The notes under the pieces are model-generated. The model was not told the origin of the DNA and did no database searches. It saw only the letters and a program-made list of their open reading frames with translations. Below are positions 1 through 64,000 of a DNA stretch of 64,000 nt, piece after piece (position 1 is the first letter of the stretch; every line of letters starts with the position of its first letter). A program made the translations under genes and the position numbers. Source of the stretch: Chryseobacterium contaminans (GTDB lineage Bacteria > Bacteroidota > Bacteroidia > Flavobacteriales > Weeksellaceae); NCBI RefSeq assembly GCF_001684955.1, contig NZ_MAYF01000001.1, positions 62,001-126,000 of the forward strand, written 5' to 3'.

Positions 1-2
1 AA

Positions 3-2216
3 ACAAGTTTCAGAGCGCTTGACAGAGCTGAATTGATTGAAGATGTAGATTATAATCTTATATCTGTCGTAATAAAAACTATATGCTTGGTAAATATTTT
101 TACTAAAACAGGGAGTCTCTTTGATAGTAAATTTATTTCACATTATATTCAATATACAACCGATTTTGAAGCTAATGATGTTGAAAAAGCGATTCTAAAG
201 TTGGAGAAGGCTGGAATAGTCCGCTTTTACAGACACAGTAATAAGATAAATTTTTTAGAAGGCACCGATTTAGATATTGAACATGAATTAGCGGCAGTTT
301 CTAAAGAAATCAATCATGATTTTTCTGTGATGCATGCAATTTCTGACCTCATTGATTTTCCGGTTATATTAGTGAAGAAAAATTCTTTTGAAAAAGGAAC
401 GCCAAGGTTTTTTGAGTTTAAAATTTTAGCTGACCTTAGCCAAATCAGCACTGCAGAAGGAGCGCTGGATGGTTATATTAATTTAGTCCTTGATGGATCA
501 ATTAAAGAAAGAGATATCCGTAAAGCCTCGATTAATTCAGGAAGCAATCTTTTTGTAATATATAAAAACTCAAAAGAAATACATAATGAAATATTTACTA
601 TAAATAAACTTACATTTTTAATTAATAAGTATAAGGAAGATATTAATGCTGTTAAATTATTAAACACTGAATTAGAGTTTCATAAAGAACGATTAGAAAA
701 ATTTGTTTTAGATAATTTATTTATTTCCAATGACCAAAATATTTGGTATTACAATGGAGAGCTTGAGACTATTCAGTCAAAAAAATCTTTAAATGAAACA
801 CTCTCAAAAATTTGTGATCATGAATTTAGCCTAGCTCCCAATTTTAAAAATGAGTTGGTTAATAAAGAATTTCTAAGCCCTCAAATATTGACAGCTAGAA
901 AAGCACTTCTTCGTTACGCTTTATCCAATGAAGCTTTGGAAAATTTAGGGTTTGATGATAGTAAATTCCCCCCAGAAAAATCCATCTATATAACTCTATT
1001 ACGAGATACAGGAATTCATACAAAACAACTGTCACATTTTTGTTATTCATCTCCAACGGATCAATCATTTCAACCTTTATGGAATGCATGTACAGCATTT
1101 TTAAGTTCAGCGTATTCATCTAAAAGGAATCTAGGCGAATTATATGAGATTTTGAGTTGTGCTCCTTTTAAACTTAAGAAAGGATTTGTTGATTTTTGGA
1201 TTCCTTTATTTTTAATTATTAATAAAGAAGATTTTGCATTATTTCATGAAATAAATGGATTTATACCTTACATAACAGAAGATGTTTTGGATTTAATACA
1301 TAAATCCCCATCAAACTATTCAATAAAGAGTTATGATGTTTCAGGTTTAAAGTTAAATCTTCTGGAAAGTTATAAAGAGCTTGTTCAAGTCGGGGATGAT
1401 GTATTTGGAACCAAGAGTACATTTTTATCTATATTTGGTAGCTTTCTACGCTTTTACAGAGGTTTAAATGGATATGTGTTAAATACCAAAACAATTTCTC
1501 CGAAAGCATACAGTCTGAGGGAGGCTATCAAAAATGCGAAAGATCCGGAAGATGCTTTATTTAATCAATTCCCAAATGCTCTAGGCTTTCATTCTATTTC
1601 GATAAATGATGATGAGGAAATTTTAAAAACATTTACTTTTCATATCCAGGACTGCATTAGAGAGCTTCGCACTGCATACGATTCATTACTTAATAGAATA
1701 GAAGAAAAAATAGTTAACTCTTTTTATTGTAATTCAACAGAATTTATCGAGTATAAAAAAGAGATAAATGACCGATTAAATAATATTAATATTTACTTAT
1801 TAGGCAATGAGCAAGCTATTGTATTCAAAAGATTAACTTCTTCTTTAGATGACAGGGCATCATGGATTAAGTCCGTAGCTGATGCCGTTTTAGGGAAGTC
1901 TATTGATGTAATGATTGATGAAGAGGAAACCTTATTGATTTCAAATCTTGAAGAATTTATATTAGGTTTAATTAAAGCGTCCGAATTGCATGAATTTGGG
2001 CCTGATGAAAATAAAAGAATGATCTCCATTCAAGTAATTGGTACATCAGGAGCTATAATGGATGATAAAATTATCATTTCGAATGATCAATCTCCTGAGT
2101 TCGAAAATATAAAAGCACAATTTACGGATAGTTTATTTAAACTAGATATTCATAAACGTAAGCAACTACTTATGGAGTTGCTATCGAACGAATTTAAGAA
2201 AGATTTAGTATTATGA
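3..2216 (+). CDS. Large ATPase-type defence protein (BrxC/PglY-like), C-terminal part
   Basis: The reading frame is open to the left edge of the window (first full codon at base 3), so the 5' end and any P-loop lie outside; the TTG at 33 is not a credible start. The visible ~738 residues begin with a winged-helix-like segment, followed by a helical region with the pattern APFKLKKGF...IPLFLI...FIPYI. From memory this recalls the C-terminal regions of large P-loop proteins of BREX (BrxC, PglY) and related defence loci; that is recognition by pattern, not a search result. The stop overlaps the next start (ATGA, 2213-2216), so the PAPS-reductase gene downstream is probably translationally coupled. 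Likely role: energy-dependent sensing or restriction partner of the phosphorothioation system (inference). Confidence 0.6.
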   Translation, partial: TSFRALDRAELIEDVDYNLISVVIKTICLVNIFTKTGSLFDSKFISHYIQYTTDFEANDVEKAILKLEKAGIVRFYRHSNKINFLEGTDLDIEHELAAVSKEINHDFSVMHAISDLIDFPVILVKKNSFEKGTPRFFEFKILADLSQISTAEGALDGYINLVLDGSIKERDIRKASINSGSNLFVIYKNSKEIHNEIFTINKLTFLINKYKEDINAVKLLNTELEFHKERLEKFVLDNLFISNDQNIWYYNGELETIQSKKSLNETLSKICDHEFSLAPNFKNELVNKEFLSPQILTARKALLRYALSNEALENLGFDDSKFPPEKSIYITLLRDTGIHTKQLSHFCYSSPTDQSFQPLWNACTAFLSSAYSSKRNLGELYEILSCAPFKLKKGFVDFWIPLFLIINKEDFALFHEINGFIPYITEDVLDLIHKSPSNYSIKSYDVSGLKLNLLESYKELVQVGDDVFGTKSTFLSIFGSFLRFYRGLNGYVLNTKTISPKAYSLREAIKNAKDPEDALFNQFPNALGFHSISINDDEEILKTFTFHIQDCIRELRTAYDSLLNRIEEKIVNSFYCNSTEFIEYKKEINDRLNNINIYLLGNEQAIVFKRLTSSLDDRASWIKSVADAVLGKSIDVMIDEEETLLISNLEEFILGLIKASELHEFGPDENKRMISIQVIGTSGAIMDDKIIISNDQSPEFENIKAQFTDSLFKLDIHKRKQLLMELLSNEFKKDLVL

Positions 2217-3334
2217 GTGAAATAAAACATGTTTTAGGAATTTCGGGGGGTAAGGATAGTGCTGCTTTGGCGATATATATGAGTAGAAAACATCCAGATA
2301 TTAATGTAGAGTATTATACCTGTGATACGGGAAAGGAGCTTAAAGAGACTTATGATCTTATTAATAAACTTAATTCCGTATTAGGAAAAGATATAAAGCT
2401 TTACAAATCAATTGATGAACTTAATTCTCCAGAAAAGAATCCATTTGATCATTTTATGGCAGTCAATGGAGGTTATTTACCTTCAGCAACAGCTCGTTGG
2501 TGTACTACTAAAATGAAACTTCAGCCTTTTGAAGACGAAATTGGTGATGAACCCACAATATCTTATGTTGGTATTCGCGGAGATGAGAATAGGGAGGGAT
2601 ATATTTCTAAAAAAGAAAATATCCAATCAATTTTTCCTTTTAGAAAAAATATATGGAGTGAAGATGTAATTAAGAAATTCCTTTCAAATTCTAATATCAA
2701 TTTTATAATTGAACATTATGAGTTATTAGCTCCAGATCACCATCTTGAAACCATTTTAAATTATGTTAAGACCCCAATATCTCCGAGGTTTACTCAACGG
2801 CAGAAATTAAATGCTCTTTTGGATTCTGATGTTAAGTTATTTAACAAGGTCGTTTTTGCTTTTTTAAAGACGACAGATTATCCTGTAGGTAAGCTTGATC
2901 ACTTTTCATTAATAGAGAATGATGAAATTTTAGGGATTGATGATATTTTTCAAATTTTAGATGATTCAGGAGTCGGCATTCCAGCATATTATTTGCCTAT
3001 TGAGTATACGGTAGAAATTGATGGCGAAATAAAAAAAGGCATTTATTCAAGAAGTAGATCAGGATGTTTTTTCTGTTTTTTCCAGCAGAAAATCGAATGG
3101 GTGTGGCTTCTTGAGCAACACCCGGATCTATACGACGAGGCTATTAAATATGAAAAAGATGGTTTCACTTGGACTATTGAACCCCTAATGGAGTTGAAAA
3201 AACCTGAACGTGTAAATAGTATTAAAAAAGAACATTATTTACGCACAAATAGAGCCAAACCTCAAACAGCTACAAGTTGGCAAGACGAAATCCTTGAAGC
3301 AGAAGGGGAAGGTTGTGCGTCATGCTTTATTTAA
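2213..3334 (+). CDS. dndC: DndC/BrxP-like PAPS-reductase-family sulfurtransferase
   Basis: This is an ATP-pyrophosphatase of the PAPS reductase family, which activates substrate for sulfur transfer in DNA phosphorothioation. Visible motifs are the PP-loop SGGKDS at residues 11-16, CDTGKEL near 37-43, and ARWCTTKMK near 94-102. Two CxxC pairs, C285/C288 and C368/C371, the latter almost at the C-terminus, could supply four ligands for an Fe-S cluster as in DndC. At 373 aa it is shorter than typical DndC as I recall it. It overlaps the large ATPase gene upstream by 4 bp and meets dndB tail to tail with an 8-bp overlap at 3327-3334. BrxP of type IV BREX is the main alternative name, since it also belongs to this family and pairs with a BrxC-type ATPase. 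Confidence 0.78.
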   Translation: MSEIKHVLGISGGKDSAALAIYMSRKHPDINVEYYTCDTGKELKETYDLINKLNSVLGKDIKLYKSIDELNSPEKNPFDHFMAVNGGYLPSATARWCTTKMKLQPFEDEIGDEPTISYVGIRGDENREGYISKKENIQSIFPFRKNIWSEDVIKKFLSNSNINFIIEHYELLAPDHHLETILNYVKTPISPRFTQRQKLNALLDSDVKLFNKVVFAFLKTTDYPVGKLDHFSLIENDEILGIDDIFQILDDSGVGIPAYYLPIEYTVEIDGEIKKGIYSRSRSGCFFCFFQQKIEWVWLLEQHPDLYDEAIKYEKDGFTWTIEPLMELKKPERVNSIKKEHYLRTNRAKPQTATSWQDEILEAEGEGCASCFI

Positions 3335-4580
3335 TATCTTTTAAAACATCGTCAATATTATTGCCTTGAAAATTTATTGCAGAGGCATATTTAGTTTTAA
3401 GATTTTGTAATTCATATTGCTTTAATAAACTTTCGTCATATTTATATTTGAGAATTGATTTAATTAAAGTTTTATTACCCATAATCATGGTTTTCTCAAA
3501 ATCATTCCAAAGCACTTGCTTCCAGGGCTTTTGGTTAAGAGTTAAGTCAATTCCATTATAAAAGTTAAATATGTCACTGAAATTTTGATTTGTTAAAGGA
3601 ACCAACCCTAAAACACATTGGACAAATGGAAGCAATCCGATAGGTCTAAATAAAAGATTTCCTCCATCAATATTATTTCTGTAAGGCTCTGATGGATTTG
3701 CTCCAGTGTCTTGAGTAAAGGCATTAATATAATCAAAGCTATCTATAAAATCATTCCAAAATGAAGTTACAAATTGTTCATAAGAGGTAAGATCTTCTTC
3801 TTCAGGTCTAAATTTTAAATATTCAGCAAAGTTCTTATTATCTCTTTCTGGATTGGGGTTCACTTTTTTCTGCTGCTTTCTATGATATTTTAGTAATTCC
3901 ATATTACATTCATATAATGTAATGATTGATGTGAACGAATTTTTATCCTCAGGAGGGATTGCTTTATTTTTACTCTTAGTTACTTTTCTAGCTGTAAATA
4001 GCTTATGATTTTCTAATAAGTTTCTTGTTACTATAGCAATAGAGTCATCTTCATCTAAAGCTATAATATCATCCATTGTGACTGGTTTTGCATATCTATT
4101 AAGAGTTGAAAATAATCTTCTGGTTCTTTTTAAACCATTATCATCATTCTTATGACCAATGAAAATTGCAGAAATTTTCATTGTCCCTAATTCAGGATTT
4201 TCTGCCAATGCAGCCTTAATACCCTCAACACGATGTTGTCCATCTACTGGAAAGATTTTGTGATGACTAGGAAAGTCTAAAAGCCCTAACTGGTAGGTTT
4301 CTAACTCTTCATATTTTACCTCTATTTCAACCCAATCAGGATAATCATCATATACAGCTAAAACCAATGAATTGAAAAATAGTTCAGGTTGATGTAAAAT
4401 ATATTTTTTTATACTAATAAAATTATTAGTTATGCTTCTTTGAATAAGTTCTTTCAAACTTTCTGATTTATGTAGTTCATTATCTATTTTAGATACATAA
4501 TCATTCACTTGTTGAAATGTTAAGGTTGAAACATAATAGTCCCAATCTCCAATGCGCCCTTTAATTGCAGGTATTTTCAT
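3327..4580 (-). CDS. dndB: DndB-like DGQHR-domain protein
   Basis: The protein carries the diagnostic DGQHR motif (VDGQHRVEG, about residues 113-121), followed by a LFSTLNRYAKPV segment (about 156-167) of the R-x-LF-x-x-LN type shared by DGQHR/ParB-like fold proteins. In Dnd systems DndB is a regulator of modification frequency and of dnd transcription. It is the last gene of a seven-gene leftward operon and overlaps the convergent dndC by 8 bp. Length (417 aa) is in the usual range for the family. A generic DGQHR protein from another defence system is possible, but the neighbouring DndC-, DndD- and desulfurase-type genes favour DndB. Confidence 0.8.
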   Translation of the reverse strand: MKIPAIKGRIGDWDYYVSTLTFQQVNDYVSKIDNELHKSESLKELIQRSITNNFISIKKYILHQPELFFNSLVLAVYDDYPDWVEIEVKYEELETYQLGLLDFPSHHKIFPVDGQHRVEGIKAALAENPELGTMKISAIFIGHKNDDNGLKRTRRLFSTLNRYAKPVTMDDIIALDEDDSIAIVTRNLLENHKLFTARKVTKSKNKAIPPEDKNSFTSIITLYECNMELLKYHRKQQKKVNPNPERDNKNFAEYLKFRPEEEDLTSYEQFVTSFWNDFIDSFDYINAFTQDTGANPSEPYRNNIDGGNLLFRPIGLLPFVQCVLGLVPLTNQNFSDIFNFYNGIDLTLNQKPWKQVLWNDFEKTMIMGNKTLIKSILKYKYDESLLKQYELQNLKTKYASAINFQGNNIDDVLKDIK

Positions 4581-4584
4581 TTTA

Positions 4585-5109
4585 TTAAAATGCTTTAACA
4601 GCTTGTCTAGTTTCTAAATCTGGTATTTCATCATTCATTGGTAATAACAATGAATTAATTAATTTTTTTTCTAAATCTACAATTGCTAAGTTATCATCTA
4701 GCTCATAATATGCCAAATATAAATCCTGTTTCCAATAATTAAACATTCTGGTAATTTTTGGTCTTTCATTATTTCGACAAAATTTATTAAAATATTCTCT
4801 CACTCTTTTGCGCAAATTCTGCCCTTCTGTAATTTGTGCTCTTCCTATATAAAAAGGAATTTCCGTTATCCCGCTTATTGTTTGGCAACTAACATAAAAA
4901 AGATATAACCCTCCTTTGTCATTAGGAACAGAATCAATATCAGGGTGGAATCCATCTAAAGTATCATTTAAAAATTTAATTTTGTTCCAATTGCTAAAAT
5001 TTAGATCTAATTCTGTAATATCCCATTTTTGCCATAGTAAAGGTGAAACCTTAAAAGTAACCTCTCTTAATTTAAGATGTTCTCCCAAATCAAATGCTGA
5101 CTGTAACAT
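4585..5109 (-). CDS. GIY-YIG-type nuclease
   Basis: The 174-aa protein has a GIY-YIG core beginning near residue 66 with GLYLFYVS, then PFYIGRA (about 84-90) and the conserved arginine region LRKRVREYF; a DLEKKLI segment near 144-150 could provide the metal-binding glutamate. The family includes homing endonucleases, UvrC and some restriction enzymes, and cuts DNA with one metal ion. It lies 4 bp upstream of dndB in the same operon, so it is probably part of the phosphorothioation module. It could be the nuclease that attacks unmodified DNA, or a nickase helping sulfur insertion; both roles are inference. Confidence 0.72.
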   Translation of the reverse strand: MLQSAFDLGEHLKLREVTFKVSPLLWQKWDITELDLNFSNWNKIKFLNDTLDGFHPDIDSVPNDKGGLYLFYVSCQTISGITEIPFYIGRAQITEGQNLRKRVREYFNKFCRNNERPKITRMFNYWKQDLYLAYYELDDNLAIVDLEKKLINSLLLPMNDEIPDLETRQAVKAF

Positions 5110-5154
5110 ATTTGTTATAGAAATTTTTATTTAATAAAAAACTTGATGTATTTA

Positions 5155-5676
5155 CTAGTTTGTCTTATGTAAAATCATATCTAAATAAGACGTTGGATTT
5201 AGAAGATACCCAGGATTATCCTCAAGTTTTTCTTTTATTAAGATTAACCCCCCGTTAGTAAATGATTCCATAGTTTTAATAAGTTGTTTAACAATTTCAT
5301 CCTCAGTAATTTCACCTTTGTCTAAAGCAATTAGATCTATATCGGTTTTTGCAATTAAAGCTACAAAAATATACTCTTGTAGTTTAGTAAAATCTTTTCT
5401 GGTAAGAATGTTAGTTTTGCTTCCCCAATGTTGTATTGCGTGACTAAAATCAACCTTTTTAGAATCTAAATTAATTGGTACATATTCTTGATTATAAAGG
5501 CCTAGAAAAAAAGCATACATGTACAATTCATAATTATTGCTAAAAGTTTTTCCTAAATTATCTTTTTTCTCTCCTTCAGCACCATATTTTTTAGAAAGTG
5601 GATCAAATAGTAAACTTCTAAATGATTCGTCATACTTTGGAATTCTCGTTTTCCATTTGTCAAATAAGCTTTCCAT
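5155..5676 (-). CDS. Phosphorothioation-operon protein of unknown function
   Basis: I do not recognise this 173-aa protein. It is soluble and mostly helical by eye, with a central segment NYELYMYAFFLGLYNQ (about residues 47-62) and a later acidic region EITEDEIVKQLIKTME. Its stop lies 45 bp before the GIY-YIG start and its own start lies 2 bp after the dndD stop, so it is cotranscribed with dndD. Canonical dndE normally follows dndD; this protein sits in that place but does not show the DndE sequence I know. It could be a functional substitute or a divergent member. No signal peptide or membrane segment is visible. Confidence 0.75.
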   Translation of the reverse strand: MESLFDKWKTRIPKYDESFRSLLFDPLSKKYGAEGEKKDNLGKTFSNNYELYMYAFFLGLYNQEYVPINLDSKKVDFSHAIQHWGSKTNILTRKDFTKLQEYIFVALIAKTDIDLIALDKGEITEDEIVKQLIKTMESFTNGGLILIKEKLEDNPGYLLNPTSYLDMILHKTN

Positions 5677-5678
5677 AT

Positions 5679-7835
5679 TTATAATTCAATTTTTTCAGTG
5701 TTAATAGTTTTTAAATTTCTCTCATCAAATGGACGTTCTAATTTAAGCCAAAATGCTTTTTTCCTTTTTACATTATCAAACTCTTCTTTAATATATAAAT
5801 TTCTATTTTCATCTTTGCCTATGTAATCTTTTATCAATATAATAGTCTGGCTTTCTCGTTCATAAATTAGATTCAAAAACTCAGTCATCTTATTTTCTCC
5901 AAAAGATGACGTTGGAGCATCAAATACTAAAGGATAGCTCTCATTTCTAGTTTCATACGTGAGTTCCGAAATAGCAAGTAATATCGATATATGCATTGAG
6001 GTAAGTAAAGATTGATTAGGAGAATAAAAAATATTTCCGTCTTCTTCCTGAAGTTCAACTTTAACCTTAGTGCCTTTCGAGGTTCTATTTAATTTAAAGT
6101 CGATAATGCCTGTAAAGGAATCAACATTTATTTTAGAAAATATAGAATTAGACTTTTCTTGTAAAAGATTTATAAATTGATCAAACTTATTTCTTTTTGT
6201 TTCTTTTAATATAGTATCAATGTTTCTAAGGATATTACGAGTATTAATAAGAAATTTATTAGCATTAGTCAAATCAATCTCATCTTTTCGCTTCTCAAGT
6301 AGTTCAAGCTTGTTATTGATTTTTTCTAAATCTGCTAGATAGTCAGTAGTGTTTTGGTTTTCTGAAATAAGATCTTCCTGCCAAGTATTATAATTCTTAA
6401 GCACAACATCAAGTTCTTCAGAACCTATTACTGAAGAACCTATAATTTTACTTCTTTCACTAATTTCCTGTGCCAATTTCTCTTTAAGGTCTCCAATTTC
6501 ATCTTTTCGTGATTGATTAAACTCAAATAAATCTTCAATTTCCTTTGGGATATTTCTGATATTTAAAAGATTGTCTTCATGGCTATTGCTTGTATTTACT
6601 AGTTTATTAATATAATTGAATTTAAAAAGAGATTCAGGTTCGCTATTAGTTACTTTTTCTTGACTTTCCAAATATTCATGAAGTCTGTCAGTCATAAATT
6701 TCAATGCATCAGATCCCTTTTCTGCAGGGCGATTACATACCTTACAAAATTTATCTCTAATCATTTCCTCCATAATAGCTTTAGAAGGAGTGCCAATCGG
6801 AAGTGGAACAAGATTTTTCATTAGGTTTATATTGGCTCTTCTTTCACCTTCTTTGATTCCTTGTTCAAGAATAAATTCTGATTGAAGTTTTCGCTTTTCT
6901 TTACTAAAATTATTTATCTTCTCAGAAAATTCTCGATGAATACTTTCAAAATGTACCAAAATCCATTTTTCATCTAATAATGAGGTCGTATAATTTTCAG
7001 ATATTCTAGATTCAGCGGTTGAAATTTCCTCAGTTAATTTTCTTATCCTCCTATTAACAATATCAAGCGCTTTGGCATTGCTAACATATCTTTCTGCGTC
7101 TTTAATATTGTTTTTTGTCTTATCAATAGTATTGTTAGCTTCTTCTAAAAGAGTGAGAGTTCTCGTTTTCTTTCTAATTTCTTCACTAATATCTTTCTCT
7201 ATCTTAGAATACTCCTCTTGGTTTTTAGTATTGTTCTTAGTTGCTTGATCTACAGCTTTATTTGCTGTTACCTTAAGATATTCGCCTCTGGATTCATATT
7301 TTTCGTAGTGCCTCGCATCCGAAAATAAATTTACTAAACCAGTTAATGAATCTTCATTTACGAAAATATTTAATTCATCCTCTCCTTTAAACATTATATA
7401 TTTTAAAATTTGGCTTGGAAGAATATTTTCAAGCAACGTATATCCGTCAACCTTGAATCGTTCGCCATTCGTTGACTCTTCAATTCCAGTAATAGAAAAA
7501 TTACTGATTTGACAATTGTTATTTTCGTCTTTACTGACAGTAAATTTCTTTGACAATATTTTTTGCTGTCCAAATTGATCCACAGTAATTTCGACTCTAA
7601 CATTAAATGTACTGCCAGATTCTAATTCATGAAAAGCTTTTTTTGAAACTAATAAATCAAGATTACTATCATCATCTAGTCTTTGAGTTACAGTAAGCCA
7701 CTGCAGTGCTTCAAAAAACTTAGTTTTACCCTCGCCATTTTCACCTAATATTATATTTAGACCATTTGATAGGTTAAATTTTTTAATACCGTAATAGCAC
7801 AAATAATTTTCAATAAGTACTTCCTTAATAATCAT
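5679..7835 (-). CDS. dndD: DndD-like SMC/Rad50-type ATPase
   Basis: This is an ABC-type SMC-like ATPase with Walker A GENGEGKT at residues 33-40, long coiled coils on both sides of a CxxC hinge (CKVCNRPA, about residues 353-360), a signature-like region SPNQSLLTSMHI and a Walker B-like LVFDAPTSSF near the C-terminus. The CxxC resembles the zinc hook of Rad50. DndD proteins of the phosphorothioation machinery have this layout and are thought to open or reshape DNA so that sulfur can be inserted. The start overlaps the 79-aa gene upstream by 11 bp, suggesting translational coupling. A RecF/RecN-type ATPase from another system is the alternative, made less likely by the neighbours. Confidence 0.8.
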   Translation of the reverse strand: MIIKEVLIENYLCYYGIKKFNLSNGLNIILGENGEGKTKFFEALQWLTVTQRLDDDSNLDLLVSKKAFHELESGSTFNVRVEITVDQFGQQKILSKKFTVSKDENNNCQISNFSITGIEESTNGERFKVDGYTLLENILPSQILKYIMFKGEDELNIFVNEDSLTGLVNLFSDARHYEKYESRGEYLKVTANKAVDQATKNNTKNQEEYSKIEKDISEEIRKKTRTLTLLEEANNTIDKTKNNIKDAERYVSNAKALDIVNRRIRKLTEEISTAESRISENYTTSLLDEKWILVHFESIHREFSEKINNFSKEKRKLQSEFILEQGIKEGERRANINLMKNLVPLPIGTPSKAIMEEMIRDKFCKVCNRPAEKGSDALKFMTDRLHEYLESQEKVTNSEPESLFKFNYINKLVNTSNSHEDNLLNIRNIPKEIEDLFEFNQSRKDEIGDLKEKLAQEISERSKIIGSSVIGSEELDVVLKNYNTWQEDLISENQNTTDYLADLEKINNKLELLEKRKDEIDLTNANKFLINTRNILRNIDTILKETKRNKFDQFINLLQEKSNSIFSKINVDSFTGIIDFKLNRTSKGTKVKVELQEEDGNIFYSPNQSLLTSMHISILLAISELTYETRNESYPLVFDAPTSSFGENKMTEFLNLIYERESQTIILIKDYIGKDENRNLYIKEEFDNVKRKKAFWLKLERPFDERNLKTINTEKIEL

Positions 7836-8064
7836 CTGTTGTCATATTTAGAAATTGAGTAATTTGCAGATAAGTTGCTTTGTCGGTGTTAGGATTAACT
7901 CCCTCAGTGTTTTCAACAATTAAAGCTAGTGTTTTAATAATTGGATATTCTGAATTTAAACCTTCACGTACGGTTTTAGGTAAATCTTCATAATCTAAAT
8001 CATAATCATTTTTGATTATATCGTGCTTTAGAAAACTTGTAAATATTTCATCTTTTCTTGCCAT
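7825..8064 (-). CDS. Small protein between helicase and dndD
   Basis: An unrecognised 79-aa acidic soluble protein. It starts 2 bp downstream of the helicase stop and its 3' end overlaps the dndD start by 11 bp, so it is almost certainly translated as part of this operon. The C-terminal half looks helical (segment ATYLQITQFLNMT). Small partners of this kind often tether an ATPase to a second protein, but nothing in the sequence proves that. It is shorter than DndE and shows no resemblance I can recognise. Confidence 0.7.
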   Translation of the reverse strand: MARKDEIFTSFLKHDIIKNDYDLDYEDLPKTVREGLNSEYPIIKTLALIVENTEGVNPNTDKATYLQITQFLNMTTDDY

Positions 8065-8066
8065 GG

Positions 8067-10280
8067 TTAATAGTTTTTAATATCTGATAAAGTAATATTA
8101 TAATAATTGAGAACTGTTCTCAATTCATTATAGGTATCAATTTTGTTAATTGAAAGTGAGGAAAAATCAACAACTCTTTCTAATTCTTTTTTGACCATAT
8201 TTTTTTCCATTTCAAAAGTGGATTCATCATTGAATTCCGGAAAAACAACCAAATCATGAATGACCGAATATATTTTATCTTTGTGGTTCCTTAAAACTCG
8301 TCCACGACGTTGAATAAATTGTCTTGGGTTACCTGTACTTGAACAAAATATTGCCAATTCAGTTCTTGGAACGTCAACACCTTCGTCTAAACATTTTATT
8401 GATGTCAATACATGAATGCTTCCATCTTGGAACTCTTTAATAACAGTATTACGATCTACAGTGGAAGATGTAAATTGTTTTACCATTATTGAACTATCTG
8501 TTGAGCTAACTGCTCGGGTATACTCATTAATTAATCTAATATCTTCTGAGTCTTCAACTAGATCATCAGTATCTTCATAGTTTGGTTCGACTCCTTCAGG
8601 GACGTAAACCAAGCTATATTTTAAATTTCCTCTATTTTGGAATTCAGATTCCAAAATACTTTTAAAAACATTTAGTTTATTATGGGCTTTATGAATTATT
8701 CTTTTTCTTTCTAACAGAAGCATTTCCACTTCCTTGCATTCTTTATATCTTTTAGTTACAGAATCAAAATATTTAATTAGTTGTTTGGATTTCTTTATAT
8801 ATTCAGATAATTCGGTATTAGTTAGTTTTATTACATGAGGATAGTATTTGTATTTACATAGCCAGCCCATTTGCATAGCTTGCTCCATTGTAAAGCTATA
8901 CACAAAAGGAGGAGTATCACTAAAAAAAGACTCAATATTTTGATTTCCAAAACTATCGTATTGTCTCGTAGGCGTAGCAGATAAACCTATTCTTTGGTTC
9001 AGATGGATATTAGGTAGAATTTTTGAAATGTTTTTTGAACCTAAATTGTGTGCTTCATCTGCTATGAATAAGGTTTTAGAAGGTAAATTTTTAAAATGAG
9101 ATTGAAATCCTTTTTTATGAAAGGCCGCATATGTTACTATTACAACAAATGAAGTATCGATAAATTTACTTGCGCTATTGACAAATGAAATGTTTTGCGG
9201 CCATTTTTCTTTGGCGGTAATTGTAATTATATTATTAAAATTGAATTTGCGACATTCATTTCTCCATTGTTCTAGCAAGGCTGTAGTAGGTACAATAATA
9301 ATTGCCTTATAAGAACCTTCTATTATATATTCATTCAATAAACAATTAAGAGAAGTTAGTGTTTTTCCAGTTCCTGTGGCCATATTGAATATTCCTTTTC
9401 GATTATTGCATATCCAATTATTATAAGCTTCTATTTGATAAACTCGAGGTCCTTCAGTATATGGAAAACGAGGTAATTTTTCCTCTTTTTCAATTTTTTT
9501 TATCTTTTCAATCGCAGTAGCAATTGATTCTTGAATTTTTGGATTTTGAAATGTAATTCTTTTTTTCTCAATAAGTTCCTTTTCTTTAACAAGGAGTTCT
9601 AAAATATTTTTATGACCAAACTCTTCTTTGATATTATATACAATATCTTTAGTATCAAGATATTCAACGAAAGCAGCTTTTTCTTCAAAAATTTCATTAA
9701 AATACTTATCTTGTTTCTTAATGAATTTTTTTGAACGGTCATCATCCCAAGATAAAAAACATTCAAGTTCTTCAAGGTTTTCAAGTAATCCGTAAGCTGT
9801 AAAATTACATGATGACTTAAATCCTACACTGTGAGTTTTATCACGGAAAATCCCTGATTTATAATGAGCAATTCCTATTTTTTCTTTTGGTTTTATAATC
9901 TTAATCTCAATCCTGTTATTAGCAATTAACCATGAAAAACATTCAAAAAAATGAATTCCATATTCATCAAGAGAAACTTTTAGATCTCTTATATTACTAA
10001 AATCTTGTATAGTAAAAAAATCTTTTCTTTGCCCTCTTTCAATCGCATCCTTGTCCTGTGGAGAGAGAATGTTATTTATAATAATTCTCATCTTTCCCCC
10101 GGAATAAATAAAGTTTGCAAAGCCTAAAGAGAGTACGCTTATCGCAGATGAACTAAAATAACCTAGTAATAAGTCAAAACTACTGCTGTTGCATAATGCA
10201 TCGAGGTAAAATTGTAAAGGTTCATCTTCACTACCAGTTTTATAGTCTCTATCTTCAGCCCAAGTAATATCTTTCATCAT
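8067..10280 (-). CDS. PLD-like/SF2 helicase fusion protein
   Basis: The N-terminal ~200 residues look like a phospholipase-D-type domain as found in front of many restriction helicases (region LLLGYFSSSAISVL, then GGKMRIIINN). The SF2 helicase follows: Walker A MATGTGKT, DEAH box (IADEAHNL), GLSATPTR (motif III region), and the C-terminal motif VI QRRGRVLR with IKCLDEGVDVP before it. The protein is 737 aa; a second Met follows the first, so the start may be one codon later. It lies 9 bp after the desulfurase stop. In a defence operon it could translocate on DNA for restriction of unmodified phage DNA. No complete HKD catalytic motif was seen in the PLD-like part, so nuclease activity is uncertain. 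Confidence 0.82.
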   Translation of the reverse strand: MMKDITWAEDRDYKTGSEDEPLQFYLDALCNSSSFDLLLGYFSSSAISVLSLGFANFIYSGGKMRIIINNILSPQDKDAIERGQRKDFFTIQDFSNIRDLKVSLDEYGIHFFECFSWLIANNRIEIKIIKPKEKIGIAHYKSGIFRDKTHSVGFKSSCNFTAYGLLENLEELECFLSWDDDRSKKFIKKQDKYFNEIFEEKAAFVEYLDTKDIVYNIKEEFGHKNILELLVKEKELIEKKRITFQNPKIQESIATAIEKIKKIEKEEKLPRFPYTEGPRVYQIEAYNNWICNNRKGIFNMATGTGKTLTSLNCLLNEYIIEGSYKAIIIVPTTALLEQWRNECRKFNFNNIITITAKEKWPQNISFVNSASKFIDTSFVVIVTYAAFHKKGFQSHFKNLPSKTLFIADEAHNLGSKNISKILPNIHLNQRIGLSATPTRQYDSFGNQNIESFFSDTPPFVYSFTMEQAMQMGWLCKYKYYPHVIKLTNTELSEYIKKSKQLIKYFDSVTKRYKECKEVEMLLLERKRIIHKAHNKLNVFKSILESEFQNRGNLKYSLVYVPEGVEPNYEDTDDLVEDSEDIRLINEYTRAVSSTDSSIMVKQFTSSTVDRNTVIKEFQDGSIHVLTSIKCLDEGVDVPRTELAIFCSSTGNPRQFIQRRGRVLRNHKDKIYSVIHDLVVFPEFNDESTFEMEKNMVKKELERVVDFSSLSINKIDTYNELRTVLNYYNITLSDIKNY

Positions 10281-10289
10281 AAGATAAAA

Positions 10290-11408
10290 TTATTTGATGT
10301 ATTTTTTTATATATGTAATAAATTCATCAACCTCGGATTCTTTAATCTGATGATCAATAGATATTCTTATTGTTTGATTACATTCTTGATCCGTAAGGCC
10401 CATCGCTTTTAATACATGGGAGCTTTCAATAATTTGAGAAGTACAGGCAGAACCATTACTCAATGCATAATGAGTTGCATTGGGAATAAAAGTTTCAGCA
10501 TTAATTCCTGGTATAATGAAGTCTATAATATTAAAGATCCTATGAATAGGACTCCCTATAACCTTAGTTCCATTAATATCTAAGATTTTGTTTGTAATAT
10601 ATTCATGTATTTTTTTTGTCAATTGGTAATTGATCTCTTGCTCTTGGATAGCTATTTCGCAAGCTTTTCCCAATCCTACAATTAGTGGAGTATTATATGT
10701 TCCGGGCCTCATTCCTTTCTCTTGGCTACCTCCATGAAGCAAAGGAGTAATTTCAATTGCCTTTGATTTGTATAATATTCCAATGCCCTTTGGGGCATTT
10801 AGTTTGTGACCACTAAAACAAAGCATATCAATTTTATCTCTAATGACATCGATACTTATTTTACCCACTGCTTGGGTAGCATCGCAGAAAAAAGTAATTT
10901 TATTTTTTTTTGCGATTGTTCCGATTTTCTCTATCGGCTGTATGATACCTGTTTCGTTATTAACATGCATAATGCATATTAAAATTGTGTCAGGGCGAAT
11001 AGATTTTTCCAATTCAGAGAGTGATATTAATCCATCTGTATCTACATCTAAATAGGTTATTTCTACCCCTTTTGTTTCTAGGTACTCACAAGTTGCAAGG
11101 ACAGCTTTATGTTCTGTCTTGGTTGTGACGATATGATTTCCCTTGTCATAATTAGCCTCTATATACCCCTTTAACGCAAGGTTTATCGATTCTGTAGCAC
11201 CAGAAGTAAAAATGATTTCATTCTCATTCGAATTAATTAATTCAGCAACTTGCTTTCGTGATTTTGCAATAGCAGAGCTTGATTTTTGACCAAATTCGTG
11301 ACTACTCGATGCATTGCCATAAAACTCTGTAAAATATGGAATCATTGAATCAAAAACTCTCGAATCAATCTTAGTCGTGCTTGCTGTATCAAAATAAATT
11401 ATTGACAT
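10290..11408 (-). CDS. dndA: Cysteine desulfurase of the phosphorothioation operon
   Basis: A PLP-dependent class V aminotransferase-fold desulfurase of NifS/IscS type. SGHKLNAPKG holds the PLP lysine (K202), SGATESINLAL is the cofactor-binding segment near 69-79, and GSACTS holds the catalytic cysteine C322. It strips sulfur from L-cysteine as a persulfide for transfer to DndC. It is the first gene of the leftward operon, and its position makes DndA the natural name; sequence alone cannot separate DndA from IscS/NifS. Upstream is 740 bp without a convincing gene, which should contain the operon promoter. Full length at 372 aa. Confidence 0.85.
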   Translation of the reverse strand: MSIIYFDTASTTKIDSRVFDSMIPYFTEFYGNASSSHEFGQKSSSAIAKSRKQVAELINSNENEIIFTSGATESINLALKGYIEANYDKGNHIVTTKTEHKAVLATCEYLETKGVEITYLDVDTDGLISLSELEKSIRPDTILICIMHVNNETGIIQPIEKIGTIAKKNKITFFCDATQAVGKISIDVIRDKIDMLCFSGHKLNAPKGIGILYKSKAIEITPLLHGGSQEKGMRPGTYNTPLIVGLGKACEIAIQEQEINYQLTKKIHEYITNKILDINGTKVIGSPIHRIFNIIDFIIPGINAETFIPNATHYALSNGSACTSQIIESSHVLKAMGLTDQECNQTIRISIDHQIKESEVDEFITYIKKYIK

Positions 11409-12149
11409 TTGTTTTTTTATACAATATTACAAAAGCTTGGAAAAAAAGAATATCATTAGACCAATTTTAACGCACATCATAACTGGCTAAAAGTAGGATA
11501 GATATTTAATATAAAAATACGGAAAACCGTAATTAATAACATTCTTATTAAACTCAATAGATTTTGACAATCATTGTAGAATTTTAAATAGTAGATAATT
11601 TAAGAATGTGAGTGTTATATATATCTAATTTTTTAAGTATAAAATTATGGCTTCTCATATTATTTTGATTTGAAATGTCCTAAATTATATTTTTCTATCA
11701 GAAAAATATAAAAAAATCCCTAAGTCACTTTTATATATCCTAACTGTACTTTTAAATACATGACTTTAGAAATTCATACTTTCCATTAAAATTAAAGTAA
11801 TATTTTAATTTCATTTATTTGTTTCTGGATATAGTTTTTATAAAGATAGTAAAAATGTTATATATCAAAGTATCGAGAGTTGAAATAACAATTTTATGAA
11901 GAATAAAATCAAAAAGAAAACAGTGAAAGTTATGTAAGAATTACCAACATTAATTGTGTATTAAAGTCAATTTTAATGGATTAAGTTAGCTAGTAGAAGT
12001 AAAAAAATATTAAAACCAAATTTAATTTTTGTAATTGCTGATTATGGGTAGGGTGTCAGAGGATTAGTTCAATTGTTAATGTCATGATGCTTCCAGAAGA
12101 TTTATATTTTATTAATTATTAGCTCTAATTTAAACTACAAATTAATAAC
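11409..12149. other. AT-rich non-coding region upstream of the dnd operon
   Basis: No credible gene was found in these ~740 bp. A perfect 11-bp inverted repeat with a 5-nt loop lies at 11685-11711 (arm TTATATTTTTC), and a short hairpin TACGG/CCGTA lies at 11518-11531. Neither is followed by a clear T-run, so they are more likely operator or processing sites than terminators. The promoter of the leftward operon should lie near 11409-11500, but no exact TAnnTTTG box was found there. The stretch may be a decayed gene within the cargo. Confidence 0.5.
11685..11711. repeat. Perfect 11-bp inverted repeat, 5-nt loop
   Basis: TTATATTTTTC at 11685-11695 and its exact reverse complement at 11701-11711 enclose TATCA. 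It lies about 280 bp upstream of the desulfurase start. It may be an operator or an RNA hairpin; high AT content makes chance formation possible. Confidence 0.4.
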
Positions 12150-12308
12150 TTATTCATTTGGCTCATTATAGGTGCTGGATAATACTGTTCTCTTGAAATT
12201 TTGCTTTTTTACTCTTCTTTTGATTTTTATTTTTTTTATTTGAAGTACAAGAAATTGCTTTAATATAAAATCTAAATCTTCCTCCTTGATTGTCAAAATA
12301 ACCTTCAT
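12150..12308 (-). CDS. Possible 52-aa small protein
   Basis: An ATG-started frame of 53 codons follows the superinfection-immunity gene by 23 bp on the same strand. The peptide begins MKVILTIKEEDLDFILKQF, which looks like an ordered N-terminus, and continues as a lysine-rich tail. No ribosome-binding site is obvious and the composition of the tail is typical of AT-rich random sequence. It could be a real small cargo gene or the end of a decayed one. Confidence 0.2.
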   Translation of the reverse strand: MKVILTIKEEDLDFILKQFLVLQIKKIKIKRRVKKQNFKRTVLSSTYNEPNE

Positions 12309-12331
12309 TACTTTTAGATAATTTACTGGTA

Positions 12332-12691
12332 TTAATTATTTAATACTTTTTGTTTTTCAACTTCGAATTCCTCTTCATTAATAGCGCCTGAATTACGTAA
12401 ATTATTTAATTTATGGAGTTTATCATATTTGTCTAAAACTACTGTATTTTCAGGTTTACTCTTTATATAAATAACGTTTTTACTCGAAAATGCTTTTGCA
12501 AATGCCAACCACCAACCATATACGGTCCAACCAAAAAATAAATTAATTAGTAAAACACTGAAAAATTTGAATCTTAATATATATACTCTAAATAAAGCAA
12601 TTATTGTAGGAATAAAATAGATAAAGAGAATTATTTTGACAAATGGAAACTCTCCAGTATTTTGACTCGTTGAAGTTAGTATTGCTAACAT
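12332..12691 (-). CDS. Superinfection-immunity-type membrane protein with SHOCT tail
   Basis: The 119-aa protein has an N-terminal hydrophobic segment (LFIYFIPTIIALFRV) and a second one containing NLFFGWTVYGWWLAFAKAF, the pattern I associate with the superinfection immunity protein family (Imm_superinfect type, as in T4 Imm). The C-terminus, from about residue 88, fits a SHOCT domain (LRNSGAINEEEFEVEK), a short helical hairpin often attached to membrane proteins. T4 Imm blocks entry of DNA from superinfecting phage at the membrane; a similar role here is inferred. It lies in transposon cargo beside the dnd locus, which suits an anti-phage function. Confidence 0.7.
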   Translation of the reverse strand: MLAILTSTSQNTGEFPFVKIILFIYFIPTIIALFRVYILRFKFFSVLLINLFFGWTVYGWWLAFAKAFSSKNVIYIKSKPENTVVLDKYDKLHKLNNLRNSGAINEEEFEVEKQKVLNN

Positions 12692-12772
12692 ATTTGTTAT
12701 CGATATTATGATTTTGGCTATTATTTAGGTTCTCTTGTTAAGATAATGGGTTCAAATATAAAACATTTAAAC

Positions 12773-12807
12773 AAAAAAGCCACTAATTAGATACGTCTTT
12801 TTAGTGG
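12773..12807 (-). terminator. Hairpin with T-run on the minus strand
   Basis: CCACTAA (12780-12786) pairs with TTAGTGG (12801-12807), and on the minus strand the stem is followed by six T residues (A-run 12773-12778). No annotated gene ends here; it lies between two divergent genes. It could end a short antisense transcript from the XRE side or serve as a 5' leader attenuator for the immunity gene. Confidence 0.4.
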
Positions 12808-12858
12808 TAACATAAACGGAGCTTATTTCCAAGCTTTGTATTCTCTAATTGAGATTAC

Positions 12859-13110
12859 ATGGAGGAAAAAGAATTTTTAAAAGAAGAAGTCTTAAAGAAA
12901 CTAGGCAAGAGGATAAAAGAAATTAGGATAGCTAAGGGTTATTCAAGCTACGAATATTTTGCATATGAGCATAATATATCCAGAGCTCAGTATGGTAGAT
13001 ACGAGAAAGGCGAGGACTTGAGATTTAGTACCTTAGCAAAGGTTATAAATGCCTTTGGGATGACTATGAATGAATTTTTTGCTGAAGGGTTCGAAGACAG
13101 TGAATGTTAA
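12859..13110 (+). CDS. Small XRE-family DNA-binding regulator
   Basis: The 83-aa protein is essentially one HTH_3/XRE domain: KRIKEIRIAKGYSSYEYFA (helices 1-2, about residues 17-35), the recognition-helix region SRAQYGRYEKGE (about 42-53), and a closing segment FSTLAKVINAFGMTMNEFF. Such single-domain repressors often control mobile-element or defence genes. It is transcribed away from the superinfection-immunity gene and towards the leftward transposition genes, so it may regulate either side; the target is not shown by the sequence. Confidence 0.78.
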   Translation: MEEKEFLKEEVLKKLGKRIKEIRIAKGYSSYEYFAYEHNISRAQYGRYEKGEDLRFSTLAKVINAFGMTMNEFFAEGFEDSEC

Positions 13111-13235
13111 TATATAAACACGATCTTTAATAATCATTGTATAATTAGCATGAAATTTTGAAATTTAATCATGAAGCATTTTACAATAATTATTCTAACT
13201 TAAAAAAGCTAAAATATTTGCTTTAAACACTAAGA

Positions 13236-14882
13236 TTAAATGAATAATTTCTTTATTTTTTCTAAAATATTACGGTAGCATAAATCTGAAACTCTTTTTT
13301 CTTCTACAGTTCCATCCTCTTTTTTTGTTTTCTTTTCAATACGGGTTCCTCCATTGTTATAGTTTGTGGGACTGCTAAATAAAAGTCCATCTGATTTTTT
13401 TTCTAACTCTCTTATTTTCTTCCAATTGTAATTGTTATCCGCAATTATAATAATGAAATTATTAATTTCATCATGCGTAAAGTTCTCCAAAGTAGATTTG
13501 TGAACCAGTTGAATCCTTTCATGGAATGCATCGTCAATCAGTAATAGTGAACGGTTGGACAAATCAGTAATAGTAAAGATTATTAAATCGTTATTTTTAT
13601 TAAGAAATTCTTCACAAGAGTATGTTGGTCTAAGCTTTTCAACAACAGAATGCAGCATAAAGAATATTTTCTCCTTATCAATTTTATTGTTCGTTTTATC
13701 TTCTTTACTACCTGAGGTTTCTGCTCCAGGAGAATCAGGATTGGGGTTTTTTGTATTGAAAGTTCCGTAATCTGATGTGGGATTAATAATTGGAGTACCT
13801 GAGCTCGCTTTTTCACTTAATTTATATTCTATAGATATTTGTACAATCTTATTTAAAAGATTGAGTCCAGATTCTATAAAGTTTTTAGAAAGATTAGGGT
13901 TTTTATCATCATTGGTTACAGTGGTGCTTTTATTTTTATTCCCTGGTTTGAATCTTTTACCCTTACCCGTATTATCATTATTACCATTATCATTTTTTTC
14001 ACCGGAAGTATAATCAATAAACTTAACAGTATCTACAGTGTATAAATTGCTAAAATTGTGAGAAGAAGTAATATCAATTATCTCAGTAACAATAAAGTAT
14101 TTTTTGCCATCCCTATTTATGTAGTAGCCTTTGGTCTCCAAATAAAGCTTTTCCTTTATTGGGACTTTAAAATTATATGAAATACTATTGGGATTGTTTA
14201 AAATTTGTTTATATAAATTAGCTTGTGTGTTAATTAGATTGTACCACAAGTAATCATCTTTTGAGAATAGAAAAAAAGCTAATGACTTAGCTAGTGCTTT
14301 TGTTAGTTGATCGCCTCTTTTTCTTACTGATATTTCGCCAACCTGAAGATCTTCTTGTTGTACAATACGCCATTTTATGAGATCTTTTAAGTCTCCAAAA
14401 TCATTACAGAATAAATTCTTGATTAGTAGTGAATTAATTAAATAGAAGGCTTGTCCTATAACAATTGATGGAACAATATATGTTACTGGACCTGATTCAT
14501 AGCTGCGCTCAAATTCATAGTATTGGCAACCTTCAGATTCTTTACCAAACTCTAAATTAGAGCTTGGATTATATGTTTGAAATTCAATTTCATCATAATT
14601 TTCTAACCAAAATGAGCGTTTGTAAAGTCTATTATTTAGTTTTTTTGATTCACTGTCAAAATTATCTCCTATTTTAAGAAATATCAAGCTTTCAATATTA
14701 TGGTTCCGATAAATATGAGATTGTATCTTCTCAACTTTAAATCCATCTACATACTCCGGAATAATATGTGCAAATTCTATTTTTGTATTGGTTTCTAAGT
14801 CAGAGCTTTGCAGTGCATTAGGGAAGTTTGTTATTTTGTAATATCCTTTGTTAATATGTGGAAGTTTAAATTGAAAATCCAT
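13236..14882 (-). CDS. tnsE: TnsE-like target-selection protein
   Basis: At 548 aa it is close to Tn7 TnsE in length and has a similar layout: an N-terminal domain containing TYIVPSIVIGQAFYLINS (about residues 134-151), which matches the corresponding TnsE segment of the IP-x-x-x-x-A-x-x-x-LINS type; a low-complexity Asn/Lys/Gly/Thr-rich linker (about 285-395); and a C-terminal domain beginning near residue 408. In Tn7, TnsE with TnsABC directs insertion into replicating or conjugating DNA through DNA 3' ends and the sliding clamp. It is the last gene of the transposition module, the position tnsE has in Tn7, 22 bp after the 159-aa gene. Divergent, so the call rests on layout, one motif and position. 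Confidence 0.7.
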   Translation of the reverse strand: MDFQFKLPHINKGYYKITNFPNALQSSDLETNTKIEFAHIIPEYVDGFKVEKIQSHIYRNHNIESLIFLKIGDNFDSESKKLNNRLYKRSFWLENYDEIEFQTYNPSSNLEFGKESEGCQYYEFERSYESGPVTYIVPSIVIGQAFYLINSLLIKNLFCNDFGDLKDLIKWRIVQQEDLQVGEISVRKRGDQLTKALAKSLAFFLFSKDDYLWYNLINTQANLYKQILNNPNSISYNFKVPIKEKLYLETKGYYINRDGKKYFIVTEIIDITSSHNFSNLYTVDTVKFIDYTSGEKNDNGNNDNTGKGKRFKPGNKNKSTTVTNDDKNPNLSKNFIESGLNLLNKIVQISIEYKLSEKASSGTPIINPTSDYGTFNTKNPNPDSPGAETSGSKEDKTNNKIDKEKIFFMLHSVVEKLRPTYSCEEFLNKNNDLIIFTITDLSNRSLLLIDDAFHERIQLVHKSTLENFTHDEINNFIIIIADNNYNWKKIRELEKKSDGLLFSSPTNYNNGGTRIEKKTKKEDGTVEEKRVSDLCYRNILEKIKKLFI

Positions 14883-14904
14883 ATTTTTTTATATTATTTT
14901 GTGA

Positions 14905-15384
14905 TTAGGCTAAATTACATTGACGTTTATATTCCTTTATAGCATCTCTGTATTTTTGGTTATTAATATATGCTTTTTTAGGAATCATATTGTGATCTAG
15001 CCAATACACCTGACCCCAAAGTGATTTGTTCGTTTTCGGGATTCTATATTCATAAATCCTTTTTTCTTTTTCAAGTTTTTCCAGGTAGAAAATTATCTTT
15101 TTTTGACAGGATTTTTCTTCATATATAGTGTTTGATAGGTAACATAAAATCTCATTTTCAGATAGAAATTTATTCTTAAATTTCAGTAAATCTAATATCT
15201 GTTTTTCTGTTGAAATTTCAGTAGATGTTAGTACAGGATTAGGTTTTTTAGTGCTCTGATAATTAGGATGTAAAGTGTTTTTGTTTATTTGTTTTTTTAA
15301 TGTACAGCCAAATGGATTTTTCAACTTAAACAAGCTGCATTTTTTTTGTAAAATTTCTTGTAATTTCAGCATAATATATTTCAT
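14905..15384 (-). CDS. Unknown protein between tniQ and tnsE, winged-helix-like
   Basis: A basic 159-aa protein I do not recognise. The N-terminal third is rich in Lys, Asn and Cys; the C-terminal two thirds looks like a winged helix (STEKQILDLLKFKNKFLSE, then KIIFYLEKLEKEKRIYEY and a WGQVYWLD strand). It starts at the ATG ending at 15384; a second Met at codon 5 (15372) is also possible. It is cotranscribed with tnsE (22-bp gap) and separated from tniQ by 366 bp with strong hairpins. A DNA-binding accessory factor in target choice or a cargo regulator are both possible. Confidence 0.65.
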   Translation of the reverse strand: MKYIMLKLQEILQKKCSLFKLKNPFGCTLKKQINKNTLHPNYQSTKKPNPVLTSTEISTEKQILDLLKFKNKFLSENEILCYLSNTIYEEKSCQKKIIFYLEKLEKEKRIYEYRIPKTNKSLWGQVYWLDHNMIPKKAYINNQKYRDAIKEYKRQCNLA

Positions 15385-15476
15385 TATTAATTAATAAATT
15401 TTTATATTTGCTATAAGAAATAAAGGGATCGGATAAAAGAATTTTCCTTTACCATTATTTTTTATAACACATAAGT

Positions 15477-15515
15477 CCGTTAAAGTAATTCGACCTACAC
15501 TTAACGGATTTTTTT
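15477..15515 (+). terminator. Rho-independent terminator-like hairpin, plus strand
   Basis: CCGTTAA (15477-15483) pairs with TTAACGG (15501-15507) and is followed by a T-run on the plus strand. All neighbouring genes run leftwards, so it would end a plus-strand transcript starting near the TATATTTG box at 15403-15410, giving an RNA of roughly 100 nt. Confidence 0.45.
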
Positions 15516-15561
15516 ATTTTCTTTTTCTATTAAATTTTCTTCCTTTTTAAACTCGTAAGAG

Positions 15562-15569
15562 CAAATATA
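15562..15569 (-). promoter_or_regulatory. Bacteroidota-type -7 box upstream of 159-aa gene and tnsE
   Basis: On the minus strand the sequence reads TATATTTG, an exact TAnnTTTG match. A transcript would start near 15556 and have a leader of about 170 nt. No clear TTG at -33 was found. Confidence 0.35.
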
Positions 15570-15655
15570 ATAATTTTCGGTTATATTAAAAAAAAATTAT
15601 TTTAAACGGTGTAAATGTACGGTATGTACAGTAAATTGTTTGTTTATGTTATGGT

Positions 15656-15695
15656 ATTATCAATATAAAGAATATAAACAATATATATTGATAAT
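15656..15695. repeat. 12-bp perfect inverted repeat downstream of tniQ
   Basis: ATTATCAATATA at 15656-15667 and its exact reverse complement at 15684-15695 are separated by 16 nt. It lies about 55 bp after the tniQ stop and may end or stabilise the tnsA-tnsB-tnsC-tniQ transcript, although no T-run follows. Confidence 0.45.
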
Positions 15696-15750
15696 ATTTA
15701 TTTAAAGAAAATCTGCTGTGCTAGAGTTGAATTTTTTTAAGAATAGAATA

Positions 15751-16719
15751 TTATAAACTTTTAAAAAGTTTTTCAAATGAATATGGAAGAGTCGAATCTT
15801 TTTTGAATTCACTCAATCGTAGATTGTGCTTCTGTATGAGAAACTGGAAAAACGAAAAGTCTTCAATGATTTTAAATGCAGTTTCAAAAAGGATTCTTCT
15901 ATTGGCAATTGACCACAAATACCAACTTCCGTCTTCAATAGGTAGTGGACCAAATTCAAATTCACATGCATTTCTAAGTCTTCCCCAAGTATTATGTTTG
16001 CGACTTATGAGCAAAAGTATAATATGTAGTACTTTGAAATAACTGAAACTATACTGGAATTCTTCAGAGTATCCATCCTTCAATATAGAATTGATTTTTG
16101 TCTGAAGAAAAATTTGTGAACTATTGGCATATTCCCAGTTTGAGGAAAGTGAAGCTGCACAAAATGAGCAAGTATCGAGTGGTTGAGCTAGAATTTTGTT
16201 TTTATTTCCCTGTTCCAATCTGTGAAAAGATATTCCATTGCCACAAGATTTACAGCAATCTTGTAGTAAAATTTTACAGTCAGTACAAAAGTAGGAAATT
16301 GAAAGTCTCCAGGCTTTTTTGTAATAAGGCTTTTTTCCAACACAGCCAGAGCAGTACATTAAGCTAGCATTTTTTCTTTTTCTGTGAAAAATTCCTAAGG
16401 GAAGAATTCCCAGAGTGTTTCCATTTATGTTTTTCTTTTCAAACAGGGTTGTTTCGTAGGAAGTCAAAAATAAATTTTCAACATCTTGATCTGAAAGTGG
16501 ACTATTTTCAACTAAAACTTTTTTTAAATAATCACTGGCACTATTGTCAATGTCTCTATTCCAGAGCTGTTCTTTACCAAAATAATACTTTGCAAACGAA
16601 TGACTTTTTACTCCATGGGCTTGTGATAGCCTAAAGAACCAGCTTGTAAAGAGCTCGTTTTTATATGGTGGAATGTAATGTGCCCATATATTTTTTTCTA
16701 ATGTTTGAATATAAGGCAT
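15751..16719 (-). CDS. tniQ: TniQ-family target-selection protein
   Basis: The N-terminus (HYIPPYKNELFTSWFFRLSQ) is the typical TniQ opening. A zinc-binding region follows: CSGC (about residues 120-123), CTDC, CKSC and CSFC, with HRLEQG in between. At 322 aa it is a short TniQ, without the long C-terminal DNA-binding extension of TnsD. TniQ/TnsD proteins bring TnsC to the chosen DNA site, so this protein is the first candidate for choosing comM. Its start shares one base with the tnsC stop, making it the fourth gene of the leftward tns operon. Confidence 0.87.
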   Translation of the reverse strand: MPYIQTLEKNIWAHYIPPYKNELFTSWFFRLSQAHGVKSHSFAKYYFGKEQLWNRDIDNSASDYLKKVLVENSPLSDQDVENLFLTSYETTLFEKKNINGNTLGILPLGIFHRKRKNASLMYCSGCVGKKPYYKKAWRLSISYFCTDCKILLQDCCKSCGNGISFHRLEQGNKNKILAQPLDTCSFCAASLSSNWEYANSSQIFLQTKINSILKDGYSEEFQYSFSYFKVLHIILLLISRKHNTWGRLRNACEFEFGPLPIEDGSWYLWSIANRRILFETAFKIIEDFSFFQFLIQKHNLRLSEFKKDSTLPYSFEKLFKSL

Positions 16720-17618
16720 TATAAATTAGCTCTTCGCAAAATTTTCTTTCTATCCTCTGGAGCAACGTATTCAATATTATCCAAAATTTTGTGATCAATT
16801 TTATTGAGCCCACTATTAAGAGCAAGCTCGGCTGCTTTTACTAAGATGGTATTTATTTCTCCGATCAGACCATCTGACATTGCTAAAATTCTTGATGCCA
16901 TTGAGTTCTCAGCAAGATATGACGGGTTTTCAAGAGGGAGAAGTGCCTCATAATTTACGAGAAACTGTAAGTATACATCATTCATTTTCCATCTTTCCAG
17001 TATAACTGTTTCAAACCTATTCGAGAGTTGGGAATCAGACTGAATGACATTGAATGCATCGCGAATACCTACACAGATAATTGGAATTTTTAGTTCATTG
17101 CTTAAATACTTTAGAACATTCAAAAATATTCGTTGTTTAAGAGGACTTCCTGCAAGAACATGATGTATTTCATCAACGATAATAAGTTTTACTTCTAGTT
17201 TCTTAAACAAGGAAATAATCCTTCTTTGTTTTATATCTGGACTTTCACTTTTTATTATTGGTGCATTGAGAATTTGTAGGATTTTATTATAAAAGCTCTT
17301 CTCATCGGGTTCTGCTGGTGCCTGTACAACAAGCACTGGAGCGATAACAACATCATATTCTCCTTTCCGGATATATGGATTGTTTTTCTTATAAAACCTA
17401 TTAATCAATGCTGTTTTTCCATTGTTTGTTTCTCCAACAATCAATAAATTAGGCATTCGATCTACCGTTGGGTAGTTTTTAAGGTCGTCCAATTTTGCTA
17501 GTATTTTATCAGCATTAGGATAAGGAATCCATTTTTGTTTTCTTAAATGAAAGATTTTTTCTTCTAGGCTTCCATTTAAAACAAGCTCCTTGGTTTTAGT
17601 TGTCAAATGCTTCATCAT
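16719..17618 (-). CDS. tnsC: TnsC/TniB-type AAA+ ATPase
   Basis: An AAA+ regulator with Walker A GETNNGKT (residues 62-69), Walker B LIIVDEIHHVL and a sensor region IICVGIRDAFNVI, ending in the SNRFE arginine segment. TnsC connects target-site selectors with the TnsAB transposase and controls when transposition starts. At 299 aa it is closer in size to TniB than to the larger E. coli Tn7 TnsC. The start overlaps the tnsB end by 23 bp, which suggests coupled translation. Confidence 0.9.
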   Translation of the reverse strand: MMKHLTTKTKELVLNGSLEEKIFHLRKQKWIPYPNADKILAKLDDLKNYPTVDRMPNLLIVGETNNGKTALINRFYKKNNPYIRKGEYDVVIAPVLVVQAPAEPDEKSFYNKILQILNAPIIKSESPDIKQRRIISLFKKLEVKLIIVDEIHHVLAGSPLKQRIFLNVLKYLSNELKIPIICVGIRDAFNVIQSDSQLSNRFETVILERWKMNDVYLQFLVNYEALLPLENPSYLAENSMASRILAMSDGLIGEINTILVKAAELALNSGLNKIDHKILDNIEYVAPEDRKKILRRANL

Positions 17619-19512
17619 CTAAGTTTTCAAATGGTTTTAGTGTGAATTCGTTTTCAAAGTTAATCTCTTTAGTATCCGAAGTTTGAGTTTTGTTAACCTC
17701 GGATAATTCTAGGTCATTATTGACTTTTGTAATATTTTCCAGAAAGTTTTCTTTACCATTGAATTCTTTTGTTATCATCCTTCTGGAATTCTTGGAAAGT
17801 TTTTTTGTTGCTTTTATGGCTTTTAATTCAATTTCTTCCAGCTTTTTATAGCTTTCAAATATATGTGCCTCATTAATAGCCCCGGTATTATCTTCTTTCC
17901 ATTTTTTTACTGCAGCTCTATACTCCCACACTGACATAGGAGGATAGCGGGTATCTCTGTAAGGTATTTCAAAATATTCATTTAGGTCCGGATCAAAAAA
18001 ATAGATGACGCTTATGTCTTTAGGATTTCTCCTGAAAGAATACTTCTTTAAATTCTTACTGTTATTAGGAGTATTGATGTATTTTCTTAATACTTCATCA
18101 TAATAGTGAATATGATCGATCACAACTCCTGTTGCCTGTATCGTTCTTTCTAAATAAGGCATAAAGTCAAGTCTTATCTTTCTTTCATCATGGAAACGTG
18201 GGGGAAGTCCCATACCTTTAGTTTCATTATTACCAAATATTCCTTCAATATATTTTTCTTCAGGAGTCATTCCAATGCCAGAATGTACAGTTTTATGATA
18301 TACATCGATTATATAAGTAACCATCCATTTTTCAAACTCTGCTAGCGTGAATGAAGCGTGTTTTTCAGATTTATAAGTTGAGCGTTCCCTCGTGTTTGAA
18401 AATGTTGTGCCTGGGAGATCATGAACCGCTTTTGAAAATGAGCCAAGAAATCTTTCAATATGTCCTCCATAGTGTGGAGTAGCTACAGGGCGGAACTCAA
18501 GATTAATACCATAATTTTCACATGCTTTTTTTAGCATAATTCCTCGAAACTCTTTTGCATTATCAACGTGAATAGTTTCCATTACTCCCCAACATCCCCA
18601 TGATCCATCAACTCCTAATTTTTGAAGATATGTTTCCTTGGCCAGAATGGCGTTTGAAATACATAAACCTGTTCCCATAGCTCCAGGTGGATCAAATGAA
18701 ATGTTGATTCCTAAAATCATCCGACTGTAGACATCAATGGCAACAGTTAAATATGGTCTATTAAAAGGCTGACGAAATACTTCATCAACAAGTATTATAT
18801 CTACCGGTGTATGATCGATCTGAACTACAGATAGGGGGTAGTGAGCATGTGGAAAATTACCTCTTATTGGCCTAAATTTATTGTCAGAAATTTTTTTGCC
18901 ATAACGTTGTTTGACCTTTTCCTCTTCAGAAATCTCGTTTATACGTCTTCGTATTGTTGTTGAGTGTGGCATTTGTATACCCAGTTTATTACACTCAAAC
19001 GCAATTGCTCTAATTAGATAATTTATAGATTTCCTAAAGGAAGTCAAGTATATTTCATTGATGCATTTCTGTATTATCTCTTCTTGCTCTGAAGATAGTC
19101 GTGATTTTCCCCGCCCACCATTTTTCTTTTTGCCAAGTATTGAACCGATGCTTCCAGTTTGTTCATACCGGCTTATCCACCTATAAATCGTTGCTTTATC
19201 AACTTTAGCTTCTTTAGCTGCTCTTTCAACAATTTTTAAGTCTCCTCGATTCTCAAGAACTGGTCGGATAATCTGAAATCTTTCCTGTGCTTTTGTCCAT
19301 TCTTTATCTGTAAAATCAAGCATATCTCTATTATTAGATTCCTGTTGAGCGTCAGCAGGAGAGATGTCACCAATATTAACCGTATGTATTATACCGCTTT
19401 CTATTTCCTCAATACTTACACGCTTAATATCAATATTTCTAATGATAGTACATGGAATATCATTATAAGTTATTTGCTGACCGACATTCAGATAAAAAAT
19501 TTCCTGTTTCAT
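17596..19512 (-). CDS. tnsB: TnsB-type DDE transposase
   Basis: A Mu/Tn7-family transposase that binds the transposon ends and joins their 3' strands to the target. An N-terminal helix-turn-helix (AAKEAKVDKATIYRWISR, about residues 98-115) is followed by a second DNA-binding region. The catalytic core has D233 (QIDHTPVD), D317 (HVDNAKEF) and E353 (GGHIERFLG). A C-terminal tail from about 560 carries the acidic, charged segment expected to touch TnsC. Length 638 aa is normal. It overlaps tnsA by 4 bp and tnsC by 23 bp. Confidence 0.93.
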   Translation of the reverse strand: MKQEIFYLNVGQQITYNDIPCTIIRNIDIKRVSIEEIESGIIHTVNIGDISPADAQQESNNRDMLDFTDKEWTKAQERFQIIRPVLENRGDLKIVERAAKEAKVDKATIYRWISRYEQTGSIGSILGKKKNGGRGKSRLSSEQEEIIQKCINEIYLTSFRKSINYLIRAIAFECNKLGIQMPHSTTIRRRINEISEEEKVKQRYGKKISDNKFRPIRGNFPHAHYPLSVVQIDHTPVDIILVDEVFRQPFNRPYLTVAIDVYSRMILGINISFDPPGAMGTGLCISNAILAKETYLQKLGVDGSWGCWGVMETIHVDNAKEFRGIMLKKACENYGINLEFRPVATPHYGGHIERFLGSFSKAVHDLPGTTFSNTRERSTYKSEKHASFTLAEFEKWMVTYIIDVYHKTVHSGIGMTPEEKYIEGIFGNNETKGMGLPPRFHDERKIRLDFMPYLERTIQATGVVIDHIHYYDEVLRKYINTPNNSKNLKKYSFRRNPKDISVIYFFDPDLNEYFEIPYRDTRYPPMSVWEYRAAVKKWKEDNTGAINEAHIFESYKKLEEIELKAIKATKKLSKNSRRMITKEFNGKENFLENITKVNNDLELSEVNKTQTSDTKEINFENEFTLKPFENLDDEAFDN

Positions 19513-20213
19513 TTTGGATAAGAATTTTCATATAGCTCATCAAGCCAAATTACAGAATCCATTGTTAAGGGCTGCTCCCAAATACACCTGATGATATTTA
19601 TTGAAACCATATACCACATGTAATATATGAGTTCCATCTGTTTATATTTATCTCTTGCACACACCTGGATAAGCTCCCTTGGTGTCGTACATTGCAAATC
19701 ACACATGGTTTTTTGGATGAGCTGTATATCCGGATTTTGATGATCAAAAGTATTCTTTTTATATCTGTATAAGAATTTACAGTTTTCAAGATATTCAGTT
19801 CTTATATCCTCTTCAGTAAGAACTTTAAATTCATAACTATTCTTTTCGCAAAATTCCTCAGCGGCCTTGAATTTGGGCTGATAAATAGCTGAATTCTTTT
19901 CTAGATCTTCTTTGTACTTTATTTCTACAAGTAATGGCTTTGCTCCCTTTGAGGCAAACCGGTAGTGCCAGTAAAATAAAAAGTCAGGAGTGTAAGATCG
20001 TTGTTTTCCTTCAGAATCTGAGTAATAAATAGTAACTGGCTGCTCGTGATAGGATTCAATAATCCAGTCCATCTCTAGTAGAAATATAAAATCTCTTTCC
20101 AGAGAAGATTCAAACTGGACTTCTTTATTGGTTTTAGCACTGAAAAAACTTCCAGATAGTGAGCTATGTTTTAAGCCAATTTTTCTCACCTTATTTTGTA
20201 TGATTGGTACCAT
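19509..20213 (-). CDS. tnsA: TnsA-type endonuclease subunit
   Basis: A restriction-enzyme-like nuclease that cuts the 5' strands at the transposon ends, giving cut-and-paste movement together with TnsB. The active-site residues are visible as E39 (SSLERDF), D77 (SYTPDFLF) and E97-x-K99 (LVEIKYK), the PD-(D/E)xK arrangement of Tn7 TnsA. Length is 234 aa. It is the first gene of the tns operon; its ATG lies 112 bp inside the right terminus, and its promoter probably overlaps the TnsB-binding sites. Confidence 0.92.
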   Translation of the reverse strand: MVPIIQNKVRKIGLKHSSLSGSFFSAKTNKEVQFESSLERDFIFLLEMDWIIESYHEQPVTIYYSDSEGKQRSYTPDFLFYWHYRFASKGAKPLLVEIKYKEDLEKNSAIYQPKFKAAEEFCEKNSYEFKVLTEEDIRTEYLENCKFLYRYKKNTFDHQNPDIQLIQKTMCDLQCTTPRELIQVCARDKYKQMELIYYMWYMVSINIIRCIWEQPLTMDSVIWLDELYENSYPK

Positions 20214-20236
20214 CTAAGATAAGAATTTAAAATTGG

Positions 20237-20325
20237 TCGCATGTACTTTGCGAAAAAATATACAAAGTAGGTGCGAATATGGGCAATTTCTCCATTTTAT
20301 TTTGCATTTACTTTGCAAATATACA
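20237..20325. repeat. Tn7-like right end with TnsB-type binding sites
   Basis: Read inward from 20325 the terminus starts TGTATATTTGCAAAGTAAAT. The core TTTGCAAAGTAAATGC (20304-20319) recurs as TTCGCAAAGTACATGC (20240-20255) with 14 of 16 bases identical. A third, opposite copy (CAAAGTAGGTGCGA, 20263-20276) forms an inverted pair with the second. The TGT...ACA terminus and multiple related sites match the organisation of Tn7 ends. Immediately outside is TGGAG (20326-20330), the expected 5-bp duplication, then comM. Confidence 0.82.
20316..20323 (-). promoter_or_regulatory. Possible tnsA promoter box inside the transposon end
   Basis: On the minus strand the terminal site reads TATATTTG, an exact TAnnTTTG box directed at tnsA, giving a leader of about 100 nt. 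TnsB bound to the end would cover it. In Tn7, TnsB is known to repress tns expression from the right end. The -33 element would lie in comM and no TTG was found there. Confidence 0.35.
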
Positions 20326-21004
20326 TGGAGGAAGTTATCCTCAGCCGGGGGAAATCTCACTGGCCCATAATGGGGTTCTATTTCTGGATGAAATGCCGGA
20401 GTTTAAACGAACAGTGCTGGAGGTAATGAGACAGCCCTTAGAAGATAGGGAAGTCACAATTTCAAGAGCTAGGTTTACTGTTAATTACCCTGCAAGTTTT
20501 ATGTTGGTTGCTTCCATGAATCCAAGTCCAAGTGGTTTTTTTCCGGATGATCCTAACAATACCTCTTCAGCTTATGAGATGCAAAGATATATGAATAAGC
20601 TCTCTGGACCTCTTTTAGATAGAATTGATATTCATATTGAAGTTCAGAAAGTAGAATTTGAACAGCTTTCAGAAAAGAGAAAAGGAGAAAAGAGCAAGGA
20701 TATCAGGGAACGGGTTTTAAAAGCAAGGGAGATTCAGAATGAACGATATAAAGCTCTTGATATCAGTAGTAATGCTCAGATTGGACCGAAAGAAATTGAA
20801 GCGTTCTGTGAACTGGATGAAACCTCTTTCAGTCTTATTAAACTAGCTATGGAAAAGCTGAACCTTTCTGCCAGAGCCTATGACAGGATTCTGAAAGTAG
20901 CCCGTACCATTGCGGATCTTGAAGAATCCGAAAAAATTCTTTCCCATCACATTTCTGAAGCCATACAGTACAGAAGTTTAGATAGGGAGTTCTGGAATGG
21001 GTGA
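20326..21004 (+). pseudogene. comM: comM (yifB) 3' fragment, interrupted by the transposon
   Basis: The frame from 20327 encodes GGSYPQPGEISLAHNGVLFL, the Walker B-side region of ComM/YifB Mg-chelatase-like AAA+ helicases, followed by ASMNPSP, LLDRIDIHIEV and the C-terminal domain with LSARAYDRILKVARTIADL. ComM promotes branch migration during natural transformation. The first half of the gene, with Walker A, is missing: the Tn7-like element enters at the conserved Gly-Gly codons. An ATG at 20279 inside the transposon end is in frame and would add 16 foreign residues, but the product would lack the N-terminal half. Confidence 0.92.
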
Positions 21005-21580
21005 TGATCCCTTTTTATAATTTATTAATTCTATAAAATTTTCTTCTTTATTTTTCTTAAAAAAATAAGGTTTATTGATGTGCTCTTATTTACTGATGTG
21101 TAAGTGTATTTATTTGTTATTCAGTGTTTTGCTTTATATCCTTAATATGTGTTGTGGTATAATATTGTAATTATGTAACACTTAATATATTTTATTATGT
21201 TAAATTTGATTATTATATTATTAAACATAATTAATTATGGATTTAAAATTATTGATCTATTTAATTGTTTTGTTGTAAAATAAGACATGAAAGAATAAAA
21301 AATATTCTTTTCGAGAGTAATAAGTAAAGCCTTGCTTTATTTATAGTTCTGTTTACCTGGCAGATCATCTGAATTTTCTCTATAACTACCATTTGCAAAG
21401 CTAGTATCATTACACATTGAATTTATCACTGTGCTTATTCTTTACATCCTTTTGTCATATTTATTCTTTCAGGAGGATGATAGGGTAATGTTGATAGTAA
21501 CGGTTTATTAGCTCTGTAGGTGTTTGATAGAGAATCAACTCTAGTAAAAAGTAAACTTTTAACCAAATCACATCATTACA
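21005..21580. other. Intergenic region between comM fragment and the A-T-R gene
   Basis: This 576-bp AT-rich stretch holds no gene I can support and no clear terminator after comM. It should contain the promoter of the large A-T-R gene; a near match TACCATTTG (one base too long for TAnnTTTG) lies around 21390, leaving a leader of about 190 nt. Confidence 0.4.
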
Positions 21581-24500
21581 ATGTCAAACCAAACACCAAC
21601 ATTAGAAACCCAGTCATTTGGAACTGCCGTACTGCTGTCTTCGGAAGACAGAGAAAAACTTTTAAATGATTTCAATAAGACCGCATGGGATTATAAACAG
21701 GAAGAAACCCTGATATCCCATTTCAGAAAACAGGTTGAGCTTCATCCGGATCATATTGCTGTTGTATATAAAGATCAGATGATAACGTATAAAGAATTGG
21801 ACCAGAAAAGTAATCAGCTTGCCAATCAATTAATAAGTAAAGGGATCAAAGAAAATATGTTTGTTCCTGTATGGCTTGGCCGCTCTCTGGAATGGGTTGT
21901 AGCAGTTCTGGGAATTGTAAAAACAGGAGCTGCTTATGTTCCGATAGATCCGGCATATCCGGTAAAAAGGGTAGAGTATATTCTTTCAGATACTGCTGCT
22001 CAAATGATAATTACCAATCAACATCTAGGTTCGCTCTTGTCAAATAATGAAAAAACTGAAGTATTTCAGCTGAATACAATGAAAGATCTGGAAACTTTCT
22101 CTCACCAGCAACCGAATATCGAAGTACATCAAAATACACTGGCATATACAATTTATACATCTGGCTCAACAGGAAAACCCAAAGGAGTAATGGTTGCCCA
22201 CCTTGCCATTCAGCATTTGGTAACCTGGCATAATCATTATTTTCATGTAGATCATACTTCGAAAGTAAGTCTTGTTGCAGGGTTGGCATTCGATATTTCT
22301 GTATGGGAAACTTGGTCCGGACTTACTTCCGGGGCAATACTTTTTATTGCGGAGGATGAAGAAAGAACGGAAACCTCTGCTTTGGTGGAATATTTTCGTA
22401 AAAATGATATCACTCATGGCTTCGTCCCTACAGTTCTTGTTCCTTCTTTTATAGATAAGACCAGAAATTATAACGACTTACCACTCAAATATCTCTTTAC
22501 GGCAGGTGAAAAACTAAAACCAGTACTAACCACCGAATTGAGTTATGAACTCATAGATTATTATGGCCCCACCGAATGTACCGTGTATGCTACATTTAGG
22601 AAAGTTAAAGATGTAGAAGGTAAATATGTATCATCTATAGGCAGGCCTATAGCAAATGCCCAAGCTTATATTTTAAGCGAAAATAAGGAACTGTTACCAG
22701 TAGGAGCTATTGGGGAATTATATATAGGCGGGGAACTGTTGGCTAAAGGTTATCTTAATAATGAAGCACTTACCACTGAAAAGTTTATTGCCAACCCTTT
22801 TAAAAATGAAGAAAAACTATATCGCACCGGAGACCTCGCTAGGTGGCTCCCTGATGGGGAAATTGAATTTTTAGGAAGAATAGATAATCAGATAAAAATC
22901 CGGGGCTTCAGGGTTGAATTGGGAGAAATAGAACGTACCCTAAGCCAGCAGGAAAACATACAGGAAGCTATGGTTATTACAAAAGATACAGGAAATAATA
23001 AATATCTTATTGCTTTTATTGTGTCTAAACCAGCTTCTGAAAAGAATATTACTTCTGTCAGAAGTCTATTAAAAGAAGAATTACCAGGATATATGATTCC
23101 TTCCCAGATTGTTTTTATAGATAAAATTCCCCTTACAGCCAATGGAAAAACAGATATCAACTCTTTGAAAGACCTTGCTGATAAAGAAGCTAAAGATCTT
23201 GTTTCCTTTGAACCACCAACCAATGAAACAGAGCAGATTATTGCAGATATCTGGTCATCAGAATTGGAACGTCCCGTTATTAATATTACGGATAATTTTT
23301 TTGATATTGGAGGAAATTCTCTGTTGGTTGCTGTTGTAGCAGTTGCGTTGGAAAGGAGGCTTGGGATAAAAGTATATCTGAGGGATATCTATCAGTATCC
23401 CATATTACAACAGCTTTCTGAGATTTTGATTGCCAGATCTGAAGAGGCAAGGGAAGCGGTTCCTGTGGAGGATGTAGAACCTTATGTAGAGCTTCAGCAG
23501 GATGTATATCTCGCTCCAGGAACTGTATTTGCCGGAGGGTTCGATCCTAAGCAACTGGAAAACCCGTCAGCTATATTTTTAACCGGAGTTACAGGATTTG
23601 TAGGGATTCATCTTTTACAGGAGCTTTTAGATACAACAGAGGCTGATATTTATTGTTTAGTAAGGGCTCAGGATGAATTTCATGCTAAAGAAAAAATAGA
23701 CCGTTGCTATAAACAGTTTGCTATTTCTCAAAAAGAACAACAGAAGGTAAGAATTATTCCTGTATTAGGTGACCTTGCACAACCATTATTGGGACTATCA
23801 GACAAAACATTTAAAATGCTGGCGGAAAAAGCAGACTTGATTTACCATTCCGGAAGCTCAGTAAACTTTATAGAGCCTTATTCTTATATGAAGGCTCCCA
23901 ATGTAGAAGGATTAAGGGAAATAATAAAACTGGCCGGGGCGGAAAGAACAAAATGCTTGGCATTACTGTCCACCATATCAGTGTATAGCTGGGGACATAT
24001 ATTTACAGGAAAAACTGTGATGCTGGAATCCGATGATATTGCTCAGAATCTGATGTCAGTAAGTAAAGATATTGGCTATGTAAGAAGCAAATGGGTAATG
24101 GAGGCCGTTGCGGATTTGGCTGCAAAAGAAGGATTACCACTCATTACTTATAGACTAGGATATGCTATGTGTCACAGCGAAACAGGGGCAAGTGCCCCGT
24201 ATCAATGGTGGTCAGGATTAGTGAAAAACTGTGTGGAATTTCAGTCTTATCCGGCATTAACGGAGCTGAGAGAAGGCCTGATTACAGTGGACTATATGAC
24301 CCAGACTATGGCTTACATTACTAAAAATAAGGACGCAGTAGGAAAGAAGTTCAATCTTATTGCCAGGCCGGAAACCAATCTTACTTTAGAGGATTTCTTC
24401 GGACTGATGAAGAAATATTATCCATTAAAATTAAAAAGTCTTCCTTACAAAGAATGGAGAAAACAATGGGAAGATGACAGTAAAAACCGCTTGTATCCAT

Positions 24501-24685
24501 TAACCAGCCTTTTCAGGGATAATATGCATGAAGGGTTGTCTACAGTAGAGCTTTATCAAAATACTTATATCTGGGATTGTTCCAATGTTATCCAATTTCT
24601 GGAAGGCTCAGGCATTAAGGAACCTGTATTTGATAAAAAGATCTTGGATGCGTATTTACAATATCTTGGAATTTCAGTTTCATAA
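21581..24685 (+). CDS. NRPS-like A-T-R carboxylic acid reductase
   Basis: A single-module enzyme: adenylation domain (about residues 40-545), carrier domain with the phosphopantetheine serine in DNFFDIGGNSLL (about 570-581), and a C-terminal thioester reductase domain starting at FLTGVTGFVGIHLLQELL (about 665). The A domain has YTIYTSGSTGKPKGVM, YYGPTEC, the YRTGD motif and the A10 lysine in TANGKTD. It should activate an amino or other carboxylic acid, load it on the carrier and release it as an aldehyde or alcohol. By hand alignment to GrsA the specificity positions read D-I-W-F-F-A-Y-V-Y-K; I do not assign a substrate. It stands alone, with its own terminator, without a condensation domain or a phosphopantetheinyl transferase nearby. 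Confidence 0.88.
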   Translation: MSNQTPTLETQSFGTAVLLSSEDREKLLNDFNKTAWDYKQEETLISHFRKQVELHPDHIAVVYKDQMITYKELDQKSNQLANQLISKGIKENMFVPVWLGRSLEWVVAVLGIVKTGAAYVPIDPAYPVKRVEYILSDTAAQMIITNQHLGSLLSNNEKTEVFQLNTMKDLETFSHQQPNIEVHQNTLAYTIYTSGSTGKPKGVMVAHLAIQHLVTWHNHYFHVDHTSKVSLVAGLAFDISVWETWSGLTSGAILFIAEDEERTETSALVEYFRKNDITHGFVPTVLVPSFIDKTRNYNDLPLKYLFTAGEKLKPVLTTELSYELIDYYGPTECTVYATFRKVKDVEGKYVSSIGRPIANAQAYILSENKELLPVGAIGELYIGGELLAKGYLNNEALTTEKFIANPFKNEEKLYRTGDLARWLPDGEIEFLGRIDNQIKIRGFRVELGEIERTLSQQENIQEAMVITKDTGNNKYLIAFIVSKPASEKNITSVRSLLKEELPGYMIPSQIVFIDKIPLTANGKTDINSLKDLADKEAKDLVSFEPPTNETEQIIADIWSSELERPVINITDNFFDIGGNSLLVAVVAVALERRLGIKVYLRDIYQYPILQQLSEILIARSEEAREAVPVEDVEPYVELQQDVYLAPGTVFAGGFDPKQLENPSAIFLTGVTGFVGIHLLQELLDTTEADIYCLVRAQDEFHAKEKIDRCYKQFAISQKEQQKVRIIPVLGDLAQPLLGLSDKTFKMLAEKADLIYHSGSSVNFIEPYSYMKAPNVEGLREIIKLAGAERTKCLALLSTISVYSWGHIFTGKTVMLESDDIAQNLMSVSKDIGYVRSKWVMEAVADLAAKEGLPLITYRLGYAMCHSETGASAPYQWWSGLVKNCVEFQSYPALTELREGLITVDYMTQTMAYITKNKDAVGKKFNLIARPETNLTLEDFFGLMKKYYPLKLKSLPYKEWRKQWEDDSKNRLYPLTSLFRDNMHEGLSTVELYQNTYIWDCSNVIQFLEGSGIKEPVFDKKILDAYLQYLGISVS

Positions 24686-24708
24686 CTTTTTGAAACATAC
24701 ACATAAAA

Positions 24709-24735
24709 AACCAGACGGAAAGTCTGGTTTTTTTT
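24709..24735 (+). terminator. Terminator after the A-T-R gene
   Basis: AACCAGAC and GTCTGGTT form an 8-bp stem with a 5-nt loop followed by a T-run. An A-run before the stem also allows termination of leftward transcripts from the spondin gene. Confidence 0.85.
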
Positions 24736-24751
24736 ATTTTCTATTAAAAGT

Positions 24752-25990
24752 TTAATTCACAGTTACTTTAATTACATTCTGTACAGCAGGAACAGGATAC
24801 TGGCTTCCAACTTTCGAAATAACCATTGCTTCACTTTGTGGAGTACCTCCGAACAAGGCCTGATGATTTCCGGCTCCGGGATATTGATCTACTCCTGTAC
24901 CGGAATCAAATAAAGCTGTTTTTGAGCTAAGATCGCCTTTTACAGTAGCATCAATGCTTGCTTCATTGGAATAGAACCAGTCATTGGAAAACCCAAACAT
25001 GGTAACATAAGCAATTTTATCTCCCGGCTCTGCCTTAAAGTTTGCCATAACTTTATTCCCTGGAGTAACGGGAGAGTTTCCTGCAACATAAATACCTTTA
25101 ACGCCAGGGAAAGATTTTAAGCTGTTTTGAAGCTTGCTTACGTTTCCAAACTGAGAAATTTCTTTTAGTCCCATTCCGTTATCCATTTTTCCCAATTCAT
25201 AGATTGGATTTTTATCACCACGGTAAATCACAACTAAGGCAGGAGAAAGCCCTGTCATAATTCCTGTATTGGCATTAAGTTTTGCTTTCATCTTATCAAT
25301 ATTTCCCATCTGGGCTATATCTGTAATTTCAGGATTGGATAAAGAATTAGGCGTAAAGAACGGAACGCTGTTCAGCAGTTGGGAACCATTGTAATTGGAA
25401 ACGGCCCAAACTCCCGGAGAAAAAGGTGTTTCATTAGCTGTTCCGCCTGAAGTATTGGTGATGGTTAAGGTAAACTCCGATGTCATCTCATTGTAGGCAA
25501 GATTAAGTTTCATCAGCTGTGAAGCATTCACATTAGGAACCTGTGCAATAGGTTTACTTTCCACCTGTCCACTAATATCATTTTTTGTTCCGTTATCCCA
25601 CAGCAGAACGCTTGAGGAAACATCACCGGTAATGGCTTTTCCGGTGGCATCAAAAAGTTTGATTCCCGGCTGTTGAGAAGCAAAGAACCAGTCCTTAGAG
25701 GCGCCATACATGGTAGCAAACATAAGAGCTTGTGTTTTCCCTGCGCTGAATTTAATAGTTTGAGATTCCCCGGGTAAAATAACATTGTGTCCTGCAGCTG
25801 CAAGAAAAGTAACTCCCGGAATTTCTCCGCTTTCCACAAAATCTTTTGGGGTAACAACGTTTTCAAAGGTGATGGTTCTTTGTGAAGAAAGGTCCATCAT
25901 GTTATTATCCGAGTCACTGCAGGATAAAAGGGCAAGCGCTGTCATAATTCCTGCTACAGGTGCTGTCATTTTAAAAAAGGTTTTTTTCAT
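24752..25990 (-). CDS. Spondin-domain lipoprotein
   Basis: A lipoprotein signal with lipobox LALLSC (Cys near residue 24) is followed by two related spondin_N-like regions. Each has a pattern of the form F-A-T/V-M-x-G-x-S-x-D-W-F (ALMFATMYGASKDWFFA in the first, AYVTMFGFSNDWFYS in the second), then a metal-binding-like D-x-G-T segment (WDNGTKND; FDSGTGVDQYPGAGN). Spondin domains in bacteria are secreted adhesion-type modules of unclear role. The product should be anchored in the outer membrane or at the surface. Strong and clean reading frame of 412 aa, transcribed convergently with the A-T-R gene. Confidence 0.8.
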   Translation of the reverse strand: MKKTFFKMTAPVAGIMTALALLSCSDSDNNMMDLSSQRTITFENVVTPKDFVESGEIPGVTFLAAAGHNVILPGESQTIKFSAGKTQALMFATMYGASKDWFFASQQPGIKLFDATGKAITGDVSSSVLLWDNGTKNDISGQVESKPIAQVPNVNASQLMKLNLAYNEMTSEFTLTITNTSGGTANETPFSPGVWAVSNYNGSQLLNSVPFFTPNSLSNPEITDIAQMGNIDKMKAKLNANTGIMTGLSPALVVIYRGDKNPIYELGKMDNGMGLKEISQFGNVSKLQNSLKSFPGVKGIYVAGNSPVTPGNKVMANFKAEPGDKIAYVTMFGFSNDWFYSNEASIDATVKGDLSSKTALFDSGTGVDQYPGAGNHQALFGGTPQSEAMVISKVGSQYPVPAVQNVIKVTVN

Positions 25991-26218
25991 AAGAGTGATT
26001 TTTTTAAGTTGTCGTTGAAAGTATAGTCGGACACTTTTTTTAATCCTGACAAAAAAATCAGATAATTTTTTTTTAAGTGATAGCTGATGGTTTGAAGAAA
26101 CAGTTTTGTAATACGTCGAGTTCTGTCGCTATGACTAAAGATATTTGTACTAAGACAAAACGAAATATGGCCATATAAAATTTGTCTGAAATTAACCTAT
26201 AATCAAAAAATATTTAAA

Positions 26219-27874
26219 ATGAACGAATTTATCATATTGGCAGATGAGTTTACAGGAATAGAGTACTCATGGAAGAAAATCGGGGTTGCAGATCCTAATG
26301 TAGATAATGTATTGACTAAAAATGTTAATGGTTATAAATATGAAAGAATGTTTGATGTGGCAGACGTAAGATGGTGGGGAGTAAAAGGGAACGGAACGGA
26401 TGAAAGTGTAGCATTGAACAAAATGCTTTCAGATATTAAAGATAACAGAAAAGTAAATGAAGTAGCCTTTTATGGGCTGGAAAAAGTAGTTACCAATTCA
26501 ACATTGAATATTAAAAGAGGAGACTTAATTATTGATGGCAAAAATTGTGAGCTTTCAGCAGATCGTCATGTTGATATTATCATTTTTAATATTGAACCAA
26601 CAAAGACTTTTGTACCTGAAACTGACTCAAGCGGAAATCCTGTAAAAGATGAAAATGGTCAAGATAAATTGAAAGAAGTAATGATATACTATAATAACAT
26701 CAATATTAAAAACTTTATTTCTTTAAATGAAACAACAGCACAAACATTCCTTAGAGCTGTATCAAGCCACTATTTGCGAATTACAGATTGTCGTTTTGAT
26801 GGTATGAAACTTGGGTTTGATTTGAAGGACTGTTACTTTACTAAAATTAATTCAGTGTATTTCCACTCCGTATATCAGGCATTTAAATTTCATAATGCAA
26901 CCAATGCATTTAATGTTACGAATTTGAAAGTTCATGGCGGAGGTATCCCTTCGGAAATTTTCAAAACAACAACAGGTGGAAATATTTCAGGATGTAGTTT
27001 TGAGGATGCTTCTGGACGTTTATTACTGGATGAATGTTTTGGTGTTAATATTTCTGGAAACTATTTTGAAGGGTATAATGAAGAAAAAGTGGACTCCTAT
27101 ATTGCAACTGTTAACGGAAACTATGAAAATGTAGCAGGTATTAATATTGCAGGAAATTTATTTCATACAGGGGCTATGCAAGCGATTAAACTGGATAAAG
27201 TTGCAGGAATTTCAATTACTGGAAACCGAATTTATACATTACATGCAGTTAGAATAAATGGGGATAAAAGCCAGGATATACCTGAATTCCATTCTACACA
27301 AAGAAATATTAATTATACTGGAAACTCATGGAAGTATATTAAATCTTCTCAAGTTGGTCTTCCTGAAAGTGACTCATCGGAATTTATTGTAGATAATGAT
27401 CATGGTGCAAATATTTCTCCAGAATGGAATGTACCTGTTATTTTTACGCCGCAAGTTTTACATGGCAGATATTTTGAAGATGGTGATCATCAATTGGCTG
27501 CAACTGCTATTGATGGATTATCAACTGCAAATTATATGACACACATGTGGCAAACGAATGGAAAGAAAGTTGAAGCATACTTAAACGGCTCGGTAAATTT
27601 GTTGGGGAAACATTTTGAGCCTAATGAATCCGTAACAGTAGATTTTGAACCATTCGGATTTGGAAGTACCGTAGGAACTTTAATGATTCATAACAGTACC
27701 GGAGAATTTGCAATGTATGCATGGATAAGAAATGTAAACAGTAAATTCAAAACAGGATATCTAAAAAAGATTGTTGATGAATTAAATGTAGAGGTTGTTC
27801 ATAATGAAGGTTCTATTACATTTAAAAATAATAGAGCAGAATTACAATATCTGAAAGCAGAATTAAAAGTATAA
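26219..27874 (+). CDS. Pectate-lyase-like right-handed beta-helix protein
   Basis: The segment DVRWWGVKGNGTDESVALNKML (about residues 50-71, two overlapping motifs) is the hallmark opening of the Pectate_lyase_3/GH28-like superfamily used by phage tail spikes and polysaccharide-degrading enzymes. Further on, repeated turns such as NISGNYFEG, INIAGNLFHTG and ISITGNRIYTL show the beta-helix coils. No signal peptide is visible at the N-terminus. No phage structural genes are nearby. It may bind or cleave a polysaccharide; catalytic residues cannot be assigned by eye. A 3' remnant of a ydeI-like gene lies directly downstream, so the gene may have arrived by an insertion here. Confidence 0.75.
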   Translation: MNEFIILADEFTGIEYSWKKIGVADPNVDNVLTKNVNGYKYERMFDVADVRWWGVKGNGTDESVALNKMLSDIKDNRKVNEVAFYGLEKVVTNSTLNIKRGDLIIDGKNCELSADRHVDIIIFNIEPTKTFVPETDSSGNPVKDENGQDKLKEVMIYYNNINIKNFISLNETTAQTFLRAVSSHYLRITDCRFDGMKLGFDLKDCYFTKINSVYFHSVYQAFKFHNATNAFNVTNLKVHGGGIPSEIFKTTTGGNISGCSFEDASGRLLLDECFGVNISGNYFEGYNEEKVDSYIATVNGNYENVAGINIAGNLFHTGAMQAIKLDKVAGISITGNRIYTLHAVRINGDKSQDIPEFHSTQRNINYTGNSWKYIKSSQVGLPESDSSEFIVDNDHGANISPEWNVPVIFTPQVLHGRYFEDGDHQLAATAIDGLSTANYMTHMWQTNGKKVEAYLNGSVNLLGKHFEPNESVTVDFEPFGFGSTVGTLMIHNSTGEFAMYAWIRNVNSKFKTGYLKKIVDELNVEVVHNEGSITFKNNRAELQYLKAELKV

Positions 27875-27912
27875 ATGATATAAACATTAATAGAAGGGAG
27901 GGTAGACGAGTT

Positions 27913-27999
27913 CTACACTCCCTTTTTTCCTTCCAAAATCATCTGAATCATTTTAATTTTTCTGTTTTCTCTGGTCTCCGGTTTCTTAGCTTCCTTTAT
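27913..27999 (-). pseudogene. 3' remnant of a second ydeI-like gene
   Basis: On the minus strand this segment encodes a 28-residue frame containing EAKKPETRENRKIKMIQMI and a stop at 27913-27915. It matches the C-terminus of the intact YdeI-like protein at 31055-31531 at nearly every residue. A stop codon lies just upstream in the frame (28000-28002). It is the left-over end of a paralogue, with the rest of the gene missing. Confidence 0.75.
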
Positions 28000-28017
28000 C
28001 TATCCTTTTCATAAAAA

Positions 28018-28047
28018 AGGCTATCTTACTTTGAGACAGCCTCTTTT
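28018..28047. terminator. Hairpin AGGCTATCT/AGACAGCCT
   Basis: Arms at 28018-28026 and 28034-28042 pair with one mismatch; a short T-run follows on the plus strand and an A-run precedes it, so it can end transcripts from both directions (beta-helix gene and leftward genes). The GAGACAGCCTCTTTT sequence is of a type seen near insertion sequences in this group, from memory. Confidence 0.55.
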
Positions 28048-28102
28048 AAAAAATTATTTGTACCTGCCTTTCGGACACTAATATTTTCAGGGATATTTTA
28101 AT

Positions 28103-28897
28103 TTAATATTCATAAATAAAAGTTAAAGCGCACTGGGTATTTTTATCACTGGAATTTCCTCCTAATGCCATTACAGTTGTACCAGATTTAAACATATTGA
28201 TTCCGACTATAAATTTTCTTCCGGCATTAGGTCCTGATAATATATTGACATACATTGTTTGCGCTTCTCTATAATAAGTTAGTGTATCTCCATCCATAAA
28301 AGTTCCTTCATTATTATTGAGAGTTGTATTATTATTGTATGCAGGATTATTATAGGAATTGATATTACTGCTGAAGGAAATTTGTGAGCCCGATATGTTA
28401 TATAAAATTGCTGAGTATGTATCCGCTGTTCTGCTTACAAAATCAATTCTGAACAAATCATTCGCTGCAAAACTTCCATTGGTTGTTAAAGTGCTATAAA
28501 GATAGCTTTCAGAAGGAGAATATAATGGTGGGTTTGTTCCTGTATGAGTGGGCCGCATTCCAGGATAGATAGGGCAAAATAATGCAGCACTGGAATTGAC
28601 AAAAGTACTGTCACTGTTAGATTGTAGACAGTTCCAATCAGGAGCAGCAGGTGTACCATTATTAACCTGCAGACAGTTTTCTGTTGTATTAAAAATAATC
28701 AGTCCCATTGCTGGAAGTGTAATTGTATTTCTATCTGAAGTTGACATTCTTCCGAAAAGAGTCCCTTTGAAATCTCCATTATTATCTGTCGGGCTAATAT
28801 GTAGATTAGTAGAGGGGTCTGGATTTGTTAATCCTATACCTACCTGTGCTTTAAATAATGCTGTACAAAAAACAGCTATAACTAATAATCTCTTCAT
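28103..28897 (-). CDS. Secreted protein of unknown function
   Basis: The start is set at the inner Met (MKRLLVIAVFCTALFKAQ), which begins a clean Sec signal peptide; a longer frame to 28930 would overlap the gene upstream. The mature protein opens with VGIGLTNPDPS, common in secreted flavobacterial proteins, then a segment of the type DNNGDFKGTLFGRM...GLIIFNTTENCLQVN that is shared with the next gene. The C-terminal half (about 110-265) has a different fold that I do not recognise. It forms a pair with the 99-aa gene 5 bp upstream. Confidence 0.7.
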   Translation of the reverse strand: MKRLLVIAVFCTALFKAQVGIGLTNPDPSTNLHISPTDNNGDFKGTLFGRMSTSDRNTITLPAMGLIIFNTTENCLQVNNGTPAAPDWNCLQSNSDSTFVNSSAALFCPIYPGMRPTHTGTNPPLYSPSESYLYSTLTTNGSFAANDLFRIDFVSRTADTYSAILYNISGSQISFSSNINSYNNPAYNNNTTLNNNEGTFMDGDTLTYYREAQTMYVNILSGPNAGRKFIVGINMFKSGTTVMALGGNSSDKNTQCALTFIYEY

Positions 28898-28902
28898 AAC
28901 AT

Positions 28903-29202
28903 TTATTTTTTTGTTTTTAAGCATTGCCAATTAGACTGTATTGAGCTTCCTAAATTAATTGAAAGGCATTTTTTAGTAAGGTCATAAACGACTAATCCTT
29001 TTGTAGGGTTAATTATTGAGTTTACATTACTCGTTACCATGGTTCCCAGCAATGTTCCTTTAAAATTATCCTTATTATTCTTGGGTGCCACTGTTAAAAT
29101 TGAAGAATTATCGGGAGAACTTGTCTCTATACCAATTTGGGCAGATAAATAACAACTGTAAAAGACTGCAGTTGTTAAGATGATTTTAAATTTTGTTCTC
29201 AT
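28903..29202 (-). CDS. Small secreted protein, paralogue of its neighbour's N-terminus
   Basis: A 99-aa protein with signal peptide (MRTKFKIILTTAVFYSCYLS) and a mature part KDNFKGTLLGTM...KGLVVYDLTKKCLSIN that repeats the first 110 residues of the following protein. It lacks the C-terminal domain of that neighbour. The two genes form an operon. Such short domains occur in front of tail-fibre-like or surface proteins in this group; function unknown. Confidence 0.65.
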   Translation of the reverse strand: MRTKFKIILTTAVFYSCYLSAQIGIETSSPDNSSILTVAPKNNKDNFKGTLLGTMVTSNVNSIINPTKGLVVYDLTKKCLSINLGSSIQSNWQCLKTKK

Positions 29203-29891
29203 TTGTATGTATTTTGATTAAAGAGTCAGGAAAAAATAAAGATTATCTTTCCTGTTTTTTGTAAAAGTTACTTTAGGATAGAAGTTGAATTTTGTGCTCC
29301 TATCTCCTAAGTGATTATCTTATTTTGTACAAAATCCTTCTTGATACGTATATTTTTTTCACCTTAAAGCCATATAAAGACCGATAGATATCTTTATAGT
29401 GAGATGTATTTATGTGTGTTTTAGAATCTAATGAAAAAGTAGGGGAACAGAGTTAAGAGTATTTTTCATTTTGTACAAGAAAATTTTGATTTTAAATAAT
29501 GTTTTTGCTTTATAAAAGTAGAGGGATGTTAATTGTCCATAAGGTTTTCATATGTTCGGATAAAGCTGTATTTGATGGAAGAGTAAATTGCCTTTTTGGC
29601 AGGTCTTCCAGATAATACCATCAAAGAAGGCGATAAATAAATCTGTCTTTTTTTTCAAAATGTTTTTTCTGTTGACGAAGTGATACTTGCAAATTTAAGA
29701 AGTAGATGAGTAGGGAATTGATTGTTTATAAGCAGAATATTGAAAAATGCTGTACTTTGGTATCTTGCTGAATATCATTGTGTTATTTAAGTTGATTTTT
29801 TGAAAAGCTTTTAATGGCTACATCTTTGCTGTTAAACGAGATTTACTAAAGAAGGATAAGAAGATCGTAATCCGTTATTTTTGTTTTAGAA
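29203..29891. other. Non-coding region upstream of the AraC-type regulator
   Basis: About 690 bp without a supported gene. The sequence ATTTTGTACAA occurs twice (near 29321 and 29470), which might be a repeated binding site. No exact TAnnTTTG box next to either gene was identified. Confidence 0.35.
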
Positions 29892-30932
29892 ATGAGAACT
29901 AATAATATTTTTTTGAGTCTGGGTTTAAAAAAATTTATCACGTGCCAGATGTTGTCAATTACATGCGCATTATTTATTCATGCTATATTGTTCAGATATC
30001 TAGGAATGGATTTTTTTTGTTATTATAATTTATTTGCTGCATTTTTTGGAGTGTATATACTTATCTATATGAGGAAACTTAGCTTTCAGCAGATAGAGCC
30101 TTTTATTAATTTTTATCTGATATTCAAATCTCTGTTTCTGTTTTTATATGCAGTATGTTTCTGGGGGAAAACACCTGTTGCTTTTTTTTGGTTTTTTCTG
30201 ATGCCCTTTTTCACTACGGCTATTTATTCACAAAGAACCTCCATTTATTGGATTTTATATACACTTGTTTTAATAGTGTTAACAATTGTATGTTCTGATT
30301 ATATTGAAAGACTACCAATTTATAAGCATATTGTTGTATTGCCAGCCAATGGAATTATGCTTATTAATATATTTTCATTAATCTCAATACTATATTTTAT
30401 CGCATTGGGGAGCTATTTTAGCAGAAAAATCCATATGCTGGATACGCGGAACTCTTTAACCTATTTACAACCTATGCATGATTTGGAAAGTGACAATTAT
30501 GTAGATGGTTCTTCTAATGATCAGAATGATGAAAATGATGAAAAGTTGAAAATGCTTTACAAAGAAATTCTGGATTACTTTCAGAAATATGAACCTTTCA
30601 GAAACTCGGATTTTTCAACTACACATCTTGCCAATGCCTTACATACTAATGTAACCTATATATCAAAATCTATAAAATTCAATGCTAATACTAATTTTAC
30701 AACTTTTGTCAACAAGTATAGGATCAATTTGGTAAAAGAGCTTATAGATAATAATGTATTGGAAAAACATTCCTTGCTATATCTATATACATCAGCCGGG
30801 TTCAGGCATCAGTCAACATTCAATAAGGTTTTTAAACAAATAGAAGGAGTTACGCCAACTGAGTATGTAAAAGTAAAAGCAGAAAATAATACTTATGCCC
30901 AAGATGAGAAGCAGCTTTCTGAAAAAATTTAA
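29892..30932 (+). CDS. Membrane-anchored AraC-family regulator
   Basis: About six hydrophobic segments occupy residues 15-185, followed by a linker with an acidic stretch (SSNDQNDENDEKLKML) and a C-terminal AraC/HTH_18 domain (about 235-325) containing THLANALHTNVTYISKSIK and AGFRHQSTFNKVFKQIEGVTPTEY (two overlapping parts of one domain). This architecture, integral membrane sensor plus AraC DNA-binding domain, is common in Chryseobacterium. The sensed signal and target genes are unknown. Confidence 0.82.
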   Translation: MRTNNIFLSLGLKKFITCQMLSITCALFIHAILFRYLGMDFFCYYNLFAAFFGVYILIYMRKLSFQQIEPFINFYLIFKSLFLFLYAVCFWGKTPVAFFWFFLMPFFTTAIYSQRTSIYWILYTLVLIVLTIVCSDYIERLPIYKHIVVLPANGIMLINIFSLISILYFIALGSYFSRKIHMLDTRNSLTYLQPMHDLESDNYVDGSSNDQNDENDEKLKMLYKEILDYFQKYEPFRNSDFSTTHLANALHTNVTYISKSIKFNANTNFTTFVNKYRINLVKELIDNNVLEKHSLLYLYTSAGFRHQSTFNKVFKQIEGVTPTEYVKVKAENNTYAQDEKQLSEKI

Positions 30933-31054
30933 AAACATATATCTGGCCAATGAGTTTGGGCAGAACAGGCTGGAATTTTATTTTATAATAAATTTAAGAA
31001 TGTGAAAGGTTCAGTTAAAAACTCCATATTTTAGAAAGGATAATTAATTTAAAT

Positions 31055-31531
31055 TCATATTCCCTTTTTTCCATCCAGAATCATCTGAATCATTTTTACC
31101 TTTCTGTTTTTTCTGGTCTCCGGTTTCTTTGCTTCTTCTATCCAGCGGATATACTCCTTTCTATGAGTGTAACTCATTGTATCAAATAATACTTTTGCTT
31201 CAGGATTTTCATTAAAGATCACAGCAATATCCTCAGCAATTTCAACCACTCGTTCTTCCTTATCCTCAACCAGAGAGATTGAAACCTCGTCACCAAAAGT
31301 TTTTCCAAGCTGTTTCCTGATCTCCTGTGTTAATCCTAAAATGTGACAGTCGGATTTCATTTTAGCTAAACTTCCACGATATTCAACTTTATCATCAAAT
31401 GTGGCTTTAATTTTTACCTGACCTTTTTTGTTGAATAATTCTTCTGTTGAAAAAGGGAATTCCACAAAAGCAGCATTCATTTCTCCGTTTTGCTTAATGA
31501 TGGCTGTGAATACGATAGGCTGAGAATTCAT
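31055..31531 (-). CDS. YdeI/OmdA-like protein with DUF1905
   Basis: The start is set at the Met of MNSQPIVFTAIIKQNG, because the frame upstream to 31582 encodes a hydrophobic leader that overlaps the dpp7 terminator. The N-terminal part (VEFPFSTEELFNKKGQVKI) fits DUF1905, and the C-terminal part (FDTMSYTHRKEYIRWIEEA) fits the YdeI/OmdA bacteriocin-protection family. The molecular role of the family is unclear. A paralogous 3' remnant lies at 27913-27999. Confidence 0.78.
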   Translation of the reverse strand: MNSQPIVFTAIIKQNGEMNAAFVEFPFSTEELFNKKGQVKIKATFDDKVEYRGSLAKMKSDCHILGLTQEIRKQLGKTFGDEVSISLVEDKEERVVEIAEDIAVIFNENPEAKVLFDTMSYTHRKEYIRWIEEAKKPETRKNRKVKMIQMILDGKKGI

Positions 31532-31553
31532 AAACAGTATTTTAATATTCAAA

Positions 31554-31587
31554 AATAAAAAAACCGTGAAAATTACTTTCACGGTTT
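31554..31587 (-). terminator. Terminator of dpp7
   Basis: AAACCGTGAAA and TTTCACGGTTT form a long stem 20 bp past the dpp7 stop, followed on the minus strand by a T-run. Confidence 0.85.
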
Positions 31588-31607
31588 CAAAAATATATCT
31601 GATAAGA

Positions 31608-33812
31608 TTATTTTTTCTTTGTTTTCTTAGGCATTGTTGTAGTACCTGAGTTTTTAGTTTTTGTATCAGCCGGAGTGTTTGCGTCTCTTACAAGCTTTAA
31701 TTCATCAATTAATCTTCTTGCACCAGCAAATTTATCAATAGTCCAAAGAACGAAACGAACGTCTACGTTGATTGTTTTCTGCCATTCAGGCTCAAATACG
31801 ATATCACCGCTTAATGCTTCGCTGTTTCCGTCAAATGCAATACCGATAAGGTTTCCGTCCCCATCAATTACCGGAGAACCAGAGTTTCCTCCAGTAATAT
31901 CATTGTTAGAAAGGAAGTTTACAGGCATATACCCTTTTGCGTCAGCATACTGTCCGAAATCTTTAAGGTTGTAAAGGTCAATGACTCTTTGAGGAAGATC
32001 AAATTCTTCATCCCCTTTCTTATATTTTCCAACAAGCCCAGACATATCTGTGTAATAGTTATCAGTAACACCGAAGTAGTTTCTGTCTTCTCTGATAGGA
32101 AGTTTATCAACAGTACCGTAAGTTAATCTCATCGTAGAGTTAGCATCCGGATAGAATTTCTTTTCAGGCATAGCTTTTACTAAACCAGCTAAGAATAAAC
32201 GGCTGTTTTTTGCGAAATTATCATCTACTTTAACGTATTTTTCAGCGCTCATTTTCTGATCTGCAACAATACCATTTGCTGCTTTCCAAAGTGGATCAGC
32301 GTCAAGTTTTAATGCATCCGGATTCAATAAGAAATTAGTAGCGGAAGTTTTGTTGGCAAAAATAGAAGAATAGGCCAGGTTAGAAATTGTTTTAGCATCT
32401 AATCCTAAGATGGTAGCAGAAGCAACATCTTTATTTACTCTTGCCTGGTAAAGGCTAGTCATAGAACCAAGCATATCTCCTTCTAATGAAGGGCTGAAAT
32501 TTTCGTAAGCAGCTTTAATAGCAGCTTCAGTTTTAGCTTTCATAGCCAATCTTCCCTGCATATCCTGAGCAGCATAAGTTTTTAAAACAGAACCTAACTG
32601 TAAAGCCAGAGAGATATATTTAGCATTTCTAGTGAACTGAGCAGCATAGTTTCTTTCAACATTTCTGTCAGAAGTTTGTTTGTAGTATACACTAATGTCA
32701 TCCAGAATACCATCATACATAGTATTTCCTGGTTGAGCAGCCCAAACCTTAAATTTGTCTTCTATGGCTTTCTTGTCAGTGATGGTACCATTTTTCATTA
32801 CTGCATCAATTGTTCCCTGTCTGTTTTTCCAGTAGTTCGCTACAGAAGCATATTGAGAAGCATAGTTAAGCTGAGTTGCTTTATCTTTATCCATGTATTT
32901 CTTCATTACGTCCATTGCGGTTTTAGACGCTTCAACCCAAGCCGGATAGTCTTTGTTTACCATCTGCTGAATTCCGTAAGAAGTCAAATAACGGTTTGTT
33001 CTACCAGGGTATCCAAGAATCATTGAGAAATCACCAGGCTTAATTCCTTTAAGAGAAACCGGTAAGAAGTGCTTAGGTTTCATTGGAACGTTGCTTGGAG
33101 AATATTCAGCAGGATTTCCAGCAGCATCAGCATATACTCTGAAAACTGTAAAGTCTGCAGTGTGTCTTGGCCATTCCCAGTTATCAGTGTCACCACCGAA
33201 TTTTCCTAATGATGAAGGCGGTGCTCCTACCAATCTTACATCTTTATAATCCTGGTATACGAAATAGTAAAATTCATTTCCGTTGAAGAAATCTTTTACT
33301 ACTACAGTATATTTTCCGTTTTCAGAGTTTTCTGTTTGGATTGCTTTAGTTTCAGCATCAATAACAGCTTTTCTCTCTGCTCCGGTCATATTATTGTTCA
33401 GTTTGGATGTAATTCTTTGAGTAGCATCATCCATTCTTACTAAAAATCTTACATAAAGATCTTTCGCATTGAATTCGTCTTTCTGCTTCATGGCCCAGAA
33501 ACCATTCTTCAGATAATCTTTTTCAGGAGTAGATGCAGCAGCAACAGCTCCATAACCACAGTGGTGGTTCGTGAATAAAAGTCCTTTATCAGAAACAATC
33601 TCCCCAGTACAGAAACCACCAAAACTTACGATAGCATCTTTTAAGCTGGAATTGTTAACTGAGTAAATTTCTTCAGGCGTAAGATGCAGACCTTCTTTTT
33701 GCATATCAACACCGTTAAGTCTTTTGATGAGCATAAGCAGCCACATCCCCTCATCCGCCCTCATCTGAGCAAAGCTCAGCAAGAAAGTGAATAGTAGAAA
33801 TAGTCTTTTCAT
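31608..33812 (-). CDS. S46 dipeptidyl peptidase, DPP7 type
   Basis: A secreted S46 serine peptidase with signal peptide (MKRLFLLFTFLLSFAQ). The catalytic His lies in LLFTNHHCGYGA (about residues 78-89) and the nucleophile in GGNSGSPVIDGDG near residue 650. Directly after it the specificity position reads FDGN; as recalled, DPP7 has Gly at this position and prefers hydrophobic residues, whereas DPP11 has Arg and prefers acidic residues. It releases dipeptides in the periplasm for growth on peptides. Length 734 aa is typical. The C-terminal tail is Lys/Thr-rich. Confidence 0.9.
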   Translation of the reverse strand: MKRLFLLFTFLLSFAQMRADEGMWLLMLIKRLNGVDMQKEGLHLTPEEIYSVNNSSLKDAIVSFGGFCTGEIVSDKGLLFTNHHCGYGAVAAASTPEKDYLKNGFWAMKQKDEFNAKDLYVRFLVRMDDATQRITSKLNNNMTGAERKAVIDAETKAIQTENSENGKYTVVVKDFFNGNEFYYFVYQDYKDVRLVGAPPSSLGKFGGDTDNWEWPRHTADFTVFRVYADAAGNPAEYSPSNVPMKPKHFLPVSLKGIKPGDFSMILGYPGRTNRYLTSYGIQQMVNKDYPAWVEASKTAMDVMKKYMDKDKATQLNYASQYASVANYWKNRQGTIDAVMKNGTITDKKAIEDKFKVWAAQPGNTMYDGILDDISVYYKQTSDRNVERNYAAQFTRNAKYISLALQLGSVLKTYAAQDMQGRLAMKAKTEAAIKAAYENFSPSLEGDMLGSMTSLYQARVNKDVASATILGLDAKTISNLAYSSIFANKTSATNFLLNPDALKLDADPLWKAANGIVADQKMSAEKYVKVDDNFAKNSRLFLAGLVKAMPEKKFYPDANSTMRLTYGTVDKLPIREDRNYFGVTDNYYTDMSGLVGKYKKGDEEFDLPQRVIDLYNLKDFGQYADAKGYMPVNFLSNNDITGGNSGSPVIDGDGNLIGIAFDGNSEALSGDIVFEPEWQKTINVDVRFVLWTIDKFAGARRLIDELKLVRDANTPADTKTKNSGTTTMPKKTKKK

Positions 33813-33898
33813 TTTATAAAATAATTTTTGTGTTGCTAATTTACTAATTTTTATGAGATTCTGTCCCGGATTGGTACGAAAATGGGATGATAATCAGC

Positions 33899-34333
33899 AT
33901 GAAAAAAATACTATTCCCCTTTTTTGCCGTTTTATTTTTAGGACTTGTTTTCAATTGCTCCGCAGTACCGGATAAAAATCCAAGTATTCAGAGACAGTGG
34001 ATGCTGATTTCTTTTGATGGTTATTCTAAAGATCAGTTGATAGCTCATAAAGCAGAAATCAATCTGACCGGAAAGATGGAAAAAGGTAAGATTCAGGGAA
34101 GTGCATACATGGGTTGTAACCAGATGTCTTTTTCTTCTGAATTTAAAAATGACGGGAAAGTGAAAATTTCCCAGGGTGTAAGTACCATGAAAGCCTGTCA
34201 GGATATGAACCTGGAAATCTCTTTTCAAAAGAAATTTGAAACAATGACAACATATTCTGTAGAGGGACATTTTTTAACATTGTCCGATAATCAGGGAAAT
34301 ACGATGAAATTTGTAGCTGCAGATTGGGACTAA
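33899..34333 (+). CDS. META-domain lipoprotein (HslJ-like)
   Basis: The start is set at MKKILFPFFAVLFLG, four codons inside the longest frame, which gives a normal lipoprotein signal with lipobox VFNCS. The mature part has the META/HslJ pattern RQWMLISFDGYS, then MGCNQMSF and MKACQDMNLEISF, ending LTLSDNQGNTMKF. These proteins are small beta-rich envelope proteins linked with stress tolerance in other bacteria. It is divergent from dpp7. Confidence 0.8.
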   Translation: MKKILFPFFAVLFLGLVFNCSAVPDKNPSIQRQWMLISFDGYSKDQLIAHKAEINLTGKMEKGKIQGSAYMGCNQMSFSSEFKNDGKVKISQGVSTMKACQDMNLEISFQKKFETMTTYSVEGHFLTLSDNQGNTMKFVAADWD

Positions 34334-34355
34334 TCATCTCATGATGTAATATAAA

Positions 34356-34377
34356 AAGTCCGCTTATAAGCGGACTT
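34356..34377. terminator. Bidirectional hairpin terminator
   Basis: AAGTCCGCTTATAAGCGGACTT is a near-perfect palindrome between the META lipoprotein gene and the convergent 136-aa gene, with A-rich and T-rich flanks. Confidence 0.8.
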
Positions 34378-34422
34378 CTTTTGTTTGAAAAATCTAGTTT
34401 GGTTATCAGCTTTTTGAGATTA

Positions 34423-34833
34423 TTAGTTTTTCGGGATTGTCTTTTTTATTTCTTCCAAAGTAGCAGTGTTGGGTAGCCCGATACTTGTTTTTGTGTTCCT
34501 AGAATTTATTGTGTTATGAGATGCCTGTCTGTTGGGAATGGTTCTTTTTATCTCCTCCAATGTTGCTGTATTGGGAAGAAGCTGTCCTGAGGTATTGGCT
34601 GCTTTAGGTTTTTGCTCCTGTTCTTTCACTTCCAGCCCCTGGTCGGAAGTCAGTCCTGTATGAACCGTTTGTTTTTCTATATTTTCTTTGGCGTCCTGCA
34701 TCAGCTTTGCTTCATGCTCTTTAATCTGTTTCAAAGCCTGCGCTTGATCTTCTACCGAAGCGGACTGTTTATTTTCCTGAGCATACATAAAAGTACCTAA
34801 GAATAATAATGGGATGATATATACTGTTTTCAT
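34423..34833 (-). CDS. Small secreted protein with repeated LPNTATLEEIK motif
   Basis: A 136-aa protein with a short signal peptide (MKTVYIIPLLFLGTFMYA). It contains a charged helical stretch rich in Gln, Glu and Lys, then LPNTATLEEIKRTIPN and, at the C-terminus, LPNTATLEEIKKTIPKN, two near-identical copies 40 residues apart. I do not recognise a family. It follows the 840-aa protein by 6 bp in the same operon. Confidence 0.65.
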   Translation of the reverse strand: MKTVYIIPLLFLGTFMYAQENKQSASVEDQAQALKQIKEHEAKLMQDAKENIEKQTVHTGLTSDQGLEVKEQEQKPKAANTSGQLLPNTATLEEIKRTIPNRQASHNTINSRNTKTSIGLPNTATLEEIKKTIPKN

Positions 34834-34839
34834 AACGGC

Positions 34840-37362
34840 TTATTTTATGTTGACTAATACTTGAATTTTTCCAATCTCTTTTTGGTTATAATCCTGAAGA
34901 GCTTTTCCGATGACCTGTCCTATTTTTACTTTTTTAGGATCTGCCTTCATAGCAATCCCTGTTTGGGATGACGTAACCAAAAGGTCTCCTCTTTTTATTT
35001 TTCCGTTCTCAAGACATATTTTGGTTGGGATCACTCCAATAACACCCATCGGAACTTTATTGGAAATATCTGTATCAATATGTTCCTCTGTTAAAAGTAC
35101 TCCCGGTTTGGTTGCATATACACCAGCAACAAGATTTGAATAAGGTTTTGAAGACTTTTCTACCGTTCTGTCGGCATTAGTTGAGATGACCAGAATATCA
35201 CCAGGTTCATATTCAGAAATATTTCCATTTACATCAAATACTTCAGCAACGTCAGCCCCACTGTTTTGAGTTCCTCCATTGAAGAATCCTCTTCCATTGC
35301 TGTCTATACGGGCTACATTTACGGTACCGGGATTTCCGGACTTGAATACGGCAATAGAACCAGTACTGTGGGTTTCTGCTGTAAGTGCAGGATTGGTATT
35401 GGATGTATTAAAATTAACGAGTCTTGCAGCTCGTCCCGTTCCAAAATTAGGAACCCATGCAAAAAGAGCATTTCCGGATCCGTCAGCTGTTGTTTCAACA
35501 CCGTCACCGGTATTGGATGCGTTAGCGGTAATCCCATTTCCGTTTCCATCTGCAATAGCAATTAAAGCTGGTCCGTTTCCGGCAGGATTACTGGCATGGA
35601 ACAAACCACCATAACCTCCGGTGCCGGAAGAAATACCATAAATGCCCGCGGTCCCGAAATTAGCAAACTGTGAATTAACTTCTCCTCTTACAGCAGCAGA
35701 GGTTCCGGTTACCCTGTCAACTTTAAAATTTCCAGCAATACCATTTCCTACGGTTTTTACTGTTATTACATCATTTGTATTATTGTCATTAAATATTTCA
35801 AATCTGCCGGCTCTTCCAGTGGAAAAAGAAGGAACCCATGCATACAGGGCGTTTCCTGCACCGTCAATATTGGTTTCTACACCATTTCCGTCTTTTCCTG
35901 CATTGGCAGTGATTGCATTTCCATTACCATCAGTCAGTGCAATAAGAGAAGCTCCGTTTCCTGAAGGATTTGATGCGTAGAATAATCCTGCACGTCCTCC
36001 TGTTCCAGAAGAGACTCCAAAGATAGCAGCAGCTCCAAAGTTTCCGAAAATAGTATTAACTTCTCCTCTTACAGCGGCTCCTACACTGTTGGTATTATTG
36101 AGTAGAAAAGAAGCTGCATTTCCCTTGGTGTTATCAGGGATGTTTCCATTTCCGTTAGAGGCCACTTCAAAGGTATTGGCATCAGTATTTGTATTGTTGA
36201 AGTTTTCAAATCTACCGGCACGTCCTGTACTGTTGTTAAGGCCTACCTGCCCATAAACACCAATACCCGTTCCTGCTGTATTGGTGGCAATAAATCCTCT
36301 TACTCCATATCCTCCACCATCATTTCGGCCTACTACAGATCCGGCAATATCACTGGTTGTTCTTCCAACTATTGCTTCACCGCCTCCGTTATTATCACCC
36401 ACAACACCTGCAGAAGTTGTGGCAGTTGTTATTCCGTGTATGGCAAAGCCACTTCCTGTAGAACTTCTTACCCCGGCGCCATTTCCTGTTGTGGTAACAT
36501 TGACAACTGTTCCGTTTCCTACGGAGGAAACACTAAGTGCATTATTGTTATTGGCATTATTGAATATTGAAATACTCGCAGGAATTCCATTGTTGCTGGT
36601 TGCTGTAAGTCCTGTTCCTGTATTACTGTTGGCATAGACTCCGGTTCCATTGGCACTGGCATTTCCATATACCCCCAAGCCATTAGGTGTTACTCCATAT
36701 ACTCCCCAGCCACTTCCTGCCTGGCTTCCGTAAACGCCTACACCAAGTCCTCCTGTTCCGTTATTGATCCCTCGTATGGCAGAAGAAAACCCTCCTGGAG
36801 AAGCACTGGTAACAATTCCTCTTATAGCAGCAATATTGGATGTTGTTGTATTGTTACTGCCTTCTAAAGAGGTTCCGTCTCCGTCATTTGTTAATGAAAA
36901 TAGGGTAGATGCATTATTTACTGTATTAGCATATGGAATGGAAAAGCTTCCTCCACCGCCGCCCGCAGATTTGGCATACATGGCATAAGGAACACTTAAT
37001 AATTGACTGGTTCCTGCTATCGTATAGTTTGTTCCGCCTGAAGGATCAGTTTCTGTTTTTAAATAATAGTTTCCCAAAGTCCAGTCAATGGAAGAGAATA
37101 CTCCTGAGAGAACTGTTCCTGTTCCTATTTCCATACTAATAAGACCATTGGCATTCGTATTTCCGGTAAGTCGTTCAGAGTAAACAAGTGTACCTGCGGG
37201 AGAGCCTTGTAATAAGCTTACCTTAATAGCAATTCCCTGATTGATGAGCAGTTGCCCGGATCCGTTTCTCACAATTGCCTGATAGCTCATTTTTTCAGGA
37301 GCCTGTGATAGCCCCATAAATAGGCCGGACAGAATCCAGAACATTAATAATATCTTTTTCAT
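34840..37362 (-). CDS. Large repetitive secreted surface protein
   Basis: An 840-aa protein with signal peptide (MKKILLMFWILSGLFMGLS) and a conserved N-terminal region containing MSYQAIVRNGSGQLL, found in many flavobacterial secreted proteins. Residues about 150-690 are Asn/Gly/Thr-rich repeats of the type GNGxAI-x-G-x-T and AAVRGEVN...FGAAAIFGVSSGTGG, with two long near-duplicate units (about 385-560 and 560-690), probably a beta-structured stalk. The C-terminus (GADVAEVF, then EPGDILVIS, KIKRGDLLVTSS, IGQVIGKAL) resembles the tail domain of phage-fibre-like proteins. It follows the sorting-domain gene and precedes the 136-aa gene. Confidence 0.75.
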   Translation of the reverse strand: MKKILLMFWILSGLFMGLSQAPEKMSYQAIVRNGSGQLLINQGIAIKVSLLQGSPAGTLVYSERLTGNTNANGLISMEIGTGTVLSGVFSSIDWTLGNYYLKTETDPSGGTNYTIAGTSQLLSVPYAMYAKSAGGGGGSFSIPYANTVNNASTLFSLTNDGDGTSLEGSNNTTTSNIAAIRGIVTSASPGGFSSAIRGINNGTGGLGVGVYGSQAGSGWGVYGVTPNGLGVYGNASANGTGVYANSNTGTGLTATSNNGIPASISIFNNANNNNALSVSSVGNGTVVNVTTTGNGAGVRSSTGSGFAIHGITTATTSAGVVGDNNGGGEAIVGRTTSDIAGSVVGRNDGGGYGVRGFIATNTAGTGIGVYGQVGLNNSTGRAGRFENFNNTNTDANTFEVASNGNGNIPDNTKGNAASFLLNNTNSVGAAVRGEVNTIFGNFGAAAIFGVSSGTGGRAGLFYASNPSGNGASLIALTDGNGNAITANAGKDGNGVETNIDGAGNALYAWVPSFSTGRAGRFEIFNDNNTNDVITVKTVGNGIAGNFKVDRVTGTSAAVRGEVNSQFANFGTAGIYGISSGTGGYGGLFHASNPAGNGPALIAIADGNGNGITANASNTGDGVETTADGSGNALFAWVPNFGTGRAARLVNFNTSNTNPALTAETHSTGSIAVFKSGNPGTVNVARIDSNGRGFFNGGTQNSGADVAEVFDVNGNISEYEPGDILVISTNADRTVEKSSKPYSNLVAGVYATKPGVLLTEEHIDTDISNKVPMGVIGVIPTKICLENGKIKRGDLLVTSSQTGIAMKADPKKVKIGQVIGKALQDYNQKEIGKIQVLVNIK

Positions 37363-37367
37363 GGTGA

Positions 37368-37847
37368 TTATTTTTTGATGATTTTAAAAGTTTTTAGATT
37401 TTCTCCATGCTGATTAATCCTGATGATATACATTGCAGAAGGGATATCGGAGAAATTGAGTTCAGATTTTGATTGTAAAATCACATCTTTTCGGATTAAT
37501 TTACCTTGGGCATCAAATAGTTGGTATTCTGCTCCTTTGAAATGATGAGTAGTAAAATCCAGGTATAGATAATCTTTGAAAGGATTAGGATACAGTAAAA
37601 TATCTTTCAGGTCTGATGCCGCAGTTTCACGAGTAGTAAGTGTGGTAATTTCATAGGGCTGTTGAACGCCTTCTAGAATTTCATTGGCGGCTCCCTTATC
37701 GAGATAGGTCATCTGACCAACGCTGTAGGAAACAGAGCCGCTGCCATCTGAAGCATTCATTCCCGTTGCCAGAATTGCAGATTGAGCTTTCAGGCATGAG
37801 AAGGAAAAGACAAACAAGATGAGAGAATAAATAAATGTTTTTTTCAT
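37368..37847 (-). CDS. T9SS type A sorting-domain protein
   Basis: The 159-aa protein has a signal peptide (MKKTFIYSLILFVFSFSC), a short conserved part with SVSYSVGQMTYLDKG and VQQPYEI, and a C-terminal sorting domain starting LLYPNPFKDYLYLDF with the closing MYIIRINQHGENLKTFKIIKK split over its last strands. The sorting domain sends it through the type IX secretion system and is usually removed on the surface. It is the first gene of the three-gene leftward secreted-protein operon. Confidence 0.87.
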   Translation of the reverse strand: MKKTFIYSLILFVFSFSCLKAQSAILATGMNASDGSGSVSYSVGQMTYLDKGAANEILEGVQQPYEITTLTTRETAASDLKDILLYPNPFKDYLYLDFTTHHFKGAEYQLFDAQGKLIRKDVILQSKSELNFSDIPSAMYIIRINQHGENLKTFKIIKK

Positions 37848-38006
37848 GGATAACGGTTTTTAAGGTGATGAATTCAAGTCTTTCCATCGGAAAATTGGGA
37901 AGACTAAATTACGACCTATCATAACCTGATAGCCGAAAAATAGACTAACGGCAGAAATAATCGACCAACGGCGTTTTGTGAATTATTATAATAATTGAAC
38001 CGCTTT

Positions 38007-38714
38007 TTAAGGCTCAAAGAAAGACAGATTATTTTTATATGTTCTGCCAATGGGAAGTTTGATATGATGGATCAGTTCTATTTCATGACTGCTTTTTCCA
38101 CGGATGAGGTGCTTGGGTACAGCATAGCTTCTGTGGATTCTGACAAAAGAATCAAAAAAGTTTTTGTGCAGAAGATTACCCAAAGAATCCAGGATACAGT
38201 GTTTCTTTTCTAGAGTAACAATTCGGGTATAATCTTTAAGTGCTTCCAGATACAGAATATCTGCTTTTCTGATCTGAGAAATGTTCCCGCTTTCTTTGAT
38301 CTTAATACATTCTTGTCCCAATATCGCGTCATAGCATTCACATTTTTCCTTTACCTTAAAAAACTCGAACAGCCTCTGCATAGAATAATGAAAGCGCTCT
38401 GAAGTAAGAGGTTTGGTAATAAAATCCAGTGTATTGATCTCAAATACACAGGCTGCCAGTTCCGGATGGGAGCTCACAAAGATGCAGGCAGGAATCTTAT
38501 GAGCTAACTTACGGAATTCCAGTCCGCTCATGCCTTTTAAATTAGTCTCGGTGATAAGAAGATCAATGGGAAGTTCAAGATAAGAAATTGCTTTTTCCGC
38601 CGAATCAAAAGAAGCGACAATTTCTATATTCTCATATTGTTTAATATAATGCTGAAGAACCAGCCTGTCCAGTTCATCATCATCAATAATCATACATCTG
38701 ATATGGGTAATCAT
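38007..38714 (-). CDS. LytTR response regulator with Asp-to-Glu receiver
   Basis: An N-terminal receiver domain (CMIIDDDELDRLV, residues 7-19) and a C-terminal LytTR DNA-binding domain (about 130-235; ILYLEALKDYTRIVTLEK and the F-x-R-I-H-R-S-Y pattern). At the phosphoacceptor position the sequence reads DLLITETNLKGMSG: residue 56 is Glu instead of Asp (codon GAG). The acidic cluster DDD at 11-13 and the switch lysine in ITKPL are retained. It may therefore be active without phosphorylation. No histidine kinase is adjacent. It stands upstream of, and reads towards, the secreted-protein operon, which it may control (inference). Confidence 0.87.
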   Translation of the reverse strand: MITHIRCMIIDDDELDRLVLQHYIKQYENIEIVASFDSAEKAISYLELPIDLLITETNLKGMSGLEFRKLAHKIPACIFVSSHPELAACVFEINTLDFITKPLTSERFHYSMQRLFEFFKVKEKCECYDAILGQECIKIKESGNISQIRKADILYLEALKDYTRIVTLEKKHCILDSLGNLLHKNFFDSFVRIHRSYAVPKHLIRGKSSHEIELIHHIKLPIGRTYKNNLSFFEP

Positions 38715-38907
38715 GATCTTCTGGATGTAATTTTTAAGTTAAATATTTAAAAATCAGAAAATTATTATATAAAGTTATTGATTTTTTATAAAATAAAACG
38801 ATGCTCAACTTAAATTTATATTAAAATATGTTATTAACTAGAAATTGATTTTGTTTTTTTTCCGAAAAATATTATCTTGTAAAAATCATAAACATAGATA
38901 GAACTTA

Positions 38908-40131
38908 ATGTTAGAAAAGAAAGAACATAATTATGAAAAGGTGGTGTTGGTAGGATTAATTACCAAAGACCAGGATGAGGAGAAGTTAACAGAATATATG
39001 GACGAACTGGAGTTTCTTGCTTATACGGCAGGAGCAACGGTTGACAGAAGATTTACCCAGAAGATGTCCCAGCCGGATTCCAGAACATTTGTAGGAAGCG
39101 GAAAAGCATTGGAGATTAAAGAATATGTGAAGGAAAATGAGATAGGAACTGTAATTTTTGATGATGAACTTTCTCCTTCCCAGTTGAAAAACCTGGAAAG
39201 AGAAATGGAAGTGAAGATTCTGGACCGTACCAATCTGATCCTTGACATTTTTGCACAGAGAGCACAAACTTCTTATGCAAGAACCCAGGTGGAACTGGCA
39301 CAATACCAATATCTTTTACCTCGTTTGACGAGAATGTGGACTCACTTGGAACGTCAGAAAGGAGGTATCGGGATGAGAGGTCCCGGAGAAACGGAGATTG
39401 AAACTGACCGTCGTATCATTCGGGACAGGATTACTTTATTAAAAGACAAACTGAAGACCATCGATAAGCAAATGGCTACTCAGCGTAATAACCGCGGAAA
39501 AGTGGTTCGTGCAGCGTTAGTAGGGTATACGAACGTGGGGAAATCCACTTTGATGAATGCTCTTTCGAAATCTGAAGTTTTTGCTGAAAATAAACTGTTC
39601 GCAACCCTTGATACCACGGTAAGAAAAGTAGTGATCGGAAACCTGCCGTTCCTGCTTACTGATACCGTAGGATTTATCAGAAAATTACCTACCCAGCTGG
39701 TAGAATCCTTTAAATCTACATTGGATGAGGTGAGAGAAGCGGATCTACTGATCCACGTTGTTGATATTTCACATGAAAGCTTTGAAGATCATATTGCTTC
39801 TGTTAATGAAATTCTGCAGGAAATTGATGCACACAGAAAGCCAATGATTATGATCTTTAACAAGATTGATGATTTCAGCTATGAGAAGAAGGATGAAGAT
39901 GATCTAACTCCTTCAACGCGCAAAAATATCTCTCTGGATGAATGGAAAAAAACATGGATGGCCAAATCCAAGTATCCTACTGTTTTCATTTCTGCTTTAA
40001 CGAAGGAAAACTTCCCGGAAATGAAAAAAATGATCTATGATGAGGTAATGAAGATCCATATTTCCAGATTCCCATACAATGATTTCCTTTTCGAATACTT
40101 TGATGATGAAGAGGAAGAAAACAACAATTAA
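38908..40131 (+). CDS. hflX: GTPase HflX
   Basis: A ribosome-associated GTPase that splits stalled 70S ribosomes under stress. The N-terminal HflX domain holds PDSRTFVGSGKALEIKEYV and the glycine-rich GGIGMRGPGETEIETDRR linker region. The G domain has VGYTNVGKSTL (G1), DTVGFIRKLP (G3) and MIFNKIDD (G4). Length 407 aa is normal. The stop overlaps the start of the DUF4919 gene by one base. Confidence 0.95.
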   Translation: MLEKKEHNYEKVVLVGLITKDQDEEKLTEYMDELEFLAYTAGATVDRRFTQKMSQPDSRTFVGSGKALEIKEYVKENEIGTVIFDDELSPSQLKNLEREMEVKILDRTNLILDIFAQRAQTSYARTQVELAQYQYLLPRLTRMWTHLERQKGGIGMRGPGETEIETDRRIIRDRITLLKDKLKTIDKQMATQRNNRGKVVRAALVGYTNVGKSTLMNALSKSEVFAENKLFATLDTTVRKVVIGNLPFLLTDTVGFIRKLPTQLVESFKSTLDEVREADLLIHVVDISHESFEDHIASVNEILQEIDAHRKPMIMIFNKIDDFSYEKKDEDDLTPSTRKNISLDEWKKTWMAKSKYPTVFISALTKENFPEMKKMIYDEVMKIHISRFPYNDFLFEYFDDEEEENNN

Positions 40132-40760
40132 TGAAATATCATTTTTTCCTTTTATTCATGCTATTTTCGGTTTTTGGGTTCAGCCAGAAATCAAAAGTGG
40201 ATTTTAAAGCCATTGAAAAGAGCTTCAAAAGTTCTGATTCTCCATACAATTATGAGAAACTTCTTTTCAAGTATAAAGGGTATCCTAAGTCTCTGGATAG
40301 TATAGAAGCACAATATCTTTACTATGGAAGGAATTTCAGGTCGGATAGGATTACAACCCTAGACGAAAGTTTCAAAGGTTTGGCAGAAGCTTTTAAACAA
40401 AACCAATTCGAGGATTGTGTTAAGCAGGGGAAGGCTTTGTATGATAAAGATCCTACAAATCTGGATATTCTGCTCATTCTGCTCAGAGCCTATGATTCTT
40501 TAAAAGATGGGAATAATTTTATCCATCACCTGAGTCAGTTTCGGGCGCTGACAGAAGGGATCAAAAACTCTGGTGACGGAAAATCTGAGAAAACGGCTTA
40601 CCTCGTAAATTCGGTAGGAGATGAATATATTCTGCTGAATATTCTGAATATAGGAAATGATTATACCAGAGGATCACAACCTTCGAAGGACGGCATGTTC
40701 GATATCTGGGAAAAAGGAGGTCAGAAAATATACATCAAGGTCCTTTACTTAGACTTATAA
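40131..40760 (+). CDS. DUF4919 secreted protein
   Basis: A 209-aa protein with signal peptide (MKYHFFLLFMLFSVFGFS) and a helical TPR-like body (SPYNYEKLLFKYK, then LLRAYDSLKDG), ending in KIYIKVLYLDL; I recognise the pattern of the Bacteroidota DUF4919 family. It shares a base with the hflX stop and is probably cotranscribed. Function unknown. Confidence 0.8.
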   Translation: MKYHFFLLFMLFSVFGFSQKSKVDFKAIEKSFKSSDSPYNYEKLLFKYKGYPKSLDSIEAQYLYYGRNFRSDRITTLDESFKGLAEAFKQNQFEDCVKQGKALYDKDPTNLDILLILLRAYDSLKDGNNFIHHLSQFRALTEGIKNSGDGKSEKTAYLVNSVGDEYILLNILNIGNDYTRGSQPSKDGMFDIWEKGGQKIYIKVLYLDL

Positions 40761-40784
40761 ATTAATTTAAAAAAAGAACACTTA

Positions 40785-42065
40785 GTGGAATTATATTATT
40801 CATTTTCAGCATTAATCGTATTAGCATCCATATTTGCCTATCTTAACTACAGGTTTTTAAAACTTCCAAGTACTATTGGAATAATGGTGATTGCCATTGT
40901 GGTTTCCATTTTCCTGGTTATGTTTGGAGAAACAGTGCTTCCAAGAACTTTCGGACATCTCCATAATCTGATGAACAGCATCGATTTTACAGAGGTATTG
41001 ATGGGAGCGATGCTTAATTTCCTTCTTTTTGCTGGAGGAATTCATATTAACATTAATGATCTTAAAGAACAATTCCGGCCAGTGCTGATATTTTCTACAG
41101 CAGGAGTTGTAATTTCCACTTTTGTAGTAGGTTTTGGAATGTTTTATTTGCTTCCATATGTAGGAATTAAGCTTCCGTTTATCTACTGTCTTGTTTTCGG
41201 AGCATTGATTTCTCCTACCGATCCGGTAGCGGTTCTGAGTGTACTGAAGCAAGCAAATGTTTCTAAATCATTAGAGACAAAAGTAGCCGGGGAATCTCTT
41301 TTTAACGATGGTATGGCGGTTGTGGTATTTACAGTAGTATTACAGCTTGCCGTTGGAAAAGAAGTAGATCTTGGAGTAGAAAACATTGGATTACTATTGC
41401 TTCATGAAGCTGGTGGAGGACTTTTACTGGGTGTTTTACTCGGTTGGGTGACTTCCAGGTTAATGCGTGAGGTGGATGATTATATTATTTCCGTACTGGT
41501 AACACTTTCTGTAGTGATGGGTGGTTATCTTATTGCAAGACAAATGCATATTTCAGGGCCATTAACGATGGTTGCTGCAGGATTATTCATGGGGAATTTT
41601 AACCGGAACTTCAAAATGAAATCGGTTACTCAGGACTATCTTATCAAATTCTGGGAGCTGATTGACGAAATCCTGAATGCCGTTCTATTCTTATTCATCG
41701 GGTTTGAACTTTTAATGATTAAAGACCTGAAGCATTTCATGATTCCTGGATTAGTAGCCATTTTAGTAGTTCTTTTTGCAAGGTTTATTTCCATCTGGGG
41801 TCCTACAAAGTTTACCTCTCTCAGACGAAGCTTCAGCCCGCAAACCGTAAAAGTGTTGGTTTGGGGAGGAATCCGCGGTGGTGTTTCCATTGCCTTGGCG
41901 ATGTCTATTCCTAAAAGTGAGTATAGTGAGATAATCTTAAGTATCACTTATTGTGTGGTAGTGTTCTCCATCATTGTTCAAGGGCTTACCATTGCAAAAG
42001 TTGCCAATCCTAAACAGATTGTAAAGGAAGAAGAGGAAAATACTGTTGTAGAGCATAAAGCTTAG
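40785..42065 (+). CDS. Na+/H+ antiporter of the CPA1 (NhaP) family
   Basis: About twelve hydrophobic segments, with the CPA1 markers FGALISPTDPVAVLSVLK (near residue 140), ESLFNDGMAVVVF (near 170) and GGIRGGVSIALAMSIP near the C-terminus. It exchanges cytoplasmic Na+ (or K+) for protons at the inner membrane. Translation starts at a GTG (40785), which gives the natural first membrane helix; no upstream ATG fits. It is 24 bp after the DUF4919 gene. Confidence 0.92.
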   Translation: MELYYSFSALIVLASIFAYLNYRFLKLPSTIGIMVIAIVVSIFLVMFGETVLPRTFGHLHNLMNSIDFTEVLMGAMLNFLLFAGGIHININDLKEQFRPVLIFSTAGVVISTFVVGFGMFYLLPYVGIKLPFIYCLVFGALISPTDPVAVLSVLKQANVSKSLETKVAGESLFNDGMAVVVFTVVLQLAVGKEVDLGVENIGLLLLHEAGGGLLLGVLLGWVTSRLMREVDDYIISVLVTLSVVMGGYLIARQMHISGPLTMVAAGLFMGNFNRNFKMKSVTQDYLIKFWELIDEILNAVLFLFIGFELLMIKDLKHFMIPGLVAILVVLFARFISIWGPTKFTSLRRSFSPQTVKVLVWGGIRGGVSIALAMSIPKSEYSEIILSITYCVVVFSIIVQGLTIAKVANPKQIVKEEEENTVVEHKA

Positions 42066-42085
42066 TTTTTAAAATCAGGTGATAT

Positions 42086-42808
42086 ATGAGTACGGGTATT
42101 GTTAAAGAAATACAGGAAGCCCTTGCGGTATTATCCATTCCTGAAAAAGCAGAATTCTTTCCAAGATTTTTCAAAACAGGAGAAGGAGAATATGGTGAAG
42201 GAGATTTGTTTCTCGGTGTAACAGTGCCTGATCAGAGATCTGTTGCTAAAGAATATTATTCAAAGATCAATCTAAAAGAACTGAGTGAAATCCTTTCTTC
42301 AAAATACCATGAACATCGGCTGACGGCTCTTTTTATGCTGATTTCAAAGTTTGAAAAAACAAAAGATATAGCGGTAAAAGATGGAATCGTAGAATTTTAC
42401 CTTAGCCATCTTCAATATGTTAATAACTGGGATCTTGTAGATTCCAGTTGTTATAAAATTCTTGGAAGGTATGCTTATGAAAACAAGAAAGAAACACTGT
42501 TAAGAGATCTTTCTGAAGCAGAAGAGATGTGGCATAAGAGAATTGCTGTGGTGGGAACCATGCATTATATCAAAAAAGGATCTTATGATCTTACCAAAGA
42601 ATTCGTAACCAGGAACCTGAAACATTCCCATGACCTGATGCATAAAGCCAATGGCTGGCTGCTGCGTGAAATGGGAAATAAAAATGAGCAGGAGCTCATA
42701 GGCTATCTGAACAAATATTATAAAGAAATGCCAAGAACCTGTCTGCGTTATGCCATTGAAAAGCTGGACGAAGATCTTCGTCAGGATTATCTGAAAGGAC
42801 GTATCTAG
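42086..42808 (+). CDS. DNA alkylation repair protein (AlkD-like)
   Basis: A 240-aa HEAT-like repeat protein of the AlkC/AlkD family. Visible features are VPDQRSVAKEYY, LTALFMLISKFEKT, and NNWDLVDSSCYKILG (near 113-127), which contains the Trp and catalytic-position Asp of AlkD; later comes WHKRIAVVGTMHYIKKG. AlkD excises N3- and N7-alkylated purines. It follows the antiporter by 20 bp on the same strand. Confidence 0.9.
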   Translation: MSTGIVKEIQEALAVLSIPEKAEFFPRFFKTGEGEYGEGDLFLGVTVPDQRSVAKEYYSKINLKELSEILSSKYHEHRLTALFMLISKFEKTKDIAVKDGIVEFYLSHLQYVNNWDLVDSSCYKILGRYAYENKKETLLRDLSEAEEMWHKRIAVVGTMHYIKKGSYDLTKEFVTRNLKHSHDLMHKANGWLLREMGNKNEQELIGYLNKYYKEMPRTCLRYAIEKLDEDLRQDYLKGRI

Positions 42809-42912
42809 ATACCCCAAAAAGCGGTAGGTGTTCCGGCTGGAAAAAAGTACCGGAAAACAGCTATTTATGCTCTAAAAATCAAAGATTATAAGGATTTAAG
42901 GCCAGAATTGAG

Positions 42913-42920
42913 TAATTTTG
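42913..42920 (+). promoter_or_regulatory. Bacteroidota-type -7 box of the lipoprotein operon
   Basis: TAATTTTG is an exact TAnnTTTG match 18 bp before the ATG at 42938. It shows that the longer TTG-started frame from 42908 is unlikely and that the leader is short. Confidence 0.55.
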
Positions 42921-42937
42921 TGGTTTTAAACCCAATC

Positions 42938-43606
42938 ATGAAAAATTTTCTTAAAATATTTCTTTTATTTCTCCCTTTATTATTTCTGACAAGTTGTTTT
43001 GACATTCTTGATAAAGTAAATATCAAAGCTGACGGTACCGGGGAATATACCATTATTCTTAACGCCAGTAAGAGTAAAACAAGGCTGGCATCCATCTCCA
43101 AGATGGAAACCATCAACGGGAAGAAAGTTCCCAAAAAAGCTGAAATTGAAAAGAAAATCAATGAAGCTGCAACCATTTTTAAAGGAACTCCAGGAATCAG
43201 CAATGTGAAAACATCCGTAGACCTGGAGAATTATATCATTAAGCTGAGCTGTAATTTCAAAAAAATTGAAAACATCAATGCAGGTCTGGAAAAACTTAAA
43301 ACTCAGAAAATATTAGGTAAAATGGTTCCTACACAGGTTTATAGTCAGAATCTTGAGAAAAAAACGTTGACAAGAAATAAAGTCAATACCTTCAAAGAAG
43401 ATTATGATAAAATGACTAAGGCAGATAAAGAGGTTTTCAATGATGCAAAATATACTTCCATTATGCAGTTTGAAAATACTGTAAAATCACAAACCAATAA
43501 CACTTACGTGCTTTCACCCAACAAAAAAGCACTTAAGCTGGAGGCTGATATCCTGGATCTTATTCTTCAGAAAAAACAAATACAGAACACGATTCTTTTT
43601 CAATAA
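42938..43606 (+). CDS. Lipoprotein of unknown function
   Basis: The start is set at MKNFLKIFLLFLPLLFLTSC, a clear lipoprotein signal with lipobox FLTSC; a longer frame from 42908 would place ten residues ahead of it across the -7 box. The mature part begins FDILDKVNIKADGTGEYTI and is helical and Lys-rich later. It reads into the 674-aa and 412-aa genes, with 17-bp and 0-bp gaps, forming an operon of secreted proteins that likely act together in the envelope. The family is not known to me by name. Confidence 0.75.
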   Translation: MKNFLKIFLLFLPLLFLTSCFDILDKVNIKADGTGEYTIILNASKSKTRLASISKMETINGKKVPKKAEIEKKINEAATIFKGTPGISNVKTSVDLENYIIKLSCNFKKIENINAGLEKLKTQKILGKMVPTQVYSQNLEKKTLTRNKVNTFKEDYDKMTKADKEVFNDAKYTSIMQFENTVKSQTNNTYVLSPNKKALKLEADILDLILQKKQIQNTILFQ

Positions 43607-43623
43607 ATTTCTAAACTATAGGC

Positions 43624-45648
43624 ATGAAATCTATCTTAATAAAAACACAAACAATTATTTTCGTACTCTTTGGCTTTACCTTGGGTTTTGCCCAAAACAG
43701 CATGAAAATTCCGTCTGACGCCGTATTTTATATGGAAGTTAACGGGAAACAGCTTAACCATAAAATCAACTGGAATAAGCTGAATCCTTTGCTGCACGAA
43801 CTCAGCAAAAAAGACAAAGAAAAAGTCTCATGGACGGATTATTCCAAAACAGGAATCAAATACGATGCTGTTCAGTATCATTATGCCAGTTTTAATGATT
43901 CCATCAAGACTTATAATACCCATTTTATCATTGATAATAAGGAAAAATTCCAGGAGTTTGTTAATTCTATGAAGAAGAAAGGACAGGAGGTATTCAACAG
44001 AAAGAATTATTCTTACGTAGACATTGATGATGATATTTTTGTAGCTTGGAACGGGAGCCGTGCTGTTCTCAGTATGATTAGCTATACAAGACCTTATAAA
44101 GGAGATCTTTGGGCTGAAGAGGCTGTTACAGACAGTACTGCAGTTGCCGTTGCTGATTCGGCTGTCGTTGCAGCAGATGCTACAGATGTTTATGCAGATG
44201 AGCAGGAAAAACCTTTTGATTATAAAGAAGAAATCAAAAATCTGAAGGAAGATATTAAGTATCTGAAAGAAAGTATTAAAGATAATAACAAAGAAATTGC
44301 AAGAATTCAGAAAGATATCAAATACCTTCAAAAACATCATAAATATCCTAAAGAGAAAGAAAGTGCAGAGATTCCTTATGAAGAAGGAGAAATGCCTAAT
44401 GAAGCTTATGATGAAGAAGCGGAAAAAGCTTATCAGAAAGAGCAGGACTCTATCCGCAGGGAAGATTTTAAGATTGTTCAAAAGAATGCTGAAGACAGGT
44501 TTGACCAATATTTCAACTCGAATTTAGAAATCGAAGTCCCTAAAGAAATGCTGTCGTTCAGAGATGGTAATTCTGATGTTTTTGTTTATACAGATTATGG
44601 AAGGATTGTTAATGAGGGACTTTATGGTAAGGCAACGAAGTATTATTCTTACGGGCAGCTCTTCAAAAATATGTACAATTCCGATCATTCTTACAACCTG
44701 TATTTCGATAAAGACAAAGTAAGATTGGTAAATAATTATCAGCATAAAAATTCTGAGATTCAGAAGAGCATGTCTGCAATTTATAAGGGAAAGAAAAACA
44801 GAAAGCTTTTGGAACTTATCAATGAAAAAAGTGTTGGTTACTACGCCCTGAATGTAAACGGTGCAAAATGTTTTGATATGATGTACAGCCTTCTTCAGAA
44901 TTCCGGAGTTAATGACTACAAGAAAGAAATGGAGCTCATCATGGAAACCATGAAAATTATTCTTGATGAAGAAGCTATTGCCAAAATAGCACCAGGAAAC
45001 GGAATTTTTGTTCTGAATGAATTGAAATCTAAAACAGTAGAATATACGGATTACGAATACGATGCTGATTTCAATGAAAAAGAAGTAAAGAAAACGAAGG
45101 AAATTGCAGTTCCTAACTTCACTTTCGCTTTTGCAACGGAGAATGAAGGCTATTGGAACCGTATGTTTGATATGCTGGCTGCCAATAAGAAATTCTCTAA
45201 AAGATTCTCTAAAAAAGGAAACTTATACACCTTTAAAGAAGAGAAAGAAGGAGGATATATTGACCAATTATTCTTTACTGTAAAAGATGGAGTGGTATAT
45301 CTGATGAGTTCTGCAGATAATATGTTATCGACAAATCAATCTGATATTTCCAGAAAATGGGCGAAAGATTCTGCTAAATATCCTTTATCCGGAAGATTGG
45401 ATCTTCAGAAGCTTTTAACAGGTCTAGACAAAGAATTTAAGAGTCCTAAAGAAAGAAAAACATTGGATGCTATTAGAAAAAATATAGGAGAACTGTACTA
45501 TAAAACAGAAGTGAAAGGGGAGAGCATTCAGACTGAAATGAATTATAATATCAAAGATTCTTCTGAGAACAGTTTGATGTATTTCTTCGATATATTCGAT
45601 CAGATTTTTAAAACAAAAGAAACAGAAAAGAAATCACCTATACTATAG
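43624..45648 (+). CDS. Secreted protein of DUF4836-like type
   Basis: A 674-aa protein with signal peptide (MKSILIKTQTIIFVLFGFTLGFAQ). The body begins with IPSDAVFYMEVNGKQLNHKI; a pattern of paired halves, a long charged coiled-coil insert (about residues 195-290, Lys/Glu-rich with DNNKEIARIQKDIKYLQ), and a C-terminal half with SGRLDLQKLLTGLDKEF. The opening and overall plan recall DUF4836 proteins, but I am not certain. The next gene starts directly after its stop and shows the same opening plan, IPENADAVVLIDSKKLM. Confidence 0.7.
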   Translation: MKSILIKTQTIIFVLFGFTLGFAQNSMKIPSDAVFYMEVNGKQLNHKINWNKLNPLLHELSKKDKEKVSWTDYSKTGIKYDAVQYHYASFNDSIKTYNTHFIIDNKEKFQEFVNSMKKKGQEVFNRKNYSYVDIDDDIFVAWNGSRAVLSMISYTRPYKGDLWAEEAVTDSTAVAVADSAVVAADATDVYADEQEKPFDYKEEIKNLKEDIKYLKESIKDNNKEIARIQKDIKYLQKHHKYPKEKESAEIPYEEGEMPNEAYDEEAEKAYQKEQDSIRREDFKIVQKNAEDRFDQYFNSNLEIEVPKEMLSFRDGNSDVFVYTDYGRIVNEGLYGKATKYYSYGQLFKNMYNSDHSYNLYFDKDKVRLVNNYQHKNSEIQKSMSAIYKGKKNRKLLELINEKSVGYYALNVNGAKCFDMMYSLLQNSGVNDYKKEMELIMETMKIILDEEAIAKIAPGNGIFVLNELKSKTVEYTDYEYDADFNEKEVKKTKEIAVPNFTFAFATENEGYWNRMFDMLAANKKFSKRFSKKGNLYTFKEEKEGGYIDQLFFTVKDGVVYLMSSADNMLSTNQSDISRKWAKDSAKYPLSGRLDLQKLLTGLDKEFKSPKERKTLDAIRKNIGELYYKTEVKGESIQTEMNYNIKDSSENSLMYFFDIFDQIFKTKETEKKSPIL

Positions 45649-46887
45649 ATGAAAAAAAAGAAGATCATTGTCCCGTTACTTGTATTGCTAGCCGTTGCAG
45701 TATACTTTGTGGTTTTTCATAAAGATAAAAGCCTCAGATATATTCCTGAAAATGCAGATGCGGTTGTTTTAATCGATAGTAAGAAACTAATGGGACAATA
45801 CCTCTTCAGCTTGGCAACACATCCTTCAGAGTGGTCTGGAGGTGATATAAAAAGCAAAAATTCCACCTCATTCAAAGATTCAGGAGTCAGAATTCCGGAT
45901 TTTTTGCAGATTTTCCATATTAAAGACACTAAGTTCTCAGAATGGTATAGCGTTTTAGAGCTTAAAGATCCTCAAAAGTTCATTGCTTTTTTAAAGAAGC
46001 GGAATTTTACTGATAATGGAAATAACCGTTTTCAGAAGGAACAATTTTTCTTTGTAATAGAAGGTAATCATTGTATAGCAGGTACTTCTGATCTTGCTTT
46101 TGAAACGATTAATAAAAAGCTTCTTCAAACACCTTTAAATCCTGCTAGAAATGCAGAAGAGTTTATTCAAAATACAGTAGGAAGTATTTCATTCATTTCA
46201 GGACAGAAAATTCAGAATTTTTCTATTGAACTGCATGATGATGAAATTGAGATCAAAAATAATTCAAACCAGAAGATTTTTAATGCAATTGCCTCCAAAC
46301 TTCAGAAAAGTGATCAATTTCTGGAAATGGAATTAGATCAGGAGAACATCAGAAACTTCAGCCGTTTTTTCAATAAAAGCATTGCAGATTCTTCACAAGC
46401 TACTTTCTTAAGAGCTATTGCTGATCTTGAGCAGGTAAATGATACCATTGTCAGCTATGAATTTGATGATAATTTTAATGAAGTTGAAAAAAAGACCTTT
46501 CAGAAGATTACACAGCCTAATTATAGTATTGATATTCAAAGTAAAGATGCGGAGAAGACATGGGCCTATTTTCAATCTGAAAAATGGATAAATGGAGAAA
46601 ATCAATTCACGGCAATTCCTTTCCAGCCTAATGAAATAACTAAAAATAATAACGGAGTTGTTATAAAATCTACAAGAAGGCCTGTGGTTATAGCTCCTCA
46701 ATTAAAAGAAAACTATATCCTGATTCGAAACAATTCTTTGTTGTATTCATCTTTGAAAACATTGAGTAATACAGAGAAAAAAGTTATTTCTGATATTGAT
46801 TATGTGCTGTATGGGAATAAATCACAGGATTATTGGCTGAAAATAAAAGCGAAAAAAGGAAATTTACCCTTAATTTTACGGTGGTAA
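45649..46887 (+). CDS. Membrane-anchored protein related to its upstream neighbour
   Basis: A 412-aa protein with one N-terminal membrane anchor (KKIIVPLLVLLAVAVYFVVF), followed by YIPENADAVVLIDSKKL. Its body shares short motifs with the 674-aa protein, for example VSYEFDDNFNEVEKKTFQK compared with a YEYDADFNEKEVKKTKE segment there. Start codon follows the previous stop without a gap, so translation is coupled. Function unknown. Confidence 0.7.
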   Translation: MKKKKIIVPLLVLLAVAVYFVVFHKDKSLRYIPENADAVVLIDSKKLMGQYLFSLATHPSEWSGGDIKSKNSTSFKDSGVRIPDFLQIFHIKDTKFSEWYSVLELKDPQKFIAFLKKRNFTDNGNNRFQKEQFFFVIEGNHCIAGTSDLAFETINKKLLQTPLNPARNAEEFIQNTVGSISFISGQKIQNFSIELHDDEIEIKNNSNQKIFNAIASKLQKSDQFLEMELDQENIRNFSRFFNKSIADSSQATFLRAIADLEQVNDTIVSYEFDDNFNEVEKKTFQKITQPNYSIDIQSKDAEKTWAYFQSEKWINGENQFTAIPFQPNEITKNNNGVVIKSTRRPVVIAPQLKENYILIRNNSLLYSSLKTLSNTEKKVISDIDYVLYGNKSQDYWLKIKAKKGNLPLILRW

Positions 46888-46911
46888 CCTGGAAACTGAA
46901 AAAATCCTTTA

Positions 46912-47250
46912 ATGGCTCCATCAGAAATTGCTTTGCTCAAGACCTGTACACATTATTTTTTACATTTTGTGTTTCCTGTCTTTATTGCGTTGGTCTTTTA
47001 TCCTAAGAACTGGAAGAAGGCATATTTTATATTATTGGCAACAATGCTGGTAGATCTGGATCATCTTTTTGCCAATCCTATCTTTGATCCTTCGAGAGAA
47101 AGTATCGGTTTTCACTTTTTACATTCCTATTATGCCATTGCGGTGTATTTTTTGCTGCTGTTTTTTAGAGGAAATATCAGAATTGTCGCTATCGGATTGC
47201 TTTTTCATATGTTGACAGATTACCAGGACTTTAACTTCTGGCCTCATTAA
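46912..47250 (+). CDS. Small membrane protein (DUF6122-like)
   Basis: A 112-aa protein with three or four membrane segments. It carries the conserved polar residues THYFLHFVFP, MLVDLDHLFANP and HMLTDYQDF, the kind of His/Asp pattern seen in membrane metal-dependent hydrolase-like families. I associate it with DUF6122 of flavobacteria. It follows the 412-aa gene by 24 bp and may belong to the same operon. Confidence 0.72.
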   Translation: MAPSEIALLKTCTHYFLHFVFPVFIALVFYPKNWKKAYFILLATMLVDLDHLFANPIFDPSRESIGFHFLHSYYAIAVYFLLLFFRGNIRIVAIGLLFHMLTDYQDFNFWPH

Positions 47251-47316
47251 AATAACATTAATATTTTCTTTTGATCTTGAAAATATTATAGATTTTTTGT
47301 ATTTTGTAGTCACTAT

Positions 47317-48387
47317 ATGAGACTTAAAGAACTTTTACATTACACCTATATTTTTCCTGTCCTTGCGGTAGGGTACTACTTTTCCGGACTGATGGGAACC
47401 GGCGTTATTTATGATATTATTGCCGGCGTTTTACTTATTGGGAGTGTTCTATCGGCAGTACACCATGCGGAAATGGTGGCTCATAAAGTAGGAGAACCTT
47501 TCGGAACCATTATCCTTGCTCTTTGTATTACCATTATTGAAGTAGCCTTAATCATCTCACTGATGGTTGCCGGCGGAGATCAGGCGATCACGCTGGCCAG
47601 AGATACCGTTTTCGCCGCCGTAATGCTGATCCTGAACGGAATTTTAGGGATCTGTATTCTGGTAGGAGGCGTCAAATACCATGAACAGTTCTTTGCAAGA
47701 ACCTCAGCCACTACTTATCTGGTAAGTATCGTTTCCATTTTAGTGCTTACCCTTGTACTTCCTAACTTTACTTCAAGTGTTAACGGGCCTTTTTATAACG
47801 AAGCACAGCTTATTTTCATATCTATTGCCTGCCTTGCTATTTATGGAGTTTTCCTGATGGTACAGACGGTAAGGCACAGAAGCTACTTTGTTGTTCCCGA
47901 TGAACATCCTGAAGAACATTATATTCCTACTTTAACAAAAACGCTTATCAGCTTTGGATTCCTGGTGGTTTGCCTGATTATTGTTGTTTTAATGGCAAAA
48001 GGACTTTCAGATACTATTGAAGGAATGGTACAGAGCGTAGGAGCTCCAAAATCACTTGTTGGGGTAATTATTGCAGCGGTTGTTCTTCTTCCGGAAGGAG
48101 TTGCGGCCATCAGAGCAGCAAGAAGTAATCAGATACAATCCAGTTTAAATCTGGCATTGGGATCTGCATTGGCAAGTATCGGATTAACAATTCCAGCTGT
48201 TTCTGTAGTTTGTATTATGTACGATATTCCTTTAGTTTTGGGATTGGATAAGAAAGATGTCATTCTTCTTTCCCTATCAGTCTTTATCGTTATGCTTTCA
48301 TTAAGCCGTGGAAAGACAAATATCCTGTATGGAACCGTGCTTTTAGTGAACCTTGCTGCGTATATCTTTACGGTGATTGTTCCTTAA
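47317..48387 (+). CDS. Ca2+/H+ antiporter (ChaA/CaCA family)
   Basis: A 356-aa inner-membrane protein of the cation/Ca2+ exchanger type with about eleven hydrophobic segments. Two inverted repeats carry acidic motifs: GTIILALCITIIEVALIIS (about residues 63-81) and VVLLPEGVAAIRAARSNQI (about 257-275). It should export Ca2+ or Na+ in exchange for protons. It has its own upstream region and ends just before the convergent haemoglobin gene. Confidence 0.87.
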   Translation: MRLKELLHYTYIFPVLAVGYYFSGLMGTGVIYDIIAGVLLIGSVLSAVHHAEMVAHKVGEPFGTIILALCITIIEVALIISLMVAGGDQAITLARDTVFAAVMLILNGILGICILVGGVKYHEQFFARTSATTYLVSIVSILVLTLVLPNFTSSVNGPFYNEAQLIFISIACLAIYGVFLMVQTVRHRSYFVVPDEHPEEHYIPTLTKTLISFGFLVVCLIIVVLMAKGLSDTIEGMVQSVGAPKSLVGVIIAAVVLLPEGVAAIRAARSNQIQSSLNLALGSALASIGLTIPAVSVVCIMYDIPLVLGLDKKDVILLSLSVFIVMLSLSRGKTNILYGTVLLVNLAAYIFTVIVP

Positions 48388-48419
48388 GAAGAGTCTCATA
48401 ACATGAATCACGGAGCTTG

Positions 48420-48800
48420 TTAAAGTCTTCGGGCTAATTCCATTTTAAAGGCCATCAGCTTGGCTATATTTTCAGATTTATAGATGGCCATATCAGCATT
48501 TTCACCTACGAAATTTTCTTCAATGGTGGTTCTCCATAGTTCCAGCCATCTGTCGAAATGTTTTTGTTCCATAGCTTGTATTTCGTTGATCGGAAAATGT
48601 ACTCCCATTGGATTTCCTTTGTAAGTCATCTGCCCAAAAAGGATAGATTCCCAAAATGAATACATCTTAGGAAGGTGTTTGTCCCAATCTACTTTGGCAA
48701 TATCATTGAAGAAGAAACCAATAGTTTCATCTTTTACTACTTTAGCATAAAATGAATTAACCAGGTGTTCAATGTCTTCTCTTGATTTAAGCTTTTTCAT
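48420..48800 (-). CDS. Group III truncated haemoglobin
   Basis: A 126-aa globin with the group III pattern DKHLPKMYSFWESILFG and YKGNPMGVHFPI; the proximal His lies in MEQKHFDRWLELWR. These small haemoglobins bind O2 or NO and are linked to respiration under low oxygen or NO stress. Full length, single gene, convergent with the antiporter. Confidence 0.9.
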   Translation of the reverse strand: MKKLKSREDIEHLVNSFYAKVVKDETIGFFFNDIAKVDWDKHLPKMYSFWESILFGQMTYKGNPMGVHFPINEIQAMEQKHFDRWLELWRTTIEENFVGENADMAIYKSENIAKLMAFKMELARRL

Positions 48801-48873
48801 ATCCCAAATTTACTGTAAAATCAAATTGAATAAGTAAAGGATTCAATTGATAAAATTCATGAAAACAATATTT

Positions 48874-48881
48874 TATCTTTG
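48874..48881 (+). promoter_or_regulatory. Bacteroidota-type -7 box of the channel/ykgJ operon
   Basis: TATCTTTG matches TAnnTTTG exactly, about 64 bp before the channel start. A TTG lies at 48847-48849, with a spacing of 24 bp, slightly long for a -33 element. Confidence 0.5.
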
Positions 48882-48944
48882 TATCCGGAATAGGATGAAG
48901 GTCATGGTTAATAAATTAAACTATTAAAAAACAAATGAGATAAG

Positions 48945-49916
48945 ATGACAAGAGGATTCAAAAAAAAGATCCGCCAGAAGAACACTGAGAACAGTGGCTT
49001 CGGAAGCAATGCCTCAGGAAGATTCATCAATAAAGATGGCCTGCCGAATGTAAAAAGAACGGGTGTGAATGTTTTCAACAGCCTGAGTTGGTATCATACC
49101 ATGTTGAATCTGTCTTCGTTCCGTTTTATTTCGTATCTCGTTGTAGCCTATATCCTGATAAATCTTGTATTTGCAATGATCTATTATCTGATTGGAGTAG
49201 AACATCTTACAGGAATTGATAAAAGTGATCCGCTGAATGAATTTATTGATGTATTCTTTTTCAGTTCTCAGACGTTTACTACAGTTGGATATGGAAGAAT
49301 TGCTCCTGTGGGCTTTTTAGCTAGTTTGGTAGCTACTTTTGAAGCTTTTCTGGGATTGCTTACCTTTGCCATTGCAACAGGTCTTTTTTATGGACGATTT
49401 TCAAGGCCGAGGGCTTATTTAAGATTTTCTGATATTGCGGTAATTGCTCCTTTTGAAGATAGTACGGCTTTAATGTTCAGATTAGCACCTTATAAGAACA
49501 ATGCATTGACGGATGCTGATGTGATTGTTTCTACAGCGATTGAAGTGATTGAAAATGATGTTCCCAAAAGCAATTTTTACAGACTGGAAACTCATTTAAG
49601 TAAGATCAATACTCTGGCGTTGAACTGGACGGTTGTTCATAAGATCAATGAAAGTTCACCATTCTACGGCTTCTCTGAGGATGATTTTAAAAGCACGGAT
49701 ATTGAAATTATTGTTCAGGTAAGGGCATTTGACGAAGTATTTTCCAATACTGTAGTGCAGAGATCTTCCTATGTAACAGGAGAAATTGTATACGGAGCAA
49801 AATTTGTCCCGATGTATTATCCGGATAGAAAAAATCTTGCTACCATTTTAGATCTTGATAAGATCAATCAATATCAAAAAACAGATCTTCCTGTTCAGTC
49901 AGGAAATAAAGAATAA
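48945..49916 (+). CDS. Inward-rectifier (KirBac-type) potassium channel
   Basis: Two membrane helices (about residues 61-80 and 125-147) enclose the pore loop with the K+ selectivity filter TTVGYGR. The C-terminal two thirds is the Kir cytoplasmic beta-sandwich (LRFSDIAVIAPFEDSTALMF; LNWTVVHKINESSPFYG), which receives gating signals. Length 323 aa is usual for KirBac. The next gene starts directly after the stop. Confidence 0.92.
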   Translation: MTRGFKKKIRQKNTENSGFGSNASGRFINKDGLPNVKRTGVNVFNSLSWYHTMLNLSSFRFISYLVVAYILINLVFAMIYYLIGVEHLTGIDKSDPLNEFIDVFFFSSQTFTTVGYGRIAPVGFLASLVATFEAFLGLLTFAIATGLFYGRFSRPRAYLRFSDIAVIAPFEDSTALMFRLAPYKNNALTDADVIVSTAIEVIENDVPKSNFYRLETHLSKINTLALNWTVVHKINESSPFYGFSEDDFKSTDIEIIVQVRAFDEVFSNTVVQRSSYVTGEIVYGAKFVPMYYPDRKNLATILDLDKINQYQKTDLPVQSGNKE

Positions 49917-50405
49917 ATGAATTTAGATTTTTATAAAAAACAAGCTTTACAAAAGCAGAAAGAACATAAAAAATTTCTGGACGGATTAAAGAAAAAGCCG
50001 CCCAAAAACCTCGATTATATAGTGCAGGAGACCCATGATGAAGTTTTTGATGAGATAGACTGTTTACAGTGCGCTAATTGTTGTAAAACCACTGGTCCGC
50101 TATATACTGAAAAGGATATCGAACGTATTGCGAAGCATCTACGAATGAAATCGGCTGATTTTGAAGCCAAATTTTTAAGAGTGGATGAAGACAATGATAA
50201 AGTACTTCAGAATCTCCCTTGCTATTTTCTGAATAGTGATAATACCTGTTCTATCTACGAAGTAAGGCCAAAAGCCTGCAGAGAATATCCTCATACGGAT
50301 CGTAAAAAGATTTACCAGATCAATAATCTGATGTTGAAAAATACGGTGATTTGTCCGGCTGCTTTTGAATTTGTAGAGAAAATGATGAAGAATATCGGAA
50401 AATAA
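49917..50405 (+). CDS. YkgJ-family cysteine-cluster protein
   Basis: A 162-aa soluble protein with the pattern CLQCANCCKTTGPLYTEKDI (near residues 45-64), then LPCYFLNSDNTCSIYEVRP and KACREYPHTDR: a CxxCxxCC-type cluster typical of YkgJ/Fe-S oxidoreductase-like proteins (CxxxCxxxxCC family) that probably binds Zn or Fe-S. It is translated directly after the potassium channel gene. Role unknown. Confidence 0.88.
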   Translation: MNLDFYKKQALQKQKEHKKFLDGLKKKPPKNLDYIVQETHDEVFDEIDCLQCANCCKTTGPLYTEKDIERIAKHLRMKSADFEAKFLRVDEDNDKVLQNLPCYFLNSDNTCSIYEVRPKACREYPHTDRKKIYQINNLMLKNTVICPAAFEFVEKMMKNIGK

Positions 50406-50488
50406 AGACTGAATAAAAACTAATAATAACTGTTAAAGCATTTATGATTAGTTTTAAAACCATAAAAGACTAAAAATAGTCATTCTTT

Positions 50489-50510
50489 GAGCCTTGAGAG
50501 GCTCTTTTTT
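50489..50510 (+). terminator. Terminator of the channel/ykgJ operon
   Basis: GAGCCTTGAGAGGCTC followed by a T-run. Confidence 0.88.
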
Positions 50511-50643
50511 TATGCTTGTGTGTTCTTTTTTATTTTTACAAATTCCTCTTAAAAAGTGATAAAGTCCGTTAAATAAGTTACTTACACATAATTTTTATAA
50601 ATGACACTCCGTTTAGTTTAAACAATCATTTAAATATTACATT

Positions 50644-50967
50644 ATGAAAAAGTTATTTTTAACGGCAGCGTTTACATTAGTCGGAGTAATCGCAGTATCG
50701 GCTCAAACACAAACCCAAACTCAGAAGCCAGCTGAAAGCACCACTAATAACCAGACAACAACAACTCAAACACAGCCGCAGACATCAGAGACCAAAACGG
50801 ATTGGAATTCTACCACTACCACAACAAGTGGACAAAATACCACCGCAACGGAAGCATCAACAGCAACACCTGCTGGGGAAGCTACTGTGAGTACAGGAAC
50901 TACGATGGAAGCCACTAAACCTGCAGAAGCAACAAAAGAGCAAAAGAAATCTAAAAAGAAAAAGTGA
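50644..50967 (+). CDS. Small Thr/Gln-rich secreted protein
   Basis: A 107-aa protein with a signal peptide (MKKLFLTAAFTLVGVIAVSAQ). The mature part consists almost only of Thr, Gln, Ser, Ala, Glu and Lys (TQTQTQKPAESTTNNQTTT, ending KEQKKSKKKK). It looks disordered and may be a surface or periplasmic linker protein. Two divergent signals flank it: an upstream region of about 130 bp and a strong terminator downstream. Confidence 0.7.
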   Translation: MKKLFLTAAFTLVGVIAVSAQTQTQTQKPAESTTNNQTTTTQTQPQTSETKTDWNSTTTTTSGQNTTATEASTATPAGEATVSTGTTMEATKPAEATKEQKKSKKKK

Positions 50968-50992
50968 TAGTACTTTAGCAAACACTAGTCTG

Positions 50993-51025
50993 AATCCTGA
51001 AATCTTGTATTTCAGGATTTTTTTT
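50993..51025 (+). terminator. Terminator of the Thr/Gln-rich protein gene
   Basis: AATCCTGAAAT (50993-51003) and ATTTCAGGATT (51009-51019) form an 11-bp stem followed by eight T residues. It overlaps the 3' end of the convergent DUF1801 gene. Confidence 0.88.
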
Positions 51026-51380
51026 GTTCAATTTCTTTGATTTTGAAAGACACAATCTTGTTAATCAGATCTAATGGAATATCTTCATCTATTGGAAACT
51101 GTACAGCTCCTTTAGAAAATTTGTAATTCCTTTCTGCAAAATCTGTCTCAAAATTCTTAATTCCTTCAGCTCCGGGATAAAATCCGATATGCTTTTTATA
51201 ACCGGCAAAATAAACCAAAGGCTTGCATTTATATTTAAAAGCAGGCATCTGATAGCCGATATATTCTTCAAGATCCGGAATCTGGGAATGGAGGGCTTTT
51301 CTTAGTTCAAGAAGCTTTTCCTGAACATTGATAGGGAATAAAAGGATGTAATCATCAATATTTTTAAAGGTGGTTTTCAT
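51012..51380 (-). CDS. DUF1801 / YdhG-like protein
   Basis: The start is set at MKTTFKNIDDYILLFPINVQ (ATG ending at 51380); a longer frame to 51431 would run through a hairpin terminator. The body carries the DUF1801 pattern IGYQMPAFKYKCKPLVYFAG and KHIGFYPG, ending with FPIDEDIPLDLINKIVSF. The fold is shared with the iron-chaperone-type YdhG/frataxin-like proteins; the function in Bacteroidota is not known. 123 aa. Confidence 0.85.
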   Translation of the reverse strand: MKTTFKNIDDYILLFPINVQEKLLELRKALHSQIPDLEEYIGYQMPAFKYKCKPLVYFAGYKKHIGFYPGAEGIKNFETDFAERNYKFSKGAVQFPIDEDIPLDLINKIVSFKIKEIEQKKS

Positions 51381-51397
51381 ACTTATAAAAATAAAAA

Positions 51398-51421
51398 AAG
51401 TGCTGCATATAGCAGCACTTT
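51398..51421 (-). terminator. Hairpin terminator upstream of DUF1801 gene
   Basis: AAAGTGCTGC and GCAGCACTTT pair with a 4-nt loop; a T-run follows on the minus strand, 17 bp before the DUF1801 start. Confidence 0.75.
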
Positions 51422-51472
51422 CTCCTTTCACTTTTTACTTTTTTCCCATTATCCCGGGAACAGGCTATATCA

Positions 51473-51500
51473 AAAAAGGTCGGGAGTTTTTCCCAACCTT
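51473..51500 (-). terminator. Terminator of gdhA
   Basis: On the minus strand AAAGGTTGGGA pairs imperfectly with TCCCGACCTTT and is followed by a T-run directly after the gdhA stop. Confidence 0.75.
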
Positions 51501-51509
51501 TATTATTTT

Positions 51510-52868
51510 TTATACCACTCCTTGAGCTAACATTGCTTCTGCTACTTTTACGAAGCCCGCAATATTTGCACCTTTTACGTAGTTTACATACCCATCTTCG
51601 TCTTTTCCATAATCTCTACAAGCCTTGTGGATACCGATCATGATTTCCTTTAATCTTGCATCAACTTCTTCAGAAGTCCAGTTAAGACGGATAGAGTTCT
51701 GAGTCATTTCTAATCCTGAAGTAGCAACACCTCCAGCATTGGAAGCTTTACCAGGAGAGAATAATACTTTATTGTCTAAGAAATAGTTGATAGCGTCTAG
51801 TGTAGAAGGCATGTTAGCCGCTTCTGTTACACAAACACATCCGTTTTCAACTAATTTTCTTGCATCGTCTAGATCTAATTCGTTTTGAGTAGCTGAAGGG
51901 AATGCTACGTCACACTTCACTTCCCAAGGACGTTTTCCAGCATGGAATTCAGCAGATGGATATTTTTTAGCATAGTCTTCAGCTCTGTTGTTCCCTGAAG
52001 ATCTAAGTTCTAATAAATAATCGATCTTTTCTCCACTAATACCATCTTTATCATAGATATATCCGTCAGGACCAGAGATTGTTACTACTTTAGCACCAAG
52101 TTCTGTAGCTTTTTTGATAACTCCCCAGGCTACGTTTCCGAAACCTGATACTGTTACCGTTTTTCCTTGGAAATCCTGTCCGATTGTTTTAAGCATCTGC
52201 TCAGCGAAGTATACTACTCCGTATCCTGTAGCTTCAGGACGGATTAATGAACCTCCGTAAGCAAGTCCTTTCCCTGTAAGAACTCCCGTAAATTCGTTTC
52301 TGATTTTCTTGTATTGTCCGAATAGGTAACCAATTTCTCTTGCTCCTACACCGATATCTCCTGCAGGTACGTCTGTTTCAGGACCGATGTGTTTACATAA
52401 TTCTGTCATGAAAGCCTGGCAGAAACGCATTACTTCCATATCAGATTTACCTTGTGGATCGAAATCTGAACCTCCTTTACCACCACCCATTGGAAGAGTA
52501 GTTAAAGAGTTTTTAAACACTTGCTCAAAAGCTAAGAACTTAAGAACTGATAAGTTTACAGTAGGGTGGAAACGGATTCCTCCTTTGTATGGTCCAATAG
52601 CAGAGTTCATTTGGATTCTGAAACCTCTGTTAACCTGAATTTCTCCTTTATCGTCAACCCATGGAACTCTGAAGATAATAATTCTTTCAGCTTCAGCCAT
52701 TCTTTCAAGCAGCTTCATTCCGTTATATTCTTTTCTCGTAGCAATGAATGGAATTACTGTTACGGCAACTTCTTTTACAGCCTGTAAGAATTCCGGTTCG
52801 TTAGGATTTTTTGCTTCAATTTTTGCAATAAACTCTTGGATTTTCTGGTCAATATTATATTGTTCCAT
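51510..52868 (-). CDS. gdhA: NADP-type glutamate dehydrogenase
   Basis: A hexameric dehydrogenase making glutamate from 2-oxoglutarate and ammonium. The substrate domain has GPYKGGIRFHP, the catalytic lysine in LPMGGGKGGSDFDP, and PAGDIGVGAREIGYL; the Rossmann domain has TVSGFGNVAWGVIKKA. The length (452 aa) and sequence fit the bacterial NADP-dependent class. It is a single gene with its own promoter and terminator. Confidence 0.95.
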   Translation of the reverse strand: MEQYNIDQKIQEFIAKIEAKNPNEPEFLQAVKEVAVTVIPFIATRKEYNGMKLLERMAEAERIIIFRVPWVDDKGEIQVNRGFRIQMNSAIGPYKGGIRFHPTVNLSVLKFLAFEQVFKNSLTTLPMGGGKGGSDFDPQGKSDMEVMRFCQAFMTELCKHIGPETDVPAGDIGVGAREIGYLFGQYKKIRNEFTGVLTGKGLAYGGSLIRPEATGYGVVYFAEQMLKTIGQDFQGKTVTVSGFGNVAWGVIKKATELGAKVVTISGPDGYIYDKDGISGEKIDYLLELRSSGNNRAEDYAKKYPSAEFHAGKRPWEVKCDVAFPSATQNELDLDDARKLVENGCVCVTEAANMPSTLDAINYFLDNKVLFSPGKASNAGGVATSGLEMTQNSIRLNWTSEEVDARLKEIMIGIHKACRDYGKDEDGYVNYVKGANIAGFVKVAEAMLAQGVV

Positions 52869-52894
52869 ATATTAAGGTTGAATATTATTGTCAA

Positions 52895-52924
52895 CAAATT
52901 TAATTTTTTTTTCAAGATTCACAA
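52895..52924 (-). promoter_or_regulatory. gdhA promoter
   Basis: On the minus strand TTG (complement of 52922-52924) is separated by 19 bp from TAAATTTG (complement of 52895-52902), matching the Bacteroidota -33/-7 consensus. The -7 box is 27 bp from the gdhA start. Confidence 0.65.
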
Positions 52925-53058
52925 CACTCTATTTTAACATTGTTAAAAATTAAATAATAATGTTTTGAAATATTATTAAATTGATAATTTGTGATTAAAA
53001 TTTGTTAAAAATTAAATGTTATGTATGAAATAATGCAGTATTAAGAAATCGTTAATTC

Positions 53059-54168
53059 TCAATTTGCGATAAATTGTCTCCCGGAAAATGATTTTACTTT
53101 CCCTAAAAGCTCCAATTCTAAAATAATCGGTAAAATTTTGTGAGAGGGAAGGTCAGTTTCCTGTGCAAGATCATCCAGAGAAATCTGTGGGCTCTGTTTG
53201 ATGAATTGATAAATAGTTTCCTGAATTTCAGTTAATTGTATCGTTGTTTCGCTGTAAGGGAAAAGCTCTGCAATTTTTTCTTTTGGATTATTGAAGCCAA
53301 GCATGCTTACCAGATCTTTGATGGTAGAAATCGCTGTTGCTTTGTTATGCAGAATCAATTGATTACAACCTTGGCTATGAACATCAGTAATTTTTCCCGG
53401 AAGCGCAAAAACATCTCTGTTATAATCATTGGCGAAGGCAGCCGTGCTTACAGAACCACCTCCAAACCCTGTTTCCACAACAATGGTTGCAGGAGAAAGT
53501 CCGGCAACAATCCTATTTCTCTGAATAAAATTTTCACGGTCCGGTTTTCTTGCTGAATTGAATTCGGTTAACAAGACACCTCCTTCCTGAAGAATTTTCT
53601 CTGATAGTTTCCTGTTTTTAGCAGGGTATAAGAATTCAAAACCATGAGCAAGAACTGCAATAGTAGGTTTCTTATTCAGGATAGATTGCTCATGAACTTC
53701 TTTATCAACTCCTAAGGCAAGGCCGCTTACAGAAACATATTGGCAAGATTGTGTGGCTTCAAAAAAGTCTCCGATAAACTGTTTTCCATAAGGAGTTATA
53801 TTGCGGGTTCCCACAATACTTATTTTTTGATGGGATTCATCAATGCTCCCTTTTTGATAGAGGATTGCAGGAGCATCAATGCATTCATTAAGAAGAGAGG
53901 GTATTTCCCCAAGATGTCTTAATTTGATTTGGATACTGTTCTTCTCACAAAACGAAAGTTCTTTTTCTGCAAACTTCAGATGGCTTTCATTCCCAATATC
54001 AGCAACTGTTTTTGGGCCAATTCCTTCCAGCTTTTTATATTCTCTCTTTGCTTTTTTCCATGCATTTTCTGCACTTCCAAATGTTCTTACAAGTTTATGG
54101 AAATTGATGTCACCAATCTGGCTGCTTTCGCGTAAAGCAATAGCATATAAATATTCTTCGGAAATCAT
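53059..54168 (-). CDS. dprA: DNA processing protein DprA
   Basis: DprA loads RecA onto incoming single strands during natural transformation. An N-terminal helix-hairpin-helix region (LEGIGPKTVADIG, near 46-58) precedes the Rossmann-like core with SVSGLALGVDKEVHEQS, FIQRNRIVAGLSPATIVVE and GSVSTAAFANDYNRDVFALP; a C-terminal winged helix (about 300-365) follows. Length 369 aa is normal. Its presence contrasts with the interrupted comM 33 kb away, since both act in transformation. Confidence 0.94.
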   Translation of the reverse strand: MISEEYLYAIALRESSQIGDINFHKLVRTFGSAENAWKKAKREYKKLEGIGPKTVADIGNESHLKFAEKELSFCEKNSIQIKLRHLGEIPSLLNECIDAPAILYQKGSIDESHQKISIVGTRNITPYGKQFIGDFFEATQSCQYVSVSGLALGVDKEVHEQSILNKKPTIAVLAHGFEFLYPAKNRKLSEKILQEGGVLLTEFNSARKPDRENFIQRNRIVAGLSPATIVVETGFGGGSVSTAAFANDYNRDVFALPGKITDVHSQGCNQLILHNKATAISTIKDLVSMLGFNNPKEKIAELFPYSETTIQLTEIQETIYQFIKQSPQISLDDLAQETDLPSHKILPIILELELLGKVKSFSGRQFIAN

Positions 54169-54201
54169 GTGTGTTTTTTATCAAATGTAATGAATTAAGT
54201 T

Positions 54202-54969
54202 TTATTTTCTTCTTAATTCATCCAAACGATCCCAAATATCATCTCTTTTTTTGTAAGGAAGTTCCATAAAGTCTTCCGGATGGTTTTCTTTATATTCCTG
54301 CCATAATTTATCATCCTTTTCACTATAGTAATTGGGATACTCCCAAATGAATTTTTTCTTTTTCTCACCTATATTTTTAAAAGCAAAAGCAATAATACTC
54401 CCTACAATAGCACCGGAAAGGTGTGCCTGCCAAGATATTTTGCTGGGTTCCTGCATATTGTAGAATAGCTCTTCAGGAAGCATACCCCACACTAAACTTC
54501 CGTAATATAAAACAACAAGCAAAGAAATGGTCAGAAGCTTCATATTCCATTTGAAAACACCACTGAAAAAGAGGAAAAAGGCCAGTACATATACTACACC
54601 GCTGGCTCCAATGGTACAGGTGTACATATACTCTCCGGTCATAATATCTATAGGAGGAAGAAGCCATACCAAAAGTCCCGTGGCTATCCATCCGATAAAG
54701 AAAACCTTGTTGGCCACTAAGGGATAGAATTGATACAACAGAAACATGAGTGCGGCTATAGGAATAGAGTTGCCTATAATATGATCTATATTTCCATGTA
54801 AAAGAGGAGACGTAAGGATTCCCAAAAGTCCTTCCGGAACAAGAGGAATAATGGCTCCGAAGCAACTTCCAAAAAAGCCATGCATTTGTAAAAAATATCC
54901 GAACCACATTGCAGACAGCATCAGCAAAGGGTATATAATCGCTCTTTTGGAAATTACATTTTTAAACAT
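54202..54969 (-). CDS. Rhomboid family intramembrane protease
   Basis: Six hydrophobic segments, with the serine in TIGASGVVYVL (near residue 127) and the catalytic His in WQAHLSGAIVGS; the HGNIDHIIGNSIP segment is the conserved loop region. It cuts membrane-spanning substrates in the inner membrane. The C-terminal tail is charged and ends DELRRK. It lies 33 bp upstream of dprA on the same strand. Confidence 0.9.
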   Translation of the reverse strand: MFKNVISKRAIIYPLLMLSAMWFGYFLQMHGFFGSCFGAIIPLVPEGLLGILTSPLLHGNIDHIIGNSIPIAALMFLLYQFYPLVANKVFFIGWIATGLLVWLLPPIDIMTGEYMYTCTIGASGVVYVLAFFLFFSGVFKWNMKLLTISLLVVLYYGSLVWGMLPEELFYNMQEPSKISWQAHLSGAIVGSIIAFAFKNIGEKKKKFIWEYPNYYSEKDDKLWQEYKENHPEDFMELPYKKRDDIWDRLDELRRK

Positions 54970-55190
54970 GGAGATTGTACGTCAAATCAAAAGCCAATAG
55001 TAAATTTCGGAAAATTTGTCGACGAAACAGTTTTTACCCGCTTGATTTTAAGACAAAAGGTATCAAATTTGATTTTTAAGCCAATTATTTTGGCATTGAT
55101 TGTATTGAAGTGTTTTGTTGTCAGTAGGTTGAAAACAGAAAAAGTACATTGTTTATCGGGAAATTTTACCTCTGAAAAAAATTATATTAA

Positions 55191-55198
55191 TATTTTTG
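55191..55198 (+). promoter_or_regulatory. -7 box of DUF3078 copy 1
   Basis: TATTTTTG is an exact TAnnTTTG match 22 bp before the start; no TTG at the right spacing was found. Confidence 0.5.
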
Positions 55199-55219
55199 CA
55201 TTGAAAATTATTTAGAGTA

Positions 55220-56146
55220 ATGAAGAAGTTTTTATTGATTCTTTCCATATTCATGGGGATTTATGCAAGTGCACAAGAAGAATTAAAAAAAGATTCCGTA
55301 GTGGTAGACACAGTAAAATACTGGTCGGTGTTAGGAAAAAACACTTTAATGATTAACCAGGCTGCCTTTTCAAATTGGGTAGGAGGTGGAGCCAATAACG
55401 TAGGGTGGCTTGCCGGTATCAATTATAATATTACCTATGAAAAAGACAATGACCTTTGGGAAAATATTATTATTCTTGGATATGGGCAGAATGATACCAA
55501 AGGATTGGGAATAAGAAAGACCCAGGATGTTATCAATGTTTCTACCAATTACGGGCGAAAGTTTTCCAAAAGCTGGTATTTCTCTTTAGGAGCTGGTTTG
55601 CAGTCCCAGTTTGCTCCGGGATACGAGGATGGTAATAATCCGGAAGCGAAAAAAATCTCAAACTTTATGGCTCCAGGCTATCTGAACGTAGGTATGGGTA
55701 TCACATACAGGCCGAATGATGACTTAACCGTAACTTTACGTCCTACCAATGCCAGATGGACTTTTGTGTTGGATAAAGAACTTCAGCTTGCCGGAAATTA
55801 TGGTTTAAAAACTGATGGAGCAACTTCATTGCTACAATTTGGTTTCCTGGGAACGGCCGTTTATAAGCTTAAGATTATGGAAGATATTCACTTAACCAAT
55901 ACAGCCTCTGTCTTTTCAAATTATCTGGATCGTCCTGACCGATTGGTGCTTGCTTATGGAGCGCTTCTGAATCTGAAAGTCAATAAATATATCTCATCAA
56001 ATATCTCATTGGATTTACTGTACGATCACAATCAGATTGAAAAAACACAGCTAAAACAAACATTGGGAATTGGTTTTGCCTATACCCTTGATAATGGAGT
56101 CAAACGTTCGGACCGTAAAGATAGTCAGTGGTGGATCAAAAAATAA
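55220..56146 (+). CDS. DUF3078 outer-membrane-type protein (copy 1)
   Basis: A 308-aa secreted protein with signal peptide (MKKFLLILSIFMGIYASAQ) and the DUF3078 pattern NQAAFSNWVGGGANNVGW. The remainder has alternating strands (LGYGQNDTKG, RPNDDLTVTLRP, LGIGFAYTLDNGVKR) consistent with a beta-barrel. An exact TATTTTTG box lies at 55191-55198, 22 bp before the start. It is followed by a close paralogue; the pair likely arose by tandem duplication. Confidence 0.85.
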   Translation: MKKFLLILSIFMGIYASAQEELKKDSVVVDTVKYWSVLGKNTLMINQAAFSNWVGGGANNVGWLAGINYNITYEKDNDLWENIIILGYGQNDTKGLGIRKTQDVINVSTNYGRKFSKSWYFSLGAGLQSQFAPGYEDGNNPEAKKISNFMAPGYLNVGMGITYRPNDDLTVTLRPTNARWTFVLDKELQLAGNYGLKTDGATSLLQFGFLGTAVYKLKIMEDIHLTNTASVFSNYLDRPDRLVLAYGALLNLKVNKYISSNISLDLLYDHNQIEKTQLKQTLGIGFAYTLDNGVKRSDRKDSQWWIKK

Positions 56147-56173
56147 ATCAGTAATATTATTTCAATAATAAAG

Positions 56174-56200
56174 CACTTCATTTTGAGGTGTTTTTTTATT
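56174..56200 (+). terminator. Terminator after DUF3078 copy 1
   Basis: CACTTCA (56174-56180) and TGAGGTG (56184-56190) form a short stem with a G-U pair, followed by a T-run. Confidence 0.7.
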
Positions 56201-56327
56201 TTGAAACTTTTGTATTTAAGTTGTTTTAAGTTCGCTAAGTTGATGATCTATATTTAAATAATTTATTTCCAGTGTTTTGTAGGAGTGAAAACATGTTGAA
56301 TCAATTCATTTTAAGGTGAGTTTTATC

Positions 56328-56355
56328 TTGGCGTAAATTATTATTTATACATTTG
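56328..56355 (+). promoter_or_regulatory. Promoter of DUF3078 copy 2
   Basis: TTG (56328-56330), 17-bp spacer, TACATTTG (56348-56355): a full match to the Bacteroidota -33/-7 pattern, 17 bp before the ATG at 56372. Confidence 0.7.
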
Positions 56356-56371
56356 TAGGAAATCGTTAATT

Positions 56372-57295
56372 ATGAAAAAAGTTTTATTGATCGCTTCTGT
56401 TTCTTTTGCGGCTATGGCTATGGCGCAGGAAACAAAAACTGATGCTCCTGCAACAGACACCGTTAAAGCCTGGTCTATCCAGGGACAAAATACTTTAATG
56501 CTTAACCAGGCCGCCTTTTCAAACTGGGTAGGTGGTGGAGCCAACAACGTAGGATGGCTTGCTGGTGTTAATTACAACCTTACTTATGAGAAAGGTAAAG
56601 ATCTTTGGGAAAATATTATTATTCTTGGTTACGGGCAGAACAACACGCAGGGTACGGGAGTAAGAAAAACCCAGGATGTTATCAATCTTTCTACAAACTA
56701 TGGTAGAGAATTCGCTAAAAACTGGTATTTCTCTGCTGGTGCTGGACTTCAGACTCAATTTGCTCCGGGATACGAGGATGGTAATAATCCGGATGCTAAG
56801 AAAATTTCAAACTTTATGGCTCCGGGATATCTGAATCTGGGTGCAGGGGTTACTTATCGTCCAAATGATAATTTTACTGTTACCCTACGTCCGGCGAATG
56901 CCAGATGGACTTTTGTGTTGGATAAAGATCTTCAAAAAGCAGGAACTTACGGACTTAAAAATGATGGGGATTCTTCTCTTTTCCAGTTCGGTTTCCTGGG
57001 AACTGCGATGTACAAGCTGAAAATTATGGAGAACATTACTTTGCTTAATACGGCTTCTGTATTCTCAAACTATCTGGATCATCCGGAAAGATTAGTTCTT
57101 GGATATAGCGGGGTTTTAAGTATGAAAATCAATAAATATATTTCCACGAATGTAACTTTAGATTTGTTATACGATCACAACCAGATATGGAAAACGCAGT
57201 TGAAACAAACTCTGGGAGTTGGTTTAGCATATAATTTTGATAACGGAAAGAAACGTTCAGAAAATAAAGACAATCAAAGCTGGCTGAAAAAATAA
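56372..57295 (+). CDS. DUF3078 outer-membrane-type protein (copy 2)
   Basis: A 307-aa paralogue of the preceding gene, with signal peptide (MKKVLLIASVSFAAMAMAQ) and the same body (NQAAFSNWVGGGANNVGW, FAPGYEDGNNPDAKKIS, LDLLYDHNQIWKTQLKQT). By eye roughly three quarters of residues are identical outside the signal peptide. It has its own promoter and terminator, so the two copies can be expressed separately. Confidence 0.87.
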   Translation: MKKVLLIASVSFAAMAMAQETKTDAPATDTVKAWSIQGQNTLMLNQAAFSNWVGGGANNVGWLAGVNYNLTYEKGKDLWENIIILGYGQNNTQGTGVRKTQDVINLSTNYGREFAKNWYFSAGAGLQTQFAPGYEDGNNPDAKKISNFMAPGYLNLGAGVTYRPNDNFTVTLRPANARWTFVLDKDLQKAGTYGLKNDGDSSLFQFGFLGTAMYKLKIMENITLLNTASVFSNYLDHPERLVLGYSGVLSMKINKYISTNVTLDLLYDHNQIWKTQLKQTLGVGLAYNFDNGKKRSENKDNQSWLKK

Positions 57296-57317
57296 TTTCA
57301 AGCTATAAAACAATAAA

Positions 57318-57346
57318 AAAGCACTTCTTTTGAAGTGCTTTTTTAT
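57318..57346. terminator. Bidirectional terminator between DUF3078 copy 2 and sufD
   Basis: GCACTTC (57321-57327) and GAAGTGC (57332-57338) flanked by an A-run and a T-run; serves both convergent genes. Confidence 0.88.
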
Positions 57347-57364
57347 GTATCAATATATTAACGA

Positions 57365-58672
57365 TTAAAATTCTATATCTACTTCCAGTTTCTCAGCCAA
57401 AAGCTTTGAAATTTTCTCTTTTAGAGGCTCAATATCGATGTTTTGCATGGCATCATTAGCAAAGGCATATAGAAGCAAAGCCTGAGCTTCTTTCTTAGAG
57501 ATTCCTCTGGCTCTTAAATAGAACAGGGCATCTTCATTAAGCTGGCCTACTGTACATCCGTGAGAACATTTTACATCATCAGCAAAAATCTCTAACTGAG
57601 GTTTTGTGTCAATACTAGCGCCTTCACTTAGCAATACGTTATTGTTCTGCTGATAAGCATTGGTCTTCTGAGCAATTTTATCAACAAAAACTTTTCCGTT
57701 GAAAACTCCGTGAGCATTGCCATCAAAGATTCCTTTGTAGTTCTGATAACTCTCACAGTTCGGGAAGTTGTGGTGAACTGCTGTATGATGATCTACCAAC
57801 TGATCTTTCCCAATAATGGTGATTCCGTTCATGAATGAATTGATATTGGATCCATTATGAATAAAATCAAGGTTGTTTCTTACCAGTTTACCTCCGAAAG
57901 AGAATGTATTTACAGTCGTTAAACTGTCTTTCTCCTGTTTTGCAAAGGTATTATCTACAAGGTAAGAAGTATTGTTATCGTTCTGAAGTTTGTGCCAGTC
58001 TGCTTTTGCATTTGGGTAAGTGAAGATTTCCGTCACAGAGTTGGTGAACACATACGTGTCATCAAAATTGTGATGGCTTTCAATAACTTCAACTTTAGCT
58101 CCTTCTTCTACGATCAATAAATTTCTTGTATTGTAGAATGTATTTTCTTCCTGATTCTGAGAAATGTAGAAAACATGAATTGGCTTTTCAATCACTACGT
58201 TTTTAGGAACTTTCAAAAAGAAACCATATTTGCAGTAAGCAAGGTTTAAGTTTGTGAAAGCTGAATCTTTGGAAGCAATGGTATTGAAATATTTTTCAAA
58301 TACCTCTTTATGTTTATCATCATTCAATGCGTAATTGAATGAAAGGAACTCTACATTTTCAATAGAAACTTTAGAAAGTTCTTTGTGAAGTTTACCGTTT
58401 ACGAAAACAATCCAATCAAAATTTTCTTCACCAAGGTGCAATTCATCAAATTGTTCTTTAGTGATGTTGTGGTTTTCTTTCGGGAAGAAGTTGTAGCTTT
58501 TTTCCGTGATCTCCTTTAGATTGGTATATTTATATTCTTCGTCTTTTTTTGTCGGAAAACCAATGTTTTCAAACTTCTGAAGAGCAGCTTTTCTATCGTC
58601 ATCCAGAAATCTGTGACGAAGGCTCTCCAAAAACTCATTATGGTTTTCAATGATTTGTTCTTTTAAACTCAT
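57365..58672 (-). CDS. sufD: Fe-S cluster assembly protein SufD
   Basis: SufD forms the SufBCD scaffold complex for building Fe-S clusters. The C-terminal beta-helix part shows NGITIIGKDQLVDHHTAVHH, NYKGIFDGNAHGVFNGKVFV and the conserved DVKCSHGCTVGQLNEDALFY near the C-terminus, with ARGISKKEAQALLL following. Length 435 aa is normal. It is the last suf gene here; no sufS follows, and the next gene runs in the opposite direction. Confidence 0.94.
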   Translation of the reverse strand: MSLKEQIIENHNEFLESLRHRFLDDDRKAALQKFENIGFPTKKDEEYKYTNLKEITEKSYNFFPKENHNITKEQFDELHLGEENFDWIVFVNGKLHKELSKVSIENVEFLSFNYALNDDKHKEVFEKYFNTIASKDSAFTNLNLAYCKYGFFLKVPKNVVIEKPIHVFYISQNQEENTFYNTRNLLIVEEGAKVEVIESHHNFDDTYVFTNSVTEIFTYPNAKADWHKLQNDNNTSYLVDNTFAKQEKDSLTTVNTFSFGGKLVRNNLDFIHNGSNINSFMNGITIIGKDQLVDHHTAVHHNFPNCESYQNYKGIFDGNAHGVFNGKVFVDKIAQKTNAYQQNNNVLLSEGASIDTKPQLEIFADDVKCSHGCTVGQLNEDALFYLRARGISKKEAQALLLYAFANDAMQNIDIEPLKEKISKLLAEKLEVDIEF

Positions 58673-58677
58673 TGTTT

Positions 58678-59130
58678 ATTTGAAATTTGAGATTTGAGAT
58701 TTGAAATTATAGACGGTTAAATTTATTTCCGTTATGTTCAGTAGTTTTTAAGTACTTCATAAATCCTGAAATCATTTTTGATAAATCCGCATAATCTTTT
58801 TTCAAATCATTAAATTCATTTTCGTTAATAAAATTTCTATCAAATGCTCTGATTAATTGTGATCTTACCTCACCACATGAACCTTTTGACATTGATAGAA
58901 AGTTAATAAACTCTTTATTTCCCTCCCTTTCAAAACCTTCTGCAATATTATCCATGACAGAAGCCGATGATCGGTCGATTTGATTTTTAATATTTTGACT
59001 GCAATTTGAATTTTGTATTACTGAGATATAAATTTTTTGGCACAATTCTCAGGATTTCTTCCAAATGTCTAAATCCTCAAAGTTGTTTATTGTTGCCATA
59101 ATTTCAAATCTCAAATTAAATTTCAAATTA
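58678..59130. repeat. Insertion unit with ~30-bp inverted repeats between sufC and sufD
   Basis: The segment at 58678-58708 (ATTTGAAATTTGAGATTTGA and on) and the reverse complement of 59100-59130 are closely alike, each made of repeated TTTGAAATT and TTTGAGATT units. They enclose only the four-helix-bundle gene and touch its stop codon and the sufC stop codon. Such flanked IVP/S23-type genes are known as intervening sequences in rRNA and in intergenic places. Confidence 0.6.
58707..59099 (-). pseudogene. Four-helix-bundle (IVP/S23-like) gene with in-frame stop
   Basis: From the ATG ending at 59099 the frame encodes MATINNFEDLDIWKKS, the standard start of four-helix-bundle proteins related to those in 23S rRNA intervening sequences; then a TGA (59049-59051) interrupts where family members usually have Arg (KKARELC-type). 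The rest continues in the same frame with [28 protein letters not shown] and [16 protein letters not shown] to the stop at 58707. After the TGA only a TTG (59045) could restart translation. It is most simply a recently inactivated gene, unless the stop is a sequencing error. Confidence 0.75.
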
Positions 59131-59871
59131 ATTTAAAAGCCAGTCGTATCCTTTTTCTTCAAGCTCTAATGCTAAAGATTTATCACCAGTTTTGATGATT
59201 TTTCCGTTAGCAAGAACGTGAACAAAGTCAGGTTGAATATAGTTAAGCAATCTTTGATAGTGTGTAATCAAAAGAACTGCGTTTCCTTCGTTTTTAAAAG
59301 CATTTACACCGTCTGCAACAATTCTCAGTGCATCGATGTCTAATCCTGAATCTGTTTCATCCAGAATCGCTAATTTCGGGTCAAGCATCATCATCTGGAA
59401 GATCTCGTTTCTTTTCTTTTCACCTCCTGAGAAACCTTCGTTCAGAGATCTTGAAAGGAAATCTTTTTTGATTCCTAATTTTTCAGATTTTTCACGGATT
59501 AATGCAAGCATTTCTTTTGCCGGCATTTCTTCCAATCCGTTTGCTTTTCTTGTTTCGTTTAAAGCAGCTTTGATGAAGTTCGTTACAGAAACTCCCGGGA
59601 TTTCCACTGGATACTGGAAAGATAGGAAGATTCCTTTGTGTGCTCTGTCTTCAGGAGCATCTTCAATGATGTCTTCTCCCTGGAAAAGGATTTCTCCACC
59701 TGTCACTTCGTAATCTTCTTTTCCAGCGATTACAGAAGAAAGGGTAGACTTACCAGCTCCGTTTGGCCCCATGATAGCGTGAACTTCTCCTGGTTTTATT
59801 TCAAGGTTGATCCCTTTTAATATTTCTGCGCCATCTTCAATTTTGGCGTGAAGGTTTTTAATTTCTAACAT
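59128..59871 (-). CDS. sufC: Fe-S cluster assembly ATPase SufC
   Basis: An ABC-type ATPase of the SufBCD complex, with Walker [11 protein letters not shown] (about residues 35-44), signature [14 protein letters not shown], and Walker [19 protein letters not shown] use reshapes SufB-SufD during cluster assembly. Length 247 aa is normal. It follows the GNAT gene by 18 bp. Confidence 0.96.
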
Positions 59872-59889
59872 TTTATTTGCTTAAACAAA

Positions 59890-60396
59890 TTATTTTTGAA
59901 TTCGATATACTAAACTTTCAGGTTGACCGGGAACGTCATTTAGGGTTCCGATTTTGATCATACCTGCCTTTTCTAAAACTTTAACAGAAGCTAAATTACT
60001 GGGACGGACAATGGCAAATATTTCTTCTTTATTGTCTTCATTAACCCCCAATTCTATAGCTTTCTTTGTGAATTCTGTGGCATATCCTTTCCCCCATGCC
60101 TGGGAAGCAAAACGATAGCCTAAATTCAATTTTTCTTCTTCTCCGTAGAGTTTATAGCTCAGTCCGCCAAAACCTATTACATTTTCAGGGCTTTCCTTTT
60201 CTGCAATTGCCCAGCTTCCGAAATGATACGTTTCCCAATGTTCAAGCATTTTGGTAAATGTACCTTCTGCTTTTTGAAAACTCATAGGGCCGCTTGGGTT
60301 ATGAATATTGGTTTCAGGGTCATGATTAATTTCGAAGAATTTTTCAAAATCTTCTTTTGTAGGTTTTCTTAAAATTAATCTTTCTGTAGCTATCAT
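59890..60396 (-). CDS. GNAT family N-acetyltransferase within the suf cluster
   Basis: A 168-aa RimJ/RimL-type acetyltransferase (LILRKPTKEDFEKFFEINH; NVIGFGGLSYKLYGEE; acetyl-CoA-binding region LGYRFASQAWGKGYATEF; NLASVKVLEKAGM near the end). It lies 3 bp after sufB and 18 bp before sufC, so it is cotranscribed with the suf genes. No connection to Fe-S assembly is known to me; it may be a passenger in the operon. Confidence 0.88.
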   Translation of the reverse strand: MIATERLILRKPTKEDFEKFFEINHDPETNIHNPSGPMSFQKAEGTFTKMLEHWETYHFGSWAIAEKESPENVIGFGGLSYKLYGEEEKLNLGYRFASQAWGKGYATEFTKKAIELGVNEDNKEEIFAIVRPSNLASVKVLEKAGMIKIGTLNDVPGQPESLVYRIQK

Positions 60397-60399
60397 TAT

Positions 60400-61848
60400 T
60401 TATCCTACTGATCCTTCTAATGAAATCTCAAGTAACTTCTGTGCTTCAATAGCAAATTCCATTGGAAGTTTATTAAGAACTTCTTTACTGAAACCGTTTA
60501 CGATCAAAGCAATTGCTCTTTCCGTATCAATACCTCTTTGGTTACAGTAGAAAATCTGATCTTCTCCAATTTTTGAAGTGGTTGCTTCGTGCTCCAGCTG
60601 TGCAGTAGGATCTTTAATTTCAATGTAAGGGAAAGTATGTGCACCACATTCATTACCCATCAATAAAGAATCACATTGAGAGAAGTTTCTTGCTCCTTTT
60701 GCAGAAGGCATCACTTTTACCAGTCCTCTGTATGAGTTCTGAGATTTTCCTGCAGAAATACCTTTAGAAATAATCGTTGATTTGGTATTTTTTCCAATGT
60801 GGATCATTTTTGTTCCTGTATCTGCATATTGGTGATTGTTGGTTACCGCGATAGAGTAGAACTCACCAATAGAGTTATCACCTTTCAGAATACAAGATGG
60901 ATATTTCCATGTTACAGCAGAACCTGTTTCAACCTGAGTCCATGAGATTTTTGCATTTCTTTCGCAAAGTCCTCTTTTCGTTACAAAGTTGAATACCCCA
61001 CCTTTTCCTTCTTCATTACCAGGGTACCAGTTTTGTACCGTTGAATATTTAATTTCAGCGTTGTCTAATGCGATCAGTTCCACTACCGCAGCGTGAAGCT
61101 GGTTCTCATCTCTTGACGGTGCTGTACATCCTTCAAGGTAAGAAACATAACTTCCTTCATCTGCAATCACAAGAGTTCTTTCAAACTGTCCTGTTCCTGC
61201 CTGGTTGATACGGAAGTAAGTGGACAGTTCCATCGGACATTTTACTCCTTTAGGAATATAGCAGAAACTTCCGTCAGAGAATACTGCGGAGTTTAATGCT
61301 GCATAGAAGTTATCTCCTCTAGGAACTACTTTTCCAAGATATTTTCTTACTAAATCAGGATGGTTTTTAATAGCCTCAGAAATAGAACAGAAAATAATTC
61401 CTTTTTCTGCCAATGTATCCTGGAATGTGGTTTTCACAGAAACTGAGTCCATTACAATGTCTACTGCAACTCCTGAAAGTCTTTTTTGCTCCTCAATGTT
61501 AATCCCTAGCTTTTCGAAAGTTTTCAATAACTCCGGATCTACTTCATCAAGGCTGGCCAATTCAGGCTTAACTTTTGGAGCAGCGTAGTAACGGATCGCT
61601 TGAAAATCCGGTTTTTCATATTTGATATTCGCCCAAGTAGGCTCTACCATTTTCTGCCAGATTTTGAAAGATTCCAAACGCCATTCAGTCATCCATTCCG
61701 GTTCCTCTTTTTTAGCAGAGATGGCACGGATGATATCCTCATTTAAACCAATCGGGAAATCTTCATAATCAATTTTGGTTTCCCAACCGAATTCGTATTT
61801 TTTATTTTCTAGATCGACTCTTAAATCGTCTTCAGTATATTTACTCAT
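60400..61848 (-). CDS. sufB: Fe-S cluster assembly protein SufB
   Basis: The main scaffold of the SufBCD complex. Recognisable segments are [39 protein letters not shown], the conserved [18 protein letters not shown] and [18 protein letters not shown]. The length (482 aa) is normal. It comes 65 bp after the A-type carrier gene and leads the rest of the cluster. Confidence 0.96.
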
Positions 61849-61913
61849 TATAATTTTTTAGATTTCAGATTTAGACATCATATTTTTGAAGTCTAGGATC
61901 TTATGTCTTTTCT

Positions 61914-62243
61914 CTAAAGACTAAATGATTCTCCACATCCACATGTTCTGGATGCGTTCGGGTTGTTAAAAACAAACCCTTTTCCGTTCAATCCTCCTGA
62001 ATATTCAAGAGTGGTTCCTGCTAAATAAAGGATGGATTTTTTATCTATAATAATTTTAATGTTATTATCTTCAAAAATCTGATCTGTTTCTGTTTTTTGG
62101 TTGTCAAACTTTAAAACATACTCTAAACCAGAGCATCCGCCACTTTTTACCCCAACTCTTATATAATCTTCAGCAGGGTTAAAACCATCTTCCGTCATCA
62201 ACTGGATGGCTTTCTCCTTTGCATGGTCTGATACTTTTATCAT
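61914..62243 (-). CDS. sufA: A-type Fe-S carrier (SufA/IscA/HesB family)
   Basis: A 109-aa HesB-like protein with the three conserved cysteines in VKSGGCSGLEY and TCGCGESF near the C-terminus, which bind Fe-S clusters for delivery to target proteins. It is the first gene of the suf cluster. The exact name within the SufA/IscA/ErpA group cannot be fixed by eye; position favours SufA. Confidence 0.9.
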   Translation of the reverse strand: MIKVSDHAKEKAIQLMTEDGFNPAEDYIRVGVKSGGCSGLEYVLKFDNQKTETDQIFEDNNIKIIIDKKSILYLAGTTLEYSGGLNGKGFVFNNPNASRTCGCGESFSL

Positions 62244-62271
62244 TGTATTTATTTAGAATGATTTAATGACG

Positions 62272-62279
62272 CAAAAATA
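62272..62279 (-). promoter_or_regulatory. -7 box of the suf cluster
   Basis: On the minus strand TATTTTTG is an exact TAnnTTTG match 29 bp before the sufA start. A -33 TTG at suitable spacing was not found. Confidence 0.5.
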
Positions 62280-62383
62280 CGAACAAAAATCAGGATATAA
62301 AAATCAGCATTTTTATTTTATCAATTTTTATCATTGATGAGTTTAACCTTGGTAATCTTTTGAAATCCAAAACATAAATTGAC

Positions 62384-63241
62384 TTGAATATGAAAAGAAT
62401 AGGCATTATTGCTCTGGCGCTGTTTATACAGCAGGTTTCTGCACAAACTAACCGGTTTGTATATCAGGTAACCATGAAGCCGGACGCTGAAAATAAAGCA
62501 GATATTAAAACCGAAAATGCTTATCTTGATATTTCTCAGGACAAATCGGTTTTTTATTCTGAAAACAGAATAAAAAGGGACTCTATCATGCAGAAAGCCT
62601 TTCAGAGCGGTGGCGGAAGAGGAAGTATCAGCAGGGATCAAATGGAAGGTCTTAGATCCAATATCAATTATTCGGTAGAGAAAGATAAAACCAGTCAGAA
62701 AACTTATTTTAAAGACAGAATAGGAAGGGATATTTATTTGTATGAGGAAGACAGACCTTTAAATTGGAAAATTTCTTCTGAAACAAGAAAAATAGGTGAT
62801 TACAAGGTTCAGAAGGCAGAAACAGATTTTGCCGGAAGAAAATGGACAGCATGGTTTACCACAGATCTTCCTTATCAGGACGGCCCTTATAAGTTTGGTG
62901 GGCTTCCAGGACTGATTGTAAAAGTGGAAGATGATAAAGGGGATTATTCTTTCGATCTGATGAAGAATTATAAAATTGCAGAACTTCCCGCTTTAAATCA
63001 GTTCGGAAATACTTTAAAAGTAAAAAGAAGTGATTTTGTAAAGCAACAGCAAAAGTTTAAAACAGACCCGATGTCATTTATGAATCAAGGATCAGGTGGT
63101 GGTATGGCCACTACGATGCGAATAGGTGGCGGAAGAGGTCCGGGAGGAGGAAATCAGGATCCTGCTGATATGAGAAAACGAATGGAAGAAAGAGTGAAGG
63201 AAGAAGCTAAAAAGAACAGCAATCCGATTGAGTTACAATAA
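62384..63241 (+). CDS. GLPGLI family protein
   Basis: A 285-aa secreted protein with signal peptide (MKRIGIIALALFIQQVSAQ; ATG at 62390 is as likely as 62384). The family signature lies in WTAWFTTDLPYQDGPYKFGGLPGLIVK (about residues 162-188, two overlapping motifs). GLPGLI proteins are Bacteroidota secreted proteins often found next to TonB-dependent receptors; function unknown. The C-terminal tail is Gly/Arg-rich (GGGRGPGGGNQDP). Confidence 0.9.
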   Translation: MNMKRIGIIALALFIQQVSAQTNRFVYQVTMKPDAENKADIKTENAYLDISQDKSVFYSENRIKRDSIMQKAFQSGGGRGSISRDQMEGLRSNINYSVEKDKTSQKTYFKDRIGRDIYLYEEDRPLNWKISSETRKIGDYKVQKAETDFAGRKWTAWFTTDLPYQDGPYKFGGLPGLIVKVEDDKGDYSFDLMKNYKIAELPALNQFGNTLKVKRSDFVKQQQKFKTDPMSFMNQGSGGGMATTMRIGGGRGPGGGNQDPADMRKRMEERVKEEAKKNSNPIELQ

Positions 63242-63256
63242 GAAATGTATTCTCAC

Positions 63257-63291
63257 TAAACCTAACAGGTTTCCAAAACCTGTTAGGTTTA
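63257..63291. repeat. Long palindrome CCTAACAGGTTT/AAACCTGTTAGG
   Basis: TAAACCTAACAGGTTT and AAACCTGTTAGGTTTA form an almost perfect 16-bp inverted repeat with a short centre. It lies directly after the GLPGLI gene, and looks like the dispersed palindromes found between genes in flavobacteria. Confidence 0.7.
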
Positions 63292-63343
63292 AATCAATAG
63301 GATAGAAGAAATAAAGTAAGCTTTATTCAATAGCAAGAAAATA

Positions 63344-63378
63344 AAAATCGCCAGTGAAAATTTTCACTGGCGATTTTT
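63344..63378. terminator. Bidirectional terminator between GLPGLI and metallopeptidase genes
   Basis: AAAATCGCCAGTGAAAA and TTTTCACTGGCGATTTT form a perfect 17-bp stem with A- and T-rich flanks. Confidence 0.9.
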
Positions 63379-63397
63379 ATATAATGTAAGTCTATTT

Positions 63398-64000
63398 TTA
63401 TTTTAAAAGCTGGTTGAAAGTATCACCTTGTCTGATATCTCCAGTGTTGTATCCTTTCATAAACCATTCTTTGCGCTGTTCTGATGATCCGTGTGTAAAG
63501 CTTTCCTGATTTACATATCCTTGTCCTCTTCTTTGGATATTATCATCTCCAACGGCTTCAGCAGCTTCTATAGCGGATTGAATATCTCCCGGTTCCAGAA
63601 TTTTTTTAGAATCATCGGTACGTTTTGCCCATACACCGGCATAGAAGTCGGCCTGTAATTCTGTAGCTACAGATACTCTGTTCATTTCAGCCTCTGAATA
63701 TCTTCCGCTTCTTCTCAGAGCATCTACCTTTTGAGTTGTTCCCAGAAGAGTTTGTACGTGATGCCCCATTTCGTGGGCGAGAACATAGGCTACTGTAAAT
63801 TCAGTTACTTTGGCTCCGAATCTTTGTTGAAGCTCACCGAAAAACTCCATGTCCATATAGATTTTCTGATCAGCCGGGCAGTAAAAAGGTCCCATAGCAG
63901 ACTGTGCTGTACCGCATCCGGAGCTGGTGGTGTTTTCAAAGAGTACAATTCTGGGTTCAGAAAAAGTCATACCATTTTCTTTAAAGATCTGACTCCAGGT
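63398..64000 (-). CDS. Neutral zinc metallopeptidase (YpfJ-like), 3' part
   Basis: The frame is open to the right edge of the window: upstream of the Met at 63970 it continues as WSQIFKENG, so the gene starts beyond 64000. Visible parts are FYCPADQKIYMDMEFF, the zinc-binding LAHEMGHHVQTLLG (HExxH type), ELQADFYAGVWAKR with the third ligand Glu, and GYVNQESFTHGSSEQRKEWF near the end. These belong to the putative neutral zinc metallopeptidase family (YpfJ/KPN_02809 type), usually membrane-anchored at the N-terminus. The substrate is not known. Confidence 0.9.
   Translation of the reverse strand, partial: TWSQIFKENGMTFSEPRIVLFENTTSSGCGTAQSAMGPFYCPADQKIYMDMEFFGELQQRFGAKVTEFTVAYVLAHEMGHHVQTLLGTTQKVDALRRSGRYSEAEMNRVSVATELQADFYAGVWAKRTDDSKKILEPGDIQSAIEAAEAVGDDNIQRRGQGYVNQESFTHGSSEQRKEWFMKGYNTGDIRQGDTFNQLLK

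What the first reader, a model, noticed from the sequence alone, without database searches (positions are those of the whole stretch)
1..20325. Tn7-like element in comM of a flavobacterium carrying a DNA phosphorothioation defence locus
Seen: complete tnsA/B/C, tniQ and tnsE-like genes, right end with repeated TnsB-type sites, junction with a comM fragment, and a dnd-type locus as cargo. Known: Tn7-like elements use several conserved target genes, comM being one (e.g. in Acinetobacter), and often carry defence genes. A combination of the comM site, Bacteroidota host, TnsE branch and phosphorothioation cargo is not one I know as described.
Basis: partly seen in the sequence, partly recalled or inferred. 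Interest (0 to 1): 0.82.

Follow-up and report, generated by a model that had tools for sequence, protein, structure and literature searches.

The report
Tn7-like defence island inside comM
A 45-kb jumping element of the Tn7 kind has inserted itself precisely into the comM gene of a Chryseobacterium and carries a phosphorothioation-type anti-phage system; the kind is known, but this lineage seems to find comM without the targeting protein that its studied relatives need.

Summary
The element runs from C1:36853 to window 20325 (45,473 bp; window = C1:62001-126000), splits comM, and has TGT...ACA ends with three TnsB-type sites each and a 5-bp duplication, TGGAG. TnsA, TnsB, TnsC and TniQ are confirmed; the 548-aa protein is a diverged TnsE. 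The 'dnd' locus is an SspABCD phosphorothioation set beside a PbeA-type module and DndB. In the family sample 21 of 296 genomes have a relative of its TnsB, all 21 at comM. Published surveys already report comM-targeting Tn7-like elements (Tn6022) and DND cargo in Tn7-like elements, Bacteroidetes included. New here: (1) no recognisable TnsF, the comM selector of Tn6022; complete sister elements of 11-15 kb share only TnsA/B/C, a short TniQ, TnsE and often a resolvase-like gene; (2) SspABCD beside PbeA recurs, in 8 of 14 SspD-bearing genomes of the sample; (3) unlike this element, many sisters have lost part of comM next to an exact transposon end, without target duplication. Verdict: new variant of a known kind.

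The parts
1..20325 (.). Part of the Tn7-like element that lies in the window; the element begins 25,147 bp left of the window at C1:36853 (45,473 bp in all)
   Evidence: ends, 5-bp TSD TGGAG on both sides, end sites
20326..21004 (+). 3' part of comM (first 5 bases = TSD TGGAG); 5' part at C1:35991-36854 (L004:2991-3854)
   Evidence: sequence; comM 3' part beside the element in 21 of 21 TnsB-bearing genomes of the family sample, one of them (G214) with further loss on this side
20236..20318 (.). Right-end TnsB-type sites at 20236 (-, 3 mismatches), 20260 (+, 4), 20301 (-, 1); left-end sites at C1:36860, 36879, 36900
   Evidence: chance level
19509..20213 (-). tnsA, 234 aa; FESSLE / YTPDF / EIKY motifs present (their catalytic role is recalled)
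17596..19512 (-). tnsB, 638 aa, DDE transposase
16719..17618 (-). tnsC / TniB ATPase, 299 aa
15751..16719 (-). tniQ, 322 aa, short form
14905..15384 (-). 159-aa ORF (P159), present in the own element and all five close sisters, function unknown
   Evidence: no family match; AF2 model too poor to use, pLDDT 44.5
13236..14882 (-). diverged tnsE, 548 aa
   Evidence: hhalign against authentic TnsE and sister proteins, SSB/PriB-like N-terminal matches
12859..13110 (+). small HTH (Cro/C1-type) protein
   Evidence: present in 4 of 5 close sister elements
12332..12691 (-). 119-aa protein, Imm_superinfect + SHOCT domains
   Evidence: present in 4 of 5 close sister elements
10290..11408 (-). sspA-type cysteine desulfurase (SspA 6.9e-148; DndA 2e-145)
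8067..10280 (-). pbeA-type SF2 helicase
   Evidence: PADLOC PbeA E=0
7825..8064 (-). 79-aa ORF in the PbeB position (position only, not scanned)
5679..7835 (-). ABC ATPase with a CKVC motif (seen by eye), PbeC/LmuB-like
   Evidence: PADLOC LmuB 3.3e-20, PbeC 1.8e-15
5155..5676 (-). 173-aa protein in the PbeD position; weak dnd_assoc_4 match only (E 0.0055, below cut-off)
   Evidence: homologues beside PbeA in many relatives
4585..5109 (-). 174-aa protein; weak UvrC hint (E 0.058)
3327..4580 (-). dndB-like
   Evidence: PF14072 1.7e-31, PADLOC DndB 9.3e-25
2213..3334 (+). sspD
   Evidence: PADLOC 2.4e-84
1..2216 (+). 3' part of sspC (begins at C1:60992); sspB lies just left, C1:60121-61002

Best explanation
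The locus is a complete Tn7-like transposon that inserted precisely into comM just upstream of the stretch coding the Walker B motif. SHOWN from sequence: two matching ends, 5-bp duplication, split comM, intact comM in most relatives, full tnsABC-tniQ-tnsE set. INFERRED from Tn7: TnsB and TnsA cut the element out and join it to the target, and TnsC links the transposase to a target selector. INFERRED here: the comM site is chosen by the short TniQ (322 aa), alone or with TnsE, because no TnsF-like gene accompanies it; the diverged TnsE gives a second route into replicating or conjugating DNA, as in Tn7. INFERRED: insertion inactivates ComM, which would lower uptake of competing DNA by transformation. 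The cargo is read as marking DNA with phosphorothioate (SspA sulfur donor, SspB/C/D modification), paired with a PbeA helicase and an ABC ATPase that act on unmarked DNA, so that the island pays for its keep as an anti-phage system (INFERRED from the named families).
For: Ends, TSD and sites. Families. TnsE: hhalign of branch I against authentic TnsE prob 71.7, E 3.5e-5; sister proteins against authentic TnsE prob 93.3, E 2.6e-7; branch I against sisters prob 99.2, E 1.3e-19; control against TnsC prob 0.1, E 0.61. The model's N-terminal half matches SSB/PriB folds, the architecture Faure 2023 reports for TnsE (section 11 read). comM intact (open frame >=511 aa) in 62 of 78 genus genomes. comM 3' part beside the element in 21 of 21 TnsB-positive genomes out of 296 searched. 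In 7 complete short sister elements TnsB, TnsC and TniQ are shared by 7 of 7 and TnsA by 6; TnsE by 6 of 7 at the BLAST link, and the 579-aa gene of the seventh (L042) begins almost like that of L041/L084, which is a row of the TnsE-like alignment; no gene of TnsF size next to tniQ is shared. SspD within about 15 kb of PbeA in 8 of 14 SspD genomes.
Against: No transposition, phosphorothioation or defence was measured. TnsF absence rests on gene content, not on a search with an authentic TnsF sequence, which I did not obtain. TnsE homology of the window protein alone is modest (prob 71.7) and its model is of middling confidence (pLDDT 69.1). Foldseek E-values were all above 0.1 and VIA Z below 8, which may mean only common folds; the best VIA row (Z 6.7) is a secretion chaperone matched to the C-terminal part. 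The 173-aa and 79-aa proteins were not shown to be PbeD and PbeB. The best PADLOC match of the ABC ATPase is LmuB, not PbeC.
Confidence: 0.85

Rival explanations
1. It is an ordinary Tn6022-family transposon whose TnsF has diverged beyond recognition or is supplied in trans; targeting works exactly as in Acinetobacter.
For: Same target gene and region, similar end letters (TGT...ACA), 5-bp TSD, TnsE present as in Tn6022. Faure 2023 says a short TniQ is a hallmark of elements with an additional selector. The own element still holds unassigned genes of 412-508 aa.
Against: No gene of TnsF size follows tniQ in the window or in the complete short sister elements; in branch II tniQ is followed at once by the convergent tnsE.
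Confidence: 0.25
2. The 159-aa protein beside tniQ is a new comM-binding target selector that stands in for TnsF.
For: Lies between tniQ and tnsE and is present in the own element and five of five close sisters, its C-terminal two thirds most conserved.
Against: Not found in the branch II sisters, which sit in the same comM site, so it is not needed for the choice of comM in the clade; no usable fold model.
Confidence: 0.1
3. The element is a decayed relic and the defence locus is maintained for other reasons.
For: tniQ carries a shift of frame in three close sister elements.
Against: All tns genes of the window are open, both ends and the TSD are perfect, and five sisters at 91-94% TnsB identity sit in other species with different TSDs.
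Confidence: 0.1

Closest known systems
Tn6022 family (AjTn6022; Faure et al. 2023, PMC10293859, sections 11 and 14 and passages read)
   Same: TnsA, TnsB, TnsC, short TniQ, TnsE; insertion in the comM region coding the AAA+ Walker B; 5-bp TSD; TGT-type ends (ends and TSD of a relative, Tn6929, from passages of PMC12904642)
   Different: Tn6022 needs TnsF for comM; no TnsF-like gene was recognised here. Here tnsE is on the same strand as tnsABC, behind a 159-aa gene; in the more distant sisters and in Tn6022 it is on the opposite strand. Host is Bacteroidota.
Tn7
   Same: Gene order tnsA-B-C-(tniQ/D)-E on one strand in the window element; TnsE homology
   Different: Target is comM, not the site by glmS; TniQ is short (322 aa) rather than a long TnsD (Tn7 target and TnsD recalled)
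SspABCD-SspE / SspABCD-SspFGH (PMC8092258, passages read)
   Same: SspA, B, C, D
   Different: No DUF262 domain, which SspE carries (recalled), was found in the genome; partner is a PbeA-type module with an ABC ATPase and DndB. SspFGH is described as having only a Walker A in SspF and FtsK-like similarity in SspH; it was not searched for here.
DndCDEA-PbeABCD (PMC6459918, search listing only; domain reading from passages of PMC10853773)
   Same: PbeA helicase, ABC ATPase of CxC kind by eye, small ORFs in matching order
   Different: Modification genes are Ssp, not Dnd; no Pfam DndE match in the genome

Membership tests
Tn7-like transposon | TnsA endonuclease, TnsB DDE transposase, TnsC ATPase, TniQ/TnsD | tested here: met
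   TnsA motifs in alignment
Tn7-like transposon | TGT/ACA ends with several TnsB sites each and a 5-bp TSD | tested here: met
   TSD TGGAG on both sides
Tn7-like transposon | Site-specific insertion | tested here: met
   21 of 21 TnsB-positive family genomes have it beside the comM 3' part, 20 of them at the same site within a few bases and one (G214) with further loss on that side
Tn7-like transposon | Transposition activity | not testable with these tools
   needs bench work
TnsE | Homology to authentic TnsE | tested here: met
   hhalign with control; direct score modest (prob 71.7), bridged by the sister proteins
TnsE | Two N-terminal SSB/PriB-like domains | tested here: inconclusive
   SSB/PriB chains among the matches for residues 8-84 and 83-272, but Z about 4-5
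Tn6022 family | Target in comM beside the Walker B codons | tested here: met
   insertion at VALVGG/GSYPQPGEISLAHNGVLFLDE
Tn6022 family | TnsF encoded next to TniQ | tested here: not met
   by gene content only; no authentic TnsF was available for a homology search
Tn6022 family | tnsE on the opposite strand | tested here: not met
   same strand in the window element and 5 of 5 close sisters; opposite in G294 and in the 14 branch II loci
SspABCD system | SspA, SspB, SspC, SspD | tested here: met
   (for the desulfurase, SspA and DndA models score alike)
SspABCD system | Single-stranded phosphorothioate at CPSCA | not testable with these tools
   needs mass spectrometry or nick-based sequencing
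Dnd system | DndC, DndD, DndE | tested here: not met
   in the locus: DndC 1.3e-4 only against SspD 2.4e-84, no DndD or DndE model hit in the ten proteins scanned; no PF08870 (DndE) match in the genome at E 0.1; DndB present
PbeABCD module | PbeA | tested here: met
   PADLOC PbeA E=0, residues 11-727
PbeABCD module | PbeC | tested here: inconclusive
   PbeC 1.8e-15 over the first 278 residues, LmuB scores better, 3.3e-20
PbeABCD module | PbeB and PbeD | tested here: inconclusive
   only small ORFs in the right positions; no family match of note for the 173-aa one; the 79-aa one was not scanned

The most novel reading that the evidence does not exclude
In Bacteroidota a lineage of Tn7-like elements finds comM with a short TniQ and no TnsF, and its sister branches often end up joined to comM asymmetrically: the transposase repeatedly makes deletions that start exactly at the left transposon end and run about 60 to 680 bp into the target gene, also where the TnsA motifs are intact. 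Of 33 elements whose comM 5' piece was found and whose right flank was at hand (Kangiella included), 12 are precise and all 12 have a TSD; 21 have lost part of comM, and in the 16 of these in which both flanks were read none has a TSD.
Probability: 0.5. Interest if true: 0.62.

Novelty: new variant of a known kind. Interest (0 to 1): 0.5.

Why it matters
Tn7-like elements are of interest as gene-insertion tools, and which protein chooses the target is the key question. A lineage that reaches the same conserved comM site as Tn6022 without TnsF is a natural comparison: TniQ (or TniQ plus TnsE) should be enough, which can be tested in E. coli with existing assays. The SspABCD-Pbe pairing offers a candidate restriction partner for part of the many sspBCD loci that have neither SspE nor SspFGH (among 2,678 sspBCD loci PMC8092258 counts 196 with sspFGH, 199 with sspE and 36 more with both; passages read). 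Target-gene deletions that begin exactly at the transposon end would show how such islands rearrange their target after or during insertion.

Tried and rejected
Pfam, NCBIfam and PDB sequence searches with the TnsE-like and 159-aa proteins: nothing useful. The TnsE crystal domain did not appear in the fold lists; this is not taken as evidence either way. AF2 of the 159-aa protein with two rows: pLDDT 44.5, not used. Reading the 548-aa protein as TnsF rather than TnsE was considered because it lies where TnsF lies in Tn6022; the TnsE profile match argues against it. Loss of TnsA activity as the cause of the one-sided deletions was considered and rejected as a general cause: of the 13 shortened Chryseobacterium elements the TnsA motifs are degraded in three (G276, G256, G252) and present in ten; C. 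arachidis, which groups with the three on the TnsC tree and has the same degraded motifs, has a perfect TSD. Search for a Tn6022 TnsF through an Acinetobacter plasmid: that element proved to be another Tn7-like kind with a long TnsC. A plasmid search with the G294 TnsE-like protein gave no match. The TnsC tree clusters comM targeting (7 changes against a shuffled mean of about 29), but 'other' there means only that no comM was seen in the fetched stretch, and the tree was made by the quick method. Nothing on Tn7-like elements of Chryseobacterium was found (two irrelevant hits); nothing linking SspABCD with Pbe genes in one locus appeared in the listings or in the passages of PMC10853773; all this covers open-licence PMC papers only.
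Full report
What is there. The window is C1:62001-126000 of a 4.70-Mb assembly in 365 contigs; its one strong comM-type ChlI match lies left of the window at C1:36048-36416. Taking stretches of the contig completed the element. The left end, TGTGATTTTGTAAAGTAAATGCGAA..., follows comM residue ~287 and the five bases TGGAG and begins at C1:36853. The right end...TTTACTTTGCAAATATACA, stops at window 20325 and is followed by the same TGGAG and the rest of comM. The element is 45,473 bp. Three 18-bp sites lie at each end (left 1, 2, 2 mismatches; right 3, 4, 1). Of sites with three or fewer mismatches all 5 lie within 90 bp of an end, against 0 or 1 in 50 simulations of the whole element. The element has 28.6% G+C, the window right of base 22000 36%.

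Transposition genes. TnsA, TnsB, TnsC and TniQ are clear by Pfam. The next two genes, 159 and 548 aa, match no Pfam or NCBIfam family. For the 548-aa protein I collected homologues from sister elements and real TnsE proteins from plasmid records. Profile comparison links branch I to branch II (prob 99.2, E 1.3e-19), branch II to authentic TnsE (93.3, 2.6e-7) and branch I to authentic TnsE (71.7, 3.5e-5); an unrelated control gave 0.1 and 0.61. An AF2 model (pLDDT 69.1) has SSB/PriB-like matches for its N-terminal half, at scores that alone would prove nothing. Faure 2023 (section 11 read) reports two N-terminal SSB domains related to PriB for TnsE. I take the protein as a diverged TnsE.

Relatives. 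TnsB finds 21 of 296 genomes of the family, all of the same genus, named Chryseobacterium in the public loci. In 21 of 21 the comM 3' part lies next to the right end; in one, G214, the right end has also lost comM sequence, up to residue ~440. The window's TnsC has a match at E<=1e-40 in only 2 of 395 genomes of the phylum sample, itself included, but an alignment query brought 79 loci, among them comM-located elements in Flavobacterium, Aquimarina, Tenacibaculum, Marinifilum, Ancylomarina, Mucilaginibacter, Hymenobacter, Paludibacter and, outside the phylum, Kangiella and Sulfurimonas. On a quick TnsC tree of 86 rows, 33 of the 42 rows labelled comM, all Bacteroidota, fall into one group of 34 (support 94, not starred), whose last member lies on a short contig; nine comM rows, five of them Bacteroidota, lie elsewhere. 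comM is intact in 62 of 78 genus genomes by open-frame length; 14 have a shortened frame and 2 no match.

How comM is chosen. In Tn6022, TnsF binds the comM Walker B region and is essential (Faure 2023, sections 11 and 14 and passages read). Here the insertion point lies about 14 codons before the GVLFLDE stretch, so the address is the same. But no TnsF-size gene follows tniQ: the window has the 159-aa gene and tnsE; branch II has tnsE at once, on the opposite strand. In seven complete elements of about 11-15 kb TnsB, TnsC and TniQ are shared by 7, TnsA by 6, TnsE by 6 at the BLAST link (the seventh, L042, has a 579-aa gene that begins almost like the TnsE-like gene of L041/L084) and a gene that looks like a serine resolvase (by eye) by 5. 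One of them, C. arachidis, has a perfect TSD. So TniQ of 322-328 aa, with or without TnsE, is the likely selector. This is inference from gene content; no TnsF sequence was at hand. Proteobacterial relatives with TnsE and a TniQ of about 340-350 aa lie beside other genes (genes judged by eye).

Cargo. Between the ends, going from the left: small proteins, an OEP channel and a C39-ABC exporter with a protein that looks HlyD-like (by eye), a pair of RNA-ligase-like proteins (the first matches T4 RNA ligase 1, E 5e-4 to 7e-4; the second carries NUDIX), a TmtA-like 1100-aa protein, then sspB-sspC-sspD on the + strand facing dndB, 174 aa, 173 aa, an ABC ATPase, a 79-aa ORF, pbeA and sspA on the - strand. 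The genome has no DUF262 match at E 0.001 and no Pfam DndE match at E 0.1 (the control genomes rang in 8 and 1 of 14). PbeA occurs in 11 of 296 and SspD in 14 of 296 family genomes; 8 have both, about 0.5 expected by chance, and in those 8 the two genes lie within about 15 kb. Six SspD genomes have no PbeA match and three PbeA genomes no SspD match. In a second sample of 296 genomes of the order PbeA was found in 11, four of them already in the family sample. Of the 17 PbeA stretches that I fetched (the own locus not counted) SspD was seen in 11; in G204 it lies just outside, in G085 only SspB and SspC were seen, and in four no Ssp gene. So the pairing is a recurrent module, also outside Tn7-like elements as far as the stretches show. 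PMC8092258 (passages read) counts 196 sspBCD loci with sspFGH, 199 with sspE and 36 more with both among 2,678. In a second comM element, that of G184, the same Ssp/Pbe genes are cargo.

One-sided deletions. For 33 elements the comM 5' piece and the right flank were compared (Kangiella included). Left out: G262 and L072 (no 5' piece found), L076 (not held), L114 and L118 (other arrangement), G910 (5' piece reaches residue 287, right flank not fetched), the Sulfurimonas loci (not examined). 12 are precise and 12 of 12 have matching 5-mers on both sides. 21 have lost part of comM (5' piece ending at residue 61 to 267), at a different place in nearly every one. In 20 of these the join is exactly at a TGTCA-type transposon end; Flavobacterium ZT3R18 is the exception. 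The script read both flanks in 16 of the 21, and 0 of 16 have matching 5-mers; the five not read are G214, G257, Flavobacterium ZT3R18, Hymenobacter and Aquimarina. The window element and its close kin (7 of 7) are precise. Adjacent deletion by an intramolecular event, or a second nearby insertion followed by recombination, would give this picture; I cannot tell them apart. TnsA motifs are present in 10 of the 13 shortened Chryseobacterium elements; in the other eight they were not examined.

Against what is known. Benler 2021 (passages read) lists DND genes in 14 Tn7-like transposons with Bacteroidetes among the hosts and places Tn6022 and Bacteroidetes elements in one clade, a clade in which tnsE occurs. 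The variant features are the missing TnsF, tnsE on the tns strand behind a new small gene, and the Ssp-Pbe cargo.

Noticed in passing
L056-L068, L156, L158, L160, L161, L163-L165 (left junctions); L034 right junction near 5236: Sister elements have lost about 60-680 bp of comM next to an exact left transposon end, without TSD where it could be read; in G214 (L034) comM is lost on the right side as well.
   Followed up: partly
L231 965-2929, L233 1027-2874, L234 998-3010 (coordinates with comM on the + strand): In three other genomes comM is split at residue 282-285, within about 20 bp of the Tn7-like site, and the gene just inside is a 615-670 aa protein that looks like a large serine recombinase (by eye); in L232 a 1-kb insert sits there. 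The site looks like a shared hotspot.
   Followed up: partly
L030 8790-9754, L032 10136-11100, L033 8771-9735: tniQ of three close sister elements (G279, G184, G169) has a run of nine A and a shift of reading frame at the same place, yet these elements are precise insertions: slippage or programmed frameshift is possible.
   Followed up: partly
tnsA of L045, L046, L047 and L083: TnsA of G276, G256, G252 and C. arachidis lacks the FESSLE and E(V/I)KY motifs, while a resolvase-like gene is present in these elements: perhaps replicative transposition.
   Followed up: partly
L114 / L159 / L166 (contig with comM pieces 1-86 and 83-287, about 33 kb apart): A groundwater Bacteroidetes genome has comM broken at two places, as if two elements sit in the same gene.
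   Followed up: no
C1:43245-51096 (left of the window): Cargo holds a C39-peptidase ABC exporter, an OEP channel, an HlyD-like protein (by eye) and a 412-aa protein with a GG-type leader and an HExxH motif (by eye): perhaps a secreted antibacterial protein and its exporter.
   Followed up: partly
C1:52593-54921 (left of the window): Two adjacent genes, one T4-RNA-ligase-1-like, the next with an N-terminal NUDIX domain.
   Followed up: partly
window 12332-13110; L029, L031, L032, L033: A Cro/C1-type HTH gene and an Imm_superinfect/SHOCT gene on the opposite strand occur together in the own element and in 4 of 5 close sisters: possibly a conserved accessory pair.
   Followed up: no
L029-L033: TnsE and the 159-aa protein show different identity patterns to the own element among close sisters (TnsE 95% with P159 69% in L029; TnsE 45% with P159 92% in L030), suggesting recombination between elements.
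   Followed up: no
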